This document shows, one piece after another, positions 1 through 64,000 of a stretch of DNA of 64,000 bases (position 1 is its first letter; the number at the start of each line of letters is the position of its first letter). This DNA is from Bolinopsis microptera (lineage: Eukaryota > Ctenophora > Tentaculata > Lobata > Bolinopsidae): the NCBI RefSeq assembly GCF_026151205.1, contig NC_087076.1, positions 3,371,902 to 3,435,901 on the forward strand, in the 5' to 3' direction. The notes beneath the pieces are model-generated. The model was given only the letters and a program-made list of their open reading frames with translations, was not told the origin of the DNA and did not search any database. The position numbers and the translations under genes were made by a program.

Positions 1-2518
1 TTAGATCTAATAAGTTTAAGACAGTAGTTTGAAGAATGTAGCGGGAATGATTGCCAACAACTTGTGTACTCTCGTAACTGCTTAAAAAGAAATAATGTTG
101 CGTACTCTGGAATCGTGCTTACTAATTGGCTGCTATTATTCCTCCTTTTCATTCTCTTTTGTCTTGATTCTGTACAGTAACAGCTGCTTTTCGAAATACA
201 ACTTTTAGCCAGCTCAGAACGGAGAGTCCGAATCATGAGTTGCAAACGATCTACTAGAGGCGGGATATTTTAGGTGGATTTTTTGCTTGTTTCAATCGAA
301 TTGGGAAAGGCACGTATCTTGGATATTTCTTGCGTATACACACTTTGCTGGTTGTTTGTGCTTGTTGTTGTTTGGTTACCACGACCCAGCCCAGCCGCTG
401 AAGTTACAGAGACTATTAGATTCCTCTCTCACTGCAGGGCATAGACCCTTTCTGGGCACAGACTTTTCCTGTAAATATATATATCTGATACTCCGCATAT
501 AGAGAGCACTTGTGGTGAAAACGATGACTTTCTTTTGATAATCGGCTTCTATTAGACTTAAAGTTTCTTCGAAATTCGTGGAAAACGTCTTAGGACCCTC
601 CTAAATTCGTTACTTTGACAGAGCTGGTAACTCTTGTCTAGTCGGCAAAATCCTGAATAATAGATTGTACGAAAATCGACTCGCCACGAAAATTGACAAC
701 ATAATTTGTTGGTACACTAATTTAGTGCGGATATTGACGATGAACATAACCCTGGTTAGTAAGTTATTGAGACTGCAACACTAACTGTGTTACACTGTAA
801 TGCAGTCTAATAGTAAGCTCGGTACTAGAAAGACACTTGCTACCAGCTGACCATCCCAACCCTTCCATTTCCAAAATGTTTGACGTAGAACGGGCCCCCT
901 TCTAATTTGATTTGAATTATATTTATGTTACCTACGCAGTCGGTACAGAGAAATCGAAATGATCCTCAGACTCTGCAATCATTTGGTGAAATATTTTGGC
1001 GAGTGTGCGTGCCGATAATGATCACAAAGCAAACAACAAATTTTCATTGTCCACATTTGCAGACTCGTCTTGGTTTGAATTGACTTACGGTTACCCAATG
1101 TTTAAGTCACGGACTTGTCACATTGCGGTGTCTAAATCCATCAGTAACTCTACTCCAGCATGCCCTAAATTGTCACAATCTGCTCCATTATGTCACTATA
1201 CATCTCCAGCTAATTGTCAGTCAGTTTCCCGATAACACGTCCCAATTACCACTAATTACTGCTAATTACCACTGCTAATTACCAATGCCCATACAGCGGC
1301 AATTAGCAGGGCAGCTAGCTACAATCAAACCGTGCATCAGGTCCGGAGCCGTCTGCAGCAAATATACATTTGGATTACAACATGAATTAACAAGGTCAGG
1401 TGACTCATGTGACTACCAATGGTAACAGTACTGTAGTCAAGACAGCGGTTTTCAGCTGTACTTCGCATCTTTCCTGCCTTTCTGTGTGCCTAAATTTGCT
1501 TTTAATTCACTAATTCAAAAATATGCAACGCTGCCCCACAAAATTAATTCACAATAAGCTTGTGGTGCCGGAGGGGAGTGCTTCAATCTTTGTTTTGTAC
1601 AGTTCAGGCCAGATTACATCTGCGTTTGGGCTAATCTACATTCTCTTAATTTTTACTCGAAAAAACTGCTTTCTAATTTAGATTTTCCGTTTTGCCTGTC
1701 TGTTGCATACCAAAACTGCGTGTAGCTTCGATAATAGAATTTTGTGTCGTTTTTGCCAACTGCCCGTGTAGTGAGACTATTCGCTGGTTTGATATCTTGC
1801 AAACTATTTCCCGTATGCATAGTTCAAATATCAAGGAGTGTGATGTTTATGAGTCATATTCTTTCCGATATTGCCCAATAAAGCACTAAAGACGAGTGTC
1901 ATTATTGAGTGTGTATACCTACAGGTTAGGCACTAGATGAAGATGAAAATAACATAGGACACGTGAAGCAGGGCATGATAATCAGGACCACACCCACGAC
2001 CATATCCACGACGACGATGATCCTTAGGACGATATTTTTGACGACAATTCTATTCAAAGCAGCAAGGTGTAGCACCCGATCACATCAGGTACATTATTCT
2101 ACGTATACTAATTCCTTTCTTGTACATATATAATGAACAGAGTCTTACTCATCCGATTATTGCGACCCGCAAAATAACATTATCTGTAATGCCATTGTAT
2201 TGCCGCCAAGCAAATAATTTCAATTCCTGACCAAAATAGCAATATGGAAAATGTAGGTCAACGTTTAGGATACACGTACGTTTTGTACAATTACATTTGA
2301 GGTGGAGAATGTTCGTGCTATTTCATGAGATCAATATGCTGATGAGTCGTCAACATGCCACTCGCTGTGACAATAACCATTGATTAGGAGCTGTGCTTGA
2401 CACAGGGCTGAAACAGAAACGGCACTCAATTTACTAGATACTGGCCAGCAACATATAATCGGCTCTGAACCTTAAACAATTAATAATTAAATAATCTCAC
2501 TGATAATGATATTTTTAG
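1..2518. other. Upstream region, no gene resolved
   Basis: AT-rich sequence upstream of the first recognised exon of the EGF gene. It should contain the missing signal-peptide exon(s) and promoter of that gene, but I could not find an ATG followed by a hydrophobic stretch and a phase-compatible donor. A short degenerate ATTACC/ACTGCTAATT direct repeat sits near 1240-1290. Open frames of 65-79 codons here lack coding character. Confidence 0.4.
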
Positions 2519-5500
2519 ATAGACCTAGGAGACGAGTATTCCGACCTTGAAGACCTACACAGAAGCCTTAGTGAAACCCTATCAGAGGTAACAATGGTAT
2601 CCCCATTCTCCATCCTATAACATAATTTTTTAAACCTTCAATTTGTTTACCCCTATTATATATATCCAAACTAGAAACGACAATGCATTAAGACCGAACC
2701 TTTATTTATTTTTCAATGAAAAAGCATGGATTACATAAACGTTGATAAGAAACCAGACATTTCAGATGCAAAGTACCCTCTACGAAATAAAAAACAGCGA
2801 CCACTCCACCATTATTAATCAGGTAGACTAGACTTCTCATAATCTTCTCTTAATTTTCTATCGTTCATTGTTGATTATAACTTCAAATTATTCATTTCTT
2901 TTTCACTGGGACTTCTTACAATTCTTTGCACGAATCTCTTCACGTAGCAGGAGTTAATAGACACGTTATCAGTCGTCACTAAATCCACATTTTTTCACGT
3001 AAGTCCCGCCCCAAAATCCTCAACAGTAGCAAAACTTAATCTCAAAATGGGAAGTTCAAAGCATTTACTCCTAAACTGTTTGCGAGGCCCGGGAATTAAA
3101 TCACCCCTCAGCAGAACAATCAGAGTTTGCAGCTTTCACAGAATTTATATGGAGTAGAATTCTAAATCTGAACCACTTCCCGTCTCAGATGAACAGTGAA
3201 GTAAGATCCCTTACAATAAAGGTAAACGACCTTCAAAGCGCCAAAGAATCGTTAGAGAGCAAAGTAAGCTCGTTGGAAGCGGAGATGGACTGCGTCATGG
3301 GCCGAAGAGAGAGTTGCAGCCCTTCCACATGTATGAATGGGGGTTCCCTCATATCAGTGAGTTCTAGCAGACATTTCTTACTTGATAGGCTAGTCCACGG
3401 CTAGAGGCACAGTCTAGAAAAGAACGGCGTCTCTTTTCTACCTAACTATTTACCTAGAGTCTCTTTACCTGACTATTTTAAGTTATTTAAGGCATGTAAG
3501 TTCATTTCGTGACTAAGATTAAACGACGTTCTTCACCCAGGAAGGAGAGTGCCTGTGCCGGCAAGGCTTCACGGGTGATCACTGTGAAACAGATGTTAAC
3601 GAGTGTGAAAGTAGCAGCCCCTGCTTAAACGGTGGTAAGTTTCAAGTCAGTCTGAATCCTGCACTAGAGCATGTTTGTCAGGATATAAAAAGGAGTTGGG
3701 TAATTTAGCAAAAGGAATCCTGACAAAAGTCACTAGTCAGAGTAAACTCGTTGAAGAATAACATGAAGTATCACCAGCAAGGTAACGTGAAATATTGTCA
3801 GGGCGTTGTAAGAACACATATGGGTCCTACAAGTGTAACTGCCCGATAGACTACTACGGAGCGAGATGTGAGCAACTTCACGACGACTGTAGTCCCAATC
3901 CGTGTGGAAATGGTAGGTACCTGGGTCGACACCACGCTCCTCAACTCCATTCATTCCACCTTATCTCTCCAGTTTTCTTAAACTGGCTGTAAAACCAAAT
4001 TTAGGTTCATTGAGGATTTTTAGTAAACAACGACCTGGTCCACCGTTTTTCGATGCTGCATAAACCAGATTTAAATGTAGTTCTTTAGCCGAAACACATC
4101 TCGCCACGGAGCTACCACTTCCAGCTCCAGCTCAGGTTAACATCAGTTGTCAGGATCTGCCACCAAGTGTTCCATATTGGTTTATGTCATATTGTCCAGA
4201 TCACAAGGATATAACATTCAGCACATATTTTAACCGAAGGCAATTGTTACAAACCAAGTTACACATTCAATACTAAGTTGTTCGACGTGTAACAACATCT
4301 TGACCAGAATTGAGCATCAAGTTCACCAGAATTGAGCACCAAGGTCACCAGAATTGAGCACCAAGTTCACCAGAATTGAGCACAAAGTTAACCGGATTCA
4401 ACGCCATGTTGACCTCAACCATTCCGGCAGGTCTGTGTTTTTCACCAGGTCGGAGAGCAGAAGGAGTGCCCCACTTCCAGTGCATCTGCAACGCAGGTTG
4501 GGAGTTCCCTGAAGACGACTACTCTTGCTCCAAGGTTACCTTCCCTTTCTTATACCTGTTATCTATCCTTATCTTATCTTAACTTATAATTGCTCCTCTC
4601 TGTAACTGATTTCAGGGTTGGATCACCAGAATAATGAGCGGAAAGGCTGTTTCAAATTGTATGTGACAGCCTTTTCAAGTCAATATTCTAGTATGTGACG
4701 ATGCCTTGGTCCATCGCGACAATAAACCCAACATCCAACTCATTAGCCTCCAAACATAATGCAAGTCGACAAGAAAAATTATTCCGGATTTTTACAGGAC
4801 ATAAACGAATGCGAAGAGATCCACCTGTATTGTGACGAGATGGCGACGGACTGTGATAACACTCAGGGCTCGTACGAATGCACGTGTCCGGTGCGTACTA
4901 TCTTTGCGTAAAGTTCTTATCACTTCCGGGTCAGGTGATACGAACAATCACCTGACTTCCGGGTCAGATATCTGTATCATTATTTAGGATTCCATATCCG
5001 ACACGAAACAAGAAAACGTACAGTTAATTTGGAGCTGTCCCTGTGTAAGGCGTACTTTTTTAGGGTATTATTACTTACAATGTTTTCGATATAAGAAATG
5101 AACTAGTCCACTTTTCAGTCAGGATATTTCGGGTCTGGTAAGATGAGAGAAGGAGGTTGTATAGAGATAGCAGACTGCTCCTCTGATCCTTGTTATAACG
5201 GCCAGTGTGTGGACCTTAATATCGGGTACGTCATCATAACTCACCAAAATGTAATCAGAGCTCGTTCATCTATTGTTTATTGTTTTATATCGATTCAATA
5301 TAGATACATGCCGCAACAGACACCTGAAAATACGCCTCCAGGCGCCCTTTTGAAAAGGTAGTCGGCATGTTGCATTGCACTGCCGTAGTCGGCATGTAGT
5401 CGGCATTTGCAATGATACATCTCCGATAATGACATAATCCTTTATTCGACATTGTGTTGAGTCAGAGGTACAGAAAGTACAGCATTTCTTAATCAGATCT

Positions 5501-8428
5501 TATAGACAGCTCATATAAATAGCTATAAATAGTATTGTATCTACCAAATATTCTGCCAATCTGGAATTTTGCCTGGCAGGTACACTTGTGAGTGTGAGGA
5601 GGGCTGGACCGGTCCAACATGTGGAACCCGAGCCACGGGCTGGTGCTCGAAACAACCCTGCAGAAACGGGGCTCGTTGTGAGGAACACCAGGGACTATCT
5701 ACAGGCCCCTACAGATGTCACTGCATGCCAGGTAACTTTTAGAGGTCACGAAAAGTAGTTTGTGAGGATAGACTGAATCATTATCTCATTAATTAAATTT
5801 CAGTTCCTTACGTACACCGGAAAATGACGGGTCGACCCGCATGATTTGTTTTTCAATGATTTGTACTTCTATGATTTGTAGTTATGATTTTTGCATATCA
5901 TTTCAAACCTCTCGACTAACAATGCCACCCTGGTAGGTTTCAAAGGACAGTACTGTGAAGAGGAAGCAGTGTGTGACAGAGTGACCTGCCTCAACGGAGG
6001 AACTTGTGATTCGGGTGATGGGAGGACCTACACTTGCCAATGTAGAGACGGTTTTGCTGGCACTCATTGCGAGGTACGGTTTATTGACTGACGTTACACC
6101 ATTAGCAGCTAGTCTCAGCTTGATTGATATGTCAAATTCTCAATCAGAGTGCTAAAATAGATTTATAGTAGGCCTATTTATAGTAACTTTTACTGCGATT
6201 TATAAATTTATTCTGAAAGCACCAGGCCTAGGGTCTGGGTTTAAGCCTTTATTCAATTAAAGTACCTAAAGTAAGTAATTAGAAACTCGCTAGTTTTATT
6301 AACAAGTCTCTGGCCAAACTTTAATTCTTAAATATGAAAATTAAAATAATTACTAGTGATGCTATTTATAGTAACGAGCCCGAACATTTAAAAGTTGCAT
6401 GCCCTGCTCTTTATTCAATTACTACTTGTATGCAGAGTTATCTGAGCTCACGGATTCAATAAATAAAAACCAGGAAATTTTAATAATTTCAAAACGACCA
6501 GGGTTTAGCAGAGGCATGTGAGGGTCACGTGTGCCAGAATGGAGCAGACTGCCTCCCCACAAATAACGAACAAGGCTACAGATGCAAGTGTATGGAGAGT
6601 TTCGAGGGCCAGTTTTGTGAAGGTAAGAAACAAAAACGGTGTTGTTAACTCAGGTTCATAAGTTTTAAAAGGACTGGGGTTTAGAAACGAATCTAAAAAA
6701 ACGTTGATTAAAGTGACACGATGCTGGCAATAAAACTACCATGGTTCTCATATTTCGAACTATTTCCTGAGATAAAACTGTACCATTTCAGACCAGATAT
6801 TATACGAGCTAACAACTTGCGGAGTACAGGGTCCGACAGGTCCTGACGACGAGGCCTGCTCCTCTCACTACGGCATCACACTCTCACAACAGCTGCAAGT
6901 CAACGTGGTGTCTGGGATCCAGAGTGTGTTCATCGCTGAGAGTGGCGTCTACCAGATAACAGGTACTTTTAACAAGTCATTATAAGAAGTCGCATTCTCA
7001 AAGAACTTTGTCAAAAGTAAATCCATAGGAAGATATTGTAGGTCACTCTATTTATTTAATGGTGCATTGTTTCAGCCAGAGGAGCGAGCGGGGGGAGCAG
7101 CTGGGGATTCAATCAACTCGGGGGCTATCCTGCCATTATCAGGGGAAACTTCCGACTAGGACCCGGCTTTATTAAGGTAGCAGTAGGCCAGCAAGGAGAA
7201 TGTTATAAGTTTAACGATCTGAACGGGAAGAAGAGTAAAAGTGTTGTTTGCGGAGGAGGCGGCGGGACGTTTGTTGTGAGCGACAATGAGCCCCTGCTCA
7301 TAGCGGGAGGTGGCGGCGGTGCCGGAGACAACGGACCCGGTTAGTGGTGCAGAACACGTGGTGTAGAACACGTGGTGTAGAACACGTGGTGTAGAACACG
7401 TCCTGCGTGGTGTAGCATACGTGTTGCAGAACGCTTATAAGCTCATTGTCCATTCAATCTTATGATCATATCTGTTTAATTCTTATCTGCTAAGGAATAT
7501 TTACAACTGATAACATCGTACATAGCTTATAGCCGGTGAGTTCAAACAAATAAAAACAAATGGGTACACGTTTTGTGATGTTGACTCCCAGGTATCAATG
7601 CCAGCAAGACGATAGAAGGTACGTATCACATGCCGAACAGCAACGTATTTGGAGGACGACTTGGAGACGGAGGAAAGTCTTGTCCTAATTTTGGAGGAGC
7701 CGGAGGAGCTGGCTTTGTGACAAACGGAGAAGATGGATTCAGCAGTGGTCAACAGGTGAGAGCTTAAAGCTGAATATCTTGATTACTTTATTTGATAAGA
7801 GTTTTACCTTCTTTAGCCCCTTCTTCAATCTGTTGCCGTACTTAGATAGTAGTAATTAATACAATAAACGCTGTTTAGATGCAGTGTCAGAAGTAGCTCT
7901 AATAGCGTTTAGAAAAAGAGCTATGTCATCCCTTCCACCAGGCAATCTTAGTCGCGTTATAGGAAGTGTTCTTAGACCAAGTGGCTATGGCTGTAGACTA
8001 CCGAACGGTCTAGAATGTGTAGACCGTCAACATGACAGTCTACATCTGCAGTCTCTCTTACTATCGAGCATAACATTAACAACATATTATAATCATTCTC
8101 CAACTAATCTCAGATACAAGGAACTGGAGGACGCTCGTGGCCAGATTTGCGTGGCGGTGAAGGCACAGATGCAGCAAACATTCACAACCACGGACGATCA
8201 GCGTTTGGAGGGTTTGGCGGCGGAGGTCGCGGAACCTGGTGTCCAGGCGGCGGTGGCGGCTATTCAGGCGGCGCCGGAAAATGTTCAAGGACTGGAAAAG
8301 GAACGGCCCACAAGGGCGGAGGAGGAGGTGGATCGCTCGTCCACTCCGACGCTATTTCCCGAGACATTACAATTGCAAACATACCCGGGCCGGGTGAAGT
8401 CAAAATAGTGCGGTTAAGCGAGCAATGA
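2519..8428 (+). CDS. Secreted-type EGF-repeat protein with ALK/LTK-type glycine-rich domain (N-terminus missing)
   Basis: Fourteen phase-consistent exons: 2519-2587, 3189-3356, 3541-3634, 3802-3912, 4431-4534, 4798-4890, 5119-5225, 5580-5731, 5937-6073, 6502-6622, 6792-6962, 7076-7339, 7592-7755 and 8114-8428 (TGA), giving 689 residues without the first exon(s). The order is: an acidic/charged helical stretch with coiled-coil character (about residues 1-65), eight EGF-like domains, then a glycine-rich domain of about 230 residues. EGF4 begins DINEC and looks calcium-binding; the others follow the C-NGG-C-CxC-GF-G-C pattern. The last domain has [21 protein letters not shown] and LLIAGGGGG, which match the glycine-rich region of ALK/LTK receptors. 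Unlike ALK there is no transmembrane segment or kinase after it, so the product is probably extracellular (a ligand or matrix protein; function inferred). An AATAAA lies at 8767. Confidence 0.88.
4296..4395. repeat. 22-bp tandem repeat in EGF-gene intron
   Basis: About four imperfect copies of a 22-bp unit (core CACCAGAATTGAGCACCAAG) end some 35 bp before the acceptor of the exon at 4431, so they occupy the likely branch-point and pyrimidine-tract region. Confidence 0.8.
7342..7420. repeat. 16-bp tandem repeat at a splice donor
   Basis: Four near-identical copies of GTGTAGAACACGTGGT-like sequence start directly after the donor of the glycine-rich exon ending at 7339. Confidence 0.8.
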
Positions 8429-9124
8429 AGCTGCGCCCACTCTGCCCCACAGAAAGATTATTTGTTGCCGGCAATGAATATCAAGACAAAAGAAACCTCA
8501 TCATCCAGCTCTAACAACCAGGCTAACACCCGGATATCCAGTATTAAGTGAAACGTTTTGCCACAGAGTTTGATCCTCTAATCGTATTGGTGACAAAAAA
8601 GCGAATCCGGCTGTGTCACGTGATAAAATGGTGCGTAAGAAAGTAAGAAAAGTTATTTTGCCAAATCTAGAGATTGAATGATTTCCTGTTTTTTACGACA
8701 ATTATGAAAATTTAATTTTGCGTCGATGAGATTGAGTCAGAACTCAGAACCATAGGATTCCCGTCTAATAAATATAGTATTATTTTGAAACTAATTCATT
8801 AGATTTCGAGATTGGTCGTTAAATGTAATGATTGTGTTATCAATGCAAGACACATTTTTTAATTAGGAAGATTCTTGTATGTGCTCAGAATCTTAAAAAT
8901 ACGTTATTTTGCAATTAATAGGACTTAGGACGTAAAGAAATGATAATTTATGTTTAGAACACTTATATTTGCAGTGATTTTGAACTTAACAATTTCGTGA
9001 ATGGTGGTTGATAAAACGATTGCCATATGTTTTGACATATCGACAGCATTAAATATATTCTCGTGAAGAAGTTTAAATAATGATTGTGAATCTTTTATTT
9101 GAATTTTATTTAAAAGAAACTTAC
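8429..9124. other. Convergent intergenic region
   Basis: Very AT-rich gap between the stop codon of the EGF gene (plus) and the last recognised anoctamin exon (minus). It probably holds the EGF-gene 3' UTR. Reading the minus strand, I found no exon for anoctamin membrane segments here. Confidence 0.5.
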
Positions 9125-12100
9125 GATTTGTATTCTCTGCGAAGAATTGAAGAGGGTTTCATGATTGGAGCCTCCTACGTAATAGTGTTCCATCCTGAAA
9201 GGAAGAGTTTAAGATTTCAGTAAAACTTGAATTCCTTGCCGTAATCGGAATGGTTGCAGTAATGTGTGTAAATATCTTAGATCGTAATTGTCTAATGTCT
9301 ATTTCATGGTTTCAAGCAAACGGCAATTTCAGGTAGGTGCCATACCTTGCCCTAACCCTATTTCTGGCCCAAACCCAAACCCTGAAACCTAATTTTATCC
9401 TTCCGGACCTGGACTTTGGTTGGACGCTTTATTAATAGATTAACGAACACCGCACCGCTGAGCACCCCTTACAACGCTACCAACACGCTACAGATTAAAT
9501 GATAGCTAGCTACACAGATGTGTATAGTGATCTGCTTGTTCTGCAGTGAGCTGCAATATAGTGCTTCCAGTGCAATCTAGTGCTTGATCAGCAATACTTA
9601 CAGAATTGATACTGTCACATTTTAATGGCACTTATGTGATGAATAATGATCTATATATAAGTATATACTATATAGTCACGATAAACTGTAGCTAGGATGG
9701 TACACCTAATAAACACAAGATAATAGGTTAAACACAAGATAATAGGTGATGTATCACTTATCTGCTACCACAACATTCTGTATATCACAGTATCAGCCCT
9801 ATAAAGAGAGGGGTGGTACGGGTTAACAATAAGTCATATCACTATCAGTCTAGAGGTAGCGAACGCGTCTGGATTACCCTCTAGTTCCATGGCCAAATTT
9901 TCACTCAAATCTTTACTCAAATAAAATTTTCCCGAATTTTTGGCTCTCTCTTTTCGATTCACTCAAACATTTGAGCTAAAAAAACATATTTGTATGCATT
10001 TTCAATTATGTGAGGTCTAACGCACATAAACTTATAAAGTCTTTTCTGGCAGCCAAGCGAAATATAATAGGGTAAATAGATGCAGTTAAGGCATGGTCTG
10101 CTTTTGTGATAATGATCTTAAATCTTAGTGATATTCGTGATGAATGGGGGGATATCATCAACAACTAGACACAGTTATGCCGAATAAATCGTAGATATTG
10201 AGCCTAATCCAATCTTAGTTTCGATAGTCGGTTCACAAAAGCCATGCCGCTTCCCAGAGTTAGAGCTCCTTAGTCAACACTAGAGATATAATTAATTAGG
10301 GGTTTGTTAGGTGGTTCCTGTATAGACTGCTGTTCGTTACTTGTCCTACTTATTCAGTTAACACCACACTATAAGCAGACATTTTTGACGTTAAACGTGA
10401 AATTTTCGGAGGGCCAAAAATAAAGCGAGATTATAGTTTGCAGTTGGTATCGCAAAGCAATTGAAACTGACTGTAGGGTTTCAGGGTGCTGAAACTGTTT
10501 AACGGCCCCAGAATCACTGTTAATGCAGGTGAAAGAAGCTGAGAGCCCTAAAAAGGATAGAGCTAAATCATAGGCTTAATCAAGTGGTGACAGGTGTTAG
10601 TTAAATAATAATAATTATGTAGATATTGAATAATTATGTCAATAATTCCATGTACAAATAAATAGCACCCACGTAGTTTATAATATGGTATATGGAGCCA
10701 CTTCCAACCATTTTCATGAAAATTATGTTTAAAACTAGCGGTAACTAAAGTGAATTTTAAAGTGAACCACAAAATGAATGAATGAAGATATTTTTGAACT
10801 TACCCGCGCAAATCGAGGTAGGTTTTGATTTTCATAAATTTGATCCTGCAGTGGTATGAATGAGTGGAAGAAAATAATGATCACAGATGAAATGAATTCT
10901 TGACATAAACTGAATTTAAAAACAGAGCGAAATGAATTAATGGAGTGGGGCTATGTAAGGAACAGTAGGATTAATTTGGCAACAAAGTATTTCAACATTC
11001 ATAGTCATACGAGGGCAACAACTACCTAATCTTACATATCTCTATACTCAATCACTGTCACGATACTTAAATCAATCTGAGCGTACGTGCTTACACATTA
11101 CATGTCGAGGGGACGGAAATGCTCACTTGTGGAGTTTGTTTTTGTCGAAAGTAGTAGTGTAGACTTGCGGAAGGGGATCTAGAGGTGAAGCGAAACTGTT
11201 TCTGACGCAGGTCGGTACCAAGTGGTCTAACCAGCTGGAGTGTGTTCGCTCTTCTTCCTGTTAATTATCATTAATTATCACTAATTATCACTAATTATCA
11301 CTAATTATCACTAATTATCACGAATTATTACTTTAATTATTACTTTAATTATCCAACAATTATTTTTTTTGATTTTAGAAATTAAATTTAAAAAATGAAA
11401 ACAAATCGGTCGCTTTCTTGATCATTTTTTGTGTTATTGCCGTTTACCTTGAAGGGCATTTTGAGGTTCATAAACTCGGCTCCGTCGCACAGAACATCAA
11501 ATGGGCAGTGCACTTTGACGAAGTAAGTGTTGTTGTCAGATGAATGCTGAAATAAATGTGAAATTACTCTTTCATATTACCCCCTACTCTTTGTAAGACA
11601 TGATCTCAATATACATCTTATCAAGCACAGCTAAAGTACTGGTCACAAACTTCAGCAGCATCATTGTAGATGAATTGCTGATGCTCATTGCTAACCACAT
11701 GGTCAAAAACATGCTTATATAATACATATATTATAACATAGATCGGAGCCTTTGCCCTTTGGTAGTATGGTAGGATGGTAATTCTACCCTACCATACAGT
11801 ATGGTGACACTGAAACTGGTAAGTGCTTATAGTCAAACATATTACCTCAGCAGACTCATGTTCCAGCTCGAGACCTCTATCCCGGAGGTTTGACTCGTAT
11901 ATCCGCCTCTTAGACTCCGCTTGACCACCGCTGCAATCTAGTCTGTACGCCAGTATAAAATCTGCGGAAAATATATTGTTAAGAAAGGCTAATTTTGATT
12001 CTAATAAATGGTTTATGGAACGATTATAAATGCAAAATAATTATTGAAGAATGCATTTTCGTCATAGTATTTACTGTTGTAAATGCAGTTTGCGTGAAAT

Positions 12101-15100
12101 GTGAGCCGTCAGTCTTATTTAAATTTAGCGTGCCTTATTAAACATAACTTACTCTTAAAGCCAGAAAACAAAACATGGTCATTCTAGACTAGGAGAATAA
12201 AAAAGAGAATGTCAAGAAATTTTACCCACCAATTTGTCGCTGTCCATCTCGAAAGTAGCAGCTATTAAGAGGTGCTTTCTGAAATGGGATGGTCGTTAAA
12301 AACATCACCAGGTAAATGAGCAGTAACATTTCTATTCTACCAAGCCAAGCAGCCGCATTCCAAATTACACACCTGCGTCCTGCAAGTTAGACAGTATTCA
12401 TAAGCTAGAGAGTCGAGAGTCTAGTTCTACTCCTCTCTACCTTTTCTATATTAAGGTATATAGTATAAAATATATATAACTATAACCCTCCTATTCTAAT
12501 CTCCATTTTCCAAATTCTCCACATTTAATTTCACAGAGGTAGAGAACAATGAACCCCCCTCGCTCATTGTTCACCTCTACCGAGCGGACAATGCTCGTGC
12601 TCTACTCTCCCATCATTTATAGTAACACTCACTAGTTCCACTAAACCTGGACACTCAGCTGCTTGTTCTACTTTACAGGTTTTCTAGCCCGTATCTACAT
12701 TCTTGTAGATATGGGCTAGAAATGTAGCACAATATACGTTAAGCGGGATTGTAAACGTGGCAACAAAATTACTAAACACAAAAGTGTGACATCTTCGGGG
12801 ATATTTTAAATTGTGAGATATTTATAAGATGTTATAAGGTGAGATATTTATAAGGTGTTAAGGGACTTCTATAAATGGAAATGGTGCAAACATGTAACAA
12901 TGATAACGAAGACCACATATCTGACTTCAACCCTCGCTATATTAAATGGTTCACCTCGTCCCATATTTTTTTACTTTAATCCTAACCCTAACCTCTGGAA
13001 CTTACATTTTTCATATGCAAAAATTCAAAATTACACGTTCTCCGTACCGATCTGCGTGTATGGTCATTATTATTATTATTATTATACACTTACACAGTAC
13101 TTACACAGTACTTAAACAATAAACAGTATAATATTACATTGATTTAGTCACGTTTAAAATTGAAAAACGGTGAACATCGAAATATTGTTGATAATACCGC
13201 CACGTATAAGACACTGAAATTGGCGGAAATACTTTAAAAGTATTAAAAAACATGCAATAAAAGATCATGCGTGAATGTTTTTAGTTGACATGCCATGCAT
13301 GACAGCTTCAAACGTGCCTCAGGTCTGACAATTTTTATTCTGTAATATTCTGTCTGCTCAATACCCTGCCCATCTTTATCTCTCATAGTCTGTATTCTAC
13401 CTGACTTGGGAATTACTCAGACATTTTCAACAGATTGACTGATCGAGCATCTTTATTCTTACTGACTGTAAAGTACTTCCTCAATAAACGGTCTGATAGT
13501 GGTGACTGGTGGAGGGGGAAAGATAAAATATTCATACATTTTTGACTTGAAAGACAAGTAAAACATCTCAAAGTCAACGATCTCAAGATGATTTCTCATG
13601 ACATGGACAGTATCTCAATTTCAGCGAAACAATAAGTAGGCTTCGACAGATTACAATACTTTATTGCAAGACAGCCGGGAGAGCAAAAATGTTAAGAGAA
13701 CTGAGTGGAACCTTTGCAGTGCCAATCTTTCTGATTCTATAATAGGGCGTCTGATGGAACTCCAACACATCTATAACCTTTTTTCCCATAATGATCTAGA
13801 CTAACATCTGCGACACCGGAAAAACTAACAAAACAGCATAAGGATATAAAGTTGCTGATCGAAACAAAGTGTCGCTTTTTCGAAGCAATTGAAGTCTAAT
13901 AACCAGCAGAACTGGCCACTTGTACGCTGTGATATATTGCAAACCAGCAGAACTGGCCACTTGTACGCTGTGATATATTGCAAACCAGCAGAACTGGCCA
14001 CTTGTACGCTGTGATATATTGCAAACCGAAAGTGAAATTACTGCTCATGCTCCACTCAAAACGCTCACAAACCGCAACAGGAAAATCCTTCGATTATGCA
14101 ATAACCACTGCACTGGTTATGAAGTTATCAAGGTCACGCACGAAGCTATTATCTAGTCATTGATAAACCTATAAGCCCACGCTGAGACTCACATGTAGTC
14201 AAACTGTATAGTACACTGTACAACTAAAGACGGTCCAGTGTCTGTACGAGCAGCTGTGGATCAAGACGGGGTAGAGGGCGGGCTAAGCACAAGCTCGAAT
14301 ATCAGTGCTTTGAAACACTAGAAAAGGATATGTTTAAGAGGGAGAAAGATTATGAGTTTATCTAACACCGCAGTGTTTTAATTACAGAAATGGCGCCAAA
14401 TAATAACAACACCAACTCTAATATTTATTATAGTTCTATATATATATAGGCTACTAAAGAGCTAAGGACCTCGAGAAATATGGGCGTTCATGAAGTTAAA
14501 GTACCGCCGTTTGGGGACTAATCGATTGGAGATTTCTTTGCTTAAGAAAATCGCGCAAGTTTTCCAAAATAGAACAAAAATCAACAAAATGAAGTGAAGT
14601 GTCGATAACGCGCCACATGTGGTGACCCATGAAGGTGGACATTGACGGTAACAAAGTGTACACAGTTATTTCTATATTTGAAGAGGTTAGTTTATCAATA
14701 CACAAGAGAACAAAAAGAGCGGAAAAGATCACAATGTGACCCACCAGATATATTTCATTCACGCACTCAACTACAAAATCTTGACGACACGAATAATTTC
14801 ACAGACTGAGCTGTAACACACACGTTGCTTTTCAACTGTAAAAACACCAAGATATGAATCTTGATATACCCAGGTTACGTATCAAGTATCGTGCGACTCG
14901 AACTAATTCATCACCTAGCCACTACACTCGTGCTTAGCAACATGAAAATTTGTGGGTAGAGCAAAGAGTCATAACGTCATATTTCTTTACCTGATCACCA
15001 GTTTTGCGTGTGTCATATGGACAGTGAAGATATGGAGCAGTCGTTTGGAGCAGTGTTATGTGACGAGCTCAAGCTTGACCGCACTATTTGCATGGGGAAT

Positions 15101-18100
15101 TGATTCTTAGTCTCCTAATCCATGTTACGAGCAGAGAGAAACTCTTTATAAAGTCTGTTCGCTCATTTCTCCTGGAAATACTCCTACACCTTATACACAC
15201 CTGTTCTATAGCCTCATAGAAATAAGGGTGTTTTGATAAATGTGAAACCTACTGTTAACCAGCATCTCCCTAGTAGTAGTACACCATGTTTCCTATTTTA
15301 TCTGATATTGTGATTTTCGGTTAGAAAAAAAACCGAAGTTTAACAGTTTGAACAATTATCGATTTTATATTTCCTCAGTCTACAATAAATTAGTAAATTG
15401 GACGGTAAAGGCTCCTTACTTCCGCGAATAAACGACATAATTAGTAATTAGGGTACGATTGATGTATAGTTTGTATTATATATGTTAACTATTACATTTG
15501 GCGAAACAGTAATATGATAATACTTTCATTGGTGAAACGATTAAATGACTTACTATTTCGGTACAAGATGCGGGAACAGGCTCAATAGACATGAGCTAGA
15601 GGAAGTAAGCTCAGACACGCACACAGCAAGAGAAAACACAGATCATGGAGTGAGGGGGCAGGTGGTGCGAGATGATGTGACTCTGTGCCAACAAAAGACG
15701 GTTTAACGGTATTTATATAACATCAAATTTGTACAGTCAGGGCCAGCACTCGACAACAAAAGATACCTCAGCTTCTGATTGGAGCTCATCTGCAGGTTCT
15801 GCCACGTTGGAAACAATAACCACTGACTCGGTGTATCTCCGCTGCTGGCTCTTCATCATCCAAACAAGCAAACCAAAAACTAGCATACAAAGAGCACGGG
15901 ATAATATCCTGACAGGAGTAAATAGAAAACCCACATTTATGTCAGATACTGTAAGTCTACTACAAATTGTATCGGTGGACGGTGACTGGCATACAAATGT
16001 ACACTGCACCAGTACTCCCTTTAATAACCTAAATGAGGTGAAGGTGAGTGCAGGGACGTGTTCCTCAGAACAATGCCTCTCCGAGCTATAAGCTACAAAT
16101 CTAATGCAACGAGTAGTAGCGCCTAGTAGCAACGAGCTGATAACGTCGCAATTAATTTGTTTTATAGGTCGGTAGATCAGGTGGTGATAATTGCATTTTA
16201 GCGGGTACAGCACGTACCCCTGTGCAACACCTCCATCTTCACACCTTGTTCCTTTATAAGATGAGCACTTTCATTTGCACCCAGGTTAGAAGAATAGTCA
16301 CGTGACCTATTTGCTATTTTGATAATCATGATATTGGCAATCATTAGAGTTGATATCGACTATTGAACTATAGCTGGACCGAACGTAAGGTCGTGTTATG
16401 CATAATTCAATATGAAGTACGAATCGGTTTGAAAAGTAAGGATCTGTACGACAAGTAGATACAGGTGATGACTCAAGCTGTAGATTCTGTAACATGCGAT
16501 GAGTTGCGATTGCAACTACGTTTTCTCATTATAATTTTGCGATCAGCTGAAAAAAAAACTTATCAACGAACTGCACGAGTGTTCAATCTCGTAATATGCT
16601 TTTATTGCTGTTGTTAGCAAACACCTTGTACATCGTGATTAGTCTTGAGTGTAACATATGGTTCATTGTTTTGTACATTGCGTTTATTCTATTTTGTCAT
16701 TAGTTAATTAAATTAACTTCACAGTGAAAGAGGACTTAAGTACAGAATATTTTATAGTTTATTCGATAATTATCCAGAATCAGGAAAATGATGGGCTGAA
16801 ATAAATTTTTCAACTGGTAGTACTGGTTAATGTTCAATTTTAAAGTTTTTGAGTTATAGGCATTTTAAGCCATAAATTTGCCATTTTTGGCCCTTTTCTA
16901 TGTATGAATTCTTCTAAGACCTTCGAGGCCAGATTTCATACCTTAAAACTCAAAATTGAGAGGAATACTGTTCCAAAAAGTTGGATATGATTATCAGCTA
17001 CACTCACAAGAATTTTTGAAGCGATATCTTATGAGCTGGGTGATTGGTAAAATATACAACTTTGTTAGTAGGCAAAAATTTCAATTTTGCTTCTCTCGAC
17101 CTTGTTTGGTCTGTAACTTCGTCATTTATTGGTGAATTATAAAATCCTTTGGAGAGCTTCTTGTACGGATTGTCAATAATGTTCAATGAAACAATCAGCC
17201 AAAAAGCTTTTAAAATGACTGAAATATCGGCATTACAGTGACAGACTTCTCAAAATTGAAAAATATTTCCAAAAAGAAAAACATTTTTTTTCGAAAGTGC
17301 GTACTCTCAAAAAAATGTTTCAATGTATCAAATCTTATTGATGTTATCTATACTTTCATAATATGAAGTCAAATCCCGAATCCCGGCAAAAAAGGTTTTG
17401 GTGTATGTCCCCTTAACTATCTACATCGCGAAATAAAGACAGGTTATGTCTATGATTTTAAAGTTAACATTTTCTGAATTGGATTTACTAGATGCTTACT
17501 AAAACATCAAATATAAGTGTTTGGCATCCCTCTATCAATGAGATTGATATCTGGTGCAGGAGAGATAGATCGCTATAAAAAGTTTACCGACAAAATTAAC
17601 CAAGCAGAGATATTGTTTCTCGCTTAGGCTTGTTTTATTGTCTTAGGGCGAGTCCGGTCAGTAATCGGTTTAATACGATAATTGCCAATTGAAGATGACC
17701 CTCGCCACTTATAACAGCCTACAAGAACGACGATTAAAGGAATGTTTCGGCTTATAATACATTTTGTGTTACTCACGAAATCATGAAATCATTTCAGATG
17801 ATGTTTTTACGCTTATAATTTTACTAAGATCATGCAAATAATAGCCAATGATCATGTAATTGAAGTCTCTAAAAATAGACCACTCAGCGATCACCCAAAC
17901 AAAGACGCTAACAGACAAACAAACACACAAACACTCACGTCTAGGGTATCAGAGAGGTTCTCTCCAGCTGGCCGAGTGGTGACATCAGACTCATCTTTAT
18001 CTCTTCCCCCGAGGGGAGAAGGTCGGGTGCCGCTGGGTTTCGAATCAAGTTCCATTTCCTCCTCCAGGCTCACAATGCCCATGCTGCTGACGTGTGAGAT

Positions 18101-19101
18101 CTGAGAGTACGCACTAAAGGCCGAACTGTCGTCTGCGTTGACCTTCTGCCGCCGAAAACCGTGACCAATCTTTCCGCTGCGTGCTGAGCGTGCCCCGGGG
18201 GAGTCACGTCTAAATAATATAGCTCCCTCTTCCACACGGATCAGCTGAGGGATGTTCTGTTCCGGCTGTAAGCCGCCGTCGTTCTTCTTGTCCACCTCAT
18301 ACTGTTTCACCATGCCCAGAAGAGTGCTTGTGTCTATTGGTTTCGGGGGAACTTTGTGGCGTGGACAGGTTCTCGTGGGGGTGGCCTCGGAATTGAACTT
18401 GCCGAGGATTTCCTACTGAACATACTTCCTATGCCCTGTTTAAAAGATGTTGGTGGATTGGTCGATGCAGCAGTCTGAGATCCAGCCTCGGTATCTGTAG
18501 TAGAGACTCCGTTCCTATCATCAACTAGGATCTTGTCAACGAATGTCACAGCGAAACCCTTGAGTTTACCCATGAACCCGCCACTGGATGGAGGAGCAGA
18601 TCCGATATTAGCACTTGAGAGTTTACTGACGGTATTGGCAGGAAGGAGCTTGTTGCTGGCATCCCTCTCCTCCATATCCCCGTTCTCATGAAGACTGGGC
18701 AGGGTCACGGAACTGTCTGTGTAGTCGGAGAAACTGGAGCCGCTACTCATCGTCCAGTTGGGATCTAAAGGTGCGGGGGTCTGAGAGAGGTCATAGTCGT
18801 CATCATGGTCATTGTGGTGGTTGTTTGCAACAGAGTCCTTCTCATATTCCGTGTCGTCTGTGTAACTGGGGGCGGAGGTAGCTCTGTCGCTTGTGTTCTG
18901 TGTGTAGGAGTCTGTGTAGGAGGTGAATTCTGACTGTGACCGGGTAGTGCAGGAGATGATGCTGTCCTGAGCTGGAGACACGATGTCCTCGTCATCCTCC
19001 TCCTGCTCCAACTTCCTCCGGTGGTGGCCGGGACTGAGAGAGGTCGAGAGTAAGGGCTCCCGACTCTGGGTATCTCGCACGGCAGTACACATGTGGCAGC
19101 T
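9125..19101 (-). CDS. Anoctamin (TMEM16) 5' part: disordered N-terminus plus dimerisation domain; membrane part not found
   Basis: Anoctamins are ten-helix chloride channels or lipid scramblases with a cytosolic N-terminal dimerisation domain. Exons on the minus strand, in transcription order: 19101-17939 (about 387 acidic, Ser/Thr-rich, disordered residues), 12278-12230, 11961-11846, 11546-11448, 11257-11127 and 9194-9125, all phase-compatible. Diagnostic pieces are CYFRDGQRQIDFILAYRLD, a RRIYESNLRDRGLELEHES block, then YFVKVHCPFDVLCDGAEFM ending MNLKMPFK, then TTTFDKNKLHK and ETLFNSSQRIQI, which align with the family's FRDG..IDFVLVY, FVKVHAPWEVLCRYAE..MPLK, FTAPFSKDKL and DTFFS..RSRI. The link of the disordered exon to the dimerisation exons rests only on phase and order. 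An apparent one-base frameshift lies at 18345-18349. No membrane-helix exon was found, so this is a truncated paralogue, a pseudogene, or the rest lies beyond the EGF gene. Confidence 0.75.
11262..11350. repeat. 10-bp TAATTATCAC tandem repeat
   Basis: About eight copies of TAATTATCAC, degenerating at the right end, lie directly upstream (in minus-strand sense) of the anoctamin exon at 11257-11127; the last copies form part of its acceptor region. Confidence 0.85.
12682..12721. repeat. Short hairpin (18-bp arms, 4-nt loop)
   Basis: Left arm TTCTAGCCCGTATCTACA pairs with TGTAGATATGGGCTAGAA across a TTCT loop with one G-T position. It lies in an intron of the anoctamin model. Confidence 0.75.
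13901..14027. repeat. 41-bp tandem repeat, three copies
   Basis: Three virtually identical 41-bp units beginning AACCAGCAGAACTGGCCACT start at 13901, 13942 and 13983. No coding role is seen. Confidence 0.9.
15737..16213 (-). CDS. Unidentified 158-codon open frame with one hydrophobic segment
   Basis: An ATG-to-stop frame inside the large anoctamin intron, on the same strand. Around residues 100-122 there is a probable membrane segment (RILSRALCMLVFGLLVWMM), followed by a polar, acidic tail. A TATA-like CTTATAAAG lies roughly 40 bp upstream. There is no recognised domain and no signal peptide. The opposite strand is also open for 120 codons, so this could be a chance open frame, an unannotated single-exon gene, or an exon of another gene. 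Confidence 0.22.
   Translation of the reverse strand: MLYPLKCNYHHLIYRPIKQINCDVISSLLLGATTRCIRFVAYSSERHCSEEHVPALTFTSFRLLKGVLVQCTFVCQSPSTDTICSRLTVSDINVGFLFTPVRILSRALCMLVFGLLVWMMKSQQRRYTESVVIVSNVAEPADELQSEAEVSFVVECWP
16780..17400. other. Low-complexity AT-rich interspersed sequence, probably transposon-derived
   Basis: A stretch of short A- and T-tracts with no coding frame and no conserved exon, ending near GTGTATGTCCCCTTAAC. The style resembles the blocks at about 44.6-45.2 kb and 51.7-52.2 kb, but I could not define termini. Confidence 0.25.
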
Positions 19102-22100
19102 CTACAGTACTAAACAGAACCTAGCCATGTAATCGGTCATTATCCTCACTTCCGTCTACCTAGCCTGCAAATCTAGCGTTAGAATTCGGGAAACTGTCCC
19201 TGTGCAGTGCACGACAGGTGCAGTGCAAGAATTGGCAACATTACACACACAGAGCAAAACACAAAAAGTAATCTTGTAAGCCGGTAACAAAGTTGGTAAA
19301 GACGTACGATGACTAGATTGTGCGTGCTGTAGCGATTATCCTAAATCCTGTGACGGAGCGCTCAGATGGCTGTCAGTGTAACACGACCATGATCTCCTGT
19401 CTACTCAGGGTTGAACCTACGCATAAATTGGGATAAATGCGTTGGGTTAAACTTAATCTCTAGCAGGCTCTTGAACAATTTTGTAATTCTTATAATCACC
19501 CTCGTGGTTTTGTGACTCAAGGTGGTCACACGGATAACAAGTACAAGATAATACAATAATCATTGATCAGCCCTCATTAGCATGTACGAGGAAAATCATT
19601 AGCATCCTGGAAAAATCAGATACGTCACGACGAGATATAATCTTATAATGCGATATAAAATCCCGAAAATCATTACTGATGTGCCTAGTGCCTATAATTA
19701 TGTAGATAGCATCAAGTACAAGCAAGCATTGAATTTACGATTAATCATAATTATTTTAATTCAGTGAAAGTCCGGGAAGTTAAGTCCTCGAACGCCAATT
19801 AAAGAATAAGAAACGCTGGTAGAATAATCTTAGATCATTACCTTGAGTAATTTAATCTTAATTAAGTTCAAGTAAGTAAAACGTGCTGGGATCACTAATG
19901 ATATGATCATACTTAATAAAAATTAAAATAAATATTATGTACAAACTATGCTATATAACTTCAAGCAAAGTGAATCTTACTGGGGTCGATATCTTAACGA
20001 GGTGACGATTAAACGCGAGATACCAAAAGAGAGGCAGCATATATGATAAGGTATGTGTGCTAGATAGCCGGAGTAACCTCCGAGAAGTGGATCTGTACGG
20101 GAGAGCAGGAGAATGGCTGGAGATTGTCTTGATTCTTGAGTACTGATATTAGTCGGGGATCTGATCCAGGAAGACGACAGTTAAGCACCAGGGAAACACA
20201 TCTGATCTAGCACTTGGCGGCAGGCGAGGCAGTGCACTGTACTAATATAAAACGTTATAGTATAAGTGTGTACTTGTACTAGTATTCTGCGCAGGACCTG
20301 CAAAACTTGGGCCATTAGGCAGGGTGGACCGACCCTGGCCTGTGTACAATGAATAGGGTGTAAAGAGAGGGAGAGAGAGAGAGAGAGAGAGAGAGCGGTT
20401 ACACTAACATCTACTGAGCGTGCTCGAGTATTGGACCTGATGGACACTTTGGGTGACAGTTGACACGATCTTGTAATCACGTGTCCGGTAATCAGTTGCC
20501 TGGTTATTGCTCACTGTACACGTGTAATTGCGCGCACACGTGCACTGATGGGATGTACTACACGCTGCATGTGAATTATTCAAAACGGTGTTGAGCCCTA
20601 ACTTGGTGTATTAGCAACAACGTGATCAGACTAGCTAAGTACAAGTAAATGAGTAAATGTAAAGGCCCAGAGTATGTACCTTGGTAATCACGAATACAAG
20701 GTATAGTATATGTACCCGACATTAGATAGTGACGTGGCAAGATGTGGTATAGTCAGTACACGACTCAATGATAATTGGCAGGAGATTGTCGTGATGTCCT
20801 GGAGTATTCTGATAATTAGCATAAATTAATCATTAATGGGGTATTATCTTGCTCGTGAAACTAGACATATGACAAAGGCATGTCTAGGAATGGCTGTTCC
20901 TACGGAATGATGACTACCTTGCCAGCCACTTGCATCGACGGAAATTGTCATGATCAGGAATTATTTTTGATCTTGTTCAATTTTGAGAGTCACGATATGA
21001 TCAAACGAGTTTGTTGAGTTCAAAGATAATTTTGAGGGTTAAAGAAAATTACCTTAAATCGTAGATTGTTAATGCAGCAAAAGATTCCCTGCCGAGTTAT
21101 TCACCGTAAAAACTATTTTACAGTGGATAACTATTTTACAGTTATATATTTTGTTTGAAATAAATTTCGTCGTCAAATTTGTAATGTAAATATTGATCGT
21201 TATAATTGAATTAATTAATACTATTTCAGAATATGAGTATGACGTAGAAATGTCGATACGTTATTCAGCTATTTATTTCCATTAGAATCTGTCTTCACTG
21301 AGTCTATACAGAAACAATCAGAAATTTGAATGAAAGATCTATCAAATCATGAGACTCTATAACACTACACGAATCCACCAGATTACTCTCAAAATGCTCA
21401 CTGCAAACATTGATAAAAGCTTTTTAGTGAAACGAAAGGAATGTGCAAGGAGATGGAACACAAGGAGATGGGAATGTTATTCATGGTTTATGGTTTAATC
21501 ATAATCAATCTATACTTATACTCATAGAAATCAATGGAGATGCCCAAAATAGCACTATCTTTTGATTATAAGTCAAAGGTAATTCATCTCGCTGAATTAA
21601 TGTTATACAAATTTAATTCAGATTTTAATATTAAATGCCATTATTTCAACGCATCACCTTTTCAATGAATTAATTTCCCTTCTCCGTGTTTTCTCTTCTT
21701 CAATTAGATTGAATGCAAATTAAAGGTCAAAAAATTTGTCAAAAAATATCGCATAAAAATGATGGATCCGGCAGGCCTTTTGTACCAATACTTGTAGCCG
21801 AGCAAAAATTGTAACTTATCGCAGTTTTAGCCGACCTAATCATAGCCGAAGAACATACATCAAAGAAAATTTTGATAATATCGGCAATTTGCATATTGAC
21901 AGTCCTGTAATGATCAATATTAAAATGTATTTGAGAGAGAACTTGAAATGTTTAAGAAATGCACAAGTTCGATAATTGTCAAAGGTATTCCTCGGTAGGA
22001 GGTCCAAAATAAGTGCAGGTAAATAATAAAGATTAGAAAACTATTTATCAATTAACGTGAGTAGATGACAGATAGATTAATATTAGAATGGTCCCAGTTC

Positions 22101-22454
22101 CGATCCGAAAGCTAAAACTTAAGTCTGTCATGATCTGTAAAGTAAGCCTTTTCAGATCATGACATTATTTTCTTTTGGTATAAATTCTACTTGAAAACTC
22201 GATGAACTAAATTACTACTAATAACTAAGATGCAGACAAAAGGAAAGTCGGTCACAAGCTTACAAATCTCTGACAAGATCGTGAGAGAAATCTAGAATCA
22301 ACATTCATCCTAAGCAAGAATCATCAGTGAGGGATTAGAACTTCCACAGAAGACCTTGTGCCTCATTAGGCGCTTTCTGATTAGGCTTCAATGGCTTAAT
22401 GAGCTCGTTATACATAACACTCTGATATTCAGTACATAATTAGGAGATCATGGT

Positions 22455-22587
22455 TTCGTGTGTAACGCCCACCTTCGTGTGTAACGCCCACCTCCGTGTG
22501 TAACGCCCACCTTCGTGTGTAACGCCCACCTTCGTGTGTAACGCCCACCTCCGTGTGTAACCCCCACCTTCGTGTGTAACGCCCAGC
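22455..22587. repeat. 19-bp minisatellite, seven copies
   Basis: Seven copies of TTCGTGTGTAACGCCCACC with T/C variation at position 2. The minus strand is open through it and gives a repetitive artificial peptide. Confidence 0.92.
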
Positions 22588-24640
22588 ACACTTTACAGCT
22601 TTGTAATTGTGTTCTCGAAAAAAAACAATGAGCTCGACCCAAAAAGAAAATGTTATTTTTCAGAAAATAAAGACTTGGTAGTGACTTGTCTCAAACAGTT
22701 CAGAGAAGATCTAAGCTGTCAAGTTGTCATAGTAGCCGCAGGGCCAGCAAATTATATCGAATGTAGGGGCCTAAACTAATTGCATACTCAGGTTAGATCC
22801 AACTCATGAGCCGACCGGCCATATCACTGACTGATTATTCATATGACCAGAGAGTGACCACCTCTCTCCGTCGGGTTGAGCTGTCTGTTAATTTAAGAGT
22901 TAATTGACAGTTGCGGTCACGTTAATCGTAAAGCGAAACACGGTCACTTCACACATACTCCCGTACGTTAGTCGCCAACATTTACCAATTAAACTCCGCA
23001 CAAATATCAAATCAATCAGGTCAGATAAACGGAGACACATAAAGTTATACCCCTACACAAGAGCCAAGCGGTTAATAGACACACACCAGCAGATTGATTG
23101 AAAATACATAATCACTTGGTTTAGAACAGCTAGCCGCGGAGCAAGAGAACAAAAGCAAGACATATGGTGTCATTGCCTTGCAGATGAAGCCGGGTGATTT
23201 GCCTAACCACAAACACATCACATTGCTTACCTAACCACCTTGGAGCATTCGCCCCACTCTCCCTTACCACTACAATAGCTACAATCTACATGCAAATCTA
23301 GAGGGATTTATGCATTATCATAATCAGGGGCACATGCCGCGGGACCTCTGGTGCAGGATTGAACAATAGAAAAATGAATGGTAGTCAAACAAGAGCCAGC
23401 TATATAAGAGACCAAGGTTAGTTTACCCTACTAAACCGGGAATGATCCAAGGAGCCAAGTCCTTACACTTACCAGTACGAGTAGTGGAGAGAGCACCGTC
23501 TTTTGTTACATTAACATTTTAACAGATCAACATGTATTATAGGTTAGACTAATAGTGGCGTTACTTCAGCTATTATCAGGGTTTAAACGGTTAGATTGTT
23601 TTACTTAGTCAGGACAAAACAAGAAGATGATAAGAGGAATACTAGTAGTCACAATGGTATATCGTCAGGACTTATGATAAGAGCAACTACTCATGACTCT
23701 AAACAATGGGATTGTTGCAAATTTTCCGTTTGATATCGAAATTAAATGAATGTTAGTCTCCTGCTCAAAGATGTTTGCCATTTACTAATTAATACAAATT
23801 GAAACTTTGCTGTTTTAAAACAGAACCGAGGTATTTTCTCTGTTAAAAATGTTGGGTTGAGTGCCGCTCTGACATCGGCCAGTTATTTTCCCTTTATGTC
23901 GATGTAAGTGGAATATAAGCACTGTTTCAATTCATTTCATTTCAAGTTTTTTTAGCTTTCCTACTGACATGGTAGGTTTTGAAAGTCGCCTTAGAACCAA
24001 AGCAACCGAGATTTCAACGAATTGGCGCAAATGGGAACTAAGCACATAGCCTATAAACTCGGTATATATTTAACGGAACAACAAAATTAGAGAAGGAGAG
24101 GGAGAGGAAGAGGGGATCCGGATATATGGTGTTGTATAGGACTGCAACTGGTATATGAGTTAATTGCTCAATGATGAATTGCAGATAACAACGAATCATA
24201 CAAACAATCATCTAGTAAGCCAAACGAATCAGCTTCCATTTTAAAATTCTATGGTAGAACTTCATCCGTCTACTATCAATAACCTCGTCTTATACGATTT
24301 GTTTTAAGTAAAAGGACTGAAAAATATTTGTGCCTATGTTTAGGTTGGGCAATGGTAAATTTATGACTCCTCCATCTTTGAGGAGTATAATTTAACGTCA
24401 TTGTCTTGAAATTGTCAGAGTTAAAAATCAAGGCTGATAACTGAATCCAAAGTGGCCCCTTCCTACCAGTATTCCTTAGCTAGACTGTAAGTGCTATTGG
24501 AAACGAGTTCTTATCTCAAAATCAGAGAAAGAGAAATCAACAAGATCATGAAGTAACAAGACACATTAAGTTAAGGCGGGAAGTTTAACGCAGATCGCTC
24601 TCAGCTCTGATTAGTCCGCTCGAATCACCCGGGACTCTCT

Positions 24641-24681
24641 GATTGGTTCGCAGCTCGGACACGTGATCTCTATCAGCCAAT
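24641..24681. promoter_or_regulatory. Possible promoter elements: two CCAAT boxes flanking a CACGTG E-box
   Basis: ATTGG (inverted CCAAT) lies near 24642, CACGTG at 24660-24665 and CCAAT at 24677-24681, within a relatively GC-rich island. This spacing is typical of animal promoters or enhancers. No transcript could be assigned to it. Confidence 0.25.
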
Positions 24682-25683
24682 CAGCATCGAGAAAGATAAC
24701 AAGTGACTGCCTATATCTGTCGCCAACGAAGAGCAAGGAAATCGTGCGTGACCTCTGGACAGCTAATAAGCGTCGACCGAGTTAACCGTATCACTATCAC
24801 TTTATCTCACCTTATCTTTGCTTTTGTTATCCCTAATCATTATCTCAACCCTCCACATTTTACGTAACGATTGCTCAAAATTGCATTTTAAACTGCAGGT
24901 TAGGATATGGATTATTGTGAGGGTTAAGATTCAGTTTAAGGTACAAATTCGTCTAAAATTGGGATATAATTAAATTGCATGTTGTCTGCCTCACCGGGAC
25001 GGGAAGAAAGAAGACAAACTCAAGCAAATCTTGCTATTATTAAATCAGTGAGCGATTCAGCAAAACCCTGAGTTAAGTACAATGCTTTCGAGTGACGACC
25101 ATGCATTCGGAATAGGCAAAAACACATGAAATGGAGAAGCGGTATCTGAGTAAAATGTAATAGCGGTTTGCTCCGATGAATTTGCGACGCTTGAATCAGG
25201 GCGTGTCATTGAAAGACTTCCAGAGATAAATTTCACAAACTCAGCGACAAATTAATCTTTAATTTACCGTCATATTGCAAAATTTACCGTCATATCGCAA
25301 AAAAAAAACGCAGTGAAACTGTGTGGGAATCAGTTCAAATATAATAGTCCACCAATCAACCCAGCATGAGATTACTACTCCACGCAAATTGGCCAATTTC
25401 GTGAAAATTTTGTTTCGCTAATTAGGTTATTTGGTAATCAAGCCTTGTGAGCGCTACATTACTCGAATCTTCTGGTAGGCGAGGTTCAACGGTACCAGAT
25501 TTAAAAAGAGACAAAACACCAGCTAGCTCACCAGCTAGCTCACCAGCTAGCTCACCACAACTCGATGCAACTCAATGAAATGGTTATAACGGTACAGGTA
25601 CACACTACACGCTCAACGTAGCGTATACAAACAGATGTCGCTGTTTTGAGTGATAGATTTTGAGGCGAGAAGTCGATACGAGG

Positions 25684-25851
25684 TGAGTTGAGTGTTGAAC
25701 TTAGTGAGTTGAGTGTTGAACTTAGTGAGTTGAGTGTTGAACTTAGTGAGTTGAGTGTTGAACTTAGTGAGTTGAGTGTTGAACTTAGTGAGTTGAGTGT
25801 TGAACTTAGTGAGTTGAGTGTTGAACTTAGTGAGTTGAGTGTTGAACTTGC
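25684..25851. repeat. 21-bp minisatellite, eight copies, open on both strands
   Basis: Eight near-perfect copies of a 21-bp unit (GAGTTGAGTGTTGAACTTAG plus T). Because 21 is a multiple of three, both strands read as heptad peptides: SVELSEL (plus) and KFNTQLT (minus). It starts about 50 bp downstream of the candidate donor at 25900, in minus-strand sense. Confidence 0.95.
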
Positions 25852-25900
25852 TAATTTGAATAAGTTGAGAGTACAATTTGTTGAATGCCTGAAGACTCAC

Positions 25901-26005
25901 CCCGCTTTTTTTCTTGTTGGCGTTGTTAGCAGCGTTAAGTTTCCTCCAGTATCGTTTCTGCTTGAACCTGTGTACTAGCTCGTCGAAGAAACTGTCTGTC
26001 GACAT
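25901..26005 (-). CDS. Candidate first coding exon (possibly of the anoctamin gene)
   Basis: A 35-codon open exon starting with ATG, MSTDSFFDELVHRFKQKRYW and ending KKKSG, followed by a consensus donor GGG|GTGAGT. It is in phase 0, which fits the proposed acceptor at 19101 upstream of the disordered anoctamin exon. The composition (basic, aromatic) looks coding rather than random. The same frame runs on into a 21-bp minisatellite, which I read as intron. The link to the anoctamin gene, about 6.8 kb away, is inference. Confidence 0.35.
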
Positions 26006-27861
26006 TTATCAGATGAGCAGAAAACGAGAGTCCTGCACCGTGCTCGAGGGTATTATCTTCATAATGTGGCAGCTAGAATAAAGGGAATAATTAGTTACTG
26101 TGGTAAAATCAAACAGAACAAATATACATTAAAAGGACTTGATTACAAAATCTTGAGCTCTCCAAAGTAATCTTGAGCTCTATAGAAGTAATAAGATACA
26201 GAGTACTAATGAGAATGAAACAGGACTAGGAAGTACGGCGGAACGTTAAGTGGCAGGTCCTTGTAATTCCACTTTCCAGGTTACAATTCGAATTTAAAGC
26301 TGAACATCCAATACGACCAATCTTTTTTTCAAAGACATTCCTCGTATTGCGCTGACGTTAAGCTTTTTATTTGTTAAAGCTAAAATAAGACGGGTACGAA
26401 TACTCGAAAGAAAATGCAACTGCTACATGTCATCTTCGACTATGAAAGCGGTTCAATACAAAGAATCACAAAAGGTTGAACTTTAGAGTTGAGACAAAGA
26501 AATCTGTACTATGAAATACAGGTATGCGAGCGCTATATGCCGACAAAGCTTTAAACGATACATTCATTGAACAGTACCATTACTTGCTTAGAGGGGTTGC
26601 AGACTTTTTGGAGTGCTAGGGTCCTGAGACGAACCGTCAAGAGAACGGTTTTGCAGAGTAGAATTAAAATTAGCATAAGAATAAATCATACACAACACAT
26701 TGTGAAGTAGTTACATTATTCAAAGAAGCTTCCGAATGTTTAGCACTATGTCCTACTATGAGCCAGAGGGATAATGTAATCTTCCTTCACCCTGTTAGTA
26801 GCACTGTGTCTAAATGAAAGTAGGGAGTTTACTATGAACAATTTTATAATTAAGATACATTTACAAAGACATGACTGACACACTCATTAAATAAATTGGA
26901 GCCGTAAATTTCCAACTGAAGTTTCAAATTGTATAACATAATAGTAAAGGAGTGAACGAAAGCACAGACCAGATTACCCCATTTTTGTATACATATTCTG
27001 AAGCAAATGACATTAAAATAAATGAATATATTATTTACATTTTTATAATCATTGGCCAGTAACCTTTCATGTTCAACAGTGAAGTGGTAAATTGAGCTTC
27101 TTGACATTATTCGTTAATCTGCGTTTTGAAAAAGTGATATTATTGTTCCTTTAACTTCTCAATTCTAGAAACAAATCTTCTTCAATGCAATGCAGCAGAT
27201 AGAGAGTTAGTTTTCGGAAAGTAAAAACAAAAACTGGTCACCAATTTGAACTGGTACCGTGTACAATCGTTACGTTCAAGTAGCTGTACTGATGCAATGT
27301 CAAATGTTTCGATTCGGATGCCCACTAACAATTAACATATGCAAAAAGCGGCTGTCCGTAACGAATAACGATAAATTCAAACTGCAAAGCTACTCACCAT
27401 CTAACAAAAAATATTGTATTCTGTTATGCTTGAAATCGCTTTTAAAAGATCTGCGATCAGTTGTAAAAACTAGGGCATATCATATGACATATTTTAATGA
27501 ACATGACGTATAACCTGTTGGATGACAGACTTTAAATTGATGTATGGCTACCAAGTTCAAATTAACGTAGCCTTCAAAACAAGATGCTGTGGACCAAAAA
27601 TAGGCCGGTTACAAGTCCACTCGCAGAAAATTGGCCAGAATTAACCTATTCGTATAATTCGGCACCGAGTTCGATGCTGGAATATTATTTTACTATAACC
27701 AGGTATATATATTAATATATAACACAGTGTGTTACGGGCTTTTAGTAACCTCACGTACCAGGAGTGGAGGGTAAGCTCCTACGTAAACTGTTTCCGAGAG
27801 TAACGATTATTTTGAGAGGCGCAATGTGAAGACGGGTACGAAACGTAGCCGCTGAAACAAG
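26006..27861. other. AT-rich non-coding stretch
   Basis: I see no exon, RNA gene or element here. Open frames of 84-85 codons at 26850-27107 and 27259-27513 have no recognisable motif. Confidence 0.4.
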
Positions 27862-28082
27862 CACAGAGACACAGAGATACAGAGACACAGAGATACAGAG
27901 ACACAGAGACACAGAGACACAGAGATACAGAGACACAGAGACACAGAGACACAGAGACACAGAGACACAGAGACACAGAGACACAGAGACACAGAGACAA
28001 AGAGACACAGAGACACAGAGACACAGAGACACAAATACACAGAGATACAGAGACACAGAGATACAGAGACACAGAGACACAG
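27862..28082. repeat. 8-bp ACAGAGAC/ACAGAGAT satellite, about 27 copies
   Basis: An octanucleotide array with C/T variation at the last position. All three minus-strand frames are open and give SLCLCVSV-type low-complexity peptides, which explains the long open frames across it. Confidence 0.95.
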
Positions 28083-30061
28083 GAGATTTGAAAACAGGTT
28101 CACGAGTTTGTGCTAAGATTTAAGAATAACAGAGAAGAGAAATAAGAGGTCTGATTTGTTATGGTATAATTTCTTTATATTGTACCCTTGTGTAACAGTA
28201 CTTCATTATATTTATAGATTTTTATTTAAGCGGTTGCCCGCTGCCGGCCTAATTTTCCGTTTGAGGCCCCAGTCATGGCCCCAGGATGTTGTGTATCATT
28301 GCTACACTAATAATACCAGGGTCATTTAACAAACATTCGACGATTACCCTTGGAATCGTGGAGCACTCAGTGCCTGCTACTGGAGCAGAGGTACATTCGC
28401 TACACAGGCATTGTTTTTACTTGACACTCGGTACTATGTTCGAGAGCAAATGGCTTAATCTGTCTTCTAGTAACCGGGATAACAATGGATCTGCAGGGTT
28501 CACGACTAGAATCACAGAGGGTAATATCCAGGAGGATCTGGTTTAGCATAAATTGAGGAGACTTGTTGCATAAAAGAGGGGCGAGGGTTTAACCTTCAAA
28601 ATTACAGTGGTATTAATGTCACATACGTTCCTGTAACACTAACAGGTTACCCCATCATTGTGATATAACATACCTAGGGGTCAATGCAACAAAACCTAAA
28701 CGAGCACACGTAACCCCTCATAGTCATATAAAAAGGGATCGATTTAAAACAAAATAAAGGAATTAGGAAACACCATTCTGCGGTTACGTAGACGCTTTGT
28801 AAAGAGAATTGCTAGGTTTCTTATTACTTAATATACTCCGCCATCGAAACTCTTCTGCACATGTGACTGGTAATCAGTTTCAACAAGACGGATAACTGTA
28901 GAGCAAACAAAAGCTCTGGTCGAGTATCGACACATCTAAATTATAATGGTTAAGTCTACAGAGATACTCGCTATACGAGAGTACAGACTGCATGAAACTG
29001 TTTAAATAATTAGATACCCGGATAGATTCTCTTTATTGTAAGACCACTTTAATTGGAAGTTAGACGTACAGCGGGGAATGCCCACCAACAGACATGGTAT
29101 AACCCAGATTTAGTCTCGACGGAAATCATATTTAAATTTCTCCGTAAACAGTAAATCTCGATAAATCGGGATTTCCATTCACACTAAACACTTGTTTGAG
29201 GGAAACAATTGAGGGAAACGAAAAAGTCTGGCAAATAAAGGTTGCCGGCAAATAAGGATTTTACTGTGGTCAGAGAAAGCGATAATGAAGAGAAAAAAAA
29301 TAATAAGGATGGATATCATTTAATAATTCTAACTAAATTACGAGTCTTCTAAAACCAGATGTAAGAGCCATATTAAAAAAGAAAGACGTCCCTAATAGAC
29401 ATTAACCCACAACGATTGAACAGCTCTCTTGTATATCATTATTCCCTGGCTAGTGGGCTGTAGCACTAAGGAACAAGGATGTCCAACCGATTTGCAAAGT
29501 TGAAGACAAGTTTCCTACAAATTCCAAGGACCGTTAGCTAAAACGTCATAGCTTAGTTCTAGCGATTCAAGAAACCGGTTTGCGCTACAAGGGTCAATTA
29601 TAGGTCGCACAGTACGATGCTAAAATACATGCAAATATAGCCTTTACCGGATGTGCCGATCTTATGGCACACATTACGACCATTTCCATAGATTATACTT
29701 AAACGTCAGGGCTAGTTATTGTGCAGAACTAAGATTGAGTTCATTTGAGGAGTATAACTTAGAATTGATTTTCCAGACTTCCATTTCTCGATTTTCCAGA
29801 CATTATGTTATGGTTTGTGCAGTCGTAGTTCGTCATGATTATTATGTAGTAAGATTATGAGTAATGATATTGGATTAGAAAAAGAATTTGCAATTCAATA
29901 TTCATGATTCACAAGCTGAAACTATTCCTACTATCGGTACGCAGTCTCCATCGAATACAGTCTCCGTCGAAATGTTGTAGAAATGCTTTCCATCGAGTTA
30001 TACTTAACTGTCGATAAAAACTCTTGTACGCTAATTAATTATCACGTTTTACTTATATTAC
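28083..30061. other. Non-coding stretch
   Basis: Nothing convincing was found; an 86-codon plus-strand frame at 28286-28546 lacks motifs. Confidence 0.35.
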
Positions 30062-30193
30062 ATGGATGTGCGCTCTTTGGAAGAAAACATGGCAAGCTTG
30101 GGTGAAAACCTCATTAATTCCATGTTCAACTTAACAGACTTCACAACCGACCTCATCGAAAGATTTCACCTCCTGAAACGGACTAGAGAGTAA
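30062..30193 (+). CDS. Candidate 43-residue small protein
   Basis: ATG-to-TAA frame of 44 codons, starting MDVRSLEENMASLGENLINS and ending with a helical, amphipathic tail (LIERFHLLKRTRE). Codon use looks more like the coding exons than the surrounding AT-rich DNA. The stop overlaps a possible donor (GA|GTAAGG at 30189/30190); splicing to the acceptor at 30264 would change only the last residue before another stop. No homologue is recognised; it could be a microprotein, an exon, or chance. Confidence 0.28.
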   Translation: MDVRSLEENMASLGENLINSMFNLTDFTTDLIERFHLLKRTRE

Positions 30194-30510
30194 GGGGGTT
30201 GGCAAATTGACTAACAACTCTGCTGTTTGGCAAGCTGCCTGTTAACTCTTCTCCCCTTTTCTAGAACATGAGAACATCTTCAGTCTGCCAGACTAGATAG
30301 AAAAATGTTTCTAAACTTTTTGATAAAAACGGACTGATCGTAACGAGAGATATGTCGAAACAGGGAATGATGGAATTGAAATTTCTAGTTAATCTCCTAT
30401 TTATCAAAATAGGAGTAGAGGATGAAATAAACTTTTTACAATTATACCCGAGGTTTCATATCTCATCTCAAGGGACCAGTTGCAGTAGTTGCTATGACAA
30501 CCACAGCTTA

Positions 30511-30579
30511 TTTTCAACTCGAAAATATACGGATATGGGTTAAGCCTTAACCCATATCCGTATATATTCGAGTTGAAAA
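30511..30579. repeat. Near-perfect 69-bp palindrome
   Basis: Two 34-bp arms (30511-30544 and 30546-30579) pair with a single mismatch and a one-base centre; the arm core is ATATACGGATATGGGTTAAG. It is long enough to extrude as a cruciform or fold as a strong RNA hairpin. Confidence 0.95.
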
Positions 30580-31652
30580 ATCCTTAACTCAAGGATCCAA
30601 AGTATAAATTACCCTGGCAGTATATCAATAATTTGTAACAACTGTAATAATGGTAATCATTGTAATCATTGTAATCATTATAACTATTGTAATCATTGTA
30701 ATCATACACATACATGCAACGCATTTTTACCGGACCGATTACTACCACGTAAACAAAGCAATATATCTTCAATCTTCATATCTAATCTCAATAAAATCAA
30801 CTTACGTCAGAGCAAAACGTCGGCGCAGGGTATTTTGCCATGTCAATTTGGAACTGAAACAAAATCCGTGCAGTTTTCAGTTATATTAGTATAATATGTT
30901 CTGTAAAAAATTCCTGTTCTAAAAAGAATCTGAAACTATCGAAATTAATAGAAAAAACATATTTTTTTATATTTTTAAAAAGCTGTTTAACTGACATATT
31001 TACACCATTATACACATGTAACTTTCATAGGACATAAGATGTAGAAGAACAACGAATATTTCATCCGAACTGTGGTGTTTTACTGCCTATCCAATTTATT
31101 ACATTAATAGAAATGCTGTTCAAATTTTTCAAATTATCATGAAAAATCTCACCTCTTCTTTTTTCAAAAATACCAGAGAAAGACGTTTCTTCCAGGATTT
31201 TTTATTTAGCTTCTTCTTTTTATTTAGCTTTGCCGCGACAACATGAGCATGCGCAAAGGCATGGATCTTTAGCTTTGCCGCCGGAGCGGGCGGACTGGAC
31301 AGTTGCTGCTCACTCATTTATCAGACATTCTAAATATTATTGTCGGTTATTCAAATTAACTTTAGAAGTAGTGATACTTTTAGCTGGTATAACAAAAATG
31401 AGTTAGTTAACAAATCATTGAAATTTGAAAATGAAATTAGATTGAATATGACCAGTTATCTAAAAGACAACTGACACAAGGTTTAAGTTGAAGCATTTAA
31501 GTTGAAATTGAACATAACGTATACATGACATAGCGTGTATAAATTGGCTACAATAGAATTAACAACATATTTCTATTCGAATCATTAACATTAATTGTCA
31601 AATTGATTCCGAAAATATAAAGTTATCGGAAACTTCCCAATAAGTTTATGGT
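30580..31652. other. AT-rich region downstream of EFCAB9
   Basis: Contains a short (GTAATCATT)n stretch at about 30650-30705, and a Lys-rich minus-strand frame at 31129-31317 that seems to arise from short duplicated AAGCTAAAT-type words. No gene is supported. Confidence 0.4.
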
Positions 31653-32291
31653 TTACATGATGACACAACTATCTTGGTCTTGCGAAGAAGTTGAACAATC
31701 TGAAGTCGCGTTTTTCAAACTAGGTCCAGCTATGTCCCCTTTACCAGCGTTTGATTTGTCTTTCTTTAACAGGGTTTTCCCTCTATCGATACAGGCCATC
31801 GCAAACAATTTAAACTCTCCGTAATCAAGCTGTTGATCACCACTCACGTCGAAATCATTGAAGATATCTCGAATCGCTTTAAGTCCTAAGTTGAAAAGGA
31901 GGCCAAATATTTCAAACTCCTCGACATCAATGGTGGCTGAGCCGTCCTTGTCCATCAGATCGAAGACAGTGCGGGAGTGGTGGTAGATAAACTTCTTTTC
32001 CTCGTGGTCCTGGATTGAAACTAGGATGCAAACCATCAGATAAAACTCATTGTACTCGATGGAGGACGAACCGTCAACATCCAACATATCAAACACACGG
32101 TATATCTCTTTTCGGTTTAAGTCTGTGGCTTTTTTCATGAAAACGTAAAACTGAACGTCGTTGAGGGCCCCTGTTCTGTGTATATCAAGGAGGCTGAAAT
32201 ATGTGTAAACAATGCAAGCATTTCTACCACTGAGCAGACTGTACTCACGATCAAGGTGCATAAAGTTTAGTATCTTTGACTTGACCTTCAT
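31653..32291 (-). CDS. EFCAB9: EFCAB9-like EF-hand protein with C-terminal CaaX box
   Basis: An intact single-exon frame of 212 residues. In mammals EFCAB9 is a cytosolic calcium sensor on the CatSper channel of the sperm tail. The match to EFCAB9 runs from the first residues (MKVKSKILNFMHLDREYSLL, compare the family's MKLKQ...YLDK.YCLLS.RN) through TGALNDVQFYVF, VFDMLDVDG, YHHSRTVFDLMDKDG, and IFNDFDVSGDQQLDYGEFKL. EF-hand 1 (DIHRTGALNDVQ) is degenerate; loops 2 (DVDGSSSIEYNE), 3 (DKDGSATIDVEE) and 4 (DVSGDQQLDYGE) keep acidic residues at positions 1 and 12 and look able to bind calcium. The protein is slightly longer than mammalian EFCAB9 and ends ...DSCVIM, a farnesylation-type CaaX box, after a Lys-rich stretch (LLKKDKSNAGKGD). 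The gene is transcribed away from SND1. Confidence 0.9.
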   Translation of the reverse strand: MKVKSKILNFMHLDREYSLLSGRNACIVYTYFSLLDIHRTGALNDVQFYVFMKKATDLNRKEIYRVFDMLDVDGSSSIEYNEFYLMVCILVSIQDHEEKKFIYHHSRTVFDLMDKDGSATIDVEEFEIFGLLFNLGLKAIRDIFNDFDVSGDQQLDYGEFKLFAMACIDRGKTLLKKDKSNAGKGDIAGPSLKNATSDCSTSSQDQDSCVIM

Positions 32292-33627
32292 CTAGAAATA
32301 ATGAATCATCTTCAAGTACAAAGTATACAGTACTATAATATTCAATTTATTCATTTTCATTTTGTATGATAGTAACACTAACAGTACTACTAATTGACCA
32401 TGACGATCAGATCACTGCGATGATTGAAATTTGAATTCGTATAAAATCAGAAAAATATTCAAAAATCTAATAGAGCACATACAAGTACAAACCGCGATCA
32501 TTGCATAGTATCGGTCAATTCATGACATAACTTTATCTTAAACCAGGATTAGGCGTATTTTAACTGTGGCTCTGGTCATAATTCATATTTAGAAAACCGT
32601 AACCAATAATAATAAAACAATAACTAATGAACCGTAAGACTGTTTTTGAAAACAGACACTATAAATTAACCTGGTTAAATGTATCATTTACAACAATTAA
32701 TTGAAATTTGAAAACCCAACTAGCAATGGGGAAGCGAGACACAAAAGCCCAAGTAAGCTGAGCTGCGAAATGAAAAGAATGTTGCACGTGAGTGGCGCAA
32801 AACTTGTATTGTATTGTGTCACGTACAAATTAAATGCACGTGAAATGATTTTGCAACGAGCGTAGAGCGTGAAGTGTGGAGCAAAGCTAGGAGCAAGCAT
32901 TGGTATATACCGAATGGATTTTAGTAATTTTAATATTTATACTGGAATTAGTTCACAAATGAGTTATACTGTTACACATGATGGGTTTGTCCAAGGCAAC
33001 TTTCGCTCATTAAATCGTTGAAAACCATCAAATTTAAAGGGCTAAATTAAATATTTGAGCCGCGCAATGGGACATGACAACTCACCGAGCAGATTTTACT
33101 CCGCAAACGTTTGGCTAAATAATGATTTGTACGCCACGCGCGCACTCATCTTGATACCATCTGTTCGGCTCTTGCTGTCGTGTCAGTTTCACAGAATAAC
33201 TTGACACATTTTCTGCTACTAGACATTCCAGGTGCTGTCATTGCGTTCAGTTGACGGTCCAGTCATGCTGAACATAGCCTGCTTCATTTGTCCTTTCTTC
33301 TGAGCTAAACAACAGCATCCAAAACTGTAGACATCGTGCCCATATTTTGCAATACTTTACACATTTTCCCATTCTCATAATGTGCCATAACCTGACTTTC
33401 CATGGAGGCTGCCATGTATCACAAGTGGTGAATCATGCCAGTATCTTTAGTAAGTAACCTGCAGTCAACGATCACACTTCATTCATCGTTATTTACGTTG
33501 AAAATTTTGAAATAACTTGTTTTGTCCTTTTCCCCGCTTTCATATGTACATTGGAGTTATTTATAACCTGTTAAAGTAGCCCATTTAGTTGCTTGATTTC
33601 CCCCAACTAAATTGACTTTATCTAGCC
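32292..33627. promoter_or_regulatory. Divergent EFCAB9-SND1 intergenic region
   Basis: About 1.3 kb separates the start codons of EFCAB9 (minus) and SND1 (plus), so it must contain both promoters. A slightly GC-richer part (33115-33190) with CGCCACGCGCGCACTC lies towards SND1. I saw no clear TATA pair or coding exon. Confidence 0.45.
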
Positions 33628-36600
33628 ATGGACACAGCTCCTAAGACTCTTCACAGAGGATGGGTTGTCAAACAGGTAACTAGCATAACAACTTGTTTCG
33701 TCAAATCCCTGATATTCTTTTAGTTTTCCATAAGTTTAACTAAGATTAGGTGTAAAATTGTATGAGACTTGGATCTATTTATATCGGTATAATCACAGGT
33801 CAACTCTGGAGACACAATAGTGTTGAAGGGGCGGCCAAGAGGCGGACCCCCTCCCGAGAGAAACGTCAGTCTGGCGTACATTAGCGCACCCAAACTCGGA
33901 CGCAGACCCATCGGTAATGAAGAAGCTACTATTGATGAGGTGAGAATTGGAAAACTTTCATTCTGTTATTGTTTGTTAGTTTATAGAACCCGTCCCCAAT
34001 CTCGTATCGGAAAATGACTTAACTCAGTTCTGAGTGTGAATACGGGTGGTACCTGCAAGAGTTATTTCATTCTGTTATTTACGGCAGACCAAGTTAAATT
34101 TCGCAGTTTGGCAGTCTAACATAGCCTACCAATTACCTACATTATTTTGTAATAGACTCACAACCTAAAACTAAATTCTCTGCTTTTCAGCCGTATGCTT
34201 GGGAAGCTCGGGAGTATCTGAGGAAACTGTTGGTTGGCAAGGAAGTAAGCTTCATGGTGGAGCATACCATTCCCATCAGCGGCAGAGAGTGTGCCCTTGT
34301 TTACATCGGTATGTATTTTAGTGTTTGTAGTAGCAGTTGACTGATTAGAACTGATTCTGACAAATTTATGTTGTAAGGTTGCTCAGTTTAGGAAGCATCC
34401 TGTAACACAGAAGAAGTTTAAGTTATGGTAGATTCTATTATTTTGTAAGTTACATTAAATTCCACTGAAATCTGTGGTATTTTTGTCTTGACGCATTGAA
34501 TTCCAGGAACTGGAGAGAACTCAGAATGTGTCAATGAACTTATGGTTAAAGACGGCTGGGCTATCACTAGAAACAACAACAAACAAAACGAGTAATATTT
34601 CTTATTCCTATTTAGACTTTGAATATATTTCGAAAAGTACGATCTACTCATGCGCTTTAAATAACGTCCTATCCTCAGAAACCATGATTTAAGTTATGAT
34701 AACTAACCCTAATTTACAGTTAACTGGTTATTTGGCCTCTCTTACCTAGACTTACCTAGATTAGAACTGGTCGCTAGTTGTCAATATTTACAGTTTACAA
34801 TTAACTTTGTGCCCCGCCTACGCGTACGTACGTTAAGACATTTCTATGAGAAGAAAGATAACTTACGTTTTATAGCACAGGCTTTCTTTTTTTTTCGCTC
34901 TTTTGTCAAACTAGTAGGTACATTGATTAATTAATTAATTAATTCATCAGAGAGGTAGCAAAGTACTCGATGTGGATGATAGAAGCTCAGACCTCTGGGA
35001 TCGGAGTTCACAACGAGGATGGTAAATCTGCCGCCATCAGGGATGTTAAATGGGTTATTGAGGACCCCAGGATGTTATTCGACGAGCTCAAGGGGAAACC
35101 ACTCAAAGGTTTGTTTCTACAACTGATTATCATTGATTTGTAATTAAATTGTGTGGTTCTGCATACTTATATTGTGAGAGAAGTAATAACAAGTTGACAT
35201 TAAGTTTAGAACAAATTCATGCAAACAGTTATCCAGCGGAAATTTAATTGACACCGAGTGTTACAGTGGTACACCATTTTAACTTCACGTACAAATGTAT
35301 GGAATATAATATCTTGCTTCGTCGTAATTGGCGCATTTCCACTCAACGTTATACATCAGCATGGCAGGAACTACACAGATTGAACCGCACCAACAGGCAA
35401 CAGAGTGTACTCATGTATACATAAACCCCTCGCCCGAACTGTAAATACAGCTCTCTTCCTCTTCCTTACAAAACTTGTTTTTAAACTTGTTTTTAGAGAG
35501 AGAAGAGTTAAAACTCTTCTCTCTCTAAATATGTATCTGTGCTATGCAAGATTGGGTTCTCATTCTCTACATGGCACAGTGTAACTTGAATACGTTTTAC
35601 ATGCGCGATAGTGACACCGTGGTAGCTGCAATAAAACAATAAGTGTAATTTTACTTTTTCAATGCCATAATATGCTTCAATAGCGACCACTACACCGCCA
35701 CCGCATTAAACAGCTTTGTTTTGCACGGCTAATATTATACAGTAAATATACTGCGACTGTGACGTGGTATGTGTGTTAAAATGCGCTGCTGATCTGTCAG
35801 AACGTGCACACTGCCACGGTAGACTATCGTGTGTCACCTGGGCCGCATATTTCACATATTATGTATGAAATTTGCATATGTTACATGTAGATAATTGGGT
35901 AGGGTACACGTGTATTGTTCATACAGGAGGGCCCCTATAATGTTGGGTATGTTACCCTCTCCTCTCGTATTACACTGAAATTGTTATGATAAAGATAACA
36001 CTCTGCCCGGTTATCTGAGAGAACGCTTCTTTGAAAGTTTAGCCCTCAAGCTTCCACGTGTCGAATAGATTCCACTCTGAATATAATAGACTGAGGCAAC
36101 GCTGTTAGTACAAAGCCTCGTTAGAGGCTCAAATTACAGCTTATTGTTACTACTGGAACATAACGTATGTGTCGTGTACTTCTCTGAATATTTTTATGGG
36201 TACTTCATAGCTACATATTAACAAACTTTATTGGCGATTCTCTGAATATGAACAAGGTGGGGCAGTATCTGATTTCTAATTCCTCTAAAGTTTCATATAA
36301 ATGAAAAACACGACCCAGTTTTAACAGCTGTTTATACAATATACATTGGGCCTCTTCTCACAGTTAGCGATATTACACAACACAAACATTGTACTTCCGT
36401 TAATGTTAAATTCCCTTTGTTACAAAAAGTACAAAGGACAGCTACACAATCTTATATAAACATAGTTTAGACAAACACAAATTTCTTTAGAGGACATCTT
36501 AAGGTTTGTAAAATAGATGAGCGTATCACAAATGAGAAGGTCTACTTTCTTTACAAGTTTCACGAAACTTCTTAGAGCCGCATATATAATCTAGAATAAT

Positions 36601-39600
36601 ATCATTCGTGGAAGAATACTACGAAATTTGATCATCTCTTACTTATGTTACTCTGAAAATGCTTGTTTATCGTAATATATATTACTGACTGACTGATATT
36701 GGTTTACAGCTGTTGTCGAGTCAGTAAGGGACGGAGGAACCCTGCGTCTGATGCTGGTACCCACCATGAACTACATCACCCTCATGTTGACTGGAATCAG
36801 ATGTCCTTCTTTTAAACCTGATGGTGGTTCTGAGGACCATGCTGACGAGGTGAGATTAACATTTTTACATTTAGAAATTAAGAAACTGCTTTTTTATATT
36901 AGCGACAAGAGAAACGCCATTGTTGGAGACGTGAGGAGAGTGAGGACTCCTCAAACTACATTAAATTATTTCCTTCTGTAACGTCCTCAATAAATGTAAT
37001 AGATTTGTAGTGTTGTAATTAGTTTAAAACTACAACATAATTTCTGAAGCAGGAATGATTTTACTTTTTCCTAAGAACAGATTTCTCCCGATAGTTAGGC
37101 TAAAGTACTTTTGATTTTGCGGCCTACATGGAGTGGTTGTGTGATCATTAGTTTTATTATTTGGACCACATGGAGCCAAGATTTGTCGTTATCTTGATAA
37201 AATTTAAAACTGCATCATGAATACTGAATATGTTACAAGATGATTGATGATTATTCGTTAACTCCAAATATAATTTACATCAGCGAGACTGTGCTCTTAC
37301 TATTTAGATGTTTCCCAATCTTCCCATACAAATAAAAAGGATGACTACAGGTTAAACCATATTAGTGCAAATTTTATTGAACATTTTCGGCTCTCGCTTT
37401 GGGTAATGGTTAACAGGTTACAGGCTAACAGAACTGAATGGTAGCAAGATAACGTTATAAAACAGTTCACTTCTGGCTTGTTAGTAGGAACTGAAATTGG
37501 ATTTGCGTCTAACACACCCCCTATAGCATCCCAGTTGAGCAGTGAGTTAGTGATATTGAGATGGTTTAACTTGTAGTTTATCTGGGAACAGAGCGATAAC
37601 AAAGCCGACAAAACTTTATCATGCTTCCATAGTGGTGATCGAGCTCAGTTTGAGGTTGTTAACTCGCTGTTTTCATCCTGAATAAATCAACGTTGTAAGC
37701 TTGCTTTGACACGGTTGCAACACATTACACACCGTCCTTAGGGTTGTTTAATGGAAAGAGTCTCACAAGTGGTTCTTACTTACAAGTGGTAAAACTTAAA
37801 TGAATAGAATGATATTTATATTCGATATTTTCTATTGATAATCAAAATATAGGATGCCAGCCTTTGATGACTGTAGTTATAGAAAATTTTGATCGTCAAG
37901 AAGTAAAGGTGTAAGGTTTGTCCTGTGAAATATAGAGCCCAAATTCAGATTTGACCATATTGAGAGCTTACGCCTTACAGCTGTGCATCATTCACAAGAT
38001 AGTTGTAGCTACTGAGCTGCGAGATTGCGAAATAGTCATCATCAGCAGTGGTTCACTGATTGCGTAACATTTGTACATTATGTAGACCCACCAGATATTC
38101 TTGCCGCTGTGCATATTTTACTAATCCCACAGGAAGGCCAAGAGTTGTTGTTTGAGAGCTCTCTGGGTTTTAATTGACCTCGAGCTATAGGTTATTGGGC
38201 TTGGGTCCCCGAATTTAAAGCACCTGTCACCTTGTGGTTGCTAATGTACAGTGTATATGGGCGGGGTATGCAGGAATGCTCTTTAGTTCTGTTGGAATGC
38301 TAGAACAACTTAACTGAAGCAAAGTAAATGCGATTTAAATTTGTAACTATTTTAAGAATTTGTATTAATGCTTTTCATACAAAGTTACAACAAAGTCTTC
38401 ATGTTATAGTTTACCTCTTATTGATGTTGCATGTTAAAGAAGTATCTCAATTTTCCTAAATTTCAGGCACGATACGCTGTTGAAACTCGATTACTTAACA
38501 AAGACATCGAGATTTTACTGGAAGGTAACAATGTTATTACAATATGTTAAATTTATTATCGTTGGCAATTTCATTCAGAATCCTTCTATACTTGTCCATA
38601 GCGACTATCAAATAGATTTGGTAGATACGGCACGTGTACTAGTCCATCTTAAGACGAGACTTTTTAATCGAAAATCTTTCCCAACAGTACATACAGGATT
38701 AGACAATCGAATTAAAATATAGTTTTATGTCAATTCTGTTAAAAGTATTGTTAATATCTTAAATGGGATTCCAAAACACAAAAACGTGTTGTTAATATCT
38801 TAAATGGGATTCCAAAACACAAAAACGTGCAAAAACTGCAACCACATGGCCCTGTAAAAATATTTGTGTTATAAACAATCACTTAAAACTGATTTATGAC
38901 AACAAACCATTGCAGGTACATCTGGAGGTATGGGTAACGCCAGGAATCAGAACTTTGTCGGAAGTGTTGTCACACCAGTAAGTTCCCATTTCCGTCCTAT
39001 CAAATTAGTGCCACAGAGCAACAACAGTCACAAAGTAGCGCCCTGTAGGTGTGGTAGACGTCGCGCGCGAATCGTTCCTCGTAAGTAACAGACCTTACAG
39101 TCAGCCAAAGTCGTGACGAAAATTTCGCGCGCGTAATGCCTTAAGATTCTGAATTATCATACATGACGTACATTCTCCAGCATGGATAGTATTGCTATCA
39201 GCCATGTACGGCGTACACTTTTATACCATGCTTCTTTCAGGGAAACATTTCTTTGTTCCTGCTTAAGGAGGGTCTTGCCAAATGTGTGGATTGGAGCATG
39301 AAACTACTCACAGCTGATCCAGAGTCATATCGTGCTGCAACTAAACAAGCTAAGGCGGATAAGAAAAGACTGTGGAAGAACTATGAAGGTACACAATTTG
39401 TGCAGATTTCCAATTTCTGAAGTTTTACTCAGTACTGTGTAGGTCGAGTAAATAATTTCGTTGTGTCATGATTTACTGAACTTATTTATCCATGTGTAAT
39501 GTGTTTGTTATTTTCAGGACCTGTATGCACTGTGCCGAAAGATCAGAAAGAATTCTCTGGTAGAGTAACTGAGATTGTGAATGGTGAAGTATTAGTGATC

Positions 39601-42600
39601 AAGGTAGGAAGTGTCTACAAAAGAGTGACAATGTCGTCCATCAGACAACCTCGTCCAGCTGAAGGCACTGACGCTGGTCCCCCGAGCAGGGCTCTCTACG
39701 AAGTACCATATCTTTTTGAAGCTAGAGAATTTCTCAGAAAACGACTGGTAGGAAAGAAAGTGAATGCCACAGTTGATTACGTGAGGCCAGCTGCTAATGG
39801 GTATCCTGAGCGAGTGTGTGCTTCTATCTTCCTTGGTAATCAGAACATTCAAGAAGCAACCGTTAGCAAAGGTCTTGCTACAGTTGCGTGGCACAAACAA
39901 GACGACGATGAGAGAGCTGCTAACTACGATGCTCTTTTACTTGCACAAGAAAAGGCTAAGAAGGTATTAGATTGTCGATATAATTTTGTATTGAAATTTT
40001 CTTCTGACCATCAAATTTTTTCCGATTTGAATCTACAGACATTTTTCTTCAGATCTTTCAACCTATAATTTTTAGAACAAAGTTGGCGTCCACTACGGCG
40101 GAGAGCCACCTATTCACAAAGTAGCTGACCTCGCTGGAAACGCTGCCAAGAGCAAACAGTTTCTGCCTTTCTTACAGAGAATCGGTCGACTTCACGCCAA
40201 TGTGGAGTTCGTCGCCAGTGGCAGTCGCATCCGTGTTTACATTCCTCGTGACACGTGTCTAGCTACATTCCTTCTCAGTGGCATCAGGTCTGTGTAGTTT
40301 CTCTCTAGAGATGATGATTTTGAGAGCATTAATGTCTCACCAACTATCACGCTAAGATGTTTATCAGTGCGTCCACAATTTGTCCAATTCATGTCTGAAC
40401 TCTCAATACAAAGAGTTTTGAATGTTTACTTCTTAGTTGTCCGAGAGCAGGCCGACCATCTATCAAAGGACAGCCGGCTACACCTGCCGAACCCTTCGGC
40501 GATGAAGCTCTTGAGTTTATCAAAGATCAAATTATGCAGAGAGAAGTCGAAATTGAAGTTGAGAGCTGCGACAAAGCAGGTTTGCAGTAGATTTGATCTT
40601 GGTTGTTTGAATTAAATTGGTACAGTTTCTTATCATGAATACTGAATAGGACCGTCTACCTCCCTTTATTATAACTGAGTCTAATAAAAACAAAAAGAAA
40701 TTGTTTTTTTTTGCACAAAATATTTTTGTGACTTTGAGCTGATTATTTGCAGGTAATTTCATCGGTTATCTGTTTGCGGAAGATAAGAACATGTCTGTTG
40801 AACTTGTGAAAGAAGGCTTGGCCAAAATGCACTTCACAGCAGAACGCGGAAAATACTTCGATCATCTTTCCAGGTGGGAGGTCATTTTGTCATTTCGCTC
40901 AATTTTCAAAGTCAATCAATGCCTTTTAATTGTTCGTTAATATTTCTTCATTCCTTACTTAATCATGTCAACCCTACAGAGCTGAAGCAGACGCTAAAGC
41001 AGACGGAAAGAGAATGTGGAAAGACTACGTTGAGACAGTCGTAGAGAAAGAAGAATTAACAGAAATCTCAGACAGCAATAAAGCAGAATCTACTCCAGCA
41101 TTAAAGGTTAGTTTGCTTGACAATGTGGTCTTCGGAGAGTGGCGAAAATTTACTGAAATTACCTTTCATTTTTAAATAGACACTTTAACATGTGTTATTC
41201 CTCACAGATCTATATTTACAGGAGGTAGTTGTAACGCATTTAGAAGATTGCAGCAAACTTTGGGTACAGAAGTGCGCGGACGGACCCGGTTTAATATCAC
41301 TAATGAACCAAATGAGAGCAGATCTGATCAGCGATCCTCCACTAGCTGGCAGTTTTACTCCTCGCAACGGAATGTTGTGCGCTGCTATCTTTAGTGAAGA
41401 CAGTAACTGGTAAGTTATATACCTTTTCCTCTGGAGTCTGGGTAATGGTATCTAGACCTGCGAGACTGTTTTCCTGGAGTCTGTATGCACATTGCTCAAT
41501 AAAATTGTGTATTTTACCTCCATTTTCATTCAAAGTGTAACAAACTCAACCACACCTCAGGTATAGAGCTAAAGTACTGAAAGTTCACAAAGATTCAGAC
41601 TTAATAGATGTTTTATTTATTGACTACGGTAACCAAGCTACAGTGTCCTCAACTGGTGCAGCGCAGCTCACTCCACAGTTCTCCAGTGTTCCCGGAGCCG
41701 CGGCCGAGTGTCAGCTGGCTTTCATAGTCCCTCCTGAGGACGAGGATTGGAAAGAAGAGAGTCTCAGAGAAGTTCAGGTCAGTGAGAGTAGTTCAGGTCA
41801 GTGAGAGAAGTTCAGGTCAGTGAGAGAAGTTCAGGTCAGTGAGAGAAGTTCAGGTCAGTGAGAGAATGGGGTAGGGTGGTCTGGGGGACTGGGGCGTTCA
41901 GATAGTTAGGGGTCGTTCACATATTACGTAATCAATATATCAATTTTTACCCCCCTCCCCCCTCCGTAATCAACCGTAATCAAGACCCAACCCCCCCCCC
42001 CCCTGACAGCAATATTACGAATCATGGCCTGACCCCCCCCCCCCCCCCCCCCCCCCATTGACTTTTTTCCCTGGAAATCATTCTTCTTTACGTTTCATGC
42101 TACCCTGATCATGATGAGCCGAAATCATTGTTATGATATCCGGCCAAGCACCTTTCAAACTACTTGCTATAATGGATATCCGATCAATTTCTAAATTTTA
42201 TCACTATCATAATGAAATTGAGTGGAATTTGAATTAACATATTGTAAATTGTTATTATTCTAGAGGATAAAAAAGAAAATGTTTATTACGTAATCAACCA
42301 TCAAACCCATCCCCCCCCACCCCCCCCCCCCCCCCCCCCCCCCCGTAATCAACCGTACGCGTAAGCATTTGGAAACCCCCCCCCCCTCCCCCTCGGTTGA
42401 TTACGTAATATGTGAACGACCCCTTATATTATGAAATCATTCATGTATATTATCTGTTTTATCAACTATGGAGTTGTACCTTACAAAGAATTGGAATTAT
42501 GAAAATGAGTTGCGGAATTATGAAAGCGAATTGTTTGTAAATGTCATCGGTGCAACTTCCCCGACCAGTTATAAAAGGATTTCAAGCCGATTTATAGATT

Positions 42601-43351
42601 GACGTCATCACTTCCTTATAAATCAAGAGGCTTGCATATAATGAACATATTGACACGGGTGCAGAGTTGAGTCTGTACGGAACCTAGTAGTTTCAGATCC
42701 TTGTTTAACTTGCCGTACAGCAAGGTCATCCACTATTTTGTCGTTTAATCTTGATTGCAGTTTAATCGTTGTGATCAATTTGCTCAACTTTTGACGTTAT
42801 TTTAAATCCTCTCACGTTCTATACTAGGTTGAATTTAAATATTTTATCATATCATTACTTTCCTCATTTTCAGATGCTGACCCAAACTAAGCTGGTAATG
42901 ACAGTAGTCGGTAAGAACGGAAGTGCGGATCTAGTCAGTCTAACATCCAATGGAACTGACATAGCTACTCATCTTCTTTCTAATGGTCTTGTAGAGTACG
43001 AGAAACAGAGAAACAGAAACAAATATGGAACTCTGGTGAGTTCAGCTCAATCTTTCATGCTACTCTGATCACGTGATATTTACTGAATCCTGTTACATTC
43101 TATACTGTATGTAGTGTGTACTATATGATTTATTTAATTCTACTCCACTGCACTGGATCCATTCCCAAACAAATAAATTGATTCTAATCGTTGTTTTGAG
43201 TCTATTTGTGCATCGACATTTATAAGACTTTTCATTTCAGATGTCCACGTACGAAACTGCAATGGCAGAAGCCAGGAAAAACCGAAGAAACCGTTTCCAG
43301 TACGGTGACTTTACCCAAGATGACGCCAAAGAATTTGGATACGCTAAATAA
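33628..43351 (+). CDS. SND1: Tudor-SN / staphylococcal nuclease domain protein 1
   Basis: Complete gene, 18 coding exons: 33628-33675, 33799-33939, 34191-34308, 34507-34591, 34951-35108, 36710-36849, 38467-38524, 38916-38977, 39241-39388, 39518-39963, 40076-40287, 40437-40579, 40753-40873, 40980-41106, 41222-41409, 41561-41777, 42874-43035 and 43241-43351 (TAA). All phases join and give 894 residues (human SND1: 910). SND1 acts in RNA metabolism, splicing/RISC complexes, stress granules and piRNA-linked processes. Four tandem SN-like domains are visible ([11 protein letters not shown]-type start [58 protein letters not shown]), then a Tudor domain (WYRAKVLKV...VLFIDYGNQ) embedded in a fifth split SN domain, ending [18 protein letters not shown], the conserved family C-terminus. 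Exon 12 uses the acceptor at 40436, giving [11 protein letters not shown]. Confidence 0.97.
35493..35528. repeat. Hairpin with 17-bp perfect arms in SND1 intron 5
   Basis: TTAGAGAGAGAAGAGTT and its exact complement are separated by two bases. Confidence 0.85.
38750..38829. repeat. 41-bp tandem duplication in SND1 intron 7
   Basis: Two copies of a unit starting GTTAATATCTTAAATGGGAT lie back to back, apparently a recent duplication. Confidence 0.85.
41778..41866 (+). repeat. 19-bp tandem repeat carrying five copies of a splice donor
   Basis: The exon-intron junction AGTTCAG|GTCAGTGAGA of SND1 exon 16 is repeated with a 19-bp period, giving GT donors at 41778, 41797, 41816, 41835 and 41854. 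Only the first keeps the SND1 reading frame open; the others shift frame or run into a TGA. Confidence 0.92.
41909..42423. mobile_element. PIF/Harbinger-like MITE in SND1 intron 16
   Basis: A 515-bp element with perfect 27-bp terminal inverted repeats beginning GGGGTCGTTCACATATTACG, flanked on both sides by TTA (41906-41908 and 42424-42426). A 3-bp TWA duplication plus a G-rich terminus is typical of PIF/Harbinger derivatives. The interior has several long C-homopolymers and no coding frame. A remnant of the same terminus (ATGTGAACGACCCC) occurs at 48972-48985. Confidence 0.85.
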
Positions 43352-43880
43352 GTTAACTTACATCAGGAACAAACTTGTTTTAAAATTCATCAGTTTTACG
43401 GACATACATATTTATTTAATTGTGGGTAATTTTGATTTTTACTGGCGACCTTTTTAAATTTATCCAGCCAAACACCAATTTGATGATGGCCCCTTTCTGT
43501 CCTGTTGATGACATGATGTTTTCTGTATGATACAAATTTGACTTGAGGTATATAGTATTGATTTGTTAAAATTTAAGATTTAGATATTTCCAAAATTCGA
43601 TTTTCACTTTGTTTGAGCGGTATAGAACGAATGTCAGGACTGGAGGCAATGAAAAACTAGTTAACAACAACTTAGCTCGAAAACTAACAATTGTCCTTGT
43701 CACACTTAGTTTCCGAATTGTTGGTTTATTTTACGAAAAACGTGTATCAATGATCAAGTAGTAAATGAAATGAAATTGCGACTTGAGACAAGTGACTAAC
43801 TGGTCACAATCACATTTCTCAATTAAAACAGCTGACCTGACTTTTTATTTATGCAATGTCACAACCATAAGCTACGACAG

Positions 43881-44177
43881 AATTTGACCATTGTTAATGG
43901 TCTGGCCCGGCGCGCGCAACTTCGAATGTTCGAAGAAATTTAGACGAGTTTGGAGTAACAATAACATCCGTCAACGACAGAAGCAAAGTTTATGTTGTCA
44001 ATTTTTAATGGTAGTTAAATTGAAATTTTATCGTGTGGCGGGGTGGCGCGCAAAAAGCTAAAACATAAAAGTACGTAAAATACAAAATATACGTTACGTG
44101 TTATAATTTTAGTGTTGCGTGTTGACGGATGTTACTCATCTAAATTTTTTTAAATGTTTTAGAAGTAGCGCGCGCCG
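43881..44177. repeat. Fold-back repeat with GC-rich termini
   Basis: AACATCCGTCAAC near 43961 and GTTGACGGATGTTA near 44119 are inverted copies, with weaker complementarity outwards to GGCGCGCGCAA (43909) and AGCGCGCGCC (44166). The left end, TTGACCATTGTTAATGGTCT followed by GGCCCGGCGCGCGC, recurs inverted at 53759-53793, so this is an interspersed family. Confidence 0.6.
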
Positions 44178-45529
44178 CTTTCTTCTCGAAATGATGGCCC
44201 GATGTTAATTGACGATGTCAATTCATCGCAGCTCGGCGAGGCACAGTAGCGCATTTCGCCGATCTAGCGAGATCTTAGCTTGCCGATTGCCGATGTCGCT
44301 GTGACTGTGAAACGCCTCATTGAGTGCGTGGCGCGGCACAGTAACGCATCTTACCTGAGGACCCCAGGCTATTATGTTCATCACAATGCTGGCAAGCATG
44401 ACCGTGCCTCTTATATTCACAATACTATTTACCTTCTTTACTATTTACCCCCTTTACTTTTATAACCCTTTATTGTTTTTCGGGCATTAAGACTCATCGA
44501 AAGTAGTTCAGCAGGTATATTTAAGTTCAAATCATTCTAATTCAATGTTAAAGATGACAGGAACAAAAAATAGTTATGTGGAGGTTTTTAAGAAATTTGC
44601 GCAAAATACGCGCCAGCATGTTATACTTATAGTAGAGGCTCTTACGGGCTTTGTCTGCTCGATACACTAAAATCACCAGACCCATCTTAAAAGACGTATT
44701 TTTGACCGTAGAATCGATTAAAAGTGGTTAGAAGTGTTTAAAATGGGGGTTACCTGGTTTTATTTTGAAAAAACCGTTTTTTGGCCCCAAAAATGGCCAT
44801 TTTTTGAGGTTTTTTAGAAATTTCGACAGGTTAATTCAATGAAAAAGCTTAGATATTTTGGTTTCTTGTACATTTTTATTTGCCGCACTAGCTAATACCA
44901 ATATAATAAGCACACCTAAGAGTTTACCCGGTCAAAATTTTAAAAAACCTCCCAAAAAAATGTTTTTTTGCGCGCTAAATTTTTTCGGCTCTTTATACAT
45001 CCACAATGAAATATTTTTGCCCACAAAGTGTTTTAATACTGTTCAATAATAGTATTTGATAGTTTTTCAGCGTCAAAACAAGTTTTGAAAACGGAAGAAA
45101 AAATTATATTTTTCGTGGCGCTGAGCACTTTGAAAATTTTTGAATAAAATCGAGCGCTACCGTAAAATTTTAGTAACCCTTCCCTGAAACTCATTTAAGT
45201 TTTTGTACCGTTAGTGTTTTGTCCTTTTCTGAAGTTCATGCCTTCTCTGGCTTAATTTCATTTAATATTGTTTAATACAGTACAGTAAAGTGTTTTATAA
45301 TAGTAGAGTGCCATTTCTAATACTTCAATGTTACATTGTTGAGATACCTTTACTTGACTGATTACCTTTTGTTAATACAATTTCACAAATTTAGTATTGC
45401 ATTGCTTATATGACTATTTGGATTTATAATTTATCGATTGTGGGTATGAATAAACTTTTGGTTCACAATCAACAATATAATGTCTACTGTGTGGTACCCT
45501 TACAAGATTAATTGAAGATCTTTTGACAA

Positions 45530-45945
45530 GAATGCCTGACTTAAACCCCATCATCCATCACTCATTCCGTGTTACCTGTTGGATGTGGAGGACCCCTACC
45601 ACAAACTGAAATATTGTAAAGGTACCCTTCAGTACATAAATAGAGCACTGTAAATAATATAGATTAGTTACTGCTATCTTCTCAATGCAATTTTGAATAC
45701 ATGTCAGGAACACCTGACTTAAACCCCCTCATCCATCACTCATTCAGTGTTGCCTGTTGGATATGGAGGAAATCTACACCACAAAGTGGAATATTGTAAA
45801 GGCACTCTTCAGTACACATAAAATAGAGCACGGTAAATAATATAGATTAGTTGCTGCTATCTTCTTAACATGATTTTGAATTTATAAATAGTAGTAGAGT
45901 AAATGGCAGGAATGCCTGACTTAAACCCCCTCAGCCATCACTAAT
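45530..45945. repeat. Tandem duplication, unit about 180-200 bp, two and a bit copies
   Basis: The phrase CCTGACTTAAACCCC...CATCCATCACTCATTC recurs at about 45534, 45713 and 45917, with similar sequence between (GAAATATTGTAAAGG, AATAATATAGATTAGTT). No function is seen. Confidence 0.85.
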
Positions 45946-46179
45946 TTCGAATAAATGTATAGATGCTGCATTGAATTCATGAAGATATCATTCGTTTTGA
46001 GCAATCATTCCCTTAGCTCCCCCGTTCTTTGATTGTTTCAAAGAAGTAGTCATACTACAATATGTATTGTTTAGTTACATCTATTGCCAAGTTATTTAAG
46101 CCATTTCATCTCTAGTAGATTCAAATAATTTCTGTAATTCTGAATTATGTTGCTGAACAAACTTGACAATCACCATTAG

Positions 46180-46386
46180 AAAGAAGGTGACATGTTTATG
46201 GACCCAGAACTAGCTAAGACAGTTCTCTGTGTACATGCGGATCACTTCAAGAATCTTCCTGATGAAAGAAGCTTGCGTGGTTTGTTAAAAGACTTCGATC
46301 CGCTCACAGCCATGCAGATTAAGAAGAATTTAGATCGACATTATTTTGATAACAATGAAAACTCAAATGGTTTGATTTTTAGCTAA
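46180..46386 (+). CDS. Possible exon or small open frame, unidentified
   Basis: Open from an acceptor-like CACCATTAG through KEGDMFMDPELAKTVLCVHA, a charged helical stretch with RSLRGLLKDFDPLTAMQIKK, to a stop at 46386. An alternative donor (AATG|GTTTGA) lies near the end. The amino-acid composition looks coding. It is on the same strand and upstream of the exons at 49031-50583 and might belong to that gene, but the phases do not join directly. Confidence 0.3.
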   Translation, partial: KEGDMFMDPELAKTVLCVHADHFKNLPDERSLRGLLKDFDPLTAMQIKKNLDRHYFDNNENSNGLIFS

Positions 46387-46671
46387 ATTACCATAATTAT
46401 TATAATTAATTAAATACAGGCTGACAATGTTTCATTTCGCAAACTGTATCTGAATAATGTAATTTTAACTGAATCTTAAGCTGTTCAAACAGCTTTTTTA
46501 GATGATGTTATCGATGCTGTATAAGTTGAAACCTTTTGATGATGAGAGGTACATGAACAAACCTACACTAAACAATACTACATTCCAGCTTGGAACGAAA
46601 TGAGTGGAGTTGAACGACGCCCTGTTTATTGAAACTTCATCAATCAACTTTTAAACTATGCAGGTTATTAA

Positions 46672-47010
46672 TGAAATGAAATGAAATACTACTACTTTGT
46701 CGGAACTAAGTCCGATCTACGCCAGATAACCCCCTCCATATATCCCTGTCCCGCATCAGGGTTCACAGTTCCTCTTTTGAGTTTGTCCCAATTTGCTTCA
46801 GTAACATAGACAAGTAGCTTTGTCTTGGTCGGCCTTGCTGTGCTCTACCATGCATAGGTTTCCATAAGACTAAATCACTGGCAAGTAGCTCAGGATGTCT
46901 GATGCAGTGTCCTGCCATTTTTAGTCTCCTGCTTCGTAACTTGTTTGACAGCCTTGGTAGACTACCATACAAAGTTATATTGCTGACTTTGTCCTTCCAT
47001 GAGATACTTA
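46672..47010 (-). pseudogene. LINE reverse-transcriptase 3' end, degenerate
   Basis: On the minus strand, SWKDKVSNITLYGSLPRLSN, then RRLKMAGHCIRHPELLASDL, GRAQQGRPRQSYLSMLLKQI and TLMRDRDIWRGL match the C-terminal tail after the RT domain of many invertebrate non-LTR retrotransposons (family motif RRLRFAGHC...GRRRRGRP...L..DR..WR). An in-frame TGA interrupts it just before TLMRD, where the family usually has Arg, consistent with CpG decay of CGA. A short TTTCA-type microsatellite at 46672-46686 follows, like a LINE 3' tail. Confidence 0.75.
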
Positions 47011-47163
47011 TGGACGTATGTCACTCATTATTATGTATCACTCTCTAACATCTTGTCCTCACTACAAATATTACCACTTCTGATATAATAATGTTTTTTT
47101 GTGTCTTCTTTGGCTCAGGCATGGCTCCAGCTCAAAATCTTTGGGTGGGTGCAGCTTGGCGCA

Positions 47164-47187
47164 CGGGGGGGGGGGGGGGGGGGGGGG
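47164..47187. repeat. Poly-G tract
   Basis: A run of about 22 guanines between the LINE fragment and the 47.3-kb element. Confidence 0.9.
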
Positions 47188-47332
47188 CCCTAATTTTGGA
47201 ATTTTACTCTCCTAACGGTATTTTAATATCTCCAAAACAGTCTCAATTGATTACAGAAGTCAATTGACCCTTAGTTTATACAAAATTTGACAATTTTTGT
47301 GTGAAGATTTTCAAATCGTTTGGGTGGGTGCA

Positions 47333-47930
47333 ACAGGAGGGGCTAAGTGCAAAGAAACTGCTGCTAACTGCTGCTCACTGCTGCTCACTGCTACTAACTG
47401 CTGCTCACTGCTGCTCACTGCTGCTCACGGCTGCTCACTGCTGCTCACTGCTGATGTCGCGCGCGTTCCCATAGCAGCAGTGAGCAGCAGTGAGCAGCAG
47501 TGAGCAGCAGTGAGTAGCAGTTGCGCGCGGCGTGCGTTGTGCAGTAAAGACACGCATATAACTGCTGCTAACTGCTGCTCACTGCTGCTCACTGCTGCTC
47601 ACTGCTACTAACTGCTGCTCACAACAGCAGTGAGCAGCAGTGAGTAGCAGTTGCGCGCGGCGTGCGTTGTGCAGTAAAGACACGCATATAACTGCTGCTA
47701 ACTGCTGCTCACTGCTGCTCACTGCTGCTCACTGCTACTAACTGCTGCTCACTGCTGCTCACTGCTGCTCACTGACAGCAGCAGTGAGCAGCAGTGAGCA
47801 GCAGTTAGTAGCAGTTAGTAGCAGTGAGCAGCAGTGAGCAGCAGTGAGCAGCAGTGAGCAGCAGTTTCTTTGCACTGAGCAGCAGTGAGCAGCAGTGAGC
47901 AGCAGTTTCTTTGCACTTAGCCCCTCCTGT
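47333..47930. mobile_element. Fold-back/MITE-like element built from CTGCTGCTCA repeats
   Basis: About 598 bp with terminal inverted repeats ACAGGAGGGGCTAAGTGCAA continuing AGAAACTGCTGCT. Internally, 9-10-bp ACTGCTGCTC units run in one direction and then in the complementary direction (GAGCAGCAGT) several times, with two copies of a GC-rich spacer containing GCGCGCGGCGTGCGTTGTGC at 47523 and 47652. It appears to interrupt a LINE ORF1 fragment at 47930. No clear target-site duplication is seen. Confidence 0.7.
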
Positions 47931-48585
47931 GACCCGAACCTACACGGTGGAGCCATGCCTGCTTTGGCTATCTGTTTCATTTCCAAGACCAACCGCTGAT
48001 GGATAGCTCGATCTTCAGGTGATCGATCTGGAGAGATGAAAACAGTCTTATGATCTTCACACAGTCTCAGCTTTTTGGCATTTACTAATATCTGATGAAC
48101 GGTAAGTTAGAATTACCTAGCGAAACTTTGACTGGTCTCGTCTTGTTGGCTGATTTTCTCCCAACCCAGATAGCTTCAAAACGTGGTTTTTCTTCAATCT
48201 GCTGAAAAATCACGGTAACTTTATTGCACAGTTCCTCTTCATCAGTCTCCTTCAAACCAAATATGAGCACATTCCTACTGCGATCCTCTTCCGATACAGC
48301 ATTCTGTACAACCTTTTTTAAACTCTCTTCTGCAAGCACAGGTGCATTTTTAGTCACAGCTTGACTGTATGACTTCATCTCAGCTTGGACAGTGTCTTGA
48401 ACGGCGGTCTTGACGGTGGAGTGCACGGATTCCAACTGCTTCGATTTAGTTTCCAGAAGTTCAGCCTGCAGCTTGATAACAGTACTTTGCGATCGGATAA
48501 GATCGCTCTTCAACTCCTCCATATCTTTCTTGTTATCAAGAAACGTACTTACATGATTATCGGTAGTCTGATACGCAGAATACAA
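47931..48585 (-). pseudogene. Non-LTR retrotransposon ORF1-like fragment, frameshifted
   Basis: The minus strand reads a coiled-coil region, then an RRM-like block (RSRNVLIFGLKETDEEELCN ... IWVGRKSANKTRPVKVSLGN) in one frame to a stop at 48085. In another frame it continues with ILVNAKKLRLCEDHKTVFIS, then PDRSPEDRAIHQRLVLEMKQ, to 47931, where the CTGCTG element begins. This order (coiled coil, RNVLIFGL, RP.KV.., L.NAKKLR...FISPDR) is typical of LINE-associated ORF1-type proteins of marine invertebrates. The frame change near 48100 and the insertion show it is dead. Confidence 0.75.
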
Positions 48586-49030
48586 ATTACAAATGTTTTA
48601 CTGAAACTGACTTCACTGAAAACTCAGATTTATTGTCACTAACAGTTCGTAGCTTCCGCGAGTTCAGTGATCCAACCGTTATAGACCTCATACTCTTCAG
48701 TAATGTAGGTAGAATAAACTGACAATCTTTGAAGAGTATCCATTTCCTCCATCGTTTACTTGTACTTGTATAAAGTAAAAACACAGTACCAGCAAAATGG
48801 CAGTTGTTATGTAGCGATAAAATAGAGATAAGAGCTAGATTATCAACACGTAACAAAAACTGTAAAACTGTATCATAATATTATGATGCTTTTAACATCA
48901 TCTGTTGTGATATACATGACAAAGGGTTGGAAATGTACAGTAACCTTACTATATTGCAATTACACAATATTATGTGAACGACCCCTAACCCCTTATAGGC
49001 TCTATAAGCATTGAATAATGATAACTGCAG

Positions 49031-50583
49031 GGTTTCAAAATGTACAAGGCATCATATCAAAGATTGCATATGCCCGAAAGAAGGACAAATCCAATTTGGC
49101 TTTCTGGATGTATGGAAAGCTCTCAACCTTCCAGAAAAGTACTTTTCAAAGGAACACTTAAATCCCTCCGACAGGTAATTATTATAAATAATAATTTAGT
49201 CTACACTTCATTATGTCAAATCACCTACTATAATGAAGAACTAAAATTGTTGTGTTAACCAAGTTTAATGTGACTCAATTTTGGTGGAACTTTAGAATTT
49301 GGACGTTATATCTATCATGTTCATCTTAAATCTCATATATTATATACTCAATATTCAATTAAACAGACAAAGATAACCTCTCTAGGCCCTCTGGTGGTGA
49401 CGTATATAAGTGCTTTCTCAGTTCTTTCTCTCGCTTTTGGACAAATCCAGTGAGTTAACTTTTTATCAGTGGTCGACCGGGGGCAGGATTCTGACCGGGG
49501 CCGGGGAGCCCCAATATAGCCGGGGCCGGGGCTGACCACTGAGAATTGGCCGGGGCCGGGGTTTACCCCCGGCGAATTGCCAATTTTTGGCCGGGGCCGG
49601 GAAGGGCTAAGGGTTGTGATTTTGGCCGGGGCACCGGTCGACCACTGCCTTTTATGTCACGATTTTTAAAACTTTATTCATAAGTTTATGAAACATCAAA
49701 ACTTTGCATGCTCTGCATAATGTAAACTCAGTCATGCACTAGAGCACAGTTCACATATAACCTAATCCACCCTAGGGGAGGGGGTTTGAAATCGCTTGTG
49801 CTAGAGTGATTTATACTCAATAGCTATGTGAAAAGTGGCTCAAGGAGGGGAGACCGACGTAAACAATTTTGAATTGGTAGAAGTTAAGTTTAGGCTTTAA
49901 TGAAAAACTATTTAAAGAATATCATTCTTTTACCACAGACATAAGACTTTGCCGTAGGGTATACAAAAATGTGACCATTCATCAATTTTCAGAGTGCTGT
50001 ATCTGTACCCGAATAGAAATAAAGATAAAATAAAAATTTTAATGAAACAGTTTTCTTCCGCTCTGAAAGTGAACGAATGACAAAACAGTCTAGAGAATTC
50101 CTCGCCCTGCTGTAGAAGATCAATCCTGGGTTGTGCTCACCAAAGCAAACCTCTTTTTTGTGTATTCAGTGTCTTAACTATGTAAAAGACAACTATAACA
50201 GGGTGAGTGGTTTCCTCCTGTTTTACTAACATTTAAAAACATTATTATTCAAAGGTAAATAGACAGCGAGTAGTAATTTTTAATCCATTTCTATCGGATT
50301 TGCAAACTTTTAAAATGATATAACACTTGTACGATCTCAAACTTATGTGATATGATACTGTTGATATAAATGTGGGAAGTAATAAAGTATTTGCAGGTGT
50401 ACAGTGCTGTTTCTGAAATTGACGAATCCTCTTGTGATGAAGATTGAAGAAGCTATTGCCATCCAAGTGGAAAAAGTCCCGCCTTTGTCACCCTCCTCGA
50501 ATAGAACTAAGAAAATGTGGAGACTATCTTCATTTAGTTCCCAATCAAGTGGACCAGATGTTGATTTGTTTGAAATGGACTGA
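49031..50583 (+). CDS. Two C-terminal exons of an unidentified gene
   Basis: Exons 49031-49174 and 50397-50583 (TGA) share a consistent phase: the first ends with two bases (AG) and the second adds one (G), giving Arg. The joined protein reads KEGQIQFGFLDVWKALNLPE, KYFSKEHLNPSD, then CTVLFLKLTNPLVMKIEEAI, a proline/serine region and an acidic end DVDLFEMD. The first part faintly resembles the second half of a calponin-homology domain, but I am not confident of that. The earlier exons were not found; transposon remnants fill the upstream region. Confidence 0.5.
49467..49647. mobile_element. Small hAT-like MITE, GC-rich
   Basis: A 181-bp element with 14-bp terminal inverted repeats CAGTGGTCGACCGG and 8-bp flanking sequences CTTTTTAT / CCTTTTAT that match at seven positions, as expected for hAT target-site duplications. 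The interior is made of GGCCGGGGCCGGGG repeats. It lies in the intron between the exons at 49174 and 50397. Confidence 0.75.
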
Positions 50584-50797
50584 GACTTGTGTTTCATATG
50601 CCAGGTTGAACAGGTTTGTGTGAAAATTTTGCTCGCAAATATAATTATTATACATATTATCTCGATTTAATTTTAAGAGTATGAGAGGTTATTCTTCTTT
50701 AACAATACGAATTTCCCTAGACGTTAGAAACGAAAAAGGATAGTATGATTCAAGGAAAAGATAAAAGTTTCTTCGTCGATTTCGCAACATACTATCT

Positions 50798-51112
50798 GTG
50801 GACATCTACAGAAATCGTCAGGATCTGTGCAACATCGATCTTAATCCTGATTCGCACATGAACAAGTGCCCTGTTCTTAACCCTGAGAGTCTCGGAAAAT
50901 ATCTCTATAGCAAGCTAGGTAGATATCACAAAACATGTCGTTTGAGGTACAGCAACTCGAGGGTGAAACAATTGAAGGGTAAATTATCTGAAGCTGTAAG
51001 TTTAAAACCTGTCTCTAAGGCAGGTTTTAAAATGGAAAGACACGTGTCCACGCACGACAACACCAATGCTGCATTAATGAGTGCAGGTATTGACGCTGTA
51101 CGGACCTTTTAA
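50798..51112 (+). pseudogene. Transposon-type protein fragment (tentative)
   Basis: A 104-codon frame containing LGRYHKTCRLRYSNSRVKQL, reminiscent of the W/YHK.C..K/RYN motifs common in uncharacterised transposon-associated proteins of invertebrates. The stop after VRTF is followed in frame by more protein-like sequence (LEQENVLPELYLVSDPK), suggesting a decayed longer gene. The assignment is by resemblance only. Confidence 0.3.
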
Positions 51113-53155
51113 CTGGAGCAGGAGAATGTTTTACCAGAACTGTACCTCGTGTCTGACCCGAAGCTTAAGTACAATGACTATGTGACGTCTAATTTATCTG
51201 AGAACGCTGCAAACTCCAGCAATGTTTAATCTGATCACATCAGTTTTCAGAAAGACAATGTCGGTAAGACGAGTTTGTTTCGACAGCAGAATCGTATCTA
51301 ATCTTGCCGCAACAATAGATGCGGATAGAGATGATAACACTTTAACAAAGACAGCACTCATAATATAAAGGAGATCAGAAAAGAAATCTTTCAATGTAGA
51401 AACGAATTCTATCAGCTATGTTCGATTTACTGATCGGTGGCATCTGTAGAAATATAGTGTTTATGTGGATTAATCTGTTAAAGCAGGGCTATTGTATCAT
51501 TTTAACATTAACTTTGCATAGTGATGATACTTTTATTGTGTCTCTTGTGATTATCTATTTCTACAGTGTTACGGTACCACGAGGTTTCTGGCGCAGTAAT
51601 GCGCTTTTGAGCAATATACGTCACGCGCCGCAACCGAATCAGATTTAAGTGCACTTTTTTCATTGTAAACACTACATACGACGCGCAACACGTTCTACGA
51701 GGTCGAAATTTTCGAGGTCTCTAACTCCGGAATAGAGCAATATTTAGACGATCTGACACTTTCTGGGGCTTAAGCAACCTAAGAGAAATTAGGGGAACAA
51801 CTCAGAAAAAATTTTTAGTCGATATTCCGGTGTCTGTAGATGTCCGAAGTTTTGGCAGTAAAGTGCTCACAACACAGCTTCTGAAGGCTCTAGAAGGTTC
51901 CCGATACCGTCAGAGTGTTCAGTACACTCCATTCTATCATATAAGAACCCTAAAAGAAGTCCCAGAGCTCGAGCAGAGAAGTGCGATATTTGCCCGTAAG
52001 AGCCTCTACTATTATACGAAATTCGGTAAAAAACCCAAAATTGCCATATTCAGGTGCCTTAAAAACCATGTTAAAATTGAGTTAGAGATCTGAAACTTTG
52101 CAGGGCGTCTAGACGTTGACCAAATCAACTGTAAAAAAAATTTCGTGTTTCAGGAGTATCGGGAAATGGGTTTTCTGGTACCCCTGTTTTACGATAGATT
52201 GTATTTGTCGTGATACATATATTCAGGGATAGACTCTTTGCCAGTCAAATGTAGTCAATTGTAGCCTGAATTTAAGTGTCCGGAGATTCAAAAGTATAAA
52301 AGATACAGCAATTTCCGACCACAGGTCTTAAAGATAATTGTTTACACTTCAGTTTCAATTATATCAAAAAATAATTTAACGTAATCATCACCACTTGATG
52401 ACGTCATCAAATTAAGTGTTTTTAAAACTTGATTTTTGACAAAATAACAACTTTTCAAACTGATTTTACACCATTAAGGAGTAATTTTATTCAAAATCTG
52501 AGGACATTTTTACCTTAGATAATTGTTCAAGCATTCTGAAAATCTACCGGAAAGTTTCCCTACCTTGCTCCTTCATAAAGATATTTGCCATTGAAGTTAG
52601 TGCTTTTTTGAAAAATTATTTTATAAAAACGTCAATTTTGCGATTTAGTATTCTCTGGTGTTGGGCTATCCCTTGGGTTGTGGAGCTCAGTTCTGCTTTC
52701 TATAGGTATAAATTGTGTATTAGGCTAGTTTTAAAGTTAAAAATCTAAAAGTTGCACACGTGGGGACACGCCCAACTTGATTAAAAATTGCTAAAATCAC
52801 TGAAAATTGCTGTTTTTACCATTTTCTGTAAACGTCGGTGTGCCGTTGTGATTGGACGCAACGTCCGCTCATAGTTTGCACGTGCGAAAGGTGATAATTT
52901 TGCTCATTCGTGATTTCGAACAAATTCTGCTTTACCACGACAGTTCAATGTCATTATATATAAATTTAATGCCAACTTGAATGAGTATAAAGTGGCAAAT
53001 TCAGTCAGTGATCGACCGATATGCTTACCCAAACACAAGGAAATGTTTTCAAAGGAAAAATTTTGAAATCGTTGAAACTTCCTCCTTATTAATGAAGATA
53101 TCAGTTTATATTTCGACTTTATAAAGTACCCTGACATTAATCAAAAAGCGATGAT
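51113..53155. other. AT-rich region, probably transposon debris
   Basis: No exons seen. Short homopolymer-rich blocks (for example 52380-52660) have no open frames of interest. A plus-strand frame at 51830-52093 has no recognisable motif. Confidence 0.35.
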
Positions 53156-53661
53156 ATTTGACCAAAACCCATAATCATGGGTAGAGTGGACCGCTGCCAG
53201 TGTCTCTCTTTCCCAAACAAAAGGAAATGATATTAATTTGATTGACCGTTTTCAAATGCAAAATGATACCGAGAATGAAATCGGTCGCTCGCTTTTCCCA
53301 GTCATTTACAAATGTAATAGATTAAGAAGAACTACCATACCCGAAGACAGCTGTACTCGGCAATAAAGATTCAATAAACTTCAGCTAATTCACTAACTAC
53401 CACCCTTATCCCGAAATACTAGGTATCGACCCGAACGCAACCCAAAGAGATTATTACAGCATGTGATCGATGTAATTTATCGAAACCTATTGCAATTCGT
53501 ATAAGCCGTGAATGAATGGGAAAAGCGAGCGACCGATTTCATTCTCGGTATCATTTTGCATTTGAAAACGGTCAATCAAATTAATATCATTTCCTTTTGT
53601 TTGGGAAAGAGAGACACTGGCAGCGGTCCACTCTACCCATGATTATGGGTTTTGGTCAAAT
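53156..53661. mobile_element. Fold-back element with about 154-bp inverted arms
   Basis: Arms 53156-53309 and 53508-53661 are almost perfectly complementary; outer ends read ATTTGACCAAAACCCATAAT. The loop of about 198 bp has no coding frame. The length and near-identical arms fit a MITE or fold-back transposon; the duplicated target site is unclear (TA-rich flanks). Confidence 0.8.
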
Positions 53662-53758
53662 TAACATTAAGAATAAAGATTTGGCGGAATGACAGGCTGA
53701 GCGCGGCCCAGTAATAACGCATCGCGCTACAAGGCCCGATGGCACGTGCTACGAAGTA

Positions 53759-53793
53759 GCGCGCGCCGGGCCAGACCATTAACAATGGTCAAT
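53759..53793. repeat. Inverted copy of the 43.9-kb repeat terminus
   Basis: About 34 bp (GCGCGCGCCGGGCCAGACCA followed by TTAACAATGGTCAA) are the reverse complement of the segment at about 43884-43917. Confidence 0.85.
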
Positions 53794-54560
53794 TTGAGTG
53801 CTGAGGCAAGCGCTATCAAGATTTGCGCGCAATCTATACATTCACACGTGCGCATGAAAATTGCTACATTGTTCATCCATGCACATGATCCAGCTTTTGT
53901 TTCGATTTATAGGCTACGGCTTGCTTGTTGCTGCTTGCGTCGGTTTTTGATTTATTTATTTTCGATACTCTTGGAGTTGAACATTTTGTTTTCTTGAACA
54001 CATGAGGTTCAGAATCAAGCTGCATTAAGTAAAGGTCGTAAATTTGGAAACAGCCAAATTTCTGAAAACCGAGAGCAAAATTATGCTTATGCAACGGGAT
54101 TCGTTGGAACTTTTAAGCTTTATTCTCCTTAAGACTAAGAGCATCACAAACAAACAATTTTATCGATCATCTGTCGTTTTAATTTTATTTTGCAGGGGAG
54201 CCTGGCCACGAACATTTGCGAACTGTGTGAATATTCAGCTTTAAGAAAGGTATAATGGTCGCATCTAGGATAGCCATCATAAACAAGTTAAGCCTTGAAA
54301 TAAACTGAGTTATGGTTTGTAACAAGACAACAGCAAAAAATTATAGTTTATTTACAACAAGATCGCCAGTTTCTGATTTAGTTGTCAGTTGTGGAACATA
54401 CAACAAGAAAATTGAAAATAATCTTGTGCGAGGGTAGGGACCCAGATGTCGTTTCTAACCCAAATAAACTTTAAGGAGGCTTCTCATCCCAGCCTTCTAG
54501 AGTTCATCACAAGTAGCAACCACCTTAACGAATGAAGATCCTTGACACCCAGACACACCC

Positions 54561-54751
54561 TATCGGCGAACAAACTTTGGATATAATCTTACATGCTCCC
54601 GAAGGAATCCCTGGTTTCGTTTATGGTCTTTCTCGAATCTCATCGTCACCATGACCAGCACTTTCACTAGATCACCAGCTCTTTCACTGAAGTCATATCG
54701 ATTCCATATATCGTCATCGATTCCAGGATTTCGTTTTTGGCGCAATGCCAA
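54561..54751 (-). other. Protein-like open frame without start codon
   Basis: About 62 codons, containing NPGIDDDIWNRYDFSERAGD and MRFEKDHKRNQGFLREH, end at a good donor (CAT|GTAAGA). There is no ATG in frame and no AG acceptor just upstream, so a normal exon model fails. It lies head-to-head with CATSPER1. Confidence 0.18.
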
Positions 54752-54860
54752 TAACCGGTTATTATTTAAAAAAATTAAGTATGCAATATTTCCACATTTT
54801 CATCATGACGTATATACTATATCATAAAACCAAACTAATGAGACAATTTTCATAGAAAAG

Positions 54861-57800
54861 ATGGGCGATGACAAGAATGACCGACGCCGGCGGAGTACTC
54901 TAAGAGTAGAAGCGACTGGAACCTACTACAGTCCAGTCATTCCAGCTGGAAGCCAACGTATAAGCAATGGGGGAGCAATGAGGGAGAGTCGCATTCAAGG
55001 CAGCATTCGACCTCGGGGTCGATCTCGGGGCGACACTCTCATTCCAATACACCCACTCTTCAACAAGGGGAAAATACGACAGTTTCTATATGACGTTGTG
55101 GAGGATAAGCGGTTCCATTCCTCCATGTTGTTTATTATCCTGACTAACACCGCCTTGATTGGTCTTCAGACCGTCCCTTCAGTTCATAACAAGATTGGGT
55201 GGTATCTCAATCAACTGGATGTGTTTTACCTTGCAGTGTATTTTGTCGAGTGTATCCTCAAGCTTGGTGCTATCCATTTCAGTTATTTTAAAGACAGATG
55301 GAACGTGTTTGATTTCTTCATCGTTATAACCTCGCTAATTGATTTCGTATGGCCCATGATCATGGAGGACCAAAACTTATCTCTCGACACCGACCTTTTC
55401 AAGATTTTCAGACTCCTGAAAAGTTTCAGGGCACTGCGAGCATTGCGGGTAATCCGCACAATTCAGTTCCTGAAAAATCTTCAGATCACGGTGAACGCGA
55501 TAATCCAATCCATTCCTGCTCTGGGAAGCATCATTATGCTTATTGGACTGGTTCTGTACATATTCGCTATTATCGGGAAAGGACTGTATAAAGACGTCGA
55601 TCCCATACGTTTTGGAAATATAGGTTAGAGAAATTATAGATTACTAAAATTGTATAATAAAACAATCATTTTACGATTATGTAAATAATTTTATAGTAAT
55701 AATCAATTAAAATCTGAAGATTGTGAACTTTAAAAAGGTTTCACAACGACCTAAAATCTGCAGGGTTTGCTGCGTTTAGTCTGTTCCAACTGATTACACT
55801 AGACGACTGGTTCCTGATGTACTCGGAAGTTCAACAGAAGCACCCTGACTACTGGCACATCCTCATCTATCTTGTTACTTTCATTGTCTTGGAGAACTTT
55901 ATCTTCATCAACCTCTTCATCGCCGTTATCGTTGATAACCTGGAAAGGTTTGCAGAACACCGTTTTTTACATTTGCCATTCTTATTTGGATAGTTTTGTA
56001 AAACCAGAAAAGATGGAGTAGAGAGGAATAATCATATGTACCGCAACAGTTTACAACTGACATGTGTCAAAACTAATAGTGTGACTTTACTTTGAGCGGA
56101 GCCGCGACCCCTTACGGGACTACCTGAGCTTTTAAAATATTTTAAGCTTTCTGTGGACTTTCTGGACTTGAAAACTGTAGGGGAGGTTACACAAATGAAA
56201 CTTCTCCTGATCTGCTGTGCCCAGAAACTATCACCAAACTACTGTTGTTAAATGTTCACCCAATGTTCCTTCACACAGTAGATACATCAATATGTCTTAT
56301 ACAGAGCCATGTGACGTCAATCGTGTTGCATGGTTAAAAATACTGGAACGGATCACTTTTTAAAATCAGGAGGCAAGAGTTGGACCATCGAGCTACATCA
56401 TACATATCTGTAAATAATGTGTGTGTTTCTCTAATTTCTCTAATATCTACAGACTGCCTTTAATTTCCCTCCGTCGTGAAAAGGACGTATTCACATGTTG
56501 CCAGCTGACTTATTGCAAGCTTGTACGTGGGATTGTACTTGGCCTTCTGCTGAATAGTTCACTTGAAATTAGCCTGATTCTTTTCAATTGATTAATTGAT
56601 TGCTCGAGGCAAGCTGTTTGTTGCATATTTATAATTAGGAGTAGGAGTAGGAGATCTAGGTACATATGTACAAACTTTAGGACCAGCTTGTTTTGTAATT
56701 GAGACTCTATTACTAAGCTATAGTACTATAGTACAACATCTTTTAGTCACATACAGACATAAAACCAAGGCAGCTGCACTGTGAAGTAGTATCTTGGCAT
56801 AATGGCAACTCACTTTGCTTTGTAACGATCATTATATGCATTATTTGCTTTCCTTAAAACTATTTCGATTATAAAGTACGATTAAAATGTAACCGTTTCG
56901 ATAGCATCGTAATTTTATTTCTATTCAGGATAACTGAACATCTAGCTCTGGCTGTTCCAGCTTCATGTTATAAAGATCGATCATGTGTTCTTAAAACTTT
57001 GCAATAGTTGCAAGTCTCATTAATGAAAATGCCTCAATGCTTGTTATCATTCACAGCATTCTTCACACTGTCCACAATTTGACATAATGTCTTGTTACTT
57101 TGTTTAGATTTAATGTTGATCATGTCTGAGGGCCGGTAGATTAAGGAATTCTCATTTCTCTCGCCCATGCTTAACAAAAAGGCCCCGTTGTGTTTACTCA
57201 TACTACTGCTTCAGTACTCGCTGTAAAATATTTCTGTCGACTTTTTATTCTCGAAAAGCATTATCCATTATCAATAGAAACACCACCATGTTTCGACTCG
57301 TGTTTCGAAATTGTGTGAATTTCACCTTAATTGAGCCACATTTATGAATGAACGGATGGCGATAATTAAATCATCGGCACATTATCTACCACTTAATTAA
57401 GCATTCCTACTCGTTACCTTAACGCATCTACATGCCCTTCAATTATTTAATTTCTCGAATCTAAATTGAATCTGTGGTCCTGGAAACACGGAATAAAACC
57501 AGAAGATTGCTAAAACTACCCCTACTCCCTGGTACTCCCTCCCGTACTATCAGCCCGATATCATGTCAGGAGCTCCTTCCCCGTACGTGTAGCTATACGT
57601 GTGATAAGTGGGATATACACCACTATATTACCACTATGGTTCCACACAGTGTCCAGCTCTGAGCTTCTAACACCTTGTCCGGTTTAACGTGTGGTTTGTG
57701 CTCGGTGTTTTAGTGTTTGTTGGTACCTGGTGGAAACCACCACCTCCTTCACACATTAATTATTATTCAATTTTCGCCTGGTTCTATCCCATACCTGCCA

Positions 57801-59442
57801 GCTTTCTACTTCGTTCCAAAATCCAATATTCACCTAATCATTTCATCGCAGGGAGTATTCATACTCTAAACTTCTTCATGGTGTGCCACAGTCGACTGTA
57901 GCACTTAACCTCTAACTATCGTTGTTGAAGTTCTCTTTGATGGTCTATGATCAAAGACATTTTTTTAATAGTAACCTTTAATGAGATATTGTAACATATC
58001 ATTACGGTTTAATGAGTTAGAAATTGATTTGTGTTTGTAATTGTTGTCTCCAGATTCTAGAAGGTTAATGAGCTGTCTCTATTTCCTCCCTACTTCTCTC
58101 TTGACTTTGACAAAATAGTCTGATTTAAACTTGCGGTTAAACTGCAATCAGAATTTACACTTCATTGAAGCGTTGTAAAGTTAGTCATCTTTTCTGTTTC
58201 TAATTTCCACCACACCACACCACACCACACCACACCACACCACACCACACCACACCACACCACACCACACCACACCACACCACACCACACCACACCACAC
58301 CACACCACACCACACCACACCACACCACACCACACCACACCACACCACACCACACCACACCACACCACACCACACCACACCACACCACACCACACCACAC
58401 CACACCACACCACACCACACCACACCACACCACACCACACCACACCACACCACACCACACCACACCACACCACACCACACCACACCACACCACACCACAC
58501 CACACCACACCACACCACACAACACAACACAACACAACACAACACAACACAACACAACACAACACAACACAACACAACACAACACAACACGTCACACTTA
58601 ACCCCACTGCACCACACCACATTTCAGAGCTCACGCTGCTGCCAGAGAAGAATCGTTGCAGGTGTCGGCTAGTGTAGAGTCGATGGACTCGAACGAGGTG
58701 GTCACAGCCATGGCTCTCGATGAGTAAGTTTAAGATATATTTCTGTTGAACAACCGACTCAATTAACTTGATTTGATTTGCAGCTTGTTAGGTAGGTAGG
58801 TTGTTGCTTCACTGTTAGAAATATTCAGCTGCTCAGCATATAATGTTTTCTAAAGTACACCAGAATCTCTCTTTCAGTCAAATATTGCACGTTTATTTCA
58901 CGTCTTATTGATCGAAAGATTGGTTTCATGTTTTTGGTACAATTCATGCAGGATCTGGATGAGTGAATCGAATCAATAACTTTCTCGATGATTCCAATTT
59001 CAATTTGAACCAATGTTTTGAAATACAATCTCGCATTTCACTTATTCGGATCGGTTGTGTGTCCGTTGACTAAACATTTTATCGGACTATTTGATGGACG
59101 GGTAGTCCGTCCAACTGTCACGTGCACGAGCAGATCAAACGCCACAATTTCAACCTTCATTTTATTTCAGGAACATTCTGTTTTTTCTCAGCAAACTTTT
59201 TTTCACGCAAACTTACATTTCACACCAAATCACACGAAACTTTTAGAGATAAGATATTCGACGAAGTGCCCCCCTCGGGTACAGTGGAATTCTACTACGA
59301 GGGCCGGAGAGACAACGTTACCAAACATATCGCCCGTTACACTGAACTCATGGCAACCCTCGAATTCTACATAGAGCGCAGTCAGAGTCACACCAGAAAC
59401 CTTAACAAACTCCTCGAACTAGCTAAACGGTCAAGTCATTGA
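54861..59442 (+). CDS. CATSPER1: CatSper1-like sperm cation channel pore subunit
   Basis: Four exons, 54861-55623, 55764-55947, 58628-58723 and 59247-59442 (TGA), with phases 1, 2 and 2, give 412 residues. CatSper1 forms the heterotetrameric pore of the alkaline- and depolarisation-activated sperm flagellar calcium channel with CatSper2-4. S1 (SSMLFIILTNTALIGLQTV), S2, S3 (WNVFDFFIVITSLIDF), S4 with basic residues every third position (FRLLKSFRALRALRVIRTI), S5, the pore FSLFQLITLDDWFLMY and S6 (NFIFINLFIAVIVDNLER) are all present. The TLDDW filter with its aspartates and the following Tyr match CatSper1 best among the four paralogues. The C-terminus is a short helical coiled coil (YTELMATLEFYIERSQSH). 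The basic 80-residue N-terminus lacks the His-rich region of mammals. I see no frame disruption. Confidence 0.93.
55948..58627 (+). other. CATSPER1 intron 2 (2.7 kb)
   Basis: Non-coding AT-rich intron ending in a large pentanucleotide array. The open frames within it (57474-57901) show no conserved features. Confidence 0.7.
58207..58590. repeat. (CACAC)n then (AACAC)n pentanucleotide array
   Basis: About 62 uninterrupted copies of CACAC to 58520 are followed by about 14 copies of AACAC to 58590. The array ends 37 bp before the acceptor of CATSPER1 exon 3. It creates long artificial minus-strand frames of CGVVW-type repeats, which are not genes. Confidence 0.98.
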
Positions 59443-59463
59443 CACTCTATAATATAAAGATCT

Positions 59464-59529
59464 GTGCGACACAATGCGACACAGTGCGACACAGTGCGAC
59501 AAAGTGCGACACAGTGTGACACAGTGCGG
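59464..59529. repeat. 10-bp GCGACACAGT tandem repeat in the CATSPER1 3' UTR
   Basis: Six to seven copies of GCGACACAGT begin about 20 bp after the CATSPER1 stop codon. Confidence 0.9.
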
Positions 59530-61975
59530 TCATTGTGTAATTTATGTTATCATGTTATTACTCCTACTGTTCACACACATTTCTAGGTTCATAGGACGGA
59601 CTATATCGTATTCTATTGCACAAGTGTTAGATTCAAGTTACCGTGTCAAGGTTAGCGCCTGTTTGCCGATCTTATTCAACTTAAATCCCTTAAAAGTTCG
59701 GATGGAGTTTTATGGAGTTCGTAACGTTTTTGAAATGATCGCCCTCATGATAACTTACAATTCCATGGTGTTAGGTCACAAATTTATATGTTTGTCATAT
59801 ACATGATGACATTGCGATGTTTTAAATTTTCCCTACTTTTTTGTCAAAACATGGTCAAAATTGTGTGTGAATTTCTCATTTTGTTTATTTGGCACACGAT
59901 TCACCTCGGAAGAAATAATAATGACATTAACAATACATATGTTATGCAGCTGCTGAAAATGAGTCATTGTTAGACAGATTTGATATTCCCCAAAGTTGGC
60001 TATCGTAAATAAATACCTCTGATTTCTCTTTGCTTCAGTCCCTCATTATTATAACTCGGACTTCTTCACAATGAATATCTTAGATATTTATATCAGTCAC
60101 ACTTTTTAGAGAATAATATTACTTTTTGTCAGTGTTCATGTTGCTTGATCCAGAATGTAGCATGTAGTATGGTAGTTTTATAAGAGTTTCAACACATATC
60201 AACTTTTAGCGTTCTTCACATGAGTCAGTTCACTTGTACGAATTCACTGTTCTGCTTATAACAAGAGTTACGTTTGATCGAAGCTACAATACTGAACTGT
60301 AAATGTTGTCATCAGCAGCCAGATATAATTCTTACAATCATAAGATATTATTTGTGATATGTATTTCTACATTTGTTTTAGTCATGTTCGATATCTGCTC
60401 CTTACATTGAACGTAGTCGTATATTGCTTAGTAGCTAGCAAATTATTATTCAGGCTATACTGAGCTGTGTAATATCAAAAGAGTATGAGACAATGAAAAT
60501 CACCGTTTAATACTCCTAAACTGAATCTATATTTAAGTAACAATGCAGTGGTCAATGGTTATGTATTTTACGATCATCCAATACATTCAATATGAATATC
60601 ATTGCTCACCTAAATTATGTAAGGTCCTGGTTCTTCCCACTTTTCTAATTTCCTCTCACCTGATAGAGACAATAAAAGCACATTACATGTTAATCGAGGT
60701 TTTTTTCATGATCATATAAATAAAATAAATAATATCTTATTTCATATTTTTATAATTCCATAACTTTATATTGTTGCCTCTTGTGTTTTGCAGAGCATTA
60801 TTCAGTCAACCATATCCATTTATCTGTGTTGAGACTTGAGTGTATGTGGCAGGCTAATTGGGATTGACAGTACGTGACCAGTAATATAATATTATCATTC
60901 GAATTATTCTCTTTGGAATTGACTGGCAGAGTTACCGTGCTCATTTTAACATTTGAGAAGTTAGCAGCTTTATTTTGTGAATTTGTATTCAACTTTCAAC
61001 CACTTTGCTTGAAGAATTTGTATTGAATGTTATGAGAAATATCCGGAATGAATGAGTGGCTCTCTTCTCTGATCTTTTATAATTAATCCGAATTATCCGA
61101 TATTGTATTCTGTCATCACTTTTTTCAACGGATTCAAATTGACGTAACAGCATGGACAAATGCTCTGCTCACTGTAAATCTCGTTTTTGAATTTCTTCAT
61201 GGGTGACGTATGTTGTTTAGGCTGACAATTTTATATTTTGTACCGTCAACAAATGGGCTCGTTAATTTTAGCCACGCCCACAACGAAGAATTGTCAATAT
61301 GTGATAAAATTAAACTGTGATATTTATACTTAATTAGCAATCACTATTAACGCTATCAAGCTACAGCGATCTCTGTTGTTTAAACATAATTAATATCTTG
61401 ACAAACCTATATTATATTGATGAAGGAGCAAATATGTTGCTCCGTGTAGAGATGACCGTGTAATGAATTCTTGGCTGACTTCTTGAAAAGTTTTGCCCAC
61501 CCGCTGTGCATATATATCAATTTCTATATGTTAAGATAGAGTGAAGATACATATCTTTGATATCAATTGTGTTGGTTGTATAGTTTATCTGCTTGTATTC
61601 GAAGTTTTCTGATATATATAATATGAAGAAGCTGTGTCATTTCGTGAAAATTTCGTGCATATAGTGCTTAATAAAATCCAATTACTTTGACATATACAGT
61701 CATAGACTCTATACTATAGAGGAGTTCTTAACAACTTTCAGCGACTCAAAGTTATAACTTATGTACTTATTAGGTTTAAACGCCGCCTTTTGGTCATGGT
61801 CAAGGCTTCGCATTGTTCATGTTGCTAGTAAGGGGCTCGACAGTCATGTAATCCACTTTTCCGATCATAATTTAATTGTTATATGGTTTATTGATGTTAT
61901 CGTTTGTTTAATCTACTTTCGTCTTTATATAGATTTTATGGAATAAAACAGATTTTATCTGATCGCTCGAAGTAG
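59530..61975. other. Non-coding region downstream of CATSPER1
   Basis: AT-rich, with no convincing exon or element. Open frames of 60-110 codons at the left end overlap the 10-bp repeat or lack motifs. Confidence 0.4.
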
Positions 61976-62110
61976 AACTGGATAGAGAGCTGGTCAGGAC
62001 GCTGATGTTGAGTTATGAGAGCAGACTGAAGCTGTTGCCGTCCTCATGTCTCAAGACAATCCTCCCACGAGTTGCTTCTCCTGCACTCGCTTCACAAATA
62101 CTCTTTCAAG
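61976..62110 (+). CDS. Candidate internal exon of an unidentified gene
   Basis: Between a TAG acceptor and an AAG|GTTCGT donor, only one frame is open and reads as a leucine-rich helical stretch: LDRELVRTLMLSYESRLKLL followed by PSSCLKTILPRVASPALASQ. This looks like part of an alpha-helical repeat protein. No family was recognised. Confidence 0.4.
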
Positions 62111-62370
62111 GTTCGTTTTGTTGCTGTTTCGTTTTCAAATTTACCCGGTTTTCATGCTGCTCTATTGTTTAAGACAAGTTTTCTGTTTAACTTTAAGTTT
62201 AACATACGACTAAGTAACTGAAGATGTAGAATCTGCTCCATTAACATTTCGAATCCCGGCAACTTGATAAACATTTCAGATTAGTGCGACGAAATAGTAT
62301 AAAGCCTTACGAAACTGATACCTCAGATAAGGTAAATAAGTCAATTTAGAATGTCAGTAGTTTGAAGATC

Positions 62371-63336
62371 GGCAAGTTTCCATAAACGATATTTTATGAT
62401 CGGCGCCGATAATCGCTTATTGAGCGCTTTCTCGGCGTTTTTTTTAAAAAACCGTTTATAATCGATTTTTTTACGATTATAAACGGTTCAAAAAAAATCG
62501 CTTATAATCGACTATAATTGATGTCATAATTCAAAAAAGCGCTTTTTTGAATTTAAAAGCGCTTATAAGCGCTTTTAAGCGCTTATAAGCGTCGCTGAGC
62601 GATTTGAAAGCGGTTTTCCAGTAGGATTGGCGCCAAAAACGGGTGGATAAGCGGTTGGCCGGATAAGCGATTCGTAGGCGCTTTTTTGAACCATTTATAA
62701 GCGATTATAAGCGCTTATAATTGGGGTGCAATTTAGCTGTTTGTAAAGCGCAAATAAAGCGCTTATAAGCGCTTTTAAAATTGAGTCAGGAAAACGCTAT
62801 ATTACATCTTATAACCGCTTATAATCGATTATAATCGCTTTTTAGAAATCGCTTATAACGGCTAATTCATCGCTATTTTACCGCTTTTACCGCTTTTCCT
62901 ATCATCCATGGCCAGGTGAGCAGGAATTAAAAAGCGCTTATAAGCGCTTTATTTGCGCTTTACAAACAGCTAAATTGCACCCCAATTATAAGCGCTTATA
63001 ATCGCTTATAAATGGTTCAAAAAAGCGCCTACGAATCGCTTATCCGGCCAACCGCTTATCCACCTGTTTTTGGCGCCAATCCTACTGGAAAACCGCTTTC
63101 AAATCGCTCAGCGACGCTTATAAGCGCTTAAAAGCGCTTATAAGCGCTTTTAAATTAAAAAAAGCGCTTTTTTGAATTATGACATCAATTATAGTCGATT
63201 ATAAGCGATTTTTTTTGAACCGTTTATAATCGTAAAAAAATCGATTATAAACGGTTTTTAAAAAAAAAGCGCCGAGAAAGCGCTCAATAAGCGATTATCG
63301 GCGCCGATCATAAAATATCGTTTATGAAAACTTGCC
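62371..63336. mobile_element. Large fold-back transposon (966 bp) with 8-bp target-site duplication
   Basis: Two 408-bp arms (62371-62778 and 62929-63336) are nearly identical in inverted orientation, ending GGCAAG...CTTGCC. Both sides are flanked by TGAAGATC (62363-62370 and 63337-63344), a perfect 8-bp duplication. The arms are dense in the self-complementary words AAGCGCTTATAAGCGCTT and CGATTATAATCG. The centre of about 150 bp contains no coding frame. An 8-bp duplication suggests mobilisation by a hAT- or P-type transposase. Confidence 0.92.
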
Positions 63337-63442
63337 TGAAGATCTTCTCCAAAAAACAAAAAATATAAAATAGTAATCAACAATCCGGCAAATTATTGAC
63401 AATTTTAAATAAAAACTTGATTTGAAGTCAACAATTTTTCAG

Positions 63443-63512
63443 CACAATGTTAATGGAACCACTGTCCTCAAAGTTTACCAAAATGAGGCTGCTCTTAAAA
63501 TGGAAAAATCTG
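63443..63512 (+). CDS. Candidate internal exon of an unidentified gene
   Basis: A 70-bp segment between a good acceptor (ATTTTTCAG) and a consensus donor (TCTG|GTAAGT), open in one frame: HNVNGTTVLKVYQNEAALKM. It starts in phase 0 and cannot join the exon ending at 62110 directly, so an intermediate exon or a different gene is needed. Confidence 0.35.
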
Positions 63513-64000
63513 GTAAGTCTTTGACTTTTAATCGATTTTGTTAACGTCCTGTGCAATTGCAAACCATGGTGTGACTGTGAATGGCAGTGTCTTTAATTAG
63601 AGCTGCGAAAATGACACGAGTGCACATGCATGCATAATTTGCATATGCTTAATTGCTTACGGTTGCCATTATGCTGCCGGGGAGTGTGTACCATTGTACC
63701 AAAAGGATCCTACCGCCACAAGACACGGAGATCGACACCTCGTCCACTAGTTTGCTATGGTCACCATTTTTTGTGCTATTTCATAATTTACTATCGAAAG
63801 TTCCGGTTGGCGATTCAGTTAATCGGTGTTCTAAAGAAGTTTCTGTCACATCCGTGTGCCTTCTTAGTTCAGATTGATAAACGTCTGTTTACGTATGTTT
63901 ACGTCAGGCCAAAATATTTGGTGTAAATTCTACGAATGGTACAATAGCGAGAGAAAAGCAATTAATTAAGCTGTCATGCCTGATATCATTACTCATTGGA
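63513..64000. other. Right end, unresolved
   Basis: Two overlapping plus-strand frames (63630-63926 and 63653-63877) span the same DNA; one has a protein-like hydrophobic patch (SLLWSPFFVLFHNLLSKV), but no splice-supported model can be built before the window ends. Confidence 0.25.

Follow-up and report, generated by a model that had tools for sequence, protein, structure and literature searches.

The locus considered here raises the question of whether the close linkage of two genes, CatSper1 and EFCAB9, whose products are partners in one complex, reflects an ancient arrangement, selection for joint expression or merely the reshuffling of gene order. In human the two genes are on different chromosomes. 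By analogy with mouse, CatSper1 would be one of the four pore-forming six-helix subunits of the flagellar CatSper calcium channel, and EFCAB9 would be situated below the pore, where it would bind calcium and tune channel opening. The window, by which we mean the whole 64,000-bp stretch of Bolinopsis microptera DNA that was analysed (C5:3371902-3435901, 38.8% GC), had been predicted to contain an intact gene of each kind, with SND1 between them.

According to the literature, CatSper1-4 and CatSper-beta are present in Nematostella (PMC2572835) and Ctenophora is listed among the groups with CatSper (PMC6660944). Three ESTs of Pleurobrachia pileus have been classed as CatSper1 and 2 (PMC2572835), and CatSper gene counts of 6 for Pleurobrachia and 1 for Mnemiopsis, a member of the same family as Bolinopsis, are given (PMC4685580). 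EFCAB9 is reported to cluster with CatSper genes by co-evolution (PMC12638846; PMC10055175). No description of an EFCAB9-CatSper1 linkage was found in the titles and abstract openings of the EFCAB9/CatSper1, EFCAB9/SND1 and CatSper-synteny literature.

Identity of the two linked genes

The EFCAB9-like gene is intact, as predicted, in the form of the uninterrupted open frame listed in Table 1. In a phmmer search of its product against the PDB the first two positions are taken by EFCAB9 chains (155.7 and 152.5 bits, among the best 60 of 212 matches) and the third-ranked protein, which belongs to another family, obtains only 41.8 bits, leaving EFCAB9 ahead by more than 110 bits. The gene is present as a single copy, the genome search returning the gene itself plus only two weak matches of 29.7 and 29.1 bits. 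A retrocopy reading was considered because there is only one coding exon; the 300 bases that follow the stop codon show no poly(A) tract, and long open frames are also common among the channel genes of this genome.

The CatSper1-like gene had likewise been predicted to be intact, and a model of four exons, in which every intron begins with GT and ends with AG, gives a protein of 412 aa with its stop at 59442. It contains one Ion_trans domain, split over exons 1 and 2, and its pore sequence, TLDDW, agrees with T-x-D-x-W, the CatSper pore motif; exon 4 was without a match in the Pfam search. Scored one domain at a time, CATSPER1 is the nearest relative. For exon 1 it obtains 104.5 bits, against at most 73.0 bits for each sodium-channel repeat in four Nav alignments, and for the pore together with the C-terminus 46.2 bits, against at most 21.3 bits for each Cav3 repeat in three alignments and 37.9 bits for the best single-domain channel. 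When the whole protein is compared with single-domain proteins the scores are 158.0 bits for CATSPER1 and 125.6 bits for the best other channel, among the best 60 of 135 PDB matches; CATSPER2-4 are absent from these 60. Four-repeat Cav and Nav channels do stand above CATSPER1 in the whole-protein ranking, since several repeats add up in such scores. When 74 loci, of which 68 derive from Ion_trans matches, were searched with CatSper1 by tblastn, the highest score was 70.5 bits, in a multi-repeat channel cluster. The family identity of both genes, on which the original prediction depends, thus holds.

Acceptor-like sequences are found at both starts, TTTCTAG directly before the EFCAB9 ATG and TTTTCATAG five bases before that of CatSper1. 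Judged from the sequence, these sites would fit either an intron in the 5' UTR or spliced-leader trans-splicing, which has been reported for ctenophores. Intron 2 of CatSper1 contains, at 58210-58589 of the window, a long CCACA and then CAACA pentamer repeat.

Table 1. Positions in the window of EFCAB9, SND1 and the CatSper1 exons
Feature	Position	Strand	Basis
EFCAB9, single coding exon	31653..32291	-	open frame, 212 aa
SND1 (Tudor-SN) exons, approximate limits	33793..43454	+	domain matches; outer exons by eye
CatSper1 exon 1, N-terminus and S1-S5	54861..55623	+	gene model, Pfam Ion_trans
CatSper1 exon 2, pore (TLDDW) and S6	55764..55947	+	gene model, Pfam Ion_trans
CatSper1 exon 3, follows repeat-bearing intron	58628..58723	+	gene model
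CatSper1 exon 4, C-terminus and stop	59247..59442	+	gene model, coding scan

Layout of the locus and its neighbourhood

The EFCAB9-to-CatSper1 span, 31653-59442, amounts to 27,790 bp, in agreement with the predicted 28-kb linkage, and the start-to-start distance is 22.6 kb. SND1 lies between the two genes, as had been claimed, in the form of SNase and Tudor exons on the plus strand at ∼33.8-43.4 kb, and this domain content is the same as that of SND1 / Tudor-SN. The SNase matches fall at 39472-40065 and 40399-40587 (two frames) and the TUDOR match at 41541-41801 (one frame). The best PDB match of frame 39514-39984 is SND1 (137.6 bits); for frame 41541-41801 CG7008-PA is at the top (39.3), followed by SND1 chains. 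Frames 33793-34014 and 36697-36978, read as SND1 by eye, are without a Pfam match. With 60 long frames of the retrieved loci as its training set, a hexamer coding scan gives four above-threshold signals between EFCAB9 and CatSper1, all of them in frames read as SND1, one (41541-41801) by its Tudor domain and the other three by eye.

Two further observations concern the minus strand of the window. At 17894-19101 there are acidic, serine-rich frames with a good hexamer score and no Pfam match, and at 47759-48597 frames that resemble, by eye, ORF1 of a LINE retrotransposon, with a sub-cut-off Pfam match only.

Co-regulation of the two genes, also proposed in the original prediction, is not favoured by this layout. 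EFCAB9 is on the minus strand and CatSper1 on the plus strand, with EFCAB9 transcription running away from CatSper1, and because the strands are opposite the pair does not form a simple operon. EFCAB9 and SND1 are divergent (head to head), and the nearest frame assigned to SND1 begins ∼1.5 kb from EFCAB9. Any sharing of a promoter by EFCAB9 would therefore be with SND1 and not with CatSper1. No words of at least 12 identical bases are shared, in either orientation, by the 1.5 kb upstream of EFCAB9 and of CatSper1. Neither of these upstream regions contains an RFX X-box-like site at up to one mismatch, an absence that means little since only ∼0.5 sites are expected per 1.5 kb; the window as a whole has 23 such X-box-like sites.

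Nor do the flanks, sampled as eight frames from 40 kb (20 kb per side) compared with Pfam, name any obvious sperm gene. Four of the eight frames are above the cut-off, of which two are exons of anoctamin, one is an EF-hand exon and one encodes an SRCR protein; one of the remainder gives an anoctamin dimerisation match below the cut-off and three are without a match. The EF-hand exon in locus L077 (8321-8608; C5, ∼3.444 Mb) is located 8 kb downstream of the window.

Two inverted repeats were noted in the window. The element at 53156-53661, ∼0.5 kb in length, has 154-nt arms that are 99% complementary and spaced by 198 nt, and ∼1.2 kb separate it from the start of CatSper1, which lies downstream. 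The other, at 62381-63326, is near perfect, with 342-nt arms (99% complementary, spacing 147 nt) and additional outer arms of 71 nt, and has the appearance of a MITE of large size or of a foldback element, built of GCGCTTATAAGCGC-like units.

Other CatSper-related genes and the chance of linkage

If the pair were the remains of a sperm-channel cluster, as the original prediction suggested, then the genomic positions of other CatSper genes are of obvious interest. The C-terminal exons of CatSper-beta are found on C1, at 11.79 Mb. A CatSper-like single-domain channel with pore TAEGW is present on C8 at ∼16.89 Mb (L066, 429-1930), and two tandem CatSper-like single-domain channels, with pores TAEGW and TADSW, on C10 at ∼1.00 Mb (L049, 429-7131). 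The top CatSper chain is CATSPER3 in each case, with 60.2 bits for the C8 gene (best 60 of 111 matches), 42.7 bits for the first C10 gene (49 of 49 matches, pore piece only) and 57.5 bits for the second (best 60 of 112 matches), scores obtained with queries that are exon pieces joined without a splice-site check and that include, for the second C10 gene, nine residues from a wrong reading frame. Cav or Nav chains outrank CATSPER3 for all three, as do other single-domain channels in two cases, those of the C8 gene and of the second gene on C10. There is no more than moderate support for these three being CatSper genes; their assignment is weak and their subtype uncertain, and they are termed CatSper-like only.

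The three CatSper-like genes emerge from a genome search with PF00520, which gave 150 scored matches among 256 candidates, from which 60 Ion_trans regions and eight more loci were retrieved (L067 cut to 10,000 bases); by hand count, ∼17 single matches were left aside, as was the greater part (∼40 matches) of five multi-repeat clusters. The CatSper-gamma profile PF15064 has no match in the genome, a result that a control shows to be no proof of absence. A search of the genome for the nuclear-receptor DNA-binding domain (zf-C4), run without a positive control, yielded none, which fits ctenophores; the cnidarian origin implied by the original prediction is not supported.

With the located members, which make up only part of the CatSper set, on C1, C8 and C10, no other located CatSper member is near the EFCAB9-CatSper1 pair. 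Moreover, a comparison of lobate and cydippid ctenophores, which gives 160-260 million years as the separation of Hormiphora from Bolinopsis, describes chromosomes that correspond one to one and gene order that is not conserved (PMC10232365), so that the 28-kb linkage need not be old and an ancestral sperm-channel cluster is unlikely.

It is also possible to ask how often such proximity would occur by chance. The genome comprises 232 contigs. In a model with a genome size of 264.65 Mb and a distance of at most 28 kb the probability is ∼0.0002 for one named pair, ∼0.3% for any pair among six genes and ∼0.9-1.4% for any pair among 10-12 channel genes, figures that overstate the significance because the pair was noticed after the fact and not predicted.

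Explanations of the linkage and comparison with the mouse channel

We favor, with a probability of roughly three in four, a reading in which CatSper1 and EFCAB9 are ordinary single-copy orthologues and their linkage is neutral and specific to the lineage. Shuffling of gene order would have produced the 28-kb arrangement, with no operon, shared regulatory domain or ancestral cluster involved, and the two proteins would be expressed in sperm and assemble into one complex. Counting against this reading are the low a priori probability of so close a named pair, the weak assignment of the three CatSper-like genes and the single CatSper gene listed for Mnemiopsis. As the two proteins are partners in one complex, selection or shared chromatin may have played a part. 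A selected co-localisation within ctenophores, by which one male-germline expression domain has been kept, is in our view rather improbable: it would account for starts only 22.6 kb apart, with SND1-like coding signal alone above threshold between them, and for a proximity with a small a priori probability (for a named pair), but it sits poorly with the divergent orientation, with upstream regions that have no long words in common, with the inverted-repeat element of 53156-53661 in the CatSper1 upstream region and with named flank genes that are not sperm genes. A more speculative proposal, which we consider unlikely, is that a minimal pore-sensor pair is kept in one small domain, with an EFCAB9 that has three complete EF-hand loops, that the sensor of mammals lost loop ligands and came to need CatSper-zeta and ARMH2 for its calcium and pH tuning, and that the linkage would be what remains of selection for expressing both genes together in the male germline.

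The notion that the pair is the relic of an ancestral metazoan cluster of sperm-channel genes, lost in other animals, draws on the position of ctenophores as the proposed sister of other animals, based on ancient chromosome-scale linkages, but the same source notes that gene order is unconserved even between two ctenophore orders (PMC10232365) and the other located CatSper genes are dispersed over three contigs; we regard it as very doubtful. Least probable of all is that one of the genes has been misidentified, CatSper1 being some other single-domain or Cav-like channel or EFCAB9 some other calmodulin-like EF-hand protein. The high whole-protein scores of four-repeat Cav and Nav channels would point in this direction, but the per-domain scores favor CATSPER1 over the four Nav and three Cav3 chains compared, the best other single-domain channel falls well below CATSPER1, and the lead of EFCAB9 is large.

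The linkage itself is of importance only if it is conserved. The results support the presence of both CatSper1 and EFCAB9, intact, in a member of the group proposed as sister to other animals, and the more useful clue is the difference in calcium loops between ctenophore and mouse EFCAB9. In the literature CatSper-zeta is described as conserved in mammals only (PMC8147001), though the conservation predicted elsewhere for an ARMH2-EFCAB9-zeta subcomplex extends to non-mammals (PMC12638846). The complete loops of the ctenophore protein amount to a testable prediction about the CatSper sensor before CatSper-zeta.

The ctenophore CatSper1 shares with mouse CATSPER1 (PDB 7eeb_A and 9ubw_A) a single six-helix domain, an arginine-rich S4, a T-x-D-x-W pore and an alignment that extends through S6 into the C-terminus. 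Its N-terminus is short and arginine-rich, with one histidine, and differs in this respect from that of mammalian CATSPER1, which is long and histidine-rich. The N-terminal layout of EFCAB9 is common to the ctenophore and mouse proteins (7eeb_I and 9ubw_I), and in an ungapped stretch of 172 residues the ctenophore sequence is identical to 7eeb_I at 72. The EF-hand loops were scored by the four ligand positions 1, 3, 5 and 12, a rule devised for the present comparison. Loop A is degenerate in both species, while loops B, C and D have 4/4 of the scored ligands each in the ctenophore protein and 1/4, 2/4 and 3/4, respectively, in mouse 7eeb_I. Since all three ctenophore loops are complete and no matching mouse loop is, the sequences suggest that the ancestral sensor may have been calcium-competent.
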